A stretch of DNA of 64,000 nt from NCBI GenBank assembly GCA_017506865.1, contig JAFCMP010000060.1, forward strand, positions 1 to 64,000, in the 5' to 3' direction. The notes under the pieces were generated by a model that saw only the letters and a list, made by a program, of their open reading frames with translations, did not search any database and was not told the DNA's origin. Shown here in pieces: positions 1-64,000 of this stretch. The translations under genes were made by a program, and so were the position numbers. The stretch is from Tribonema minus. Lineage: Eukaryota; Sar; Xanthophyceae; Tribonematales; Tribonemataceae. Numbering within the stretch: position 1 is the stretch's first letter; each line of letters opens with the position of its first letter.

Positions 1-2746
1 AACATGGACGATGCCAACGTCCGAACAGGCGCTTGCACGCTGACTCAGGATGACATACAGGCGGTGGCGCAGCTCAAACAACACTTTGCGGAGGTGGGGC
101 TGGAGCTAAACCTCACCAAGTCACGCGCGCTGCCTGGCAGGGGGCATGTGGTGACAGACCACGAGCGGCAACTGCTGCAGCAGCTGGGCGTTCAGCTAGT
201 GGGGGATACGGATGAAAATCAGAACCGTGGAGCTGTGTTGCTGGGGGTGCCGGTGGGCCACAGCAGCTTTGTGGACGCATGGCTGCGCAGGGAAGCGGGT
301 GCAGGCGGGGCAGGGGCTCGATTTGCAGAGCGATGCCGCGCGCCTGACATCTCCGAGGGCTATGTTCAGGTTACTGCGCTACTGCGTGGTGCCTCGCATG
401 ACGTACTGCCTGCGCACCATTCCCACTACGCAGACAGCGCCAGCCGCCAAGGAGTGGGATCGGGTCACGCAGTGGGTGCTTGAGCACTCAATGGGCCTGC
501 AGCCACCAGGCCAGACCTGGCGCCAGTTTGAGCAAAGTGGGCCCACTTCCATCTGGCAGCGCACGGCCCAGCCTTACAGCAAGCGCGACTCCCAACACGG
601 CATGGCGGCCTTGGCATTACCAGCGCCTGCGACATCGCTGATGCTGCGTATGTGGCGGGCACGTTGCAAGCGCTGCAACCAGCACTCTCTGGATGGGCGG
701 GGGTGCTGCAGCAGGCGGCTCCTCAAGCGGCTGCAGACAACGCTGCTGAGGATGCGGCAACACAAGCGGCACCGGCAGCAGCGGCAGCAGCACCAGCACC
801 AGCAGCATCAGCAGCGGCAACTGTTACAGCGGCAGCGGCGGTTGCCAGTGGAGGCGCGACCGCTCCGGCAGCGGCAACTGCATCAGCGGCTGGCCGCGCT
901 TATGGCGCAGCCATTCCGGCAACACACGACGCAGCTGCCGCTGGATCAGGGGCCGCGGCGGCAGCACAGGCGGCACCAGCGGCAGCAGCAGCAGCGGCGG
1001 CGCACGGCGCAACTACTCGGCGGCAGCAGCAGCGGCGGCAGCAGCAGCTGCTCCAGCATCAGAGGCTGCTGCAGCAGCGGCAGCACATGTTGCACCTCAA
1101 GTGGCCTCGGCGGCATCACTAACTGCAGCATCAACAGCAGCGGCTGCGGGCATAGGCAATACAGCTGCTACAGGCCCTACTAGCCTAAGGGCTGCTGCAG
1201 CACCTGCAACAGGAGCAGCGTCGGCAGGCGGCGCCGCAACCGTGCCGGCTGCGACAGCGGCAATGGCGGTGGCAGCGGCCAATGCGGCAGGTGCTGCACC
1301 AACACCTGCGGCAGCAGCAACACCACTGGCAGCAGCAGCAACGGCAGGCGGCACAGCTGCAGCACCAGCGCACGCAGCAGCGGCAGCCGTCAATGCAGGC
1401 GCTGCGCGTTCCACACCAGCAATGCTACAAGGCGCAGCAGCAGCAGAGGTGGCGCGCCTGCCCCTCATGCGGACGATCGCCACAGCTGCCACATCTCTAC
1501 GTGCAGCAACAGGTGACAAGCTGGAACATATACTGCCACCAGCGCTAACGCCACTGCAGCAGCAACCACCTACGCAGCAGCCGCCGCTGCGGCCGACAGC
1601 AGGTGGTGGCACTGGTGCGGATGCTGCTTGCGTACTTGACGCCAGTGCTCTGCAGTTGCAGTGTAGCCTGAAGCGCCCCAATCAGAGTGCGCTTGCAGAT
1701 GCCGTCGCTACCGAGCTTGCAGATAAGGTGGAGGCGGACCTGCAACAGCTGCCGCAGGGCACGCAACGCACGCAAGCACTTGCTCGATTCCGGTCGCAGC
1801 GCCACATGCACTCGATCGGCATGGCATTCCTCAACGAGCCCATGTACTCCACAACGGCTTCGTTCGATGGCCTATCCTGGCAGCTGGCCGTCAAACGCGC
1901 CATCGGAGTAGAGGAGCAGACGGCAGGCTGCAAGCTGTGCGGGAAGTCGCCGGGCGGCACCCTGCATGCACGGCTGTGTCAAGCGCCACGCGTCAAGGCG
2001 CACGACACCATTGTCCACAATAGCGTCAAGAGGGCCACGCAGCGCCTCCTGCGGCAATACCTCAAAACGGGACTGGTGGACGAGGACTACACGCCGTTTC
2101 TGGGGTCCGCCGGGCCGCCGGGGAGTCGCAGGATGGACATCGTGCTGCCTGCCGACGCCTTCCCGGTGACCGGCTACGACGACCCGACACGCCACCTACC
2201 GCTCATGGTGGACGTTACCTGCTTCGAGGCACAGGTGGCGTCGCGGGCGGCGAAGACTGCAGCAGACCCCGAGCGATGCTGCCGCGACCAAGAGGCCGCC
2301 AAGACTACCCACTATTCTGGTCATTATGATCAGAATTGCTACAAACTTGCCACATTGGCAATAGGGTCATTTGGCAGCATCGGGGAGCAGGGGCGGAAGC
2401 TGCTGGAGGCTGTGGCGACGGAGTATGCCAGCAGGATGTCAGTGCCCGGAGGAGCGCGCCCTAAAGCTCTCAAGGGCATCGCCCTGGCGCGCTTACGCTC
2501 GGCACTGTCGGCAGCGCTCCACATGGCGTACTCTGGCCGTGTCATGACACACATGGCAGAATCCAGGGGGGGGGGGCACATGGAGGAGGACGTAGGGGAG
2601 GACCCCGAGATGCCATTTGGCGGCGGCGGCGTTTGAGTGGTTGTCGTTGCGACACTTCCAGACTGTCATACGACATGTAGATTCCTTACAGCTAGATGCC
2701 AATCATCTGGGCTTTTTCGCGCCCTGAGCGAGAATTAATAAAAAGT
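1..2746 (+). mobile_element. LINE (non-LTR retrotransposon), 3' portion, with RT tail, zinc knuckle and restriction-like endonuclease
   Basis: The window opens at the catalytic MDDAN motif of a reverse transcriptase (positions 4-18), followed by the motif D-like GLELNLTKS and motif E-like LLGVPVG. Further on come the thumb-like segment RLLRYCVVPRMTYCLRT (about 355-405) and RLPTRHGGLGITSA (about 586-627). After a long alanine-rich stretch (about 740-1560) there is a zinc knuckle, C-x2-C-x8-H-x3-C (about 1929-1980), and a restriction-like endonuclease core with RRMDIVLP (about 2128-2151) and LMVDVTCF. The 3' end is an untranslated tail finishing in AATTAATAAAA near 2744. This order (RT, knuckle, endonuclease) is known from R2/NeSL-type LINEs. 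The 5' part lies outside the window. The same tail recurs at 14549-14689. Confidence 0.85.
4..2636 (+). pseudogene. LINE ORF2 remnant, reading frame broken several times
   Basis: The recognisable protein lies in frame 1 at 4 to about 300, frame 2 at about 300-560, frame 1 again at about 586-1122, and frame 3 at 1101-2636. At least three frame changes therefore interrupt the coding region, so it cannot make a full protein as written. The last segment, with the knuckle and endonuclease, is open for about 510 codons. The alanine-rich middle is made of GCA/GCG/CAG-rich repeats and is open in several frames, so one change there may be repeat slippage. Whether the copy is truly dead or some changes are assembly indels in repeats cannot be told from one copy. 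Confidence 0.7.
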
Positions 2747-2754
2747 ACACAGTA

Positions 2755-2810
2755 GGTTCTTCTAGAGTAGTGCATCTGTTTAGGTTCTTCTAGAGCAGTG
2801 CATCTGTTTC
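2755..2810. repeat. Two tandem 28-bp units just downstream of the LINE
   Basis: Units at 2755-2782 and 2783-2810 are nearly identical (GGTTCTTCTAGAG then GTGCATCTGTTT) and differ at about two positions. They lie directly after the LINE tail and may be target-site or insertion-associated duplication. Confidence 0.8.
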
Positions 2811-3804
2811 AATGAAACTCTTGTCGGTCCGCATTGTGCTGGCTGCACTGTGCTCTCATTCTGCCTGCGCGCGCACTCTGTGCTGTCACTCTGTCACTTG
2901 AACAGCGGTGAGGCTGCCTGGTAATGGCTCTGATTCCACCCTAGGTACAGGTACCGAGATGATGTCGTACAGGTACCGAGATGCGCTGCATCGACAACAC
3001 CTAGACGCGCACTGCTGCAGCTTCACAGTTGCCCCTTCGCAGAACTATGTCATGACACTCTCGCACGAATTTATGACACCAATTTCTAGCATTGCGGAGC
3101 TGACACTGTCACTGTCACTTTCAGTTGGTTGTCGTGTCACACGTCTTGTCATAATATTGTGCAGAACTAAAAATTGGTGCATAGGGGAGCATGCTTGTAG
3201 GGCGGGCAACTGTATGGTGCTGAAGGCAGCCCTTGCACGACCGCCGCACAAGAGGTCAAAATCTGGCATGTGCAGCACAAGCGGCAGCGACACGTTTGGC
3301 AAGAGAATGGGACGATGGCTGTGCCCTACCCGCCAAAGAAAGTTTCGTGAACCTCGTGCATGGATAATGACCCAGCCCCGCAGGAGCGATGCATTCAATG
3401 GCGCAACAGACTGTTCCAGAGTCACTGGTCCCCCAATTTCTCTCAGACAATGTCCGCAACGACGGCATGTCAGCGGTTGCAGTGCTCTACGCACCCACTG
3501 CTGTTGTGCTGCTGATGCGCATGCAAGACGTGAAGCACCTTCAATCAGGCAACAGCGGCTGGTGCAAGTGCACCAGCCCGCTGCCCGCTGCCAGAGCTGG
3601 CAATGTCCAGAGCAAGCCGAGCACTGAATGTGAAATGCTGTCCCGGGAAGTATATTATGCCATCGATACGATAGTTGCAAATTTACGTCGCCACTGTACA
3701 CAGGGGTATGTACTGCACTCGTCCCACCGCGTCGGATACCCTCTGCCACTACGCGCATGCGCGCCTACAATCAGCATCAACAAAATCAGGAAACGAAAAC
3801 ATAC
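2811..3804. other. Intergenic, no supported gene
   Basis: Open frames on both strands here (2908-3627 plus, 3045-3758 minus) show no recognisable motif and overlap each other. The only structure seen is an internal duplication of ACAGGTACCGAGATG at 2946-2984, part of the dispersed repeat described separately. Confidence 0.5.
2964..3022. repeat. Dispersed repeat, copy 1 (partner at 12024-12087)
   Basis: The segment shares an ordered set of blocks with 12024-12087: GTCGT.CAGG.ACCGAGATG, then CACCTAG.CGCGC, then GCTGCAGC. The two are about 9 kb apart and imperfect. Family unknown. Confidence 0.55.
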
Positions 3805-4317
3805 TCAGCTCTCCAGGGGCTGCAGCGGCCGCAGCGGCGGCGGCGGCTGCGACTGCGCCTGCGCCGGCGGCGGCGGCATCCCTTTTGTAAGCGACGCGGC
3901 GGCAGCAGCAGCGGCGCCGCCGCCGCCGCCGCTGCCCGCGTTCGCCAGGTACAGGTGGCCATCGCGCCCCATTACATGCCTACCCCCCTCTGTAAGGTCC
4001 AGCCCCGGCAGCACGTCGCCGGGCTGCGCGCGCAGCGGCGGGCCCTTGGGCGGTGGCGCCGCCGCGGCCCACAGCTGGAAGCCGCCGCCGCGAGCGCCGC
4101 CCGCGGCGTACAGGTCCTGCCTGTCCGGGTGCACGATGGGCGCCTTGCACGCGAGGCACGTGCCGATGGCGGGGCCCGCGACGGAGACGGGGCGACCCGC
4201 GCCGTCCGTAAGCTGGCGGATCACGGCGAGCGCGCCCTCCGGCTCCGACTCAAAGGCCGTCGCGAGGTCATCGACGGTCGCGCTCGGCGCGCCGCGCTGC
4301 GCGGGCGTGCCGAGCGC

Positions 4318-4350
<33 letters not shown>

Positions 4351-6582
4351 GCTGCCGCCGCCGCCGCGGCCGCGTGCGAGCGCCGCGACGCGCTGCGAGA
4401 TCTGCGCGAGCCGGCGCTCCATGTCCTTGCGCGAGACCTTCTCCTCGAGCAGCGTGAAGACCTCGTCGCGCGTGACGCCGGCGGCGAGCGCGTCGGCGGC
4501 GGCGGCGGCGCTGCTGCGGCGGCGCCCGCCGAGCGCGCCGCCCTCGCCGAGGCTCACCACAAACTGCTTGAGCTCGAGAAGCTCGCGGCGCTCCGCCTTG
4601 CCCGCGGACAGGCGCTCGACGGCGTCCTGGAGTGTGCGCGTCTGGCGCTTGAAGTCGACCTCGTCGTCCTCCGCGCTCGTCAGCGCGCGCTGCAGGTGCG
4701 CGATGATCTCCTCGTACTTGGACTCGACGCGCAGGTCCAGGTAGCCCTGCGAACGAGCGCGCGGCGGCGGCACGGCAGCGACAGCGGCGACAGCAGCGGC
4801 GGGCGGCGGCGGCGGCGTGAGTGCGCTGCACACAGGAAAGGCGGCGGTGCGAGTGTGTGTTGTGCGATAGCAGGCGCTCTCTGAAGTCAAAACGCTGGAG
4901 TTTGATCGGAAGCATGTCGGTCGAACCACCGGCACGCTGCTTGGAGGACCGAAGACTCATGCTGTGTTGCTGGCGGGGGAAAGGGGGGGGGGGGACGGGG
5001 GCTCAGCGCTAGCTGCACATCTCCTACGTCACAGAAAACAAGTACTTCGAAGTACATTACCGCAACATAAGGGGTGGCCGTCAGACTCGCTCGATGACGA
5101 GCCCTCTGCATCACCGGCGCTCCTGTCTGCGATGACAAATCCGGCAATTGCCGCGCCGCGTTCTGCCTTCACTCGCCAAGCGCTGTGCTTCACCAACTGA
5201 GTCCATTTTGCCGCAGGCCTTTACCAGCCACGGCGCCCCTAATATCGACCGCTACGTTGCTGTGCGATGCCCGTGCGCTGGCAGCGGCGGCGCTCCGCAA
5301 CAGTGTTCCACATCATCGCCGCAGCCCTCGCCGCAAAACGGAAACGATGTGTCTCGAAATGGAAACGATGTGTGAAGCCCCGCATGCACGAGTCTCTCCG
5401 GGCCGCCATCACTCGGCTCGCGCGCTTCAAGACCAGCAGCTGGCCGGCCCGTGCTCTGCCTCATTCGCCTGCGCCAGCAGCAGCGCCCACCGACACTCGT
5501 ACTGCTGTGTCATCGGCTTGACTGCTGGCCGGCAGCTGGCTGCCTGATGACCGACGCCTCACCTTGCTGACGTCGAGCAGCAGTAAATCGGGGTCGCTGC
5601 CTGGCAGTCGCCGCCTGAGCCATGCCTCAACTTGCCAAGCAGCAGGAAATCGGGGTCGCTGCCTGGCAGCAGCCGCCTGAGCCATGCCTCACTTGGTCGA
5701 CCTTACGCAACAGTAAAACGGCGCCGACCGCTGCCTTGGCCTCACCCTGTTGACCTTGAGCAGCAGCTTGCCTTGCACGGCGTCGCCACCTGGCAGCAGC
5801 CGCCTGACCAATGCCTCACCTTGCAGCAGCAGCAGCCTGAGCGAGGCCTCACCTTGCCGACCTTGAGCAGCCTGGCAGGGCGCAGCAGCAGTGAGACGCT
5901 GTATGCGCGCGCGCAAGCCTGTAGAAGGTGCAAACAACATCCTCGCTGCGCGATCGCAGCCGCCTGAGCGATGCCTCACCTTGTTGACCTTGAGCAGCAG
6001 CTCACCCTGCACAGCCGATTGCGAGCAGCAGTCAAACGGCTTCGCTGCCTGGCAGCAGCCGCCTGGGCGATGCCTCACCTTGTCGAGCAGCAGCGCTCAA
6101 CAACACCCGATTGCCACCACTGGCTGCCCGATTGCTGGCTGAGCGATGCCTCACCTTGTCGACCTTGAGCAGCAGCTCGCCCTGCACGGCGTCGCCACCT
6201 GGCAGCAGCCGCCTGACCAATGCCTCACCTTGCAGCAGCAGCCGCCTGAGTGATGCCTCACCTTGTCGACCTTGACCAGCAGCTCACCCTGCACGGCGCC
6301 GCTGCCTGGCAGTCGCCGCCTGAGTCGTGCCTCATCTCGTCGACCTTGCACAAACAGTAAAACGGCGCCGCTGCCTTGACCTCACCTTGTCGACCTTGAG
6401 CAGCAGCTCGCCCTGCACGGCGTCGAGGCGCTCCGCGAGGCTCGCCTGCTCGCGCCGCACCGCATCCGCGCCGCCGCCCTGGTCGCTGTCCATGCGCCGC
6501 AGCAGCAGGTCCAGGTCCTCGCGCGCCGCCGCCAGTCCTACCTCCACCACCACGGCGGCCTGCGCAGGGCGTGGCGGCAGCA

Positions 6583-6627
<45 letters not shown>

Positions 6628-6887
6628 GCAGTGGCAGCGGCGGAGGCGGCGGTGGCAGTGTCAAAGCCTGAGTCATTGCCTGCTGTGACGTGGGGGTTCA
6701 GCGGCGGCAGTGATGGTGGCGGCGGCGGCGGCGGCAGCAACGGCGGCACCAACACGAACAACTTTCACACAAAGGGCAGTGTGAGGGCCTGAGATATCGC
6801 CTGTTGTAGGCTCTGTGAGGCCCGTCCTTGCACTGCGTACGCGAGTCTCGCATCCACCACCACGGCGGCCTGCACGATGGGGAATTA

Positions 6888-6924
<37 letters not shown>

Positions 6925-8022
6925 GGGACGCGGATTCAGAGTCAAATGTATCGTTCCGTGTCTGCACTTATGGGGCGCTGCTCATGCCGTACATCGGCTT
7001 ATTATAGTTTGTCGATGTCCACACGTGTGGCATTCATCAGTGTTGTTGTGCGGCAGCGGTATCGCAGCCAGGGCTGTCAGGACGTGACGAGGGCGTGACT
7101 GGCGGATCCAGGCACTTGACAATCGCGTCTGTAAGAGACGGCGCCGGGATGGGGGCTATTAGGTGTCGACGAACAACCATGTGCGCTGGGCAGCAGCGCA
7201 CCACGTGCGTGACGCGCGTGCACCCCGCTCTCCGTCAGCTCCGCGCCGCTGCCGCTGCGCACCCCGCTCTCCGCCAGTCCTGCCGCCGCCGCCGCTGCGG
7301 CAGCCCGCAGCGCGCCGTCAGCGACTGCGCGTGAAGCGGCGCGCGCGGGGCCTCTGCTGGCGCGCAGCAGCGCTCAGCATGCAGCAGCATCTCCGTACAC
7401 ACATCCAAGCCTTCCTCTGCAGCTGCTCCGCCGCGCGCGCAGCCTTCCGCCTCAGCCCCCCCCCCCCCCCCCCCCCCCCTCGACGCTCCGCCGCCACCGT
7501 GTCCCCTACGCCGTGCGCCGACACGACCCGCTGCTTCTGCGCGCCCCTTCCGCGCGCCGAGAAGCGACTGCGGACGGTCACCATCTTAGGTTTACTAATT
7601 GGGTTAAGGTAAGCGTTAGGGTTAGCATCGCCGTCCGCACCACCGTACGTGCGTATGCGCGCGCGCGCGCACCTTGCCCTCCAGCTGCTCCGCGTGCATG
7701 CGCACCGCCTTGGCGCTCGCGTCGCCGCGCAGCTTGCACTCCGTCACGAGCGCGTCGAGCCGCTTGATGACGTCCGGCAGCGGCAGCGCCTCCGAGGTAT
7801 CGTCCGGCGCGACCATGACGCACTGCCCCGGCAGCGCCGCGGTGGCCGCCTCGAGCGCTGCCGTGCGCGCGTCGAGGCCGGTGATTGCCACCTCTGTCGC
7901 ATGCGGCGCGGAGAGCAGCAGCAGCGGCGGCAGTGGCGGTGGTGAGGCTTGCGCACACATTGTGCAGATTTGACAGGCTTTGTCGTGCTCGTCACGAGAG
8001 CGCGGAGAGCAGCAGTAGCAGC

Positions 8023-8053
<31 letters not shown>

Positions 8054-9483
8054 GCGGCAGCGGCGGTGGAGCTTACGCAGACTTTGTGCGGGTTGGCAAG
8101 ATTTGTCGTGGCTCGTCACAATGAGGTGTGTGGCGCGGTGAAGCGGGTGTACGCGCCTGCGGTGCCTCGTACGCCAAGTTCAAATGCATGGAGCGGACGC
8201 TCCCGCAGCTGTCACCTCAATGTTGCCGCGTGCTGTCGGCTGCGCACTTGTCGTTCGACGCGAATATGCACGCATCCGGTGGCGCCGCAGAGTCGGCCTC
8301 CAGTGGTCGCAGCATGAGCATCGTGGCACCGCTCGGCACCTCAGTTGCCACAGGGCACGTCAACTGCCAACTTCACTTTACACGCGCGGGACGTCAACTT
8401 CCAACCGCACGTGCCCAGCAAGGTCTAGAGCTGTGGGCACGCGCGCTGCCGCGCACAGCTACGGCCAGTCGCCGTGCGCAGAGTGCCGTCGTACACGGCG
8501 CACAGCAGAATAGAGGCCAGCGCTTCGAGCCGCTGCCGCCGCAGCTGCCCAGCGGTGCAGCGCTCTTTGCTGTCGCAGCACTGCTGCATATAAATCTAAT
8601 TCTGCATTGTGACGACTTGTGTAGCGGCCGGGCGCAGGGCGCGCTCAAGGCATGCATCGAGATGTCGCCGGCAGCGTTGCACACACGCACACGCATACGA
8701 CTGTAACTTCAAGAAACGATCGATCGCGCGCCGCTGCACGTGCGCCTCATGTGCAACTTCAACACTTGAAGTGCATGTGCTGTTGCTCGCTGACACGCAC
8801 CTGTCTGCTCCACGTGGCCAGTGATGCGCGCATCCTGAGCCTCCACGGCGGTAGCCACTGAAGTCAACCGCTCTTCCATGGCTCCAATGCGAGACAGGTC
8901 CTCAAGTTTGTTGTTGAGGTTCGCCAGCGCGTCTTCCATGTCAGCCGCCTGGGACGTGGTGTTCTCCACGGCCGCTAGCCGAGACACGAGGGACTCCACC
9001 AGCTCTGCAGTTTTCCTGCTGCGGTGCTCCAGCAGGGCAAAATGGCTGCACACGGAACATGAACAGATGACAACAAGTCATTCGGGGGCATCATGTCGCT
9101 TGTGTGACTTGGCTGCAGCAAGCACTGAAAGATGTGCGTATTTCCGAAGCTAGGTGGGGCAGCCATCAGAGAAAGCTGACGACGCTCGTTCACAGGGCAG
9201 CTTTCATGTGTCCGACTCTCTCTGCTTTTTTTCTATTTCGCGGCAGAGCTGCGGCGACGCACCTGGCGGCTTCCAGTTTGAGCTTGCGGATCATATCGGC
9301 TTGCTGTTGTAGGGCGCACACCATGGTCTTCTTGCTCACTCGCGGCTTCACAAGCACAGTTTTCCCCTGCAGCTCCTGCAGCAGGTGGTCTAGCATGCCA
9401 TCCATATCCTCTGTCTCTGGCCGCTCCTCTGGGTAGCCTGGTGGCTGAGTGATCAGTGTCGGACTCATCGTGTCCGCGGTCAT
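3805..9483 (-). CDS. Coiled-coil protein, QRICH2/DUF4795-like, five exons, about 600 residues
   Basis: Exons 9483-9263, 9045-8801, 7893-7673, 6559-6386 and 4746-3805 join with matching phases (2, 1, 0, 0) and GT-AG sites, giving 600 codons plus a stop. The start is the ATG at 9483. Exons 1-4 encode helical, coiled-coil-like segments (for example TAELVESLVSRLAAVENT). Exon 5 begins GYLDLRVESKYEEIIAHLQ, continues in coiled coil, has a glycine-rich spacer, then a CLACKAP pair of cysteines near residue 485 and a C-terminal GRDGHLYLAN. A coiled coil followed by CxxC and a 'GxDGxxY' end is what I recall of the DUF4795 domain of QRICH2, a protein needed for sperm flagella; the family call is from memory. 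It shares a short promoter gap with the plus-strand gene at 9705. Intron 4 carries a tandem array of copies of the exon 4 donor end. Confidence 0.7.
5552..6385. repeat. Tandem array of decayed copies of the exon 4 donor end, in intron 4 of the DUF4795 gene
   Basis: Read on the minus strand, the real exon 4 ends with codons for VQGELLLKVDK followed by donor GTGAGG at 6385. At least eight further copies or part-copies of this edge lie downstream in the intron, near 6343, 6270, 6165, 6085, 5990, 5860, 5760, 5700 and 5570 (plus-strand coordinates). Most are followed by a GGCGGCTGCTGCCAG block that could act as an acceptor. Spacing is irregular, about 70 to 180 bp. Confidence 0.85.
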
Positions 9484-9704
9484 TCTGACAGCGCGTGAGG
9501 TGTCGTGGTCCTACTGTCGAGAGAGTCGGTCGCAGGACTTGAAGTAGGATGGTTTTTGACAGTTGCAGCGGTTACGGGGGGAAGTTCAAGTTTCAGTGAT
9601 TAGGAATCTAGACAGGGTCCCTAGGAAAGAGGGAGCAGAACCGGCTAAGAAAGGCCAGGAGGGCGGTGACCGTCCCCTTTAAACCCTGTGTGCGTGCAGC
9701 TGCG
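9484..9704. promoter_or_regulatory. Short divergent promoter gap between the DUF4795 gene and the 9705 gene
   Basis: The two start codons face outward and are 221 bp apart, so the gap must hold both promoters and 5' leaders. It contains two copies of the recurring TTGAAGT/TTCAAGT motif (near 9538 and 9587) and GTTGCAGCGGTTAC at 9562-9575, a poor match to the RFX X-box of ciliary promoters. No TATA box is obvious. Confidence 0.45.
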
Positions 9705-11342
9705 ATGCTTAAATTGCTGAGACGCCGAAGCGAGGGCAGCACGAACCAGATCCTGACAGTGACAGAGCTGAAGGCCGCAGCAAACCTCGAGCCCGCACCA
9801 CCTGTGCGGAGGGGCAGCCACAAACGTGCAGCAGCGAGGGCAAGAGCAGCATGTGTGCGAGAGAGCACTGAAACTCATGTCAGCCCGGACGTATCAGCAT
9901 CGAGAGAGGAGACGGCGCGATGTGATGATCCCCCTCTACCTCCGCCACGACCATCTGCATCAGACCCCACCAAGCGACCAGCCGTGCAAGCTGTTACTAC
10001 GCGCAATGCACACAAGGCACCCCCTTCGATCGCGCAGCGCAGGCCCAGCAGGCTGCAGACGAGACGCGAAGAGGTCACCGAGCAGCTGCGCAGCGTGGCG
10101 CGGGAGCTGAGGGCGAATGCACTGGAGCAGGCGCCCGTGCCTGGCGTCATCTTGACAGGCCCTCGCCTCACGCAGAAGGCGCTGGACGTCTCCGTCCTCG
10201 AAGATGTGGGCGCGGACATCAGGGAGACGCGCCTGCGGCTGCAGCTGCTGCGCGTGCAGCAGCGCGCCGCGCTGCAGGCTGCTGCTGTCGCCGCCGCCGC
10301 TGCTGGACCCGCGGACGGCAGTCGCTGCAGCGACGGCGCGGCGCCGCTGAGACGCACGGCCCTTGAGCAGGAGTGCGAACGCGAGGAGGCAGCGCTGGTG
10401 GAGCTGCGGCAGCACAGAGCGCAGCTGCTGGATGTAGCGCGCGGCGCGGACGGTAGCGCCGGCGGCGCCGCTGCCGCCAACGCCCCCATCGCCGCACTCG
10501 CGGCGCCACAGTGGTCAAGTTTGTTTGCCGGCCCTGATTCTTCGCGCTCTGCTACAAGCAGTACCCTTGCTGCAGGAGAAGCAGTGTCCAGCGCCATAAA
10601 ATGTGTGGCACGCGATGGACGGCGGCGATCGTCGCTGGATGGACTGCGTGAGCTCATCGCCGAGCTGGCTGGCGAGCCGGCAGCAGCGGCAGCAGCAGCG
10701 GCGGCGGCGGCGCAGCACGCGGCGGCAGCGCCCGCCGCGCCAAGTGCGGGCCCGTCGCAGCAGCGCAGACGGCGGCAGCGGCACGACAGGAACCCGCAAC
10801 CGCTGCGCGCGCCGCTGCCGCAGCAGCAGGAGCCGGACATCGTCGCGCTCGTGCTGGGCAGCGACGCGCGCTGCAACGCCGCGGAGCGCGCGGAGGCGCA
10901 CAGCGTGAGCGCCTTCCTCGGCGCCTCTACGCCTCAGCAGCACATGGAGCTGCTGCTGTTCGCGCTGGACCCGACGCGGTCGCGCTCGCTGCCGGCGATC
11001 GCGCGCAGCTTCGCCGCGCACTACCGCTGCTGCGGCGGCGGCGACGCGGCAGCAGCGGCGGACGCAGCCGCGGGCGACGACGCCGCGGTGCTGGCACGCT
11101 GCGAGGGCGCGGCGCGCGCGGTGCACCTGCTGCTGGCGGCGGCGCGCGAGCTGCACGTGTCGCGCGTGCCTGCGGCGCTGCTGCTGCTGCGGCTGCTGTG
11201 CGCGGCGGCGCCGCCGCTGGCGGCGCTGGCGCTGCGCGAGGGCGGCGCGGGCGCGGTGCTCGCGCGGCTGCGCGGCGCGAGCGCGGACGCGCAGCCGCTG
11301 CAGTACGCCGCGCTCGCGCTGCTCATGAGCGCGCTGTGGTAG
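9705..11342 (+). CDS. Unrecognised single-exon protein, 545 residues
   Basis: The frame opens with GTG at 9666, but the first ATG is at 9705, giving MLKLLRRRSEGS. The N-terminal third is basic and low in complexity. Residues from about 120 to 260 are helical with coiled-coil character (REEVTEQLRSVARELRAN; LRLQLLRVQQRAALQ). An alanine- and arginine-rich linker follows. The last 170 residues are leucine/alanine-rich helices (MELLLFALDPTRSRSLPAIA; VPAALLLLRLLCAA), which could be armadillo-like repeats, but I see no signature strong enough to name. No intron is needed. It is divergent from the DUF4795 gene, so a role in the same flagellar context is possible but unproven. Confidence 0.6.
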   Translation: MLKLLRRRSEGSTNQILTVTELKAAANLEPAPPVRRGSHKRAAARARAACVRESTETHVSPDVSASREETARCDDPPLPPPRPSASDPTKRPAVQAVTTRNAHKAPPSIAQRRPSRLQTRREEVTEQLRSVARELRANALEQAPVPGVILTGPRLTQKALDVSVLEDVGADIRETRLRLQLLRVQQRAALQAAAVAAAAAGPADGSRCSDGAAPLRRTALEQECEREEAALVELRQHRAQLLDVARGADGSAGGAAAANAPIAALAAPQWSSLFAGPDSSRSATSSTLAAGEAVSSAIKCVARDGRRRSSLDGLRELIAELAGEPAAAAAAAAAAAQHAAAAPAAPSAGPSQQRRRRQRHDRNPQPLRAPLPQQQEPDIVALVLGSDARCNAAERAEAHSVSAFLGASTPQQHMELLLFALDPTRSRSLPAIARSFAAHYRCCGGGDAAAAADAAAGDDAAVLARCEGAARAVHLLLAAARELHVSRVPAALLLLRLLCAAAPPLAALALREGGAGAVLARLRGASADAQPLQYAALALLMSALW

Positions 11343-12926
11343 GGCGCCGCAATGGCAGCGCCGCCGCGTGCCATCTGCGCACCATGTGGCGCTGCGAAGC
11401 GCCTGCGCAGAGGACTTCAGTGCGGCACGGTGGTCGTGGTGGCGACCCGCCACGCTGCTCTGCTGCGCTGCGTGTGAACGCTGCGCTCTTGAAGTCGTCT
11501 GGTCAGACACTCCACAGATGAAGCCACACGCGTGTGTGTTGTTTGCTTCCGCTGAAGAGGCGGAAAACACGTGCATTCGTGGACTTGTATTTATTTACAG
11601 CAGCCCCAAAGGGAGGCTGGGTGTCCTACGCATTCCTAGGGTTTACACCCATGCAGCAGCGTAGTGCACTGCGCCCTAAGAGCTTGGACAAACACATGTA
11701 CCAAGGCCCAGAAACCGTGATGCTCAGCAGTGTCCTGCCGGATCAGAGCGCATGCGCAGGACCGTGCTACGATGCCGACAACTATGGCATAGCTGCATTG
11801 ATCATGGTGTTTCAGACGGTGTGTGTGTGGCAGGGTAAATCCAGTGTCGCACTTTGACGCCATGCAGTTGCGGGCTCACCGTATTGTTTTGTTGCATCTG
11901 TCAGACCACGCGACCACAAGACCCCCGGAGTGACGTGATGAAATTGATTGCATCATGTAATGTACACTGGTGTAATCTGCACTTGCTATCTGTGCGGCAT
12001 AAAGGTATCTGTACATCATGAGTGTCGTGCAGGAACCGAGATGGGTTGTATAGGCCACACCTAGGCGCGCGCTGCGGGGCTGCAGCCTCCTCCGATTTGC
12101 CAGTACAGGGTGTTCGGGGGGCCAGAAAAGCCAGCAATCTCACACTGTCCGCACAACAGAAATGAAAGTATTGATCACTGGGGGGCGGGGGGTCGGCGCT
12201 CTTAGCGACTTGTTCTAAAAGGAAGACACACAGAGCGGCGGGCAGCAGTTGCGACAACAAGAATAAGTCAGCGTGCTGCGAATGGCCGCAGCGTATCCGA
12301 GGACAGTGCCATTCTGCTTCACTGCAGGCACAACATGCACATTGCAGCAAGCGGCAAGTACAGCTAAAGCAAGCTGCAGGCAGGGCCGACGTAGCCGACC
12401 AGCGGCTGCTGCGCATCCGCATGTGGCGTCCACCGCTGTCAAGGTAGTATCGTTGTCTGGGAACTGCAACACAGGCATCAGGCCAGGGCGGACCGGCCAC
12501 CTTGGACGCATCTGCGCGTGGCCAAATCGCGTCTCTTCCGGCAGCAGGCAACGCGGCGCACACGCTCTGGCCCAGCAAGGCAGCGCACGTTGGGGCACAC
12601 AACACCGCCACCATGAGACAACTGCACGGCGCGGCTCTGTTGATTTACGGCCTCCCTTCAACAAAGTCAGTACCAACGATCATTACTGATACAGGCAGCG
12701 GATGCGCAAGCATTACCGCCCAAAGGCGCTTGCCGCGCTTCATCCGGAGTCCTGCCACCGCAAGCCTTGCGTTATTACCAAGACGCACACTTCTGTGTAG
12801 CCAAGAATCTCCACGCAATACACGATGCACACGAGGCGCCTAAGCTGCGCCTGCATTATGTGCTGCACGGAACACGGGGGCACAAACAAGGCAGCTGAGC
12901 TGCGCTTGCGCTGTGTATGTAGGTAC
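11343..12926. other. Intergenic between convergent genes
   Basis: This gap separates the 3' ends of the 9705 gene and the HECT gene. It is AT-richer than the genes. It holds the second dispersed repeat copy (12024-12087). The reading frames here (for example 11901-12614 minus, 12502-12843 plus) have no convincing protein signature. Confidence 0.5.
12024..12087. repeat. Dispersed repeat, copy 2 (partner at 2964-3022)
   Basis: This is the partner of the repeat at 2964-3022 and has the same block order (CAGG.ACCGAGATG, CACCTAG.CGCGC, GCTGCAGC) in the same orientation. Confidence 0.55.
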
Positions 12927-15900
12927 CTACGACAGCTCAAAGCCGGCGCCCGAGAAGATGGAGACGAGCAGCTTCTCGCGCATGGCCTTGTCGCTGGAGT
13001 ACGTGGGCAGCTTGAGCACGTTGAAGCACGTCGACGCCGACGGCAGGCGCTCGCCGTCGTCTCTGATGGGCACCCTGAAGGGGGGGGCGCAGGGGGGGGG
13101 GGGGGAGGGGGGGGGGCAGAGGAACGACAACAGGTAGGTGGTGAGCCAGCGAGAGAGGGGGGGAAGGGGGTGCAGAGGAACGACAGGTAGGTGGTGTGAG
13201 CCAGCATGATGGGCACCCTGAGGTGGGGGGGGGGGGGAGGGGGACGGGGGGATATGTGTACGCATCGTGAGGGTAGGTGTGAGCACCATGACGGGTGTGC
13301 GCTGACTTAGCATTTGGGTCAGGGTTAGCGCGAGGGGAAGTAAGCTTAAGGGTAGGGTCAGGGTTAGGGGTGTGTCGCCGGGGCTGGCGGGGGGGCGCAA
13401 CGAAAAGGGCGTGAAGGCGGGGGGGGGGGAAGGAGGGGGGGGGGCAGAGGAACCAGAACAGGTAGGTGGTGTGAGCCAGCGAGACAGGGAGGAAAGGGGG
13501 ATCAGAGAAACGACAGGTAGGTGGTGTTTTTCACTGTGGTCGAGACAGCGCTAGCCAGCTTGAACTGCGGATGTACGACCGCCAGACCATCCTGATGAAT
13601 GAGAAGTACGCCAAGCATGCCCGAGTGCAAGCCAACCACAAAGTCATCATTGCCAACGACCCGCCTTGCGACTTGGAGTTGCTATGCAGCAGGCTGTTCC
13701 ACATCAAAATAAGCACACCACTGGTGAAACCGCATGAGTGGGGAGCGGGGAAAGTGCCAGGAAGAAGCTGCTCGTGCCTGGCGCGACGGAGAATGGAGAT
13801 GCCTTGGCAGCTACTGAGGTCAGTAGATGAGGGCGTGCGTCATATACACGCGATTAGCGGAGCGCTGCTGCACTCGACGGCGACGGCAGTAGCAAAGGCG
13901 CGAGAGGTGATGTTGTGCTGGCGCCTGAGTCCTTGTTCCATCGCAACCGCTGCTACGCAACAAAATGATGAAACGCACTTTTGACACCGCACTCATCATA
14001 CAGGGGCTGAGGGAGCTGTTGCTGATGTGCACGTATAGAGGGGTTGCCTCGAGACGACGCATACTCGTCGAGCTGTCGATTGCAGCAGCGCTCCACTTGC
14101 GCGTGTATATGACGCTCTCATCTACCTCAGTTGCTACCAAGGCATGTCCATTATTTGTCGCGCTGGGCACGAGCGGCTTCTTCTTGGCACTCTGCACCGC
14201 TTCCCACTCATGCGGTTTCACCAGCGGTGTGTCTATTTTGATGTGGAACAGCCTGCTGCGTAGCAACTCCACGTCGCAAGGCGGGTCGTTGGAAATGATG
14301 ACTATGTGGTCGGCTTGCACTCGGGCATGCATGGCGTACTTCTCGTTCATGAAGATGGTCTGGTGGTCGTACAGCGGCAGTTGAAGCCGGCATCGGGCCA
14401 AAGGGGGGCAGTGACTACTAACAACAATAATGAGGCTAGAGAAGGAGCAGAGCGACGACACCACCACAGGCAGTAGCGGCGGCGGCGCTGCTCCAGCCGG
14501 CGGCGGCCAGAACCAGGCCATTTGCAGCACATCTTGAAGTACACAAAACCCCGAGATGCCATTTGGCGGCGGCGGCGTTTGAGTGGTTGTCGTTGCGACA
14601 CTTTCAGACTGTCATACGACATGTAGATTCCTTACAGCTAGATGCCAATCATCTGGGCTTTTTCGCGCCCTGAGCGAGAATTAATAAAAAGTACACAAAA
14701 AGTACACAACCACGCATGTCGTTAAGGAGAGTTTTTCTACGCGCATTGAGACACTTTGTCCCAACTTGCACGTAGATTCTGGTATGTAGCAAGCTCGCCA
14801 TCAATTGCCTGAGCTTTGTCGCGCCCCGAGCAACAATAGGCAACAAGAAGTACGCAACGCTCCAGGCGGGCCAGGGCGTTCCCAGACACCAAGGCAACTT
14901 CAAGTACGAAGAAATTCGCAGGTGCTCGCTCCAGGCTTGCCCGCCCGCGCGCGCGCGCACCTGTGTATCGTGAACGGCGGCTGCAGCGCCTCGAAGCCCA
15001 GCGGCGGCGGGCGCGCGCAGCCCGTGACGAAGCGCAGCAGCGCGGCGCGCTCGGCGGCGCTCATGGCGGCGACGACGCGCCAGAAGCGGCGCGCCGTCGC
15101 GTCCGCGCCGCCGCCGACAAAGCCGCCGCCGTACTGCGCGTGGCGGCGCAGGTCGTCGACGTCCATGGCGCGCCCGCTGCCGCTGATGAGGACCTGGCGG
15201 GGGGCACGCGCGCGCGCGCGTGTAGCTAGGGTTAGGGTTAGGGTGCGTACGTGGCTAGGGTCGGCGTTTGAGGCGGCGGGGATCCGGCGACGGTCGAGGT
15301 TAGAGTGAGGTTACAGTCAGTTGCACCTGGTAGGGGTAGGGTTCACGCGCATGCATGGCTAGGACCAGCATCAGCGGCAGTGGGGATCCGGCGACGGTTG
15401 CCGGATGCTGTCAGCCTGAGCGTCATCGATGAGATGCATGCGCGCGTCCAGTGCGCATTTGCGCGATGGACGGCAGGCCGTGCGAGTTTGTGCAAGCTCC
15501 TCGGCTGCTCTCGGGAGTGGCTTTCGGGGGTTGTGACTAGACTACTTTCGGGAGTGGCTCAGACTGCTTTCAGGGGTGGCGCGGCTGCTTTCAAGACTGG
15601 CTTGACCGCTTTCGGGACTGGCTCGAGTGCTTTCAAGACTGCTTTCGGGAGTAGCCCGCTTTCGGGAGTGGCCCGACCGCTTTCGGGACTGGCTCGACAA
15701 AGTTAAGCTTTCGGGCCTGCTTTCGGGACTGGCTCGACTGCTTTCGGGACAGCTTTTGGGAGTGACCCGGCCGCTTTCGGGACTGGCTCGACTGCCTTCT
15801 GCTTTCGGGACTGCTTTTGGGACTGACTCTACTGCTTTCGGGACTGCTTCGGGAGTGGCCCGACCGGTTTCGGGACTTTCGGGACTGCTTCGGGACTTTC

Positions 15901-18900
15901 GGGACTGCTTTCGGGACTGGCTCAACTGCATTTCGGGACTGGTTTCGGGAGTGGCCCGACCGCTTTCGGGAGTGGCTCTGCTGCTTTCTGCTTTCGGGAC
16001 CGCTTTCGGGACTGGCTCGACTGCTTTCGGGACTGCTTTCGGGAGTGGCCCGACCGCTTTCGGGACTGACTCAACTGCTTTCTGCTTTCGGGACTACTTT
16101 CGGGACTGGTTTCGGGAGTGGCTCGACCGCTTTCGGGAGTGGCTCTGCTGCTTTCGGGTGCTTTCGGGGGAGTGCTTTCGGGAGTGGCTCGGCTGCGTTC
16201 GGGTGCGTTCGAAAGTGCTTTCAGGAGCGCTTTCGGGAGCGCTTTCGGGAGTGGCTGGCCGCGCACATGGAGCGCGCTTCACTGACGGCGCCACGGCGGC
16301 GCACGCTGCAGCGAGCGAGACTGTTCCATGCTCATGCGCGCAGGGCCGTACGTCTGCCACGAGTGCAGTCACTCCCAGGGTTTCACGAGGGGAGCGAGAT
16401 GGGCGAGCGCCGCGCGCAAAGTGGCAGGCACCATGACATGCGCTCTCGTCGCGGAGTGGTCGAGGGCAGCACGCGGCAATGTCTGACTGTGACTCCGACT
16501 CCGATTCGCTGGTCATCCGGGGCCGCGGGGGCTCAGGATGCGACGGTTGGGGGTCTCTCGCTCTCGATGCACCGGTGGTATTCCGTCTAACGCACACAAT
16601 GCCATGAAATGGCGCACAGCCCGCGTATATCAACGCGTCATCAGGTTTTGTTGCAGGACACGCTGCATGGCGCACCTGACGCTGTCGTTCACAATCACTT
16701 CATCGCAGGGCTTCGCACCGCTGCGGTGTGCAGTGCCAATGCAGGGCGCGTAACGTTCTGCCAAGCGCGTTCCTGTACGGACCGCAACGCGCCCCCCCCC
16801 GCCGCCCCCGCGCGGTGGAGCGCTGCAACGTGAGTGCCGAGGCGCTCCACACAGGTGCGCTCACCTGCAATGTCGGCTGGTGAGGCTCCGCACAGGTGCG
16901 CTCACCTAGGGTTAGGGCTAGGTGCCCTCACCTAGGGTGAGTTAGCGATGCGTGTGCGCCTCACCTAGGGTTAGGGTCAGATTAGGTGCGCTCACCTAGG
17001 GTTAGGATTAGCGATGCGTGCGCGCCTCACCTGGAGCTCCGGCTCGCTGAACATCTGCAGCCACGCCGCGGGGATGACGGACCTCAGGCCGCGCACGAAC
17101 GCCTCGGACTGCGACCGCACCTGCAGGAGCAGTTGAAGTTGAAGGTGGTGAGAGGTGGGGCGGTCAGGAAGCGCACTTTGTGGGGGCAGGCTCACTGTGT
17201 CTGCATGCAAGCCCGCGCACGAACGCCTCGGATTGCTACCGCACCTGCAGCAGGTTAAAGTTGAAGTTGAAGATGGGGACAGCAACTGCGGTGTCAGGAA
17301 GCGCGCTTTGGGGGCAGGCAGGCTCGACCAGATAACTGTGTCTGCGTGCAAGCCCCGCGCACGAATGCCTCGGACTGCGACTACACCTGCAGCAGTTGAA
17401 GTTGAAGTACATCATGGAGACAGAGCTGGTGGGGGTCAGGGAACCTGCCAGACTAGTCAGTAGGGAAGCGAATTCTGATTCTACCTTTTTCCCCTTCTTA
17501 TGGCTCAACTGAGGACAGCGACCGCACTTGCAGCACTTGCGGTGGAGATGGCGCAGAGTTGGCGTGGTCAGAAAGTGCATTTCGGGGGCAGGCTTGGCCA
17601 GGACACCATGGCCACATGGTCATGCATCAAAGCTTGCAGGCTGCGGCGAGACAGAACAGACCATGCGCAGATGGCGAAGCACGTGCAAGTGCTACTTTGA
17701 AACGGACGGTTTGAGAAACGCAGACTCTGCCAGAGACGATGCTGAGTGTGAGGTGAGACTTTGAGGGGGAGTATGTGCCGACGAGCGGCGCCTGCTGCGC
17801 TGGCATCAGCGCACCCACTGCGTGGACCCCGCGTCCGCAAGCAGTCGTGCGCGCGCTCGCAAGCAGGGGGCCCACCGACAGGGACGCGCAGACAACCGCT
17901 GTTGTTCGGGGTCGCGTTCGTTCGTACCCGCTCGCGTGCGAGAGGACAGCTGGCGGCGACGCGCGCCGCAGACGCACGCCGCGCTCCCACGCAGTTCCAT
18001 CGTGTGATGTGATCACAGCGCGCTCCAGATATGAGGCCAGGCGGCGAGGGTACGGCAGTGGTGACTGCAGTGAGGGCAGATATATACATGTGATGGCCAT
18101 AGGTATCAGCCCCGCCCCGTTCATGCGCCGCCGCTCACATTGTCGACCCGGCGGTGCTTGGCGACGCAGCCCCGCGGTTCACGAACTCGAGGCGGTTGCG
18201 CGGCGTCAGCGAGGGTATGCATACATGCAATGGCGGTAGGTATGACATCACGCGCGCCGCCGCTCCTCACATTGTCGACCAGGTGGTGCTTGGCGACGCG
18301 GTTCACGTACTCGAGGCGGTTGCGCGACGTCACGGCGCGCTGAGCGCCGCCCGGCACGAGCTCCACCTCGCGCGCGGCGCCGAACGCCTCGTCCGTCACG
18401 GTGAACGACAGGCACAGGGTCTCGACGCCGTCGCCGTCGTACTTCTTGAGGAAGATGAGGTTGCTGCCGCGGGGGGGGCAGCGGGGGGCCGGGGGGGGGG
18501 TGGGGGGGGGCAAGCAGAAGCAGTGAGAGTCGTGGGGGGGGCAGGGGGGGGGGGGGGCGGGAGGTGAGACGCATGCCTCGCGTCGCCTCAGGAAGCAACT
18601 CGACGAGAATGAAAGCAGCAGGTTTGCGGTTGAGGTTGGGCTCCGCATCGCCTGGCGCGAGCACGTTCGAGACGAGATGTCAGCGCGATGAGACTATGAA
18701 GGAGGGGTAGCAACGCAACATGGTTCAGGAGGGGGGGGGAGGGGGGGTGGGGGTGGTACATGCAAGAGCACCTCAATAGCCCAGCATGAACACAGAAGCA
18801 CAACAAGCGCACCAAACCAACGCGCGGCGGCACGCCCGAAGCACGCGGCAGCAAGTCTTTGTTGCGCTGTTCCATCACTCGATAGTAGAATTGGGGCTGA

Positions 18901-21900
18901 GACTCTCAATTCGACCATGGTGCTGACCTAATCTGAGCCAGCACCGCGCATGCATTCGCGCGCGCCTTTGTCCGCTCACCCAGCAGAGTCATCAACAACT
19001 CTTACACCATGCGCATTACATCGAGCGCACGAGACTAGCTGGCCACACGGCCACAGTGCTCTATATGAACTTCAAGTTTGAAGCGCTGCGGCAGCGCTCA
19101 CCGGTACAGCTCCTCGTCCAGGCCGGCGAGATCGTGGAAGAGGTTGAGGAAGTCGTAGCCGCCGCGCATGAAGCCCAGGAAGAACGTGGCGAACTGCGGC
19201 TGCACGGTGATGCCCTCCAGCAGCGCCTGCGGCAGATGCAGAGTAGTGGTTTTAATTCTTGGAGATCTGACTGCTTGAAAAGGATAAAATTTGAATTGTC
19301 GCCGTCAGCGGTCTGTATGTAGAACGGACTCTGGTACAGCCAGGAGCTGCAGCGCCGATCCAAAACTGCTTAGAACCACCATACACTCCCTGCGGTGAGT
19401 ACATGCGTCAAGCCCAGGAAGAACGTGGCCAACTGCGGCTGCACGGTGATGCCGTCCGGTAGCGCCTGCGGCAGATTTGGGTTACGCTTTGAAGTTAAGA
19501 ACCGCGTCACACAGACGCTGGCTTAGGGTTAGCGGCAGCCCTCCACTGCTGCGCGATGTTCAAGCGCAAGCCCCTGAACTGCCGCTGCATTGGTGATACC
19601 CTCCAGCACTGCCTGCGGCAGACTTAGGGTTACGGACCAGGGTAAGAGCCGCGCGACAAAGACGCTGGCTGAGGGTTAAAATTGGCGGCAGCGCTCCACT
19701 GCAACGCCATGTTCAAGCGCAAGCCCTGGACTGCGGCCGCACGGTGATGCCCTCCAGGAGCGCCTGTGTCAGATGCAGATGTAGATCACAGATTGGGGGA
19801 AGTGGCGCGCAACACGGACGCCGCTGGCTGGGCCAGGAGCGGCACCCCGGAGGACTCTAACGCGTGCACCTGGTCCGAGCGCCGCACGACTCGCCACCAC
19901 ACACACCGCCTCTGCGCCTGCTATGTCGCCGCACGACATGGAGGCGCCCGCTGGTGCGTTGAGCAGCATGTACGCAGGGGCACGCAGTTCTGGCGTCGCC
20001 GCACCTTGCCCAGCACTGCCCCCAGGAACTCAAACAGGCGCATGGCGGTCCGCGTGCCGCACGACTATCGACCACAATGTGAGACACAAAGCTCTTGACA
20101 ACGCGTTGAGCGGTCGTGTCTATGCACTTCTCCGCCGCTGCACCTTGCCCAGCACCGCCCCCAGGAATTGAAACAGGCGCAAGGTGATCCGAGCGTCGCA
20201 CGATCATCAACCACAGTGTATGACGCATGGCGCTTGTCAGTGCCAGCTCTTGCGGTAACCCTAACCCTAACCCTAACCCTAACCCTAAGGCACCGCTCCC
20301 AGGAACTCGACCACGCGCAGGGCGGTCCGCGAGCCGCGTGACCCTCAACCACAATAGAAGCATGAAACCTGTCACCTGGACTGGAGCTCTACGATTTTTT
20401 GTATCGTTCCCATAAGACATACTTCGGAAGTAATGCCTTGAATAGCGCTTCAAGCGGTTGTCGATGCACTTTTCCGCCACCGCACCTTGCCCAGCACCGC
20501 CCCCAGGAACTCGAACAGGCGCAGGTGGTCCGCGTGCAGCGCCCCCGACGCGGGGTTCGGGTACAACAGGCCCGCGCGCATCCGGCGGAACTGGCAGTCG
20601 GCGTGCCGCACGACTGCCGACTTCAATGTAAGACACGACACGCTTCGAGCAATCACGTCGCCGCCACCGCACCTTGCCCAGCACCGCCCCCAGGAACTCG
20701 AACAGGCGCAGGTGGTCCGCGTGCAGCACGACCACCAACCAGAATGTAAGCAACAAGGTACTTGATAGCAACGACGGGAATACGCAGAGGAATGCGGTTT
20801 TGGCGAATGCAGCTTTCTCCCATCGCACCTTGCCCAGCACCGCGCCCAGGAACTCAAACAGGCGCAGGTGGTCCGCGTGCAGCGCCCCCGACGCGGGGTT
20901 CGGGTACAGCAGGCCCGCGCGCGTCTGGCGGAACAGGCCGCGCGCGGGGTCGAACGCGGCAGCGCTCAGGTCCACCCAGAAGTCCTTGAAGAGGCCGCCG
21001 AGGTCGATGCCGGACTCCTGGTGGCCGAGCGCGCTCGTGTAGACGACCTGCGTTGTTGGGGGGGGGGGGGGGGGGGGGGGGGCAGTGCTCAGCGCGCCGT
21101 GTGTCGCAGCGAAGCGACTTGCGCCGCGGGAGGTGCAGTGCTCAGGGGGGGTTACGTGTGCGGGACAGGGCGGGGGAAAGGGGGCGGTAGTCAGCAGCGC
21201 GCTGTGCGCGCAGCAAAGAGAGGAGCGTGCACTGGCACAGCGGACGGAGTCTATGTGCGGAGTGGTGCGCTGCTAGGCTTACCGTCAATCATCACCAGCC
21301 AATACTCGGCGCTGCCAACGCTCGGCGCGGCTCTCCTATGTACTGTCTCGGCGCACTGCTGTGGAGCGCTATTTCAGGCGCTCGTCAATAGCCTTGCATC
21401 ACACACTTCAAGCGCTCTGCATACATGCCGTTAAGGTAGTGAGTTGGGGCATATTCGGAAAGCAGGATATGTGGCTGTCGTAGAGGCTGCAGAGGTTGAT
21501 GCCGCCCTCCCAGAGCTGATGTATACATTGTCCCAAGTGCACGCCAATTTGTGAAGCGACTGCATACTTGAAGTAGCGGTGCCACGGCGCGCTAAACCCG
21601 CTCCCTCAGTCATTAACATACCGCCCTCACGCAAAGAGCACTTCGCCATGAGTGCTCCAAGTGCGCACTCGTCCTACCTGAAGCCTGACACAGGCACTTC
21701 AACATGTGCACTGTTAGTGCGTGCCGTACCTGAAGCCGCTTCCGCATCTGACCGCGCAGCCTGTCCATCGCTGCCAGACCGTCCTCCTGCAGCAGCAACG
21801 ACAGCAACAGCGCGCAGCCACGCATTAGCACTGGCCTCCCTGCGCAAGTTCACCGCACAGCGAGGCACGCGCATAGATTTACCGCCTACACGCGCAACGC

Positions 21901-24900
21901 AGCAGGCGCAGCGGCGCACACGGCGTGGCAGACTCGCGCTCTCCGCGCACGCACGCGACGCCGTCCGATCGCGGCGCTCGCGTCTGCATCGGGCATGGCC
22001 GCGCAGCGACGAAGCGCGCCGCCAGACATCGCCTGCACCGCTTTGGCGTACGCACCAGCGCGGCCTACCGCCCATTCCGCGAACGCGCTGCGCCGCCGGT
22101 ACAGGAAGCGCACATCAGGGTGCAATGTCAACTGCTGCTGACACTGCAACTTCAACTACATCAAAGTGCGACTGACGCTCTTTCGCGCGCGGGGCACGCA
22201 CCAGCGCGCGCCCGCGCCGCACGCGGATCGTGATCCCCGGCGTGTTCTCCGGCTGGTGCCGCGCGCGCACCGCGGCAGCCAGCGCGGCGAACGCGCGCAC
22301 GCGCTCCGCCAGCGGCAGCGCCCACGGCATGGCGGCGAGCAGCGCCTGCGCGCGCGGGGTCTGAGCGCGCACCTGTGACAACGCACGCGACGATTGATAT
22401 TGCATCCTGTTACGACTGTTTCAGTGAGTTCATGGCATGGCGCGCACCTGGGACGACGCACGCAACCATTGAAACTGCATCCTATTGTAAACTATTTCAG
22501 TGAGCTCATGGTGGCGGCGAGCAGCGGCTGCGCGTGCGACGTCTGCGCGTGCACCTGGAGCAGCGGCGCGCACAGCAGTGCGGCGCATGCGGAGTACTTG
22601 AGTGAGCTCCACGCACAGGGGTAAAATGGCGGCTGCGATCTAGGAGCTTTCAGCAAACAGCAGTCACAGCATGGCGGCGAGCAGCGACTGCGCGCGATGG
22701 GGAACGCGGCAGTTGAAGTTGAGCCCTGTTGAAGACGGTTGAGTGAGCTCCGTTGCAGCGTTGATGACAGGGGTGCAGTGGCTAGTACGATATAACAGCG
22801 CCTAATATGAGAGCGGTCACGGCACAACAGCGATGTGGTGGCTGACTATGCGTCTGGCCGATATAAGAGCGGTCTGATGGTGCGCTAGGCTGATCTACTG
22901 CATCGCGTTCACCTGCCGCTCGCCGCGTCACGATCGATGCATTACAAAGGTCATGCGCGGCACTCACGATAAAGCAAGTTGTATCAACGCGATCATGCAC
23001 ACGGCGGCACCGCAACCACACCGTGCTGCCGTGACTGCGGCGCTGCCGCTCACCGGCTCACCTCTGCCGCCAACTGCAAATCCTGGCACACTACTTGCCG
23101 CTTTGGCAGTGTCGCCAGTTATCCCCTGGGCCCCTCCCCTCCCCCCTATTTGACCCTTGGGTGATATGTAGAGGAGGAGTCCCAGGGGACAATGTCACCG
23201 GAGGGTTCACTCACAACCCCTTCTCCAGCCCCAGGACGATACATGAGGGGTCACAGCATCAGACCTGTGGTGATAAGCGGTGCGTCTGCTGCGCCAGACC
23301 CTATCGGTGCGGCTGGCGCGATGGTCCTCCCCTGCACGACGTCTCACCTCCCCGAGCACGCGCGGCGCCGCCGCCGCCTCCACCAGCCACGTCGCCGCCT
23401 CGTCGCCCAGCGCGCGCCGCGCCGTCCGCGCGTGCAGCCGCCCGAGCGCCCTCTCCACCGCCTCCGCCAGGAACGCGCCGAGCTCCGTCCACCCCTCCGC
23501 CGCCGCCGCCGCTGCCGCCGCTGCTGCCGCCGCCGCCGCTTCCTCCGCCTCGGCGGCGTCGGCGGCGGCGGCGGCGGAGCGCGCGCGCGGCGGCGGCGGC
23601 GCCTCCGCGAAGCGCGCCGCGAACAGGACGTGCTTGAGGCAGCGCGCGGCGCGGCGCAGGTGGTGCGGCGGCGGCAGCAGCGGCGTCGGCGCATCGCGCT
23701 GCGCGGCGGCGGCAGCGGCGTCGGTGCCGTCGCCGTGGAGCTCCCCGTCGTCCACAACCACCAGCGCGTGGCCGAGCAGCGCCGCGAACGCCGCCGCCGC
23801 CGCCGCCCACGCGCCGTCGCCGCCGCCGCTGCCGCCGCCGCAGGTCGTCTCTGTGACGGTGCGGACCGTGAGGCGGCGCGCGAGCGCCTCTTCACCGCCG
23901 CCGCCGCCGCCGCCGCTGCGGGCCAGCAGGTACGCCCAGAGGCGCGGGATGACGGCCGCGCGGCCAAAGCAGAGGGTGTTGGCGGCGGCGAGGCCAGGGG
24001 GGTTGTGCGCGTGCCGCCCCCACGCCCAGCGCCGCAGCAGCACGCACTGCGGACGTGGGGGGGGGGGGGGGGGGGGGTCAATGGGGGAGGTCGCCGCGCG
24101 TCATTACAAGGGACGCACGCCGCGCTGCGCTGGGGCGGAGCGCGCGGCGGGATGACGCTGCACACGGCCGAAGGGCCCCAATGATGATAATTGAGGTTTC
24201 ACGTGAAGCATATAACTCAACGCCTGCACTGGAGCAACGCAGGGTTGGTGCTGTGACCAAGCTGCGCAAGACACGGCGTTTGCGTTGCTGACAGGGCCAC
24301 GCGCGGCTGCAGGCCGCCGATTGTTTGCACTCGCACTTACACCATTTGCCAGAGCTGTGTGCGCTTCAACACCACTTAGCGTGCGCAACGCCACCACAAA
24401 GGGTCACACGACACTGTGCCAATACTTGGTATATTATACCTTCAAGTCATAAATATGATGTACCCTGCTTGCATCAGTTTTTGGATGCGGCGCGGATCGA
24501 TGACCACGAATCGCGCAGGCAGTGACGTACCATAAGCTCTACGATAGCGCAGACAGCGTCGTCGTCGTATGTGTGCTTGGGCGTCGCTGCTGCTGCCGCC
24601 GTCGCTGCTGTAGCCAATGAGTGGTCACTGCCGCCGCCACTGCTGCCGCCGGTTGCCGCCGCCCGCGCTGCCGCCGTTGTGTCTAGCAACCCGGTCCCAT
24701 TGGTAGCGCCGCTGCCGCTGCCGCCGCCGCCACGGCCGCCGCTGCTGCTGGACGCAAGACCGAGACGCGAAAGGCTCCAGCGCCGCCGCGCTCCCGCTGC
24801 CGCCGGCGGCGGCGCCGCCGCAGTCGCAGTCGCAGCCGTCGGCGGCGGCGGCACCGGCGGCGCCGCTGCTGCCGCCGCCTGCGCCAGCCCCGGGAACAGT

Positions 24901-27900
24901 TTCTGCGCCCACTTTGCGCCGAACCAGCGCGCGTCGTCGCGGCGCTGCGCGTCGAGCGCGTCCGCGGCGGCGGCGAAGGGCGCGACGGCGGCGGCGGCGC
25001 GCGTCGCCGCCGCCTCCGCGGGCGTCGCTGCGCGCAGCGCCGCGGCGTCGACGCCCGCCAGGAGGCGCGCGCACGCGCCGGAGAGCACCGTCTCGCTGAC
25101 GAGCAGCCGCATCTGATGAGGGGAAGGAGGGCGCCGCGGGAGGGGAGTGCGTGAGGTGCTGCGGCAGTTGCGGCGGCGATGGCGTGACCGGCGGCAGCGG
25201 AGTGATCAGCGCCGCAGCCACCGCTGCAGAGGCGTGCTAGGTACACGCGCTGCACGCGACGACAGCGTTTGCTCGTCACGGGTCGCCTCGTCGCCTGTGC
25301 GCTATGCGTGTCGCGAGCGGTGGTGCAAGCACCCCGTGCTTCGATGCGCCACTGAGTGACGTTGCACGCCGCGGCACAGTGCACGCCGGCGATCCTACAC
25401 GGGGTCATCAGCGCTCCATGACGCAAGACCCTGCTGAAGAAACAGCATCCGTACGACGCGCACCTGCCGCTGCACGAGCTCCGGCACCGCCGCCGCGGCG
25501 ATGCCCGTGCCGCCGTCGCTGCTGAGCGTGACCGCGCGCCGGTCGGTGAGCATGCCGTCCGGCACGAGCGGCGACCGCAGCAGCCGCGCCAGCAGCCGCA
25601 CGACGCGCGCCTCCTGCCGCACGGACAGGGCGCCTGCGGAAGCGCATGGCGGCGGCGGCGGCAACACGCGAGAAGGGGCGTGCTTGAACTGTTGAGCATT
25701 GCCAAAGGAGAAGCTGCCGCAACATTCGCATGCAGTCGCGCCGAGCGTTGTGACAGTGTGGCGCGCGCACAGACCCCCGGGTCCACCAGCACAACGAGGT
25801 AGGTCATGATGTCTGGTGAGCATGCACAGGGCTAGCATGTCGCGCCAGCGGCGTGCGCACCTGCGGGCGTGCGCGCGTACGCCTCCGCCACGTTCGCCGC
25901 CAGCAGCGCGAGCGAGTGGCACCCGCGCAGCGGCGGCGGCGGCAGCCGCGCCGCCGCCGCCGCCGTGTCACCCAGTGTGTCCGCATAGTCCAGCACCAGC
26001 TGCATCAGCGCGCTGAGCGGTGCTCCCGCTGCCGCCGCGGCATTCGCTTCCCGCTCCCCGAGACGCGCCGGCAGCAGCGGCACCGTCAGGCACTGCTCCG
26101 CCAGCCACGCACGCGCTCCCTGCGCTGCTGCTGTCACTGCCGCTGCCGCTGAACGCGGCGCCGCCGTTGCGGGCGCCGCCGCCTCCGCCTCCGCTGCCGA
26201 CGCCGCGGCGTGCAGCGCCAGGCGCCACAGCGCCAGCGCCGGCGCGGATGCGCACGGCAGCGGCGCGGCATCTCCCCTGCCTGCGCGCCGTCGACCAGCA
26301 CCCCCCAGCCTGTTGCGCCGCCGCCGCTGCCGCTGCTGCCGCCGCGGCCAGCGCCGTGCGACAGCAGGACGTCGCGGACGACGCTCGGCAGCGCCAGGTC
26401 TTCGGCCGCCCAGCGCAAGCACAGGCGGTGGCAGTCGGAGAGTGCAGGCGCGGCGGCGGCGCTGCTGCCGCTGAGGCCACCGTCGGCGGCGCCGGCGTCG
26501 AGCCCGAGCAGCGACGACAGCACCTGCGACGGCAGCGAGCGGCGCGGCGCACAGCGGCGGCAGTGCTCAACAAAGAGCGCAAACGTTGCAGATGACTCGC
26601 CGCGGGCAGGAGGGGCGGCGACGGGCAGTGACGATTCTGCAGAGGCCTGCTGCAGCGACGTCCGTGCCCGCTGCCACCAGGTGATGGCAGCAGCGCGGAC
26701 AGCGAGGAAGCTGCGCTGCGGCACTTGGCGAGCGCGCAGCACGATGTGTGAAGAGTGCCCCCACACGCAGATTGCCGGCCTCGCGCACACCTGCTTGGCG
26801 CTGCTGAGAGGTGCTGCACCCTGCTGAGCTCCGGAGTGACCTCGCTGAGTGTGATTTTTGTGACGCAGTGAGCGCTGTCAGAGCCTGCATCGCCCCCGCG
26901 CTTCCCCCGACTTGCCGGCGCCAGCATGAGCTGGCCACGCGGTCAGCGACGCGCTGACGTCTGCTGCCCCTGCACTGCACCACGGCGCGGCCGTGCGCAC
27001 AGCGTCTATGCACCCCGCCAGGGCACACGTACGCGCAACATGACCGGTGCTCCATCACCAGAGAACTCGGCCAGCATCCCGAGCACCGTCCTCAGCCAGA
27101 GCCCCCCCCCCCCCCCCCCGATAAGCGCAGCACCGCTCAGCAAGTGCAGCAGCGCTCACCTGCAGCGGCGCCCCCGTCCCTCCCTCCTCCCGCCCGACGA
27201 AGCGCGCCTGCGCGTCCGCCGCCGCCTCCGCGAGACACGCCGCCAGCAGCCGCTTCAGGCGCAGCCGCTCGCCGCCGCCGCCGCGCGCAAGCTTGGCGGC
27301 AAAGTCCGCGCGCGGGTCGGCGCTGCGCAGCGCCGGCAGCAGCGCGGCGCCGGCGAACGCGCGTAGCCTGTCGCGGTCGCCTGCGGAGTGTGCACCCACC
27401 TCCAGGGATAAGATTCCTGCCTAAACACAGAGCCGCAGATTGTGCCGCATACCGATCTCAAGTGACTTGCTGATTGTAGGGCGTGTGCGCGCTACAGAGG
27501 ATACGTCACAGGTCTGCCATGCGAGGGCATGTACACCGCGGTGAGTCACGCTGCACTCATGACTGCGCTTGCGCGGACGGGGTCGACGCCGTGCACAGCT
27601 GCACGCAGCAAGGTGCAGGCGGCCAGCTTACACAGGACTCAGGAGGTGCAGACCACCGCATATCCAGGGTTAGGGTTAGGGTTAGCGGTTAAAACCTAAT
27701 CCTAACCCTAGCCCTACGCGGCGCAGTAGTTTGGGCCGCTGCAGCTGTGTTGCATTGAGCTCCTCTGCTCCCAGTGGCCCGCTGACAGCCGTGCTCAACA
27801 CATGTTCGTATGGAGCGCATGCACAGTGCACTGCGAGCGCCTGTCAGCATTTGAATTCATTGAACACGAGCATCAGGTTGAGAACACGTCCATGGCCTCA

Positions 27901-29158
27901 GCACGCCAAATGGCCAGCACGCTCTCGGCGTCGGCGCCGCACCGCCAACAGCAGCAGCGGCGGCGACGGCGCCAGCAGCAGCGACAGCAGCGCTCAGCAC
28001 TCACCCGCGAGCGCGGGTGCGTAGAAGTGCAGCAGCTGCAGCAGCATGGCGCACGCGGCGTCCGCGGGCACCGCGAACGGCACGCCGCGCGCCGCCATGA
28101 CCTCGCGCAGCCTGCGCACGTCCGCCAGCTTGCGGTCGAAGTCGGCACGCTCGCGGCCGCGCACTACCGCCGCCGCGTAGCGCCCCCTGTACCAGCGCTG
28201 CGGCGCGGGACGGGGCGCGCACGTGGAGCGCTGATGAATGGGTATCATCAATTACTGGCCACCCTGTGTCCCTTGCATATGGGATTCACGGGGCTTGCAG
28301 CTGGCATGGCGATGGCATCAACGGCTCTGACAGCGACCACGACTGTGATGACACGTGGGGGTGCTGCCGATGAGTCGGACATCACATAAGCTTCATGTGT
28401 TCTTACGCTGCGAGTGTTGAAGGCAGGCACAGCACAAGAGCTGATGCTGCATGCAGGGTCTGGAATAAGCGCACAAGCACATCACGACAGCACGCAGCTC
28501 ATGCTTGCGCACCCTTGAGGTGAAAGGGACGAGACAGTGGCCTGCCCTCATCGTGACTGCTTTGGTTTGCAAGCTGAACACCCAGGCTGTATACCTGCTG
28601 TTTACCACCCATGTAGTGTGGAAGCATGTGAAATCTCTGGTACCATTCACTAATGGCATGTGCAGTTGTAGCATGCGCCGACATGTGGTCAAGGACATGC
28701 AATGAGCGCAGTTTCCTTTGCCGTTGGCCAGGTACTTTTCCTTGCGGACACCACACGCCAATGGCTAGTGTTTGCACAGCGGAGACGACAGGGGTGAGCA
28801 CAGTGACACGTCTTGCGACGGCATATGGTAGTGTTGCGTGCTGAGGTCGTGTAGTGTTTTATAGCACGACGTGAGCGGCATCGGCGGTTCACATGACTGA
28901 TACACAATCAACGTGTCGTCGTAGCAACGTTGGAGGTCGTACCAGATGCCCTTCAGATCGTATCCCTGCAAAAACGTGAAACAGCACGGCACTCGGTGTG
29001 CTGTGCGTGCACTTGCTCACCTGCACTGTGATGGCGATAGTAGCATGAGCTCTCATCCTCTCTCTCTCTGCCCTCTCCTGTCTGGCCTTGGCAACCACAT
29101 CCTCTCTCGCTCCCTGACGCCCTGTTGTGCGCTTCAGCTCTCGGTCATTGGTGAACAT
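12927..29158 (-). CDS. HECT-domain E3 ubiquitin ligase, UBE3B/UBE3C-like, fifteen exons, about 1,380 residues
   Basis: Exons: 29158-29021, 28197-28005, 27380-27160, 26790-25861, 25633-25464, 25112-24531, 24046-23348, 22345-22202, 21786-21730, 21047-20829, 19226-19102, 18463-18271, 17120-17031, 15193-14961, 13074-12927. Phases agree at every junction. The start MFTNDREL is followed by a charged helix and an IQ-like motif across the exon 1/2 join ([12 protein letters not shown]), as in UBE3B. The HECT domain runs from about residue 1040 to the end: [60 protein letters not shown], then the catalytic Cys (codon 13026-13028) in [14 protein letters not shown] and the terminal GFELS. It would transfer ubiquitin from E2 to substrates through that Cys. 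Exon 4 has a one-base frame slip in the C4 run at 26274-26277 (exon length 930, one short of what the flanking phases need). The exon 4 acceptor at 26790 is the least certain. Confidence 0.93.
13064..13545. repeat. G-rich tandem copies around the HECT exon 15 acceptor
   Basis: The exon 15 edge (GATGGGCACCCTGA at 13065-13078) recurs at 13207-13220, and blocks such as CAGGTAGGTGGTGTGAGCCAGC recur near 13131, 13186, 13459 and 13516, separated by G runs. On the coding strand these are C runs before an acceptor. Interspersed GGGTTAGG-like stretches occur at about 13310-13375. Confidence 0.7.
13558..14386. repeat. Inverted repeat with arms of about 330 bp, carrying a protein-like fragment, in HECT intron 14
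   Basis: Arms at 13558-13890 (plus) and 14386-14065 (minus) are roughly 85% alike by eye and are separated by about 175 bp. Both arms encode a similar peptide containing NEKYA.HARVQA, then I.NDPPCD, then SRLFHIKI and PLVKPHEW. The hydrophobic strand ending in Asn-Asp-Pro-Pro followed by Ser-Arg faintly recalls helicase motif C of small replication proteins, but I do not identify the family. It could be an old mobile-element or virus-derived fragment, or a duplicated host exon. Confidence 0.7.
14549..14700 (+). mobile_element. Short LINE 3' tail, 5'-truncated copy
   Basis: Positions 14549-14689 match the last about 140 bp of the LINE at 2603-2744, including the end of its coding region and the AATTAATAAAA terminus. 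An 11-bp direct repeat, AGTACACAAAA, lies on both sides (14538-14548 and 14690-14700) and looks like a target-site duplication. Because the 2744 copy is also followed by AGTACACA, that sequence may instead belong to the element end. Confidence 0.8.
14711..14853 (+). mobile_element. Diverged LINE 3' tail, second subfamily
   Basis: This stretch keeps the landmarks of the LINE tail in order: GACACTTT, CACGTAGATTC, GCTTTGTCGCGCCCCGAGC, and AAGAAGTACGCAA at the end. It is much more diverged than the copy next to it, so it is probably an older insertion or a sister family. It lies immediately downstream of that copy in the same orientation. Confidence 0.65.
15222..15350. repeat. Interstitial telomere-like repeat
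   Basis: CTAGGGTTAGGGTTAGGG lies at 15226-15243, with scattered GGGTTAGG-like remnants to about 15350, in HECT intron 13. Confidence 0.7.
15510..16262. repeat. Minisatellite, GCTTTCGGGACTGGCTCGACT-like units
   Basis: About 750 bp in HECT intron 13 are built from CTTTCGGGA-CTGGCTCGAC blocks in units of roughly 15 to 30 bp, many in multiples of three. On the minus strand it reads SPES/ATPES-like in long open frames, and on the plus strand it is also open, which explains the spurious frames there. Confidence 0.9.
16845..17030. repeat. Donor-side copies with telomere-like sequence, downstream of HECT exon 13
   Basis: On the minus strand the exon 13 donor CTCCAG/GTGAGGCGCGCACGC is followed by AATCCTAACCCTAGGTGAGC-like units repeated about four times (near 16990, 16970, 16930, 16905 and 16870). 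Each has a CTAGGTGAGC donor look-alike joined to CCTAACCC telomere-like sequence. Confidence 0.75.
17105..17640. repeat. Four units copying the HECT exon 13 acceptor edge
   Basis: The real acceptor (17121) and first exon bases (CTGCAG/GTGCGGTCGCAGTC on the minus strand) are repeated at about 17235-17250, 17375-17395 and 17515-17535. Each copy is preceded by a CTTCAACTTCAAC-like run or its remnant and a CTGCCCCCAAA-type block. Unit length is about 130 bp. Copies carry substitutions that would spoil the reading frame. Confidence 0.85.
18030..18260. repeat. Copies of the HECT exon 12 donor edge
   Basis: The exon 12 end (18271-18330, encoding [16 protein letters not shown]) is repeated at 18127-18215 with substitutions and a small insertion. 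The following intron block (GGTATGCATACATGCAATGG near 18213) recurs in altered form at about 18047-18105. Unit length is about 150 bp. Confidence 0.85.
19405..19790. repeat. Three copies of the HECT exon 11 acceptor edge
   Basis: The edge GCCCAGGAAGAACGTGG...GCGCCTGCGGCAGA (real copy 19165-19235) recurs at about 19410-19475, 19570-19625 and 19725-19775, near-regular at about 160 bp. The intron part between copies repeats too (ACGCTGG then AGGGTTA then GCGGCAGC), including telomere-like AGGGTTA pieces. Confidence 0.85.
19840..20828. repeat. About six copies of the HECT exon 10 donor edge
   Basis: The exon 10 end (real copy 20829-20890, coding for [14 protein letters not shown]) recurs near 20665-20740, 20470-20600, 20280-20335, 20140-20195, 20005-20060 and, weakly, 19840-19900. 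The copy at 20470-20600 includes much more of the exon. Copies share an intron-side block (GCACGACT, then GACCACAATGT or a variant). A telomere-like run sits inside the array at 20256-20288. Confidence 0.9.
20256..20288. repeat. Interstitial telomere repeat, about five perfect CCCTAA units
   Basis: TAACCC is repeated without error for 33 bp inside HECT intron 10, embedded in the array of exon 10 donor copies. Confidence 0.9.
22325..22790. repeat. Copies of the HECT exon 8 acceptor edge
   Basis: The exon edge CATGGCGGCGAGCAGCGCCTGCG (real copy ending at 22345) is repeated with changes at about 22508-22535 and 22670-22695. Between them, blocks such as ACGCACGC.A..ATTG then GCATCCT.TT and CAGTGAG.TCATGG recur at 22390-22435 and 22455-22510. 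Confidence 0.8.
27665..27715. repeat. Facing telomere-like runs in HECT intron 2
   Basis: AGGGTTAGGGTTAGGGTTAG (about 27667-27686) is followed after a few bases by AATCCTAACCCTAGCCCTA on the same strand, so the two runs are in opposite orientation and could form a hairpin. Confidence 0.8.
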
Positions 29159-30841
29159 GACACAACAGTGGATCCTTGTCTTATGAACACCTTCGACCTC
29201 CAAGTGCTGCTCCCGGAGCAGTCACAGCAGCGCTTCTTGCTGCACACAGCAGCAAGTGCACCAAGCGCACAAACAAAGTTCACACAGAAAGCTCAACTTG
29301 AACGTGAAGTTTCCTTTCGTTGATCATGAGATCTCAAGTACGCTAAAGGCGATGAGGCCAGTGGTGATTGTGGCTGTGGTGCTGCTGGCGGTGGTGGTCG
29401 GAGTGCTGCACAATGTTCTGGTCATGGCGGGGCTCTATCGAGCCACTCCAGCAATGACCGATCCCTCCAGGTGATTTGCCATCGGTGATTGACCATTTTG
29501 TGCGAGCATACATTGTGCGAGCATACACGCCACCTTGACGCCATGCCGTCATTTCGCAGCGATGCCGTCGCGCGAATGGCTTTATCTTGCATTGCTAGCC
29601 TCAAAACCAATATCCGGCAAACAATTTGATTCGATGTGAGCAGATGCGTAAAGCTACAACCCAAATATCTCATTTATTTGATTGTCGACTGCATCTGGAG
29701 GCTTGAACACTTGAGAGTCGAGTCAGCATGGGGCAAACACCACCATTTGAGCCAGGGCAGCTTCGGGCGGACCAATCTTTGTTTGCCTTGTCAACCGGCC
29801 ACTGGCAGGCATAACTCATTCGACTCGATGGCATCAGCATTATGGGGTGACCTAATGGTGTTCAGGTGTATGCTCTGCTTGCTACGAGAAGATACACAAC
29901 GTCAGCGGTTGATTTGTTTTGTGGCTTTTAGAAGTCACAAGTGCATTGGCTGTCAACAGTCAGCTCGAAACCACACACCAGCTTTGTACTTCGCCGGCGG
30001 CCATCAGCACCTGACCCGGTGCGCAAAAGGCTTCTTCTCCGCTTATGACACCAACAGTACGAACAGCACCCTTGAGCCTACATAACACTGCTTCATTCCC
30101 AGACCCTCGACAACTGTTCTAGAACCAGAAATCATATTGTCATGATGTGCAGCAGTTGGAAAGCTGCAGGCAGGCGCTCCGTCGCCAATGCATGGCAGCA
30201 GAGAAAGCAGAGGCGTGGGAGGTGGTACACGTGTGCGTGAAAGTAGAAAGCGAGACATTAGCAGGGTGCACAAACTGGTCCCCCGGGGCAATTCTTCCCT
30301 CAAGCCGGGGGCAAAGTCTTGTCTTGCTCAAACAAATTGGTGTTTGGAGAAGTATTATTTGGCACAACACTACAACTAGGAGCGACTCCCAAAGGCGCTT
30401 GCATCATGCAAGGTATCATATTTGCAGCACAACCAAGTGACACATCTGTGTATGTTACATACAGCAGTGTGCCGTCCTATCATGGCTGCAGCAGCCCACA
30501 GCAGCGCTCATAGTAGCAGTCGAAGGCAGCAGCAGCAGCAGCCAAGCGTTCGCAAAGACTCGTCGTCGTTGACCTCATCAAGCACTCCTTACGCCAACAA
30601 CGCGGTCCCTGTCGCTCAAATAGCCTCAGCAGCCATGTGCTCCACTCAATAGGTACGCGCCTGCCGAACAGCGGAAATTTGAAGTCGAGAGCGACTGCAG
30701 CTGCTGCAAGTACCACGTGCACGCGCACCTCTCGCAAGCAAGAAGGCACGGCACGCACCCACACGCAACATCAGGCTTTCACGGCGGCGTGCCAACGCCG
30801 CGGACTGCAGCTGCCGCACGCCAACACACAGCTCGCACAGC
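29159..30841. other. Divergent intergenic gap, AT-richer
   Basis: This gap separates the start of the HECT gene (minus) from the paraoxonase-like gene (plus) and must hold both promoters. A plus-strand frame at 29636-30085 shows no recognisable family. A possible upstream exon of the paraoxonase gene may lie here (a GTACGC donor-like site follows CTCAATAG near 30652), but I cannot support it. Confidence 0.45.
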
Positions 30842-31751
30842 ATGTGCGCCGCCACGTACGAGCGATATTTCACACGCCCGCGCGCCGCCGCCGCCGCCGT
30901 GCCGCCGCCACCGCCGCCGCGCAGCTGCCGCCGCGTCGGCGACGCCGTCGGCGTGGAGGACATTGCGCGCGTCGCGCCGGGCGTCTACCTCGCCACGAGC
31001 GACGACCGCATGGCGCTGTGGGAGATCGACGCGCAGCCCGTGGACGCCGTGCCGGACGGCGCGCTGTACGCCATCGCCGTGGCGGAGGGCGCCGCGGACG
31101 CCGGCGACCCCGTTCTGACGCGGCTGGAGCTGCGGAACTTTCCGCGCGGCGTCGCGTTCCACCCGCACGGCCTGTTCTACGACGCCGCGGCGCGCGAGGC
31201 GTACGTGATCAACCACGCGTACGCGCGCGGCGGCGAGAGGGTAGACGTGTTCGGCGTGGAGGCGCGCGGGCGCGGTCTGGCGGTGACGTACCGGCGCAGC
31301 GTCGCGCCGCCGAGCATCGCGGACCAGCACTCCATGCTCAACGACCTGGTCGTCACGGGCCCGGACGAGCTGTACGCGACGCAGGTATGTAGTACGCGAT
31401 GCACGGGTATGTACCCGCACTCCACGCTCAGTGGCCTGGATTGCATGGGCCCGGACGAGCTGTACGCGACGCATAATAATGATTGATTGAAACTGCAGGT
31501 GTAGGCGTGGGGTATGTGTGTATGTGCGCAGCTCAACGCTGTCGTCGTGCGATGCGGCATCGTGCAACGGCGGTGCAGTGCAGCGCGCGGCGTGCGCAGC
31601 GCTGCAGCTGTGTCGTCAAGTCAACCGCCGTTGCCAGCTCGCCTGCGCCCTCCCTCCGCAGCGGCCGGCGGCGACGATGCTGCCGCAGCACGTGGCGAGG
31701 CGAACCATTACTTTGGGCCGTGCCCGCAGGCCAACCGCCCCCACGCTCCTA

Positions 31752-31792
<41 letters not shown>

Positions 31793-31827
31793 AGCGTTCC
31801 GCAGGCCAACTGCCACCCACACTCCTA

Positions 31828-31898
<71 letters not shown>

Positions 31899-34800
31899 AG
31901 CGTTGTTATCCTGCCCTACAGTGACCTGAGCGCTGTTTTTCGGCTCGCACCCCCCCCCCCCCCCCCTCTACCCCCTGCAGTTCCTGGTGGTGCCCATGCT
32001 GCCGACGGGCAAGGCGGGCTTCTGGGGCAAGCTGCGCCACCTTAAGGGCTTTGCCATCGTCGGGACAAACCGGCGCGCCGCGGCGATATGGCGCTGCACG
32101 GGCATAGGGCCCAAGGTGAGAGGGCGCGCCGGCGGCTGAGCACTGATGCCGTTTCATTTTCAGTTACATTGCAGTTACAGCGTCCTTGCAAAGCAGGATG
32201 CATGGGTTCTGCCGTGTTGGCGACTGTTTGCCGCTTGAGCATTTGCACTGCTGTGATGAGCAGCGCTCCACCTTTGTTAAAAGCACAAGTATCGTTCATG
32301 AATTTCATAGATGGCAACGGTGCGGACCCAGTCGTTCATGAATGGTTGTGGCAAGGACCGACGGCGGCGACGCGGCGTCCTGCAAGAACCTGCCAGAACC
32401 TCTCAGAACTTGCCAGTGCCCCCCCCCTTCAAAGATGAAACCTGCCGCCCCAGCCCTAGGGCGCGCACAATCGTTGCCACGGACGCTGAGCACTGCCATA
32501 AGCGTCTCGCGGCAGCGCGGCAGCGCGCCTCGCGAACGCGCGGCACCTCGCAGGCGTCGCGCCACGAGCGGCAGATCACTTTGGTCAGCTTGACTGTGAG
32601 GTGTCTGAGCGCTCGTTCAGGACACCTGCAGCCTGGGAGGCGCAGCCTGCTTTGGTCACCAGTGCCATACGCATTGCGGCTGGCGGAGCGACGGCGGCGT
32701 TCACGCGTGACTGAGCGGCGTGTGTGTGCTGCTGCCTCCGCGCGCTGCTGCTGCTGCCGCCGCTGCCGCAGGGGACGCCGCAGTGCGCGCCCGTCGCGGG
32801 CAGCGTCAAGCGCGCGCACTTCTACGACGGCATTGCCGCCAGCCCTGATGGCAGCCGGATCCTGGCGGGCGACCCGCTGCAGGTGACCTAACCCTTACCC
32901 TAGGTCACACATTGTACACATTGCAGTTGACCTAGCCCTACTTGTAAGCTTACCTGTACACGCGTTGCAGGTGACCTAGCCTAATTGTAACCCTACCTGT
33001 ACACACTGCAGGTGACCTAACCCTACTTGTGACCCTACCTATTGCTAAAAAAAGGTGCAACCTACCTGTACGCGGTATTGCTCAGGAGCGGTGGCAGTCG
33101 GAGTCCTCTTCTGTTGCGGTGTCCGCACATGCGTTAGTGTGCATGTGTGTGTGTACGCACGCTTCTGGTCTTCTGAGGACGTCCTCTACGTTGCTTGTGC
33201 CAAGGTCCAACACCCAGCTGCAACTTCAGCACTGCGTTCTGCCGGCTCGGCTGTGGGAGCAGCTGCGTAAAACACGCACGCTCGCCAGTCCTTGTGAGCG
33301 CGTACGCATCATGTAGGTGCCTGATGTGTGACGCGTTTTTGGCCGCACCGCACACGCAAGAACGGGCGTGGACAAGTGAGTGATCGTAAGGCGCCATTCA
33401 CCTCGCGCCATACAGCCAGCAGCGGCCAGCCGCCCGCACACGCCTCTCGGCCCGCTTCTATGTTAAATCGTACCATCGACACCACGCCTTCCCGGCGCGG
33501 CATCCGACGCGCACCTCTTGCCGCAGTGTCACGCCTCAAGGCAGCGAGGCATCCATCGCACGAGCGCGCATTTTTTTGCGACTCTCAGCGTCATCTTGCT
33601 ATGCCAACTCAACAGTTTCGCTCGCGATCTGGTTGTGGCATCGCTGTTACACCGTCACAGCGTCAAGCCCCGCAGCGCCAACAGGCATCACGCGCGCCGA
33701 TGAATTTGTCATGCTACGTGCCATCTTCTCCCCCACCAGTGCGTCGCCCCCCCCCCCCCCCCCTTCCCCCAGACGCTCAACCCCCCCCCCCCCCCCTTCC
33801 CCGCGCCGTTCCCCGCGCCTCCGCAGAGCGCGGTGCTGGTGTTCGACCGCGACGCCGCGACCGGCGCGCTGCAGTACGCAGAGACGGTGCCGCTGGCGGT
33901 GGCGCCGGACAACATCAGCACGGACCACACGAGCAAGACCGAGGCGTACATGATCGGCAGGTGGGTTGACGTGCGTGGTGCCTCCGTGGCCGGCAGGTGA
34001 CGCACCGTGCGTTGAAGTTAGCGCAGAGATGGAGAAGGTGGTTGCGGCGTCAGCGGTGGTGCAGTGGCGGTGGCAGCAGCGGCGGCGCTGATGCGGAGGC
34101 GCGCGCAAGACTGAGGCATGTCGTGCGACCAACGGCATCAAAACCGTCGCCGTTGCACGCGCAGAGGCAAGCTCTGGTTCTCTGCACAGTTGCTGAAATG
34201 CTTTCAATGCTCGTTTGCGGACGGCGGCCGTAGAAACGAGTGACAACATCGGTGCTGGCCTCACATCAGCAGACGTTTGTGAGCAGCCGTGGAGGCAAGT
34301 GACGACGTTGGCGCTCGCCGCGCATCTGCGACCACATGTGCGGATGCTTGACGCGATGCATACCGCTACAAGCTGCCCCAGCTCTGCCCTACCCAGTGCT
34401 CTGTTGGTCAGCGCGCGCTGCTTCCTCTTCCGAGGACGGCAAGGGGTGGCCGAGAGCCCCAAGAAGTGCGTCGACATGAAGCTGTTGCGTAACACCCTTG
34501 GAGTGCCTCCTGGTCCTGCGGAAGCATGCTTCGCTGCAGGGCACTCGGCAATTTACCTGGAGGGCACAAGATGCTGAGCGCTGCCATTGTTCGCCTCCTC
34601 CGTCGGCCCTCCGCAAAACGCTTGCTGCTTTGCCACATGATGCTGAATGCCGCTGTTCATGCGTTCCCCCAACTCATCCTCGTCAGCGCATGCGATGATC
34701 CCTAGGGCGGCGGCTGTTTGAAGCGCCTGCTGCGCTTTCAAAGAGTGCTTGCTTCAATAACCCAAGACATTACCCCCCATCCCCCCTCCTTCAATAAGCG

Positions 34801-35175
34801 CTCGCTTGCTTCGTCAGCCACAAGGCATTGACCCCCCCCCACCCCCGTACCCGCTTCCTCAGCATACAAGGCATTGACCCGCCCTTCCCCCCCCCCCCCC
34901 CCAACCCCCCCCCCCGCTTCCTCAGCATACACGCCATGGACTACCTCAAGGTGACCCTCAAGGCGCCGCACGTCGCAAAGACGGCCGACCTCGCGGGCGC
35001 CTCCGGCCGCGGCGGCGCGACGCGCCTCGTGCGCCGCGCCGACGGCAGCTACGCCAGCGAGCTGCTGCACTTCACCAACCAGCTGCCAGGGGTGTCGTGC
35101 GCGGTGCCCGTGGGCACGGCGCGCGTCATGTCGGGGAGCTGGTACTCGAACGGCGTGCTCATTTGCAAGGTGTAG
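30842..35175 (+). CDS. Paraoxonase/arylesterase-like six-bladed propeller protein, five exons, 390 residues
   Basis: Exons 30842-31384, 31981-32115, 32772-32882, 33827-33960 and 34926-35175 join with matching phases (0, 0, 0, 2) and GT-AG sites. Length is close to animal PON1 (355). Conserved PON features by position: GVEDI with calcium-type Glu39; FHPHGL with His109 (PON1 His115); VINHAYA with His125 (His134); MLNDLVV with Asn167 (Asn168); APDNIS with the Asp-Asn pair (Asp269-Asn270). The PON1 Asn224 position, NG in NGINISPDG, is Asp here (YDGIAASPDG). It is likely a calcium-dependent lactonase or esterase. The first 25 residues are alanine- and proline-rich with no clear signal peptide, so an unseen upstream exon is possible. 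Introns contain copies of exon edges and a CTG microsatellite. Confidence 0.88.
31385..31480. repeat. Copy of the paraoxonase exon 1 donor edge
   Basis: About 54 bp of exon 1 (31329-31382, CACTCCATGCTCAACG to GCGACGCA) is repeated at 31419-31472 with substitutions, in intron 1, so the unit is about 90 bp. Confidence 0.9.
31728..31900. repeat. Two CTG microsatellites inside a tandem duplication
   Basis: A unit GCAGGCCAAC...CTCCTACG-(CTG)n-.TGAGCGTT occurs twice, with 12 CTG units at 31754-31789 and 23 at 31830-31898. The same flanks on both show that the microsatellite was duplicated with its surroundings and then changed in length. Confidence 0.92.
32876..33080. repeat. Array of TGCAG/GTGACC junction copies after paraoxonase exon 3
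   Basis: The real donor is CTGCAG/GTGACCTAACCC at 32877-32894. Three copies follow at about 32921, 32966 and 33007, each about 43 bp and each with TGCAG next to GTGACC (TTGACC in the first), then CCTAACCCTA-like sequence and TACCTGTACAC. Confidence 0.9.
34742..34925. repeat. Acceptor-side copies before paraoxonase exon 5
   Basis: The acceptor context GCTTCCTCAG/CATACACGCCATGGAC (34916-34940) is preceded by copies at about 34849-34880, 34806-34832 and, weaker, 34747-34772 (GCTT.CTCAG, ACAAGGCATTGACC), each followed by a C run of 8 to 18. Units are about 45 to 65 bp. Confidence 0.88.
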
Positions 35176-38094
35176 GTAGTGTGTGCAAGGTGTAGAGGGG
35201 CGAGCGAGTGCGGGGATATACCTACATACCTGTCAGGTGCGGGCGCGGCGTGCGCGTACGCTCTTGCGCCGAGCCCGCGCCTGTTGCTGCGGGCAGCGCT
35301 GCGCCGCAATTGTACAAGGCGGCGGTGGTGGTGATGGTGGGAATGTCACGTTGTGCAGCCGATACGCACGCAAGGCGATGGCATTGAAGTTGCGGTGCGG
35401 CAGCTGCAGTGGGCGCATGATCCGGCCATGGCTGGTGCGCGCTGAGGGCACCCTTCAGGTGTTGGTTGACGGGGGGAAGGGGGTGGGGGGATACGTATCT
35501 GCCTCGAAGGGCCCAGTGGTCGCGTGCACGCACGCACGCACGCAACGCAACGCGCACCAGGTGGTAGACCTAGATGGTCGCGGCGACATTGGTCTTCTGC
35601 GTACAAATAGCGACTGTTTGGGGGATGGTGCGGACCACCTTGTGATGGCAGGGGCGGGGAGGGGGGGGGGGGTGTCAGTGCAGAGTGAGAGACATTCACG
35701 GAAGTCAAGCGCATGACGAGCACCCTCGCTTACCGCATTCGCCGGGTCAGATGCAGATGCAGGCCAAGACTTGTCATAGAACCCCGCATTGCTGCCTGCG
35801 AAGGAAGTGGACTTTCCTAAACGGATGCCCTTTGTCGTGTTGTGACACCTCGTGCTGACTGCCGGCTGTACAATGTTTTGCAGGCTCATGTGCCGATGCA
35901 AGCCCGCAGCCGTTGGTGGTGTCAGTAGCTGCCCACACGTCACCAAGCGCTCTGCAGCTTACGTGCATATAGGCTGCCACGCAGGTCTCCGATGCATCAC
36001 ATGCTCTATTCCGATTTACTTGGCATGAAGTCCTGTTTGCTTGTTTAGCCGTTGCAAGGACTGCAGCTCATGACATATGCGTGGTACCACCATAGTGTGC
36101 CTAGGCTTTGCCCGTCGCACAGGCCCCAAGAGCAGCCTGCTGCTGTGCTGGTATGCAAAATGCAGCTGTCTGTGCGCAAGGCTCGATTTCAACACCATTA
36201 CCGTTTACACCTTGCAGCACTCACCGCAGCTTGCCCTGCTTAGATTATTAGGGTTTCAGTTGCGTCTGACGCCCGCCGTCAAAGATCATTCCCTTGTATG
36301 CAAATTGCAGCTGTCTGTGCGCAAGGCTCGATTTCAAATTACAAGGCACCCCATGACACGACTCCAGCCAAAATGCCCACCTGTACAACTGGCCATGGCA
36401 AAGCCGAACTGAACGACTACAGTACATCTCTCTGTGAGCATCCCTGGCCAAGCATCTCTCATCCTACTGGTCTGTGCGCTGACTGCTGCTGGTTCCTTCC
36501 TCTCCACGCCCCTGGTAAGTCAATATATGGCTCACACCATCTTGCATAGACTATGTGTCCCTTGCTTGTTCGATCTGGATCTCATGGCATGAGTAGGCTA
36601 GACGTAACAATTTGACAAACCTGATTCAACTGGCGGGTTGTGTGCAGTCTCGTCGGTGGTGGTCCCATGAACTTTAAGCAAGCCATGTAATTCAAAGTGC
36701 CCAATTTGATGGTGACATTGAAGCGTAGACCAAGTGTGGGAAGTGACTGTGGGCGTTTTGGCACTTTGGTACACAAGCAACAAATGCAAAAATTAGCTTC
36801 ATGCCGCTTGCCGCCTCCTAAACCTGTGAAGCTTGCAGTACCACCTCAAATACAAGATCGCAACATCTATACAAAGAAGGCCAACACCCATGGTGCAAGT
36901 GCACCAAACTGCTGAGCGCTGCTGTAAATGCTGCCGGAGCTTGTGAAGCCACAATGATCCGGCGCTGCTGCCACTGGAACCACCAATAGAGGCGGCTGGC
37001 ATCATGCGCTCATCACACGTGAGTTGAGGCATTTTACTCTCTCTACATAGATCAATGTCTAATGCTCTTCTGCTATACATTCTGTTGCGCATGAAAGCAA
37101 CGCCCTTCCCAGCTCCTTCAAGTTGCAAGCACGCTGTTGTGTTGACTCCGCTTGGTTCATGTGGTGGCTGCTCACGTGCACTAAGCCCATCTGTCATGTT
37201 CATGTGTTTTTTGCAACCTTGAAGATCAGGCAGCTGGCAATTCATTCGATGATGCTCATGGGTCAATTTCAAGCGTCGTGCTTGATGTCGCCAGAACTTG
37301 CCGCATTGTCGTCATATGTGACCAAGTCGTACGCCTCTTGCACTGCCGCGAGCCAGTACCCCCGTTTGTGCTGCGCATGATTCGGTCTCGTTTGTTGAGC
37401 AACTCTCCATCAGAAAAAGTTCTGGCAATGGTGGACATGGCATTCAGCCCTCCTGCAAGAATAAAATGTTGACTTGACAAGATAAGTGGATGTGGAGGCA
37501 GTGGTGACAATGCTGCTGGCTACAACCTTGCACTGCCCATAATGACGGTTCACAGTTGGTGCATACAGCCACACAGCCTTTGGCCTGTCCACCATGCAGG
37601 TCAGGCTGCTTCCAAGCACAGTAAACATGCCGTTCACGCGACGCAGGCATGTGTGTGCAACTGTGTGTGTGTGCTTTCTCTGGCAACAGAGTCCATCTGC
37701 ACGCCGCTATGAAATTGCAAGCTTCTCGCACTGAAAAATGGCCGCTGCGTGGTACGCTGTAGCGAGTCATCATGTTGGAGCACTGAACTGCTCTGAGCTT
37801 GAGCTAGTTCAGTGCCGCCACGGTGCCGAAGCTTCAGTAGATGATGTGTGGTGTGTGTGTGCCAATCTGGTACGAAGATCCTCGACTACCTGCTCCTGCT
37901 CATCGGTCGCCGTCGTGGTCCACCAGTGCTGCCGCTCATCGGCCTTGCTCTCATTGCTGGAGTGGCGTATTGCTGTGTCTTCCAGCGCACACTTGCTTCT
38001 CTCTTGGGGATAAAAAGGTAGGTATGTATGCTTCGGGCGCCAAGTGCTACCTCGTTCAAAATGAGGTGAGCCTGTGAGGTGCTTCGCCAGCGCC
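35176..38094. other. Intergenic, AT-richer, no supported gene
   Basis: About 2.9 kb between the paraoxonase and chromatin genes. The only clear structure is the direct repeat at 36151-36337 and a G run near 35657-35670. Short protein-like stretches on the minus strand (about 37480-37640 and 37375-37460) lack a family signature and cannot be joined with confidence. Confidence 0.5.
36151..36337. repeat. Direct repeat of 42 bp, 145 bp apart
   Basis: GTATGCAAA.TGCAGCTGTC then TGTGCGCAAGGCTCGATTTC occur at 36151-36192 and 36296-36337 with a single visible mismatch. Confidence 0.9.
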
Positions 38095-41000
38095 ATGCAG
38101 GAGCAGGGCGGTGCAGAAGGTGATGATGAATCCCTGGCAGCTCGCCGGACCCGCCGAACCAGGCAGCCCGTGCAGCTGTACATACAGGAACAACATCCGG
38201 AGAGCCCAAAGCGGCGCACAACTCAAAAAAGCAGCTTGGGCGCCAAGGATGGCAGAGGTCAGAAGAAGGCAATTAGCGCTCCTGAGATTGCTGCTGCCAA
38301 GCGCAGGGGCAGGCCTGTAGGGTCAAAGAATAAGCTGCCAAGATCGCGGAGGCAGAAAGGATCTGAGGGAGAGAGCGAAGTCGAGGACTCACCTTTGGGC
38401 TCCTCAGAGGACGGCGAAAGCAGCGATGGAGATGACGCTGGCGATGAGCCTGAGATGGCCGTCGATGACGAAGAGGAGGTAGGTGCGAGTGTGCGCGTGT
38501 CGGTGCTGTGTGTGTCTTTGTGTGTGGTGTCGAGTTTATACGCAACTTTTTTGCGCGCGCTTTGGTTAACGGCAGCCGCCAGGTGCTCTCGGATTAATCG
38601 CTGGACAGCGGGGACCGGGGCATGGGCTGTGGTTATACTGGGGAGCTCAGAAGGGGAGCGTCTGTCTTCTCGGACAAGTGACAGTTGGCGCAAGAAACTA
38701 ACGATGAGCAACAATTTTTCAAATCTGCAGCAGTGCTTTCGCAGAAGCGAGTAGATTGCTTTGTACGATGAAACATGAATCTGCAAAAAATGGGATGGCT
38801 GAGCCCTGTCAGGCTGGCCGACCGTTTTTCACGCACACAAGGGCAACTGATCAATTGTTGGATCCACCTCAGGGTTAAACAAACAGGATGTTTTGGATGG
38901 TGAAAAGGACAGCTGCAGCCAGGTGCTTTATTTCAGAGCGCCTTATTTCTCATTCTACCTGTGCGCTCCGCCCCGTGGACAGGGCATATTTTTTTTGCGT
39001 CTTTTGCGGAGATGCCATTCTTTTGCGTTCGCCTTCCGGCACCGCTGGTGCTAGTCCTGCACCTGAGGCTCGTTCGCACCGCAACAGATGTCAGAAAGGA
39101 GAAGCCAAACTTCTCCCGGCCATACCCTACGTACTGTCTGCACAGTTTTTTAATCATCTGTGTGTGTTCACGGCGTGGCTGCATGCTGACTGACGCCAAT
39201 GTCTCATGGTCCAGGAAGGCCAATTGCTTCACGGTGTGAGCCAGTAGTTGACCTCTGTTTGACCATGACCTCTGGTGGCGCTCGCAGTCTGGCAGGGCAG
39301 TTGCACTTGCTGAGCTATTGATGACCCAATCAGGAGCTATCAGATCTGTGTTGACTAGAGGCCACGCTGGCCTCTGAAAAGAAAGAATGAAAATGCTCGC
39401 GCGCGCCCTATCAGTCCAACCAAGAGGCCTCTTGTTGGTTGTGCATCCGAGCGAGTCTTAGGCTGGTTCACGCTTGTTGACCTGCACACCGTCCTCGCCT
39501 TCAGTCCCGAGCCCCACGCACCCCTGCTCACTTCGCTCACAGCGTCGCCTCGACCCCTCCACCGCTGCCGCCGCAGACCGTGCGCGCGGCCGCGTCCGAC
39601 TCGGACGACGCGCAGGACAGCAGCGGCGCCGAGAGCGACGCCGCCGCTGCCGCCGCCCCGCCCCTCCCCCCCGCGCAGCCCGTCGCGGCGACGCTCCTCC
39701 CGCACGTGCTCACCGCCACGGCGTCGGCGCTGGCGGCGGCGCCGCTGCAGCCGCAGCCACTGCCGACGCTTTCGCCGCAGCTCATGGAGGACCTGCTGGT
39801 GGCGTGGGACCTGCTGCACACGCTCGCGGCGACGGAGACGGCCGCGTTCACGGACGCCGTGGACGGGCTGCCCGGCACCGCGTGCGCGCCGCTGCGCTCG
39901 CCGCTGAGCATGCCGCACCAGCCGCCGGGCGCGCCGCCGCCGTCGCCGGGCGCGCTGCTCGCGGCGCTCGCGGTGCCGCGGCGCGACTATATGGACGCCG
40001 TGCAGGTGCGCGCGTCGCGCTGAGCGGTGCTGGCGGTGTGTCGGAGAGGGCTGCCTGGATTGAGTGTTAATGTTGTTGGCGGTGCGCTGCGTGTTGCCAC
40101 CGGCGGCTTGTGGGGCGTGGGCGTCATGACCTTGTTGCCATACTTGATTTGTCGCTGGCAAATGCGAAGGTGCCGTCCTGGTGAGGCGTGGTGTTCGCAG
40201 CAGACCCTTCGGTCTGCTCACAGCCGGTTGCCCGCGGCCACGAACTCAGCACTTCATGTACATCCAGTCGTAACAGCCCTGGAGCCCCGCCTGCAAGTGC
40301 GCATCACCAGCTTGGTTGGCAACGAGGGCATAGTGGCGATGACAACCGCGTGCGCGCCAACTTGCGCGTGAGGCAGCTGCAAGTTGAGCCGCCGCCCTGG
40401 CCACACCCCCTCGCTTCCCCCCCTTCTGCATCCATTTTCCTGGTTGTGCATGACGCCCCCTGCCGCGCTGCCTGCCCCCCTGCCCCCCCCCGCGCGCGCG
40501 CGCGCGCAGGTGCGCCTCGTCGACGTCGTCTACAACGAAGTCGTCGCGACGCTGGGCGGCGCGCCGCGCGCCAAGACGATGGAGCACGGCATCGGCGGCG
40601 CGACCGCCATCACGTCCGCCGCGCGCCCGAACGCCGTCACGTGGCCCGCGTTCGCGCGCCTGTGCCTCGGCGCCGCCGCGCTGCTGTCGGCGGGCGGCGG
40701 CGCGGAGGGCCCCGCGGACGTCGCCGCGTGGTTCGAGGCGCAGCACAGCGGGCCGGCGTCGCGGCGCCTGCTCGCGGCGCTGTACGAGCCGCCCGCGGGC
40801 ATGGAGGTGGGTGTGACGGCAGTCGGCGACGCTGCCGCGTGTGCGTCACGTCAGCCGCACACGCCTGCGCGCAGTGCTCTCGCAGCATGTGAGTGTGCAT
40901 TCGATAAAAGCGCGCGCAAGGCGGGTCACGAGAGCTGGGAATCTGTGGGGCGTCATTTGACGCACGCAGCGCTGCGGCTTGTGTGGCCGTGGCGCTCGTT

Positions 41001-44000
41001 CAGCGGGGCTGCATGGGTGCCATGCGAGTGTCTGTCAACCCTCGTCGTTTTTGTCCAGCATGCCATGTAGAGGCGCGGCGGCGCAGGACACGGCGCGTGA
41101 GTTGCGTGACGCTGACAGCTGGGCGCATGCGACCGTTTGCAACACCAATTTGCTCTGCGTGCGGTCCCTGCAAGCGCTGCTGCTTGACTGGAAGCACTAC
41201 CTGACAGCAGTGCCACCACATCCACCGCCTTCCTCTCCAGATTGACGGCGCAAGCAGCGGTGACGGCGGCGGCGGCGACGATGATGAAAATGAATCAGAA
41301 GCCGCAGCAGATGAAGATGAGGCTGCCGCCGATACCGCGCAAGCCGCGGCCGCGGCAGCAGCGGCGCCGGGCGCGGCCTTCGGCAAGTCCGGCGGCGGCA
41401 GCGCAGCGGCCGCGGCGGCGCTCAGCAAGGAGGTGATGGCGGCGGCGCGCGCGCGCGGCTGCGCCTGTGGGCGGCGGGGTTCCCGGCGTACGTGGAGGCG
41501 GACGCGCGAGACGCCGCCGGCGCGGCGTGCGCGCGCGTCGGCATGTCCCACGACCCCGACGGCGGCGCGCTGTGCGGCGAGTGGCTGCCGGCTGATGTCG
41601 CGGCGTTCCTCGCGCCTGTGCGCGCCACGGCGGAGACGCCGGTCTTCGCGCGGCGCCTGCTGGCGCTGGCGGCGCCGCCGCCGGCGCCGGCGCCGCCGCT
41701 CTCGCGCCACGACGCGCGCCGCCTGCTGCGCGAGGCGCTGGAGGCCGTGCCGGAGCGCGACGCGCTGCTGCGTGCGCGGCTGCTCGCGGCGGCGGAGGGG
41801 CGCACGCGGCTGCACGCGAAGCCCGGTGCGGACGGCGCGCCGCGCGGCACGTTCCGCGAGGCTGCCGCGGAGCTGCTGGCGGCGTGGGTGATGGCGCACC
41901 CGGCGCTCGTCGCGGGCGTGGAGGTGCGGCGCGACGCGTGGGGCGCCGGCGCCGTGTGCCCGGGGCGCGGCGGCACGCTCATGGCGCAGCTGCGCCTGCA
42001 GCAGCTCGGCCCCGCGTGGCAGCGCCCGTACGTGCCGCCGCCGCCGCCGCCGCCGCCCGTCGTCAAGGTGTCGCGCGAGGCCGAGAAGGCGGCGCGCGCC
42101 GCGGAGCGCGAGGCGGCGCGCGCCTCGCGCGCCGCCGCCAAGAAGTCGACGCGCGAGCAGCGCGCCGCGGAGCGCCTCGAGCGGCAGCGCGGGCGCGCGG
42201 CGATGCGGCGCATGCGCGCGCTCGTGCGCTACGTCGCGCAGCAGCCGAACGCGGCGCCGTTCCGGCTGCCGGTCGACGTGGAGCTGTACCCGCAGTACGC
42301 GGCCGTCGTGACGGAGCCGATGGACCTGCGCGCCGTCGACCGCCGCCTCGACGCGCGCGAGTACGGGCGCTCGCACAAGGCGGCGCTCAAGGACGTGCGG
42401 CGCGTCTTCCGCAACGCGCGCCTCTTCAACCTGCCGGGCTCCGAGATCTACGGTGCCGCGCACCGCCTCGAGGCGCTCGCGCTCAAGCTCTTTGACGCGT
42501 GGATCGTCGCGCCGATCAATGCGCGCCGTGCCGCCGCCGAGAAGCGGAAGCGGGAGATGCTTGGCGGCGGCGGCGGCGGCGCGGGCGGCGGCGACGGCAG
42601 CGACGACGCCGCCGAGGCCGGCGATGAGGCGTTGATGCTCAACGGCGGCGACGCGCGCCCGGGGGGTGGTGGAGTTGGCGGTGATGGCGATGCTGCCTCT
42701 GCGGCTGGTGGAGACCGCGGCAGCGGCGGCGGCGGCGGCGCTGGCGGAGGCAGCGTGGCGGACGCCGACGAGGACGGCGGCCTCACGGAGGAGCACGTGC
42801 GCGTGCTGCTGTCCACGGCGCCGTGGTCCGAGGGCTGCATAGCATGCGGCGCGGATGCCAAGGTCGACGAGGCTCTCGTGTGCTGCGAGCGCTGCGAAGC
42901 GGAGTACCACCTCACATGCCTCAAACCGCCGCTGGCGGCGCTGCCGCGCAAGGCGTGGTACTGCCCGCCATGCGCCGCGCTCACGGCGCCGCCTGCTGCT
43001 GCTGCTGGTGCTGCCGTGGCGGCGGCGGCGAGCGCTGAAGATGCAGCGGCGGCAGCAGAGGCAGCGGGCACGGCGGCGGCGGAGGCGCGGCCGCAGGCGT
43101 GCAGCGCCGCGGAGCTGCGGCGCGTCATGATGGAGCTCGACGAGCAGGCGGCGCGCATGCGCGACCCCATCATCAGGAACCGCGGCATGGACCCCGCGCG
43201 CAAGAAGGCGCGCAAGCGGAAGAAGGGGGCCTTCGGCGAGGATTACGCCGCCGAAGCGGACGAGGAGATGGAGGAGGAGGAGGAGGAGGAGGAGGCGGCG
43301 CCGGCAGCAGCGGCGCGAGCGCCGCCGTCGCCGCCGCCGTCGCCGCCACCGCAGCCGCAGCCCGTGCGCGACCACATCGACCTGGCAATCCTGGCGCGCT
43401 GCGTCGTGCGCGAGCTCGCGTTGCGGCCGGAGTTTGCGCTGTTCCGCTGCCCCGTGGACCTGGAGGACTTCCCGGACTACGCCGTCATCAACCCGCAGCG
43501 CATGGACCTCAAGACGCTCGACGGCGCGCTGGAGGCGGGCGTGTATTACGCAGGCGGCGGCAGCGCTGCAGCATCAGCGGCGAGCGCGGCGGATGGCGCA
43601 GCTGCGGAGGGCGGCGGCGGCGACGCGGCAGCAGCAGCAGGGGGCGCGGCGGACGGCGCAGCGGCGGAGGGCGGCGGCGGCGACGCGGCGGCAGCAGCGG
43701 CGGGCGGCGAAGCTGTGGAGGCTGGCGCACCCGCGGCGGCAGCGGCGGCGGCGGCGGCAGCGGTGGCGGAGCCGGAAGGCGCCACGCTGCCCAACCCGCC
43801 GCCGCTGCTGGCGTTCGCCATCGAGCGCTTCGCGCGGGACCTGCGGCAGATTGCCGTGTGCGCGCTGCGCTACAACGCGGCGGGCAGCCCCGCGGCGCAG
43901 GCGGCAGAGGCATTCCGGCGCGACGCGCGGCGGCTGCTGGAGACGCGTGTGCGCTTCGTGGCGACGGGGCGGCGGCGCGGGCTCACTGCGGAGGCGGCGG

Positions 44001-47000
44001 AGGAGCTGCTGGCGGAGGAGGTATGTACGCGCGTGCGCCGCAGGGGATGTTACTGTCTTGTGAATGCATAACTGTTTCCCCCCCTCGCGCTCGCTTGTAT
44101 CAGGGTAGAGGGGTTGTGTGTCTGGGCAGTATGACGCGTGTATGGCGGAGGCGGCGGCGCTGTGTCAAGTGTGTATGTGTATGCACTGCATGTGTATGAT
44201 TGTGCAAGGGCGTGTTACCATGTGCTCTTCACCCAGGCGCAGTGCTGGGACAGACAGGTGCTGGAATGGCTCTGGAGAAAGCGCAGAGGCAATAGCAACC
44301 ATGCACGATGCCACCCCACCCCCTGGCCCCAATAGCAGTCCAGATGTCTGAGCAGTAGACTCCTCTCAGCCTCTTGTGGCACAAGCAAGGCAGTCAGTCC
44401 TACCTGGCGCAAGCTGAACGATGACTGTTTTGGCTTTTGCGATCCCTATCAATACCATGTGTGACCTTTTTCTGTCTCGTGGTAAGGGTGCTGCAGCCAC
44501 TATTGAAATGATTGCGTACATGGCAGACTATCAACGGCACATGCTGGGACGCCTTGCGGTGACTCTGCTAGCCGTTGCTGGTGATGTTGACCGCACATAC
44601 TACCCCAGTGGCCACTTTTATTGGCCCCATTCATTAGTTTTATCACCCGCTTCAGTTCCAACTTTCAGGCGCGCTGCGCGCGGTCTCTGCCGGCCAACTA
44701 GACGGCAGCATTGCGCTCAGCTGCGCCGCGTGACGCACACGTGACACCGCAGTCAAGTACCTGCTACACGCAACTTGCGTGCAAGGTGAACTTGAAGCGG
44801 TGACGTGCCCCGCTGAGCACCCGACGCGCGCCGCCGCCGCCGCTGCCGTGCGCCGCGCAGGTCGACTGGGGCGACGAGGTGTCGCGCGGCTGCGGCGTGT
44901 GCGGCACGCGCGACGGCGCGGACGCGGGCAACGTGCTCATGTGGTGCGACACGGAGGGCTGCGAGAACGAGGTGCACATGTGGTGCCTCCCCAAGCCGCT
45001 GCGCAAGGTGCCCAAGGGGGAGTGGCACTGCCCGGACTGCACGACGGGGCCGGGGACGGTCGCGGCGCTGCACGAGGTGCGTCACACTGCTTGAAGTCGT
45101 TTGGCTATTCAACATGGAGTGTGGGAGGGGGGGGCGACGGCGCCGTGGGGTTGACTGCGCGGTGAGACCGCGTTGCATTTGAGAGCCGTGAGTCTTGAGT
45201 ATGATGCTGGCTGTCTGCTCCATGGTCATGTGCAGCGCTGGACTGCTGGACTGCTGCACATGCAACCAATCACACAGTGTGGTCGATACCAGTGCTTGTG
45301 CTCCTGGGCAGCACCTAGCAGCTTGAATTGCCGTCAGCCCATCTCCTACTCTCCGCGTACTGCCGCAGCAGTAGAAGCCTGGTTGCCGAGAGCCAGGGTT
45401 GACATATACAGCCTACGCCGTATGAACCGTATATACCGTATGAGCGTACGTATGAGTCCCGCCAGGACGAATATACGGACGGTGCTTGCAGCAGCACGCC
45501 CGCAAGGGCTGGCGCCGCCGGGACACAGAGCACAGATGGTGATACAATGACAGCATTAAGCAATTATGTACGACATGAAGTGCGCAGCTCGTGCTTGACA
45601 AACGAAACCATGCTTTGGAACCGCATACAGCCCCCTCCACCCCACGAAAAGAAGTTCAACATGAAGTTAAATGTGAAGTTGAGGTTGAAGTTGGCGGCGA
45701 CCGTATATTGCGTACGTATTGGCTTCTCAGGGCGGTATACGTATATAACGAACGTATGACATAGAACCGACCGTATTTGTCAACCCTGCCAAGAGCAGGG
45801 TCATACGAGCGAAATTTGTCACGGAAGCAGAGATGCTCAGGCACCGCGCTTCGTGTCTGACCAAAACCGCTGCTGACGCTGCCCGCAGGCCCGCGAAGAG
45901 GCCATCAGAGTAGCGGCCGAAGTGGCGGCGGCGGAGGCGGCGCGCATCGCAGAGGAGGAGCGTGCAGCCGCGGAGGAGGCGGCGGAGCGCGAAGCGCGCG
46001 CAGAGGCCGTGCGGCAGCGGAAGGCGGACCGCGCAGCGGCGAAGGCGGTAGCGGCGGCGAACTACAACTCGATGCACTCGCGGCGCGCGCGGCCGCAGGA
46101 GGCGCGCGCCGCCGCTGCTGTCGCCGCCGCACCGCGTTCGCCGGCCGCGGAAGCAGCACCCGCAGGGGCAGCGGGCGCTCCGGCGGCGGCGCCAGCGGCG
46201 GAAGCGGCAGCGGCAGTGCCTGCTGCGCGCAAGCCGGGCGCAGTGACAGGGAGGAAGCGGCGCGCGTCTGCCGCCTTGCCAGTTGATGCCGCAGAGCATG
46301 CGCCTGTGGAGGCGGCAGGAGCAAGAGCGGCTGTCCCTGTGGGGGAGCCGGCGGCAGTGACAGGGAAAAAGCGACGGCGCGCGTCTGCCCCTTTGCCAGT
46401 TGATGAAGCAGAGCCTGCGCCTGTGGAAGCGGCAGTTGGGGGGGGAGCGCGGCGAAGATCGAACGGCGCAAAGCGCGCCCGAGTACAGGCTGTAGTGCCG
46501 GCTGCAGAAGAGGTTGAGGCTGCGGCGGCGGCAGCAGCACCGCCAGGCAGGCGGCGCAAGCGGCCAAGTGCAGCAGCAGCGCCTGCAGAGCCAGAGGCTG
46601 CGCTGCCGCCACCGCCGCCGCAGCGGCCAAAGCTCGTGTTGAAGAGGCAACGCAGCAAGGGCTCAGCAGAAACGCCTGCAGAGCCGGAGGCGGCGGTGCC
46701 GCCGCTGCAGCTGCCGCAGCGACCAAAACTTCTGCTGAAGAGGCAACGCAGCAAGGGCTCAGCAGCAACGACGATGAAAGAGCAGGAGGCGGCGGCGCCG
46801 CCGCCGCAGCCGCCGCTGCTGACAAAGCTCGTTTTGAAGAGGCAGCGCGGCAAGGGGTGGGTGGCCGTGCAGCATCCAGAAGAATCACCAGCAGCGGCAG
46901 GCGCGCCGCCGCCGCCTGCCGAGGAGGCGATGGAGGTTGCTGACCCGCCGCGCAGCAGCAGAGGCAGACCGCGCAAATCTGCTCGGCCATACTCGCCCGT

Positions 47001-48976
47001 CAAGGATCGGTCCTCCACAGCCATGGCGATTGGGCCACCGCAGCTGGCGCGTGGCTCAGCCGCAGCAGCGGCGGCGGCGGCGGCGGCGACGGCAGCGGCG
47101 GCGGCGGCAGAGGCGGCAGCGGAGAGCGAGGCGGAAGCGCTACGGAGCAGCAGGGGCCGCCAACGCAAGCCCGCACGGCCGTACTCGCCAGAGCACGTGC
47201 CGGCAGCCATAACATCGCCGCCGCCGCCGCTGGCCGTGCTGCTGCCGCCGTCGCCTTTAGAGCTTGCCCCTGAGGACGCGCCGCCGGTGAGCAGCAGAGG
47301 GCGGCAGCGCAAGCCAGCGCGGCCGTACTCACCGGCCAAAGACGTCGAGCCAGCAGCAGTGCCGGCGCTGGCGACGCCTGGTCCAGGGAAGGATACGCAC
47401 AGCGCGCAGCAGGGCCGCCGCGCAAAGTCGGTCACGCGCGTGGACGACAGCGGCGAAGCGCCGGCGCGCGCGCGCAGCGGCGGCAGAAAGGCACAAGTTG
47501 CGAAGGCTGGAGCAGTGGCGACCGGCGGCAGCGCCAGAAAACGTTTAAGCGCGGAGAGCGCCGAGGCGCTGCCGCTGGCGGCGGGCACGGCTGCTGCGCC
47601 GACCGCCGCCGCGGCGCCGGCGAGCAGCGGCCGTGGCCGCGGCCGCAAGCATCCGAGCCTCAACGGCGCCGCATTGCTGCCTGCTGTACTGCCAGCAGCC
47701 TCGCCGCGTTCTGCTACGCGCAGAGGCGGCAGGCGTGTGCACGCTGCGCCTCCCGCTGATGGCGACGCAGGCGCCACTGGACCAAGCGCTGCTGCGTCGG
47801 ACGTACCGGACGCTGCGCTCGTTTCAGGACGAAAGCAGGCAGGCAGGCCGCAGAAGGGCGCGCCGGGGAGTGCGCCGCAAAAGCGCGAAAGAAAAGCTAC
47901 CATCCCCGCCCTAGCCCTGCGGTCGCTGTCTGACGGCTCCGATGAGCAGAGCGGCGCAGCCAGCTCGGCACAGGATGCGTCGCGCGCTGAGGAAGCGCCT
48001 GTGCCTGCTGCGGAGGCGGTTGCTGACGCCGCTCATAGTTGTGCTGCCAGCGGCGACGGCGGCGGCGACGCGGCTGCCGAGACGATGGCGGACGCAGCTG
48101 GCGAGACAACGGAGGATGCTGCACAGGACGTTGTCGCAACTGATGCCACGGTGCACGGGAGCGAGGAGGCGCCAGTGCTGGCGCCGGCGGTTGCTCCTGC
48201 TGAGCCAGTCGCGATGGATGTAGCAGAGGATGTGCCCGGTGTGCAGCTTAAAGACGAGCAGCTTGAACGTGAGGTGGTGATCACAGACTCCACCACCTCC
48301 GAAGTGGCACATGCGCAGGCAGCAGACGATGGCATTGCGCCTGCAGTGCCTGTTGCTGCTGCTGCTGCCACAGCCACTGCTGACGCTTCTGCGGAGGCAG
48401 AGGCCGAGAGCGGTGAGCAGCCGGCAGCAGCACCACCGCCATCACCACCGCCAGCAGCAGCGGCTGCACCGCCGGCGCTCACGCCACAGGACGCAGCAGC
48501 AGCAGCAGCAGCAGCGGCGGCAGCGGATTCACCGCGGCTGCCGTCGCCACAGGTCGCAGCAGCAGCAGCGGAAGCCGACGCACCGCCGCTGCCGCCAGCA
48601 GCAGAGCCGCCACTGCCGCCGCCGCCACAAGACGCTGCTGCGCAGGTGAAGGAGGAGGGGGACGAGGAGGCCATGGAGGCAGCGGCGGCGCTGAGCCGCA
48701 CGAGCACGGGGCGCGTGCGCCGCGCTCCGCGCTCGTACTTCTCCGACCAGTTCGAGATGACGAGCGTGGGCCGCGTCAGCCGGAAGGGAGCGGCGAAAGC
48801 CGAGGCGGCCGAGGCAGCAGGCGGCGCCGCGGAGGCTGGAGCTGCGGTCAGCGCGCAGGCCGAGGAAGCCGCGGAGGAGATCGTGGAAGAGGGCGCACCT
48901 TCTGCAGAACGGGCCGTTGAAGCGGAAGCGGTCCCTGCGCCTGTCGTTCCATCGACTGGCAGCGACGCAGCAGCGG

Positions 48977-49008
<32 letters not shown>

Positions 49009-51644
49009 CCTCTACAAGGCCAGCCGCCTGCTGCCGCAGCTGACAGCGCCAGTGCCAATGGCGGCAGCGCTCCAGTACAGGCCGCTGCCATCGCCGCCGC
49101 CGCCGCTGCCGCCGCTGCTGCCGCGGTCGCTGCGGCGCCGCCAGCGCCGCCGCCGCCAGCGCCGCCATCCCCCGGCCCGACACTGGAGCCCCCGACCGAA
49201 GCGCTCGTGCCGTTCAAGTGGGCGGGCGTGCGGCCGGACCTGCTTGGCGCGGTGGTCGTGCACGCGTCGCCGTCTGCGCGCCTGTGCGAGGGCGCCATCG
49301 TCGACTACGAGGCGGGCAGCGGCTACCGCGTCGTCTGGTGCCCGCCGACGGCGCTCGCGGCCGCGGCGCTCGCGGCGGCGCCGGCGTGGCTCTCCGCGCA
49401 GGAGGCGGACGCAATGCTCGACGCCGCGCAGACGCTCTACGCGGTCTCCGAGCGCGACGCGCCCATCGCGCCGCACGAGATGGCGGCGGCGGCGGCAGGC
49501 GGCGGCGGCGGCGCGGTGGCAGTGGCGGCGGCGGTGCGCGCGACGGCGGCGGCGGTCGCCGCGGCGGTGCCTGTAACGCCGCCACTGTTCGCGGCGGCGG
49601 CGGCGCTCGTGTCCGCGCGCGGCGGCTACGCGGGGCTCGATGTGGCGGCGCGCGCGCGCGTGCTGCGCGCGCTGTGCGACCTCGCGTGCGGCAGCGGCCT
49701 CCTCACGGAGCACCTGCGCGACGTGGACAAGCGCGCGGAGAGGCTGCGCGCGCGCGTGCGCGAGCTGCGCAAGGAGCTGGCGGCGGCGAGGGAACGTGGC
49801 GATGACGCCGCGGACGCAGAAGCAGCAGCGCCCGCTGCCGCGGCAGCGAACGGCGGCGGGGCGGCAGCTGCAGGCGGCGCTCAGAACGGTTTTGTGCACG
49901 GCGACGCTCCTCAAGCGCCGCCCGCGCCGCCGCTGAGCAGGGTGGCGGATCTGGAGGCGCGCATCGCGGCGCTGCGGGCGCGCATAACGCGCCTGTCCAC
50001 ACGCACGCTGCCGGCGGGCCGCGACCGCTCCGGCCGCGTCTACTACGCGTTCCGCGGGCACCGCGGCGCCGCGTACACGGTCGTGCCGCCGCCGCTGCTG
50101 CCGCCGCCGGCGCCGCTGACGCACCTGCAGCTCGCGCTGCCGCCAGCGCCCGATGCAGCCCCCGCTGCTTGCGCTGGCGCGGACGGCGGCAGCGCTGCCG
50201 AAACCGATACGTGGGGCGTATATGCGGGCGCGGGAGCGCTGGAAGCACTGGTGTCGGCGCTCCGCGGCAGCAGCATGAAGTGCGACCGCAAGCTCGCAAA
50301 GGCGCTCGCTGGCGTTGCGGCGGCTGCTGCGGGCGACGGCGGCGCGGAGCCCCCGCGCGGCGACACTTACGGCGCCAACACCGGTGAGCTGCAGCCGCAC
50401 TGCCAGTGCCAGTCCAGCGCCGTGGCTGCTGCGTGTGCATGTGTGTGTGTGTGTGAACAGCTGCGGTGCATTCAAATGTGGTGTGGCGACTTATTGTATA
50501 GACGCGGCGCGTGCATGCGATCACCTTGTTCTATACCCAATGCTAACCCTGCCTCAACCTAATCCTACGTGATTCTGGCCCTGACCCTGAATTACTAATG
50601 GACGACCACGGCGAGGGCATCATGGCCACGATCAAAGAGTGCTCGTGATTGACAGCAGCAGCCTGCCCTTGTGGCATCTCCCCTGTACTCTGCGACTGCT
50701 GGCAAGATGAAAAGTAGCAGTATGTCACATATGTACTTGCCGTGCAGATGTTGCCTGTCGCAGAATGCTGGGAAACCTGGTGACGTACTGACAACTCCCC
50801 GCCCGCCGCTGCGCGCCGCAGGCCAGGAGTGTTCGCTGCGCGGCATGCGCGCGCGCGCCGCGCAGACGTGCTCGACGTGCCTCGGCTCGTGCGCGCTCGC
50901 GGCGTGCGCGGCGGCGGCGCGCCGCAAGAACGACCAGCGCCTCAACCTCTGGGTGCCGTACGCCGTACCGGGGCAGGACGGCGACATGCGCGCGCTGCGG
51001 CAGGCGCTGCTGCGCATCATGGCAGCGCTGCCGCCCGCGGCCTTCCGCCCGGGCTACTGGAGCCGCGTGCCGGAGGACGAGGCCATCGACGCCGCTGCCG
51101 CCGCCGCTGCCGCCAACGCCGCTGCCATCAGCGCAAACGCTGCTGCCGCAGCGGATGCGGTCAAAGCAGAAGGCGCCGCGGATGCGGCGGTGCCGCAAGT
51201 CGAGGCCGCCGTCACGCGGCGCGCCGCGGCCAGCAGCAGCGACGCGGGCAGGAGCAGCGGCGCCTTCGACGCCGCGGCCGCCGCCGCCGCCGCTGCTGCC
51301 GCCGCCGCCGCCGCCGAGGCCGCGTCCTCCGGCCCGCCCACCCCCGCCGTCACGATGGCGGTGTGGGCGTCGTTTGTGCGGCACGGCGCGCTCAACGCGC
51401 GAGAGCTGCTGCACGCGCTGCTCATCCTCGAGGGCGGCGTCGCCGAGGCGTGGATCGCGCGCTGGTGGGGCGCGCGCTGGGGCTCGCCCGCGGCGGCGAT
51501 GCGCACCGGCTGCAGCGTCCACGCCGTCGGGCTGCGCATCTACGCGCTCGACTCGGCGCTGCTGTACGACGGGCCGGGCGGCAGCTCCGGCGCCGGCGGC
51601 GGCGGCAAGCGCGGCCGCAAGCGCAAGAGCTCGCTGGGGGGCGG

Positions 51645-51675
<31 letters not shown>

Positions 51676-51864
51676 GGCGGCGGGCCGGAGCTGTGGCGCG
51701 GGCGCCACGACGACCAGTGCAGCACGTGTGGCGAGGGCGGCGACCTGCTGTGCTGCGACTACTGCCACCGCGTGTTCCACGTGACGCTGGCGTGCAGCGG
51801 GCGCGACCGGCTGCCGCAGGGCGAGTGGATGTGCCCGAGCTGCGTGGCGGAGCGGCGCGCGTGA
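38095..51864 (+). CDS. Giant chromatin protein: AT-hooks, DDT-like region, two bromodomains, three PHD fingers; seven exons, about 3,210 residues
   Basis: Exons 38095-38478, 39577-40005, 40510-40806, 41241-44020, 44861-45076, 45889-50383 and 50822-51864, phases 0,0,0,0,0,1. Order: an AT-hook KRRGRPVGSKNK near residue 70; a DDT-like helix LMEDLLVAWDLLHTL (exon 2); a bromodomain near residues 703-790 (FRLPVDVELYPQY, EPMDL, VFRNARLFNLPGSEIY); PHD 1 near 902-950; a second bromodomain-like region (CPVDLEDFPDYAV, QRMDLKTL) interrupted by an alanine/glycine insert; PHD 2 in exon 5 (CGVCG to HCPDC); a long exon 6 with three copies each of KRQR.KG and SSRGR.RK.ARPYSP and a Tudor-like patch; GRDRSGRVYYAF and WGVYAGAGALEALVSALRG; PHD 3 at the C-terminus (CSTCGEGGDLLCC). 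It resembles BAZ/ACF1- or PTM-type ISWI partners. Exon 4 is one base short near the CG run 41445-41457. It should read histone marks in the nucleus. Confidence 0.9.
45394..45788. mobile_element. MITE-like element with terminal inverted repeats
   Basis: CAGGGTTGACATATAC at 45394-45409 is matched by its near-perfect inverse (CAGGGTTGACAAATAC on the minus strand) at 45773-45788. Both ends carry clusters of CGTAT/CGTACG words just inside the termini (45410-45480 and 45700-45770). A GCC triplet flanks both sides, a possible 3-bp target duplication if the terminus is AGGG. There is no coding capacity. It lies in intron 5 of the chromatin gene. Superfamily not assigned. Confidence 0.75.
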
Positions 51865-53936
51865 CCGCCGCCGCTGCCGCTGCCGCTGGCGCTGGCGCTG
51901 CTGCTGCCGTCGCCGCTCGCGGCGCGCTCATTAATACAGGAGACGTTTACACCCCCACATTGTGGAACGCGTGTCGTCGTGCGCTGTGGTGCCAATGTCC
52001 ACGTGCACAACGCGTGATGTCACTGATGGATTGGTCTGTTGTGGGCGGTACAGTGCTGAGCGCGGTTGATCATTTCTGCACAAACTAGGTCGTTGGCATG
52101 GTGGTTTCAGCGAGGGCATGTTGATCGGCAGCTTCTCATGACGATGAGACAGTGAACGATGAATGACACTCGCTGAAATCATTATATATTTCATCATCTG
52201 GTGGGTCTGTCTACCCCTTTTTGTGAGCGAAACGTCACACAAGCGAACGTAGGTGCAACATCAGTCATCTGTATTGCCACGGCTACTGCAGTCGCTGTGT
52301 CAGACACTGTCACCTCACACACTTCTACTACATATGGCATTTAAAAGAAAGCATGTAGAGGCTCGTTGCTGGCGTGGCCTGTCAGAGCTCACCAAGGGAC
52401 AGTCAGCCGACTGGTGACGTCTGCAGCTCTCATTTTGACAAACCTTTTTTTTCAGTGTCCCACTCCTTCTCCCCCCCCCCCCAAAGTGTGATGATGCTGC
52501 GTGTGCGCCTTTGTGACGGGGCCCAAGAAACAGTCTCGTGGTGCGTCAACACAGAGACTGATTATGGCGCCCTTCAATGAGATGAACCATCTTAAGGTCA
52601 AGGTCAGGGTGAGGAAGGAAAAACCTAACCCTAACCCTACCCCTAACCAACCCTAAGTCTACCTGCGGTTCTGTTCACTAGCACCTTTAAATACGGGTAC
52701 CAGCAGGTGATTAATTCTTATTGAGGGTGCAGAAAAGCCCAGATGGTGGGCTGTACCTCGAGGTCTCTGTACATGCAGAGTCAGGATGGCTACTATGTTC
52801 AGCCACTTTGAAGAATTGCACCTTTCAAGGTGGTATCCTGGTCTCCACAAACTGTGTCCTACCTGTGCCCACCATACTGTGGCTGCACAATGGAATGCAC
52901 ACACTAGAAAGTGCAGCTGTTGATGCGTATCACTTTACTCCTACTCCTTTGTGTGGTACGCGGTGTGAAGCATGCATTTCATTTGCTCAGGGTGGCAATG
53001 TCCACGTGGCAGTGACCAGGGGTTGAGTGCTGTACCCACTTGCCGACACAATCCAAACTCCGTACACCAGATGCTACCACGCCACGAGCTCTGTATGCCA
53101 ATCCATCATGACCGGCCCGCAGCACGCCACGAGTCAGTTTGAGGTCGCCAGCCTTTCTTGCAGACCTCTGGAATGGAGATCTATGGTAACTCGAGGTCGT
53201 CGTATGAATTTCACTCCATGTCAACCTGGGCATCAAAACGCTGGCATCACAGGTACAATGCAAACAGGCAAGCGACTGATTTTCTTTGCCGCCTTCAAGC
53301 TTGGCAGAGCAGCAACGAGAGCAGAGAAGCATTGGCCATACAGCCCTGCCATCAGCAAAAGTGCGAGTTGTGCAGCCCTTGGTTACTTATTGCACAGGAA
53401 GGTACTTGTGTTGCCTTGCGCAGTCGTGCTTGTGCACAAGCACCGCTGGGGGCACACATGCGCGAGCCAAGATCGCCTGCCCGGCGGAATGCACGGGGCG
53501 GCGGGGGGGGTCGCTCCTGGAGGTGCCTGCGTGAGCGCTGACACCCTGCAAATACTTCAAATTTGAAGTTCTGATCATCAGGCGCCGCCACATGGCACAC
53601 ACACCGAGCGCCGCGCTGCTGTACGCGCGCCGACACGGCACATTGGTACACTACACACACGTCGCTCACTGCTGTACTGAGTCAGGGAGGTTGCTGCAGT
53701 CTGCAGCTCACGACGAGAATGGAGGAAAGGGGGGGGAAAGCGGGGGGAGAGGGGGGGAGAAGGGGGGGGGGGGGGTAACGCCCGCTGCCGCCGTCATTTC
53801 CTTGCCACCGGGCCCGCCCCCACGTAATCAAATCTAAGCGCACAACAACACACGCGCGCGGACCGTGCCCGCCGCCTCGGCGCCTGCCCCGCGGCCACTG
53901 CAGCTGCCGCACGCAAACGCGCGACAGCCCGCAGCC
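51865..53936. other. Intergenic between convergent genes, AT-richer
   Basis: This gap holds the 3' ends of the chromatin gene and of the PP2C gene. It contains telomere-like CCTAACCCTAACCCTA at about 52624-52657 and a G-rich stretch at 53730-53775. Open frames at 52721-53026 and 53027-53566 have no recognisable motif. Confidence 0.5.
52622..52657. repeat. Interstitial telomere-like repeat
   Basis: CCTAACCCTAACCCTACCCC and then TAACCAACCCTAA: about five CCCTAA-like units with small errors. Confidence 0.85.
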
Positions 53937-56900
53937 CTATGCGCCGCTGCCCGGCGCGTCGCTGCGCGGGGAAGCCGCCGCCGCCGCCGCCGCTGCTGGC
54001 GCCGCTGCCGCTGCCGCCGCCGGCGCCGCTGCCGCCGTCGCTGGCGCCGCCGGCGTCGCCGCCGCCGTGGGCGGCGATCCGCTCGCTTCACCCCCGTGCA
54101 GCGCCGAGCCGCCACGCTGGAAGGCAGCGGCGGCCGATGGCGGCGACGGCGGCAGCGGCGGTGGTAGCAGCGGCTCGTCCTGCTGCGCGGCCTCATGCGC
54201 CGCGTCGCTGTCATTGAGTTGAGCGCTGCCGCCGTCCTTGGCGTCCTCGTCGTCCGACAGCACCGACGTCGCGCGCGTCGCGAGCGCCGGCGGCGTAGGC
54301 GCTGCCGCCGCCGCTGCCGCCGCCGCTGCCGCCACCGCTGCCGCCGCCGCCTCCGGCGTCTCCCGCAGGTCCACCAGCACCACCGTGCAGTTGTCCATGG
54401 AGCCGCGCGCGAGGCACCTGCCCAGCAGCGCTGCGCAAAGTGGCCCAGGCCCGTGGCGTGCGCCAGTTTGCCGCTGCCGCCGCCGCTGCCGCCGCCGCTG
54501 CCGCTGGCGCTGCCGCCGCGCTTCAGCGGCGACGGCACGTGCGCCGCCGCCGCCGCCGCCGCGGCGCGCAGCGGCGACGCCATGCTGCCGTGGCTGCCGC
54601 TGTTGCGGCTGCCGCCGCGGCTGCGCCTGCCGAAGAACGCTGCCACGCCCGAGGGCGGCGACGGCGCGGCCGCTTCCGCTGCCATTAGCTCGCAGAGGAA
54701 GTCGCACACGTCCTGGTTCGACATGACGTCAAAGACCTGAGGGAAGGAAGCGGGGGGGGGGGGGGGGGGGGGGGGGGTTCGTTGAGCTCTCTTGCGTTGA
54801 AGTTGAACCTGCCCGTGCTTGAGACTTGACACGGGAATGGATCACATGCAGTGTGTTGTTTTATCGCATGAGAGCAACTGCGGTAAAACCGGCGCTGCTG
54901 AAAATCGGGCGCAGTGCTGCTGACGCACACTGTCACCCAACTTCTGAAGGCGCCCATGCGTGCTGTACAGTAGCAGCGCTCAGGGTCAGGGCACATGAGT
55001 GTCGCGCAGCCGCTTCCTACACATCGGCAGCAGCCGTGCAAATGGCAGCATGCGCCCCTTGCGCTGCGAACGCGCCACTGCTGCCGCCGCTGCCGCCGCA
55101 GCGCTCAGACAACTGCATGTCGACCGAGAGCCGCTCGCTGCCCGCAGGCAGCGCGCGGCGCATCACAGCGGCGAGACGTACTGGACACATGCCGCCGCCG
55201 CCGCCGCTGCGGTGCGCGGCGCGTGTCAAAACGCGAGAAGGCTCTGTCTGAGCAATTCCCATCTATGATACGTGTTCCGGCACTCCGCCAGCCCCGTTTG
55301 AGGTTATAAACGGCACCGTGGGAAAACAAGCAAGGCGCGCGCGGGGGGCATGTGAAAGTTAGATGCGTGCTCACCCCGTCGCTGTGGGAAACAAGCAAGG
55401 CGCGCGCGGGGGGCACGTGAAAGAGAGATGCGTGCTCACCCCGTCGCTGGCGAGCACCATGAACTGGTCCTCCGGGTGCCGCTCCATATGTACGATTGTG
55501 GGCTGCGGCGACACTATCTGCTCCTCCGGCGGCCTGTCGGCGGTGCGAGCGCAGCGCGGGGGGGCGGGGGGGGGGGGGGGGGATCAGCGCTGTCGCAGCG
55601 ACCGTGTGGCTGGCTGATGATCAGAGGCGTCTGGTGGGGGGTGAGACTTGAAGTTCATACGCGCCTGTGAAAGCGCCGGCGGACTGTCAAAGGCAAACCA
55701 CCAACAGCCGGAGAGCATGATAAGGGGGGGCTGGTTTGTGCGTGTGCTGCGGGGGGGGCGGGAAGGGGGGCGGCGGGGCGCGCGCCACACACTGCATATT
55801 TCAACGCCAAGCCTCGTGTGGCCATCTGCAGGTCTCGGGGTTGAAAGTCCCGAGCGTGCGCACACCTTTCCAGCTGCTGCCAGCAAGGCCATCATTATGA
55901 CGTTAGAGCACAACATCAGAGCGCGCTCACGTCAAGTCTGTGGGCTTCACCTACCCGATAAGTTCAAGTGATGCGCCTTCAGTCAAAGCTGACTGCACCC
56001 CCGCCCCAACCCCCGTGTGCGCAGCACCACCGTACCGTCACCGAGAGCCCCCGCGCCACGACAGGTACTCTTCAGCACACAACGCCATGCGCCGCCGCCT
56101 TTACGCGCCGCCGTCTTCCGTGGCAGCGGAGCGCCTCTCAGCAGCGCCCCCCCCCCCCCCCCCCCCCCGGCCGCCAACCTCAACTGCGACGCACCTCCGC
56201 CGGTCCGCCTTGAAGTGGAAGTCGCCGAGCGTGCGCGACGTCGCCATCGCCATGCAGCAGCCGGGCGCCATGACGCGCGCGACGCGCCCCGCGCTCGCGT
56301 CCACGAACCCCCCCGCCGCGCGGATGCGCGCCGCCTCCGCCGCCGCGTCCGGCTTGTGGTCCGCGCTGAGCGCGACCGCGCGCCCGCCGCGGCACAGCAG
56401 CGCGCGCGAGTCGCCGCAGTTGGCGACCCACAGCGCGCGCGCTGCGACGACGGCGCACACCGCCGTCGTCCCGTCGCGCGCGCGCGCCTCGCGCAGCGCC
56501 GCGTCCACGTCCAGGAAGCCCTGCGCGTCGGCGGCGGCGGTGGCGAGCGGCGTGAGGACATGATGCTCATCCTGAACGGGCAACATGCTAGGGGCTATGG
56601 ACGAGGCACGCGATGGTTGTCGTGTCGCAAATGAGCGCCTCGCGCAGTGCCGCACGAAGCCCTGCGCAGCGGCGGCGGCGGCAGCTGCGGCGGCAGCGCC
56701 AAGCGGCATGAGGAGGCGATGCAGCCAGCTGCTGACCCTACCCAGGAAGGTAATGTGCTAGGGGCTATGAGTGGAGCATGCAAAGGTCGTCCTGTCGCAA
56801 AAATGCGCCTCGTGCAGCGCTGCGGTCACGTCCAGGAAGCCCTGCGCGCAGCGGCGGCGGCGGCGGCACACGTCGCATGTCATACCGAGCCAACTGTGCT

Positions 56901-58039
56901 TGCCCTGAAGCCGCAGATGGCCTGCTAGAGCGTATGAACGGCTTACGCGGTGGTCGCGCAGCAGCATGCATGCAATGGTGCAAGCGTGCCGTCAACGCGT
57001 GCAGAAAGTCCAAGCAGCGGCGGGAACGGCGGCGGTGGCGGCGGCAGCGGCAGTGGCGCGGAGCGGCGGGCGCCACATGAAGTGATGCAGCCTACTGCTC
57101 ATCCTGAAGCCTCAGGTACCTTATGCGTTGGAGGCTACGTGCGGGCCACGCGGAAGCCGTACTGTGGCGTTCACTCACTCCAAGGCACTGCTTCAAGACC
57201 TGCGAGCCCCTGAGTGAGCCGCTGAGGAGCGCCCCCGCACTCCCTCCAGTCGTGTTTCATGCTGCACCACGCAAGCTTGTTAACGCAGTCCGCTTTGATC
57301 TACGTGCTCGCAGAAGCGGGTGCTCCAATGCTTCATGTCTGGCACCCCCCCGCGGGCACCTGCGCGAGCGCTGCCTCCATACTCCCTGCGCTCTGGGCGT
57401 CAGTGCAAGTGACCAGCGCGGGTGTGCGCTGCCACGCGCGGCGTGGTCCCACCTCCCTAAGTGCGCCGCAAAGCAGCACGTTCGCGTATCCGAGCAACTG
57501 CACCATGCGCCCAGCTCTACTTCAACAGGCAGGCTCGGATCCGTGGGTCCTCTGCACACCCTGCATGGGCCCCTCCTCCCCCCCCCCCCCCCCCCCCCCG
57601 GTGCACATGGCCGCGGCGCGCAACCCCGCACGCCGCCGCCCCCGCACGCGCAATGCCCTCCGCCCGCCTCACCGCCAGCAAGTATACACCGCATGCACGC
57701 AGCGCCCTCCCTCGCAATGTACTTCAAGTTGAGGCACGCAGGCGCGCGCGCCGACGGACGCACCTGCACGAGCGCCGCCTCCGCGTCCCCCGCGCCCCAC
57801 GCCTTGGTGCGCAGCACCGCGGGGAACATGCGCGCCGCGGCGAGCGTCGCGCTCACGCTCCCCGAGTGCCCGTCGAAGACGCCGCACAGCAGCACGTCCG
57901 GGGCGTCCGGCGCGCCCGGCAGCGCGACCGCGACGTCCTCCTGCGTGCGCCGCCAGCCCTGCATGCGGCACGCGGCGGCGCTCACGCGCAGCGCGGCGTG
58001 GCGCACGACCTCCAGCTCCTTGCGCTCGTCCGGGCCGCC
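53937..58039 (-). CDS. PP2C-family Ser/Thr protein phosphatase, four supported exons, 5' end uncertain
   Basis: Exons 58039-57764, 56520-56195, 55533-55440 and 54736-53937 join with phases 0, 2, 0. PP2C motifs appear in order: GWRRTQED, GVFDGHSG (metal-binding Asp), DGTTAVCAV, ANCGDSRALLCRGG, LSADHKPD, ATSRTLGDFHFK, MVLASDG/VFDVMSNQDVCDFL, and GSMDNCTVVLVDL (the last metal-site Asp). It therefore looks catalytically complete and would need Mg or Mn. After the catalytic domain comes a tail rich in alanine, proline and acidic residues. The last exon is 800 nt, one base short: the frame slips at about 54428-54436 between GLGHFAQ and LLGRCLARG. The N-terminus either continues in frame upstream to the ATG at 58312 (an arginine-rich 91 residues) or lies in a separate exon; the GCGCGCAG site before 58039 favours the latter. 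Confidence 0.88.
55316..55448. repeat. Tandem 65-bp duplication spanning the PP2C exon 3 donor
   Basis: GGGAAACAAGCAAGGCGCGC to GATGCGTGCTCACCCCGTCG is present twice, at about 55320-55384 and 55386-55449. The unit includes the last bases of the exon, the donor and about 55 bp of intron. The copies differ at only a few positions, so this is a young event. Confidence 0.93.
56521..57130. repeat. Three or four copies of the PP2C exon 2 acceptor edge
   Basis: The exon edge (real copy 56465-56520) recurs at about 56605-56680 and 56780-56855 (GTCGCA.A, GCGCCTCG.GCAG.GC, CCAGGAAGCCCTGCGC), and more weakly at 56955-57030. The intron block GTGCTAGGGGCTATG repeats at 56585 and 56756. Unit about 165 bp. 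Confidence 0.85.
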
Positions 58040-58093
58040 CTGCGCGCGCGTGCGCGAGCAAGATAGCGGGCGGGCGCGCCGGATGTGCGCGAA

Positions 58094-58720
58094 CGCGGCG
58101 TGACGCTGTGCTCTTCTTCGAGTAAGGTATGAGGCAGGTGCGCTGGCACCGCTGCTATGTGCTTTCTCACGGGCGCGCGAACGAGCGAGCGGGCGCGCGC
58201 GCGCGGGGGCGAGCGCAGTGAGTGCGTCGCGCTTCTTCGCTGAGCGGCGATGATCCTTGTGTCCGTGTGTTGGGGTGCACCGGCGCGGCCGAGGCGCGGG
58301 CAGCGGCCGCATGGGCACGCGGCGCCGTGGCCCATGGCGCGGGCAGCGGCGGAGTCAGCGACGCCATGCGGACGCAGATGGCTGCGGCCGGCGCGGCGCC
58401 GGGGGCGCATTGCTGAGCGCTGCGGACCACGAGCTGACTGACTGGTCGGCGCATGTCAGGGCGCACCGACTGGAGCGCTGCTGCGTGACTGCACTCTGGT
58501 GTGGAGAGCAGGCATGGGTATGACGACGTGGCGCCGTCGCCGCAGCGCAGCGGTGCGCACGCCGACGGAGTGATCATTGAGTGTGCTAAGCGGGGGGTGC
58601 GCCGTACATGCGTCGCGGGAATCGTGCTACTTGCGACGTGACGCTGTGTTCTTCAAGTTGGCACGACAGGTGCGCTGGCATTGCTGCTGTGTGCTTTTTC
58701 GGGACTCACGAGCGCGGTGA
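58094..58720. repeat. Pair of diverged copies upstream of the PP2C gene
   Basis: GTGACGCTGTG.TCTT, then AGGTGCGCTGGCA, then GCTGCTRTGTGCTTT occur at 58099-58165 and 58637-58700, about 538 bp apart, in the 5' region where the first exon should be. Confidence 0.75.
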
Positions 58721-59893
58721 TGAGATACTTGCAGCTGGCCGTGGATCTGACTCAGCAATGACCGTATTACTGCTTAGAGTCATGCTCCTCCCATGTTCGA
58801 CATGGAACACAGTGAAGGCGCAACTGGAGCTACACGTAGTGCGGTTGCAGTGCTTCATGGTAAAAAACACAAGCAAGAGCAGGACGGCCATTGAATCAGC
58901 GAACAGGCGTCCGCTATGCTAGTGCAGAATATACAAGCAAGCGATATGGAGCGATCTTGCGATCAACTACCGGGCCGGCCCCGCCGCGGATTATACTCAC
59001 GCCCTGGAGTTACGAAGCCACACAGAACGTTGGCTGCTGCAGATATGTTGTGCTGCTGACGCACTGACAATGCGTGATGCTGCCTACTATTACCTCTGAG
59101 CACTCTACAAGCAGCAGCTGCAACCCGAACTTTTTGCTCGACAGTAACGGGGATGGGGGAATTTGAGTGTTCAACACTCTCGCAGCCGCAAGATCAGTTG
59201 ACGATGCTTGGCCTTAATGAGAGACTTACAGGACGAAACGTGGCCCCAGCGCCTGCGCGGAAGGCTGGCGCTTCAGGCTTCGAGGGCAAGCAGCCCATGG
59301 TGTGCTCCGAGCGCCAATAAGCAGAAGCGTCGTCTCAGCTCTCCCTTCCTCGCCCACGCGACGACGTCCGCCACAAGAAGTCTATATAGCAGCTCAAGAC
59401 ACCTTCACCGCCCTCCATGGCCATGGCATCCTGCTGCGTTGATTTGTCGCCCACTGTTCAAAGTAGCAGAAAGGCAGCTGCGCTGCCGGAGTCCTGGGTC
59501 GAAGGACCCAGACCCAGTTGAATGACCCTGGAGGATCGGTCAGGGCTACAAACTGGAAGCCACAATCCCGTTAACAGTGCACCCCTAACCCTGCTTCTGA
59601 TGTGCCTCGGAGCAGCATGAGACAAGGTTTACTGGATTTGCGACTGATGAGCCTAAGCATCTCTGACAGAGTCTCTGTGCAGCACTTCTTGAGGACCTTT
59701 GCTGTGTTGCCTGGTGCTCTGCCCGCTCTGCATTTTCAGCAACGACTCGGAGTTGTCACGGTGGCATGCGTCCTTCAAAGAAACCAGTTCATCGCATGCA
59801 CGTGACAACTCGAAGCAGCATGTGATCATCCAGCACATCGCCAGCGGGAACAGGACGTTGCTGTTTGTACAATGGTACATTATGCGCCAGAGG
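58721..59893. other. Intergenic, no supported gene
   Basis: This gap lies between the 5' side of the PP2C gene and the 3' end of the EF-hand gene, both on the minus strand. A minus-strand frame at 59653-59928 has a short coiled-coil look but no start, splice or family evidence. Confidence 0.45.
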
Positions 59894-62800
59894 CTACTGC
59901 TGCGCAGCCCGCGGTGCATGCGCGGCATTCCGCCGCAGCGCCGCCGTCACACCCTGGATGCCCTCCCTGATGGCTGAAGCGTGATTGCCACCAAAAGCGC
60001 GCTGGCCCTTGAGCGCTGCTGCGCTGCTGCCGACTGCGGACGCGAGAAAACGTAGCAGCACGGCCGCATCCACCGCCCCACCGCCGCTGCCGTTGCCGCT
60101 GCCACTGCCGCCGCCACCTCCGCCGCCGCCGCTGGCGACGCCGCAGCGCCGCACGAGAAAGGCAATCTGCGCAGTGCTCAGGTCGAGGCCAACGTCAGCA
60201 GTCATGTCGCGCAGCGCGCGCGGCGCCAGCTCCATGCCGCCGCCGCCGCTGCCGACGCGGCCGCCGTCGTAGCACGCACGCAGGATGCCGCGCCGCAGCC
60301 GCTCCGCCGCACCCGCCTGCTCCGCCAGCGCCTGCAGCAGTGCGGCCTCAAATGCTGAGCCGCTGCCTTCTGTGGCTGCACCGGCATGCGTCGCTGCCGC
60401 AGCTGGCGCAGCTGCTGCCGCCGCCGCACCGCGGTGCTTTGCTGGGGCCTGCGCAGCGCTCCCTCTCCTCGCGCTGCTGCCACGGCGAGAGCTGCGCCCA
60501 GCGCCATCGCGCGCCCGCGCCGCCGCGACGCTGCCTCCGGTGGCACCGCTGCGTGCGCCCGCTGCGCGCGTGGGCGCCTCCTCGGCAGCACTCGCTGTCG
60601 CAGCACATGCAAATAAGAAACCGACGAGATCGCCCCCACGGACCTCCGAACCGCCGCCGGCGGCAGCGCCGGAGCATGCGCACAGCGCGTCTGCCTCTCT
60701 GGTGCCGACGCCGCCGGCGCTGAGCTCCGCCAGCGCGCGGCGCGCCTGCGCGCGCGTGAGCGCTGCCGCGCGGCCGCGTTGCGTCAGCGCCGCCTGCGCC
60801 GCAGCGCGTGCTGCCGCCTCCGACCCCTGCGCGGTGATCAGCGCGGCGCGCAGCCGCCGCCGCGCCGCCCCCGCCACCGCCTCCAGTGCCACACCGCCGC
60901 TCCTGTCCTCATTGGTGGACGTGGAGGGCGCGCAATGCGATGCTGCTGCCGTTTGCAGACGCTGCTGTCCAGCGCTCGTTGCACGGTCTCCGACGCTGCG
61001 ACCATGAGATGGGCTGCCCGCTGCGGCGTCATCAAAGCCCAGCATGAACGCCGCGAGGTCCTCAAAGTCGAAGTCCACGCCGCCGCCACTGCCGTCGAGC
61101 GCCGCCACCAGCACCTCCGCTTCGTCCGCCTCGACCTCAGGCAGCGCCAGCAGCAGGTCCTCCGCCGTCGCAGCGCCGTCGCCATCCGCGTCCAGCAGGC
61201 CCGCAAAGCAGCGCCGTAGCGCCGCGCGGTCGCGCGCCGCCGCGCCGTCGCCCTCACTGTCGACGAGTCGCCACACGGCGCGCCGGAATGCGCGCGCAAG
61301 CGCCGGCGGCAGCGCTCCACATTCCGCCGCCTGCTGTCGCCGCGGATGCGACGGTGAGCCGCGCTGCTGCTGTTGCTGCTGCTGCTGCGGCTGCGGCGGC
61401 GGCGCCTCCGCCACCGCCAGCAGCGGCGCATACATGACCGTGCCGCCGCCGCCGCCGTCGAGCGGCGCGAGCGCGCGGCACAGAGCCGCGGCGGCGGCGT
61501 CCGGCAGCGCGAGGCGCGTGGCGGCGAGGCAGCGCGTCAGCGCTCCGCACGTGACGCGGCGCGACAGGCCGAGGTCGGCGATCTCGAGGCGGCGCCGTAG
61601 GTCCTCGCAGGCGGCGGCGCGGCCGGCGCGGTGCGTCGCCGCGGCGCGGCGCAGCGCGGCGGCGGCCTGGGGGGTGGGACGCGGAAGGGAGGGGGAGGGA
61701 GGGGGGGCCGGTGGTGTGCAAGAGAATGGGCATGCGCGCCGTGCGGCACGGAGATCCGTGGCTCAGCAAGTGGTAGGGTGGCGTTGCCTCTGTCAATCAC
61801 GTTTGATCGTCGACTGTGGGCGGTTGTGCTGGGACGGAAGGGAACAGTCGGCGGCTGCCGAGTATGCACAAGCACGCTTCGGCGGCGACATGGCTGACAC
61901 AAACACCGTGCGACCCGCACATGGTCGCAAACACCACATGTCCTCTGTTTGGCATCATCATTGATGCTCTTACGCTCACGCTGCAATAGGAGCATTGGGG
62001 TGTATTGGTAACTTGCATATGAGAAATATTCTTGATGGCCTTCCGTGGTCTTGTAGCCTGGCAGTGCCGCAGGAGTGCCGCCCAGCATGCCTTCCACAAC
62101 GATATTACCAAGAGTACCATGATGCACAGCTGCAACACATGATATTGTTCAGTCAGACAAATCTGTACACACTGTTACTTGTCAGAAGGATTTCAACGTA
62201 CATGGGACAGCTGCAGCTTGCACCCGCGATTGGTGCAGGCGCTTGTATTGCATAAGATACATGCATACATCATACAATGGCACTAGCTGTGCACAAGGCA
62301 TCATCATACTCCGCTTGCAGCTGCGAAACCGCCCAGTCTATCCGCAAGGACACCATCCATACAGAAAGCTCACATTGGCATCTACAATGAAGCGTGCCCC
62401 CCCCCCCCCCCCCCCCTCCCCCTCCCCCCCACCTTCCCCCCCTCCGCCATACCCTCTATACCCCCGTCAATCAGTATACACCTCACCTCCGGCAGTCGCT
62501 CAGGCCATGCAGCAGCGCGCGCCTCCCAGTACTTCGCAATGTCGCTGAACTTGATGGGGCCCGCAGCGCCGCCGCGCAGCGCGCGCATCATGGCCTTCAC
62601 GCTTGCCGCCGGGAGGTCGCGCAGTCCCTGCACGGCCGGCGATACACGGCGGAAGCAGTAGTTTGAGCTCAAATGATAGAATTTCAAGTACTTCAGCTTC
62701 AGTCGGAGTTGTCGCGGCGCAGTTGCCCGCAGGTTTGGGGGTTGTGGTCAGCGGCTGCGGCGCCACTTGCCAGCAGCGCTTCTCCGCAGCACAACAATTT

Positions 62801-64000
62801 CAGTATGCTGGCACTCACGACGCGTGTGCGCTTCGCCCGGCAGCTGTATGGCCCATACTTGCATACCCCCATACGTGCCGCACACACGCCTTCCTCCGCC
62901 CGCACACGGCAGTAGCACAGCGACAAGCCAAGAATCACTTGCGCCGCGCGCGTCGCGCCGCCGCTGCGACGGCAGCGGCACCGGCAGCAGCAGCGGCAGG
63001 ACGCCCGCCTGAGCGTTGCCGCAGCTGTCCTCTTCTCTCACCTCCAGCTCAGAGACAAAGGCCTGGAAGCAGGCGGCATCCAGCCAGCCCTCGCCGTGCG
63101 AATCGCATTCGTCGAACAGCGCCCGCACGCTGCGCGCCGCCGGCCGCGCCAGCAGCACCTCCAGCGCGTCGCCGAATTTCCCCAATAACGATCCCTCCGC
63201 GCTGCCGCTGCCGCCGCCGTCGCTGCTGCTGCCGCCATCGCCCCCCTCAGCGCCCCCCTCCTCGCCGGCCGCCAGTGCCAAGATGCCGCTGCAGTCGGCC
63301 GCTGCGCTGCCGCCGGCGCCGCCGCTGCCGCCGCCAGGCGGCGTGAGGACGTGACGGACGCCCGCCACCGCCGCGGCGTCGATGCCCAGCTGCCGCAGCA
63401 CCGCGAGCAGCCGCGTTGCCGTCACCGGGCACACGTCGCCCGCAGCATGGCTGCCGCTGCCGCTGCCGCTGCGGCCTCGGCCACTGTCGCCAGCGCCGCG
63501 CCTGGCATCGCTGGCGCTGCCGCCGCCGCCGCCGCCGCGCAGGTGCGCGCGCACGTGGTCCACAGTGAGGCCGGCGGAGCGCAGCGCGATGCGCAGCCGC
63601 AGGGCGGCGCCGTGACGCCCCTCGTGTGTCCGTTGCTCATCGCCGCCGCGTGGCTGCGCGCGGCTGCCAGAGACGTCGCTGCGGCGGCGCGGCGGCGCGT
63701 ACGACTCCGTGCGGTGCCCCGCAAAGGGGGCTGCAGCAGCGACGGCGGCAGCGGCGGCGCGGGGGCTGGTGGAGCTCGCTTTCGTGCCGCGCCATGAAGG
63801 CGCGGCGTGAGGCGCTGTCCGCGCCGCACCGAACTCGTGCGCATCGTAACCTCGTGCAGTGCCGGCGGCGGAGCGGCGCCGCTGCGGCGGCGGCGGTGGC
63901 GCGCGCGGCAGCAGCGCCAGCGCATCCGCCGCAGGCACGTCGCGCGCTCCCAGCCGCGACAGGAGCGCCTTGGATGTGGCAGCATCCAGGTCGGCGCCGT
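59894..64000 (-). CDS. EF-hand protein, three exons seen, 5' end beyond the window
   Basis: Exons (64000)-63042, 62627-62487 and 61666-59894 join in phase 0 with GT-AG sites; the stop is at 59894-59896. Exon 3 runs upstream of the ATG at 61435 back to a CCCCCCAG acceptor at 61667. EF-hand-like helices occur several times: a loop DADGDGAATAED and then LDGSGGGVDFDFEDLAAFM in exon 3 (about 61040-61210), ALFDECDSHGEGWLDAACF in exon 1, and weaker pairs such as MTADVGLDLSTAQIAFLVRR near the end. Long glycine/alanine/serine linkers separate them. Only one loop has a near-canonical set of calcium ligands. It is probably a calcium sensor or a structural EF-hand protein; the partner is unknown. At least 957 codons lie in the window. 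Confidence 0.8.

Follow-up and report, generated by a model that had tools for sequence, protein, structure and literature searches.

Local duplications of the size considered here are already known, as are tandem repeats near the ends of green-algal introns; the closest systems are described below as they appear in the cited excerpts of each source. Human repair-mediated proximal duplications are local, have a mean length of 162 bp and a median of 147 bp, and can carry both exons and the splice sites of introns (PMC2671141). Duplications made by CST-Pol alpha-primase are likewise small, direct, and tandem and involve a telomere-linked complex at 3'-overhang breaks, although the evidence for them comes from breaks induced in cells of mouse and human (PMC8355091). 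In Chlamydomonas and Volvox, tandem-repeat density is highest in introns and greater near intron ends, but the top intron motifs are GT/AC dinucleotides, and the excerpt makes no mention of an exon edge within the unit (PMC3887541). The Rogers AGGT model and the potato RdRp case also involve tandem duplication with splice signals, and the potato unit has an intron-exon structure; there, however, a new intron and exon arise, while here an existing intron is lengthened (PMC4974935). Introners alter intron content genome-wide by placing one element in many genes, whereas each unit tested here is private to its locus (PMC9860276).

To these we compare a window of 64,000 nucleotides (the whole stretch analyzed), which was combined with 200 kb from another contig for a total sample of 264 kb. 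Our main reading, to which we assign a probability of about 0.68, is that short tandem duplications are tolerated in introns and cross exon-intron junctions at about twice the frequency expected from placement, with the outermost site being used and the inner copies decaying. All counts rest on ab initio gene models from our own gene finder, for which the analyzed sequence itself, with dynein exons added, served as the training set. Matches to dynein heavy chain (n = 17) and to chlorophyll a/b-binding exons (n = 92) identify the source as a photosynthetic, flagellated eukaryote, and its splice consensus is similar to that of green algae. Self-comparison, with repeats dropped at a low-complexity fraction above 0.3 or a bit score below 50, yielded 69 local direct-repeat clusters. 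A cluster was scored as anchored when it held a predicted splice junction with the exon running on beyond the copied block; this applied to 42 of the 69, with 23 donor and 19 acceptor clusters, which bears out the claim of the first-pass annotation that both edges are copied. Compared with the human proximal duplications, these copies are direct and often amplified, and in the table of that study 4 of 824 duplications have partial exon/intron donors, against a junction in 42 of 69 clusters here; the much higher exon density of this genome precludes a direct comparison of the two rates (PMC2671141). Junction-crossing arrays at comparable density were not found in the literature searched.

Junction copies in the HECT gene, on the minus strand, were found by self-comparison, sequence reading, and the gene finder in introns 17121-18270, 19227-20828, and 22373-23347. 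In transcript order, intron 19227-20828 contains five donor copies and then three acceptor copies. The preceding HECT-domain exon (UBE3C-like, 20829-21047) ends in ...VLGK at the outer donor, and the intron runs from 20828. Copy 1 of this donor edge (20661-20727) carries the exon tail plus GTGCGG and is 95% identical to the real edge over 64 bp and 100% identical to copy 2 over 67 bp; copy 2 (20464-20595) is the longest, is 92% identical to 20807-20938, and was miscalled as an exon by the gene finder. Copy 3 (20290-20355), recovered by self-comparison and the genome-wide unit search, is truncated, and at its truncated end lies an interstitial telomeric run (20256-20288, TAACCC on the plus strand). 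Copies 4 (20109-20239) and 5 (19984-20100) were detected by self-comparison. The acceptor-edge copies lie at 19730-19784 (most distant from the exon) and 19576-19622, both identified by self-comparison and sequence reading, and at 19410-19476, which is 94% identical to the real edge over 67 bp. The following HECT exon (19102-19226) begins at the outer acceptor, CCGCAG/GCGCTG, where the slash marks the junction. Elsewhere in the gene, self-comparison, the anchored test, and sequence reading identified a donor-edge copy (18125-18208, with 62 bp of exon) of edge 18254-18332 and two acceptor-edge copies (17210-17423) of edge 17086-17120; a further acceptor-edge copy (22440-22516) repeats 22365-22442 with a 75-bp period and 8 bp of exon.

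Joining the outer sites of intron 19227-20828 gave a complete UBE3C-like domain (PF00632 positions 3-306, E = 1.5e-85) that matches UBE3C (6k2c) without a gap across the junction. Since the outermost sites restore the complete domain, the inner copies have the look of decoys. Contig C1 carries a Rab7-like gene in which joining the outer sites also yields a match to Rab7 that spans the junction; homology thus indicates that the outer sites are the correct ones in both HECT and Rab. Since these outer junctions join conserved protein and the unit spans an exon-intron edge that already exists, the events differ from intron gain as in the Rogers model.

The first-pass annotation had also placed junction copies in the PP2C gene, and the same three approaches found them there and in the first minus-strand gene. 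The latter contains an array of donor-edge copies, GAGCTGCTG..AAGGTCGACAAG/gtgagg (5524-6425, minus strand, 20 pairwise matches), several of which were miscalled as small exons by the gene finder. A weaker two-copy edge duplication lies in an alanine-rich stretch (7903-8119, minus strand; self-comparison and anchored test). In PP2C, also on the minus strand, the near-identical repeat reported at 55316-55448 proved to be a 66-bp tandem pair (55318-55449, 94% identical) over donor 55439 with 10 bp of exon. Weaker PP2C cases are decayed, unanchored copies (56586-56867) of the exon start near 56465-56571 and a decayed copy (58633-58700) of acceptor edge 58095-58168, 538 bp away. The reported "about a dozen" introns agrees with ten window clusters that pass the anchored test; one of these (46195-46435) is unconvincing, as it falls within a repeat-rich part of the chromatin gene's coding sequence. 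Of the proposed gene names, HECT and PP2C were confirmed, as was the bromodomain-PHD chromatin gene, while DUF4795 and paraoxonase were not: a Pfam scan of the scanned exons of the gene called DUF4795 returned only a weak DUF7310 coiled coil, and fragments of the putative paraoxonase gene gave no Pfam match.

Each anchored event copies a single edge, and unit length is 65 to 212 bp in 38 of 42 events. Aligning the intron parts of two copies gave z > 4 for 29 of the 42 pairs and z < 2 for 7, in which the intron part is unrecognizable (a WD40 acceptor copy is an example). Copying thus takes in the intron part as well, and in most events what is duplicated is a whole block across the junction, repeated head to tail in direct order. 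For 29 of the 42 events the period is 110 to 190 bp, and a nucleosome-length preference is offered as a remark only. The exon share of a copy is at most 65 bp in 37 of 42 cases, and uniform breakpoints were rejected (KS p = 8e-7). Three or more of the 42 anchored records (20485 and 5852 in the window, 99867 on C1) treat an array copy as the exon, so that exon share and period there are measured from copy to copy, with the real edge still inside the cluster. Divergence is graded across the 42 events, as previously described. In 26 well-aligned events (at least 15 exon positions, z > 4, and at least 20 intron positions), exon parts differed by 11.5% and intron parts by 19.0%, close to the values predicted if one copy is constrained and the other free; the 38 usable pairs as a whole (at least 15 exon positions) gave 9.6% and 20.1%, at the lower edge of the unused-copy model. 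Decay of the inner copies is compatible with no function.

Chance is excluded as a source of junction copies by how much more often 60-bp probes matched their own intron (score of at least 36) than other introns: 28 of 160 against 0.5% of 955 trials for donors, and 15 of 139 against 0 of 828 trials for acceptors, with introns below 250 bp and low-complexity probes left out. Preference for junctions is a separate matter, as unit and intron lengths are similar, and many uniformly placed duplications would cross a junction with no preference at all. Nulls based on uniform placement and on shifted gene annotation already give 20-22% and 36.5% junction clusters, respectively, ab initio models may miss or invent exons, and intron probes matched about as often (13 of 145) as acceptor probes. 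The observed share among non-exonic clusters was nonetheless 63% (42 of 67, with 25 lacking an anchored junction), which 0 of 400 shifts reached, and in two-copy clusters it was 49% (17 of 35) versus 24% shifted, reached by 1 of 400. It held at 64-71% over five filter settings, and the exon share is far from uniform; the excess is about 1.7- to 2.8-fold, varying with the null chosen. Simulated detection bias favoring exon-containing copies was 1.07 to 1.29 over three settings. Purely neutral geometry is therefore unlikely. A more serious rival, possible if short of probable, holds that junctions are mutational hotspots, for example where breaks linked to transcription or R-loops arise at the GC step and are repaired by duplication and telomerase insertion. 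The junction excess, the fall from 72.7% GC in exons to 57.2% in introns, and the concentration of telomeric 9-mers in intronic arrays speak for it, but that concentration comes from about nine clusters, and short exon shares could also arise from selection. This rival overlaps our main reading and adds a cause for the junction preference.

Selection for decoys or regulatory pseudo-exons could account for splice dinucleotides (GT or AG) kept in 37 of 42 nearest copies and exon parts up to 100% identical; we consider it quite improbable, given that copies decay roughly as if unconstrained and copy donors score below real ones (median 5.17 versus 5.78, p = 0.002), with acceptors alike (4.90 versus 4.89). 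Frame-preserving insertion was rejected: unit length is divisible by 3 in just 8 of 42 events, so there is no sign of selection for inclusion. Gene conversion or selection holding exon copies alike is less likely, as the 26 well-aligned events fit without it; the pooled pairs, however, lie at the lower edge of that fit, and the WD40 acceptor copy is extreme (63 of 63 bp identical, yet with diverged flanks, which plain tandem duplication explains poorly). Origin from introners or another mobile element has next to no credence. A dispersed repeat of about 140 bp occurs within some arrays, and of the 69 clusters 11 have a match at another place in the 264 kb, but the other 58 have none, and genome-wide searches (158 Mb) with two units found, among the best candidates scored, five HECT matches, all in its own intron or exon edge, and one PP2C match, itself. 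The HECT unit was found nowhere else and is thus not an introner, and copies do not make up whole introns but sit next to the real edge within longer ones. Each intron copying its own edge, and the contrast drawn with introners, were thereby upheld. Assembly artifact is just as implausible, since alignable intron parts differ by up to 29%, with indels and inserts, HECT is intact through its outer sites, and dynein loci on further contigs also show edge copies.

TTAGGG runs occupy 44 loci in the 264 kb, with 41 in introns, 3 between genes, and none in exons (intron versus intergenic, binomial p = 0.003). Telomeric 9-mers reach 4.3 per kb in intronic arrays, an excess resting on about nine clusters, compared with 1.4 in other intron sequence, 0.2 between genes, and 0 in exons. 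Contig C2 begins with a long TTAGGG run, so this looks like the true telomere repeat, here present away from chromosome ends. In mammals, interstitial telomeric runs are described as break-repair scars, and human and horse runs showed no intron enrichment in the data excerpted (PMC7215372). A role as branch points was rejected because both orientations relative to the gene are about equally common.

Under the tandem-duplication reading, a short DNA segment would be duplicated head to tail, and one lying over a donor would give exon-edge/intron-edge-edge/intron, with the mirror image at an acceptor. Use of the outermost site would leave the protein unchanged while the intron gains one unit, and the inner copies would become decoys that decay and can be reduplicated into arrays. 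Repair of staggered breaks probably left these duplications behind as scars. Their short exon share suggests that splicing acts as a selective filter: a long exon part would lead to use of the copy in splicing, and such copies would be lost. Break repair alone leaves the junction preference unexplained. Eight clean contiguous two-copy pairs, read from the repeat listing, have 1 to 7 bp of breakpoint overlap in six, and no breakpoint signature was established from them. More speculatively, and in our view doubtfully, junctions could be preferred sites of staggered breaks, repaired by duplication of about nucleosome length and sometimes by telomerase, so that introns grow inwards and splicing reliably picks the outermost of near-identical sites.

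The claim that introns lengthen by local junction duplication is supported, and other contigs show the same. That introns are built from copies was overstated: junction arrays are present, but recognizable arrays make up 15% of intron bases and 25 of 67 clusters lack an anchored junction. Our own gene finder called several copies exons, which is a caution for gene finders generally. Together, these data describe a concrete, datable way for introns to lengthen without transposons. Should the rate in this sample apply to the whole genome, a very large number of introns would carry near-identical duplicate donors or acceptors in their native flanks, a natural experiment on splice-site choice that could be read directly from RNA.

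Self-comparison of the window (C60:1-64000, from a Tribonema minus genome totaling 158 Mb in 554 contigs) revealed densely packed local direct repeats. The HECT intron of the UBE3C-like gene (19227-20828, reverse strand) reads, 5' to 3', as an outer donor, five partial donor-edge copies, three acceptor-edge copies, and an outer acceptor. Each donor-edge copy runs from the end of the exon through the GT, in some cases decayed, into the intron head; because the stretches preceding the exon copies (ACATTGTGGTTGATAGTCGTGC and relatives) also resemble one another, the repeated unit is exon tail plus intron, arranged head to tail. In the PP2C gene, a 66-bp tandem pair at 55318-55449, 94% identical, spans a donor. 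The first-pass annotation had claimed that introns hold copies of one of their own junctions and that donor and acceptor edges are both copied, and self-comparison and sequence reading bear out the copying of both edges in the HECT intron. Separately, a minisatellite with units like GCTTTCGGGACT occupies 15500-16263 within the HECT gene without a tie to any junction, and predicted acceptors follow within a few bases of long sense-strand C runs at 21058-21082 and 54752-54777.

Junctions were predicted with a purpose-written, self-trained gene finder, which learned AG/GTGAGT-like donors and GCAG/ acceptors. Among the subset of array-flanking exons scanned, 15 of 20 matched a Pfam family at E ≤0.01, some under the curated cut-off. 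Joining the six HECT exons via the outermost sites gave a single frame, open up to the terminal stop, that matched PF00632 positions 3-306 (E=1.5e-85); its best solved relative is UBE3C (6k2c), and the alignment is ungapped over LGK/ALLEG. In a Rab7-like gene on contig C1, the intron between VVLANK and VDLVKEG contains donor copies followed by acceptor copies, and the match to Rab7 runs across the junction of the outer sites. Homology, compared for these 2 of 42 events, indicates that the outer sites are correct in both introns.

Sixty-nine clusters of local direct repeats were found within 264 kb (the window plus 200 kb of C1), and 42 of them bear a junction (10 in the window and 32 on C1; 23 donors and 19 acceptors). 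Anchoring required the exon to run at least 20 bp past the copied block; at least three anchored records (window 20485 and 5852; C1 99867) take an array copy for the exon, with the true edge in the same cluster. Dynein loci on other contigs contributed 11 distinct clusters, a count that leaves out five rows from overlapping loci, and seven of these held a predicted junction by reading, the anchoring test not being applied. An independent probe test, restricted to introns of at least 250 bp, detected a junction copy in the same intron for 28/160 donors and 15/139 acceptors, whereas the same probes matched other introns in 0.5% of 955 donor trials and 0/828 acceptor trials. Recognizable arrays account for 22.4 of 146.4 kb of intron. 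A coiled-coil and WD40 gene at C1:542244-553335 (loci L006-L007), ATG16-like by eye, has nine junction clusters among its 17 predicted introns. At C246:700950-701488, a kinesin search returned profile positions 268-311 twice, ~170 bp apart, possibly a further edge copy.

In the portions of the literature available, two green algae show tandem repeats concentrated near the ends of introns (PMC3887541), and both intron gain through tandem duplication (PMC4974935) and introners (PMC9860276) are on record; the accessible part of a Chlamydomonas comparative genomics study (PMC8226300) makes no mention of exon edges in introns. Arrays of an intron's own exon edges at such density were not found in the literature covered, from which subscription journals are mostly missing, and novelty is thus unproven.

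Uniform placement, with exon-internal events rejected, predicts 20 to 22% junction events, and a null that shifts the annotation along the sequence gives junction shares of 36.5% when every cluster is counted and 24% when only two-copy clusters are. The observed shares were 63% (42/67) and 49% (17/35), reached by 0/400 and 1/400 shifts, respectively. Simulated detection bias towards junction copies was just 1.07 to 1.29, and the share held at 64 to 71% over five filter settings. Two probe comparisons count against a preference: acceptor-junction and intron probes matched at similar rates (15/139 versus 13/145), and the contrast for donors was modest (28/160 versus 13/160; Fisher p=0.018). Overall, we conclude that duplications likely favor junctions about twofold, as judged by ab initio gene models.

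The copied exon part measured 8 to 93 bp (≤65 bp in 37/42 events) and the repeat period was 110 to 190 bp in 29/42. Exon length was at least 90 bp for 39/42 junction exons, and a uniform breakpoint within the exon was rejected (KS p=8e-7). Since probes placed 30 to 90 bp into the exon matched 1/143 after acceptors versus 16/144 before donors, acceptors show the stricter limit on exon share. Either breakage is concentrated close to the junction, or the spliceosome uses copies with longer exon and such copies are eliminated; the second alternative agrees with splice-site competition.

Among 26 well-aligned events, copies differed by 11.5% in exon parts and 19.0% in intron parts, as would be expected if one exon copy were constrained and all else free; for 38 usable events, the values of 9.6% and 20.1% fall at the lower limit that this model allows. 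GT or AG was kept by 37/42 nearest copies. Copy donors scored slightly below real donors (p=0.002), copy acceptors scored no lower (p=0.35), and unit length was a multiple of 3 in 8/42. Across the 42 events, divergence, splice-site scores, and unit length gave no sign that copies are used. One acceptor copy on C1 (546239-546507, L006) is identical over 63/63 bp with clearly diverged flanks, a poor fit to simple tandem duplication.

In genome-wide searches, among the best candidates scored, matches to the HECT unit were confined to its own intron and exon edge, and the PP2C unit matched itself alone. A dispersed ~140-bp repeat (L005:6990-7135; C1:536990-537135) lies within several introns and also within one of the junction arrays; 40 matches were scored of 2511 first-look candidates. 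TTAGGG seems to be the telomere repeat, because a long run opens contig C2; (TTAGGG)5 has thousands of overlapping matches across the genome, telomeres included. Short interstitial TTAGGG-like runs occupy 44 loci in the 264 kb (41 in introns, 3 intergenic, 0 in exons), telomeric 9-mers match at 4.3/kb in intronic arrays versus 1.4/kb in other intron, and the run at 20256-20288 sits where one HECT donor copy breaks off. According to the available portions of the sources, interstitial telomeric runs in mammals are repair scars, a few horse loci having direct target duplication, with no intron enrichment (PMC7215372); human proximal repair duplications are almost the same size as those described here (PMC2671141); and in mouse and human cells, breaks acquire small tandem duplications through CST-Pol alpha fill-in (PMC8355091). 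Drawing on the locus-private units, the telomeric runs, the published repair duplications, and CST-Pol alpha, we favor break repair as the process by which these duplications would arise.
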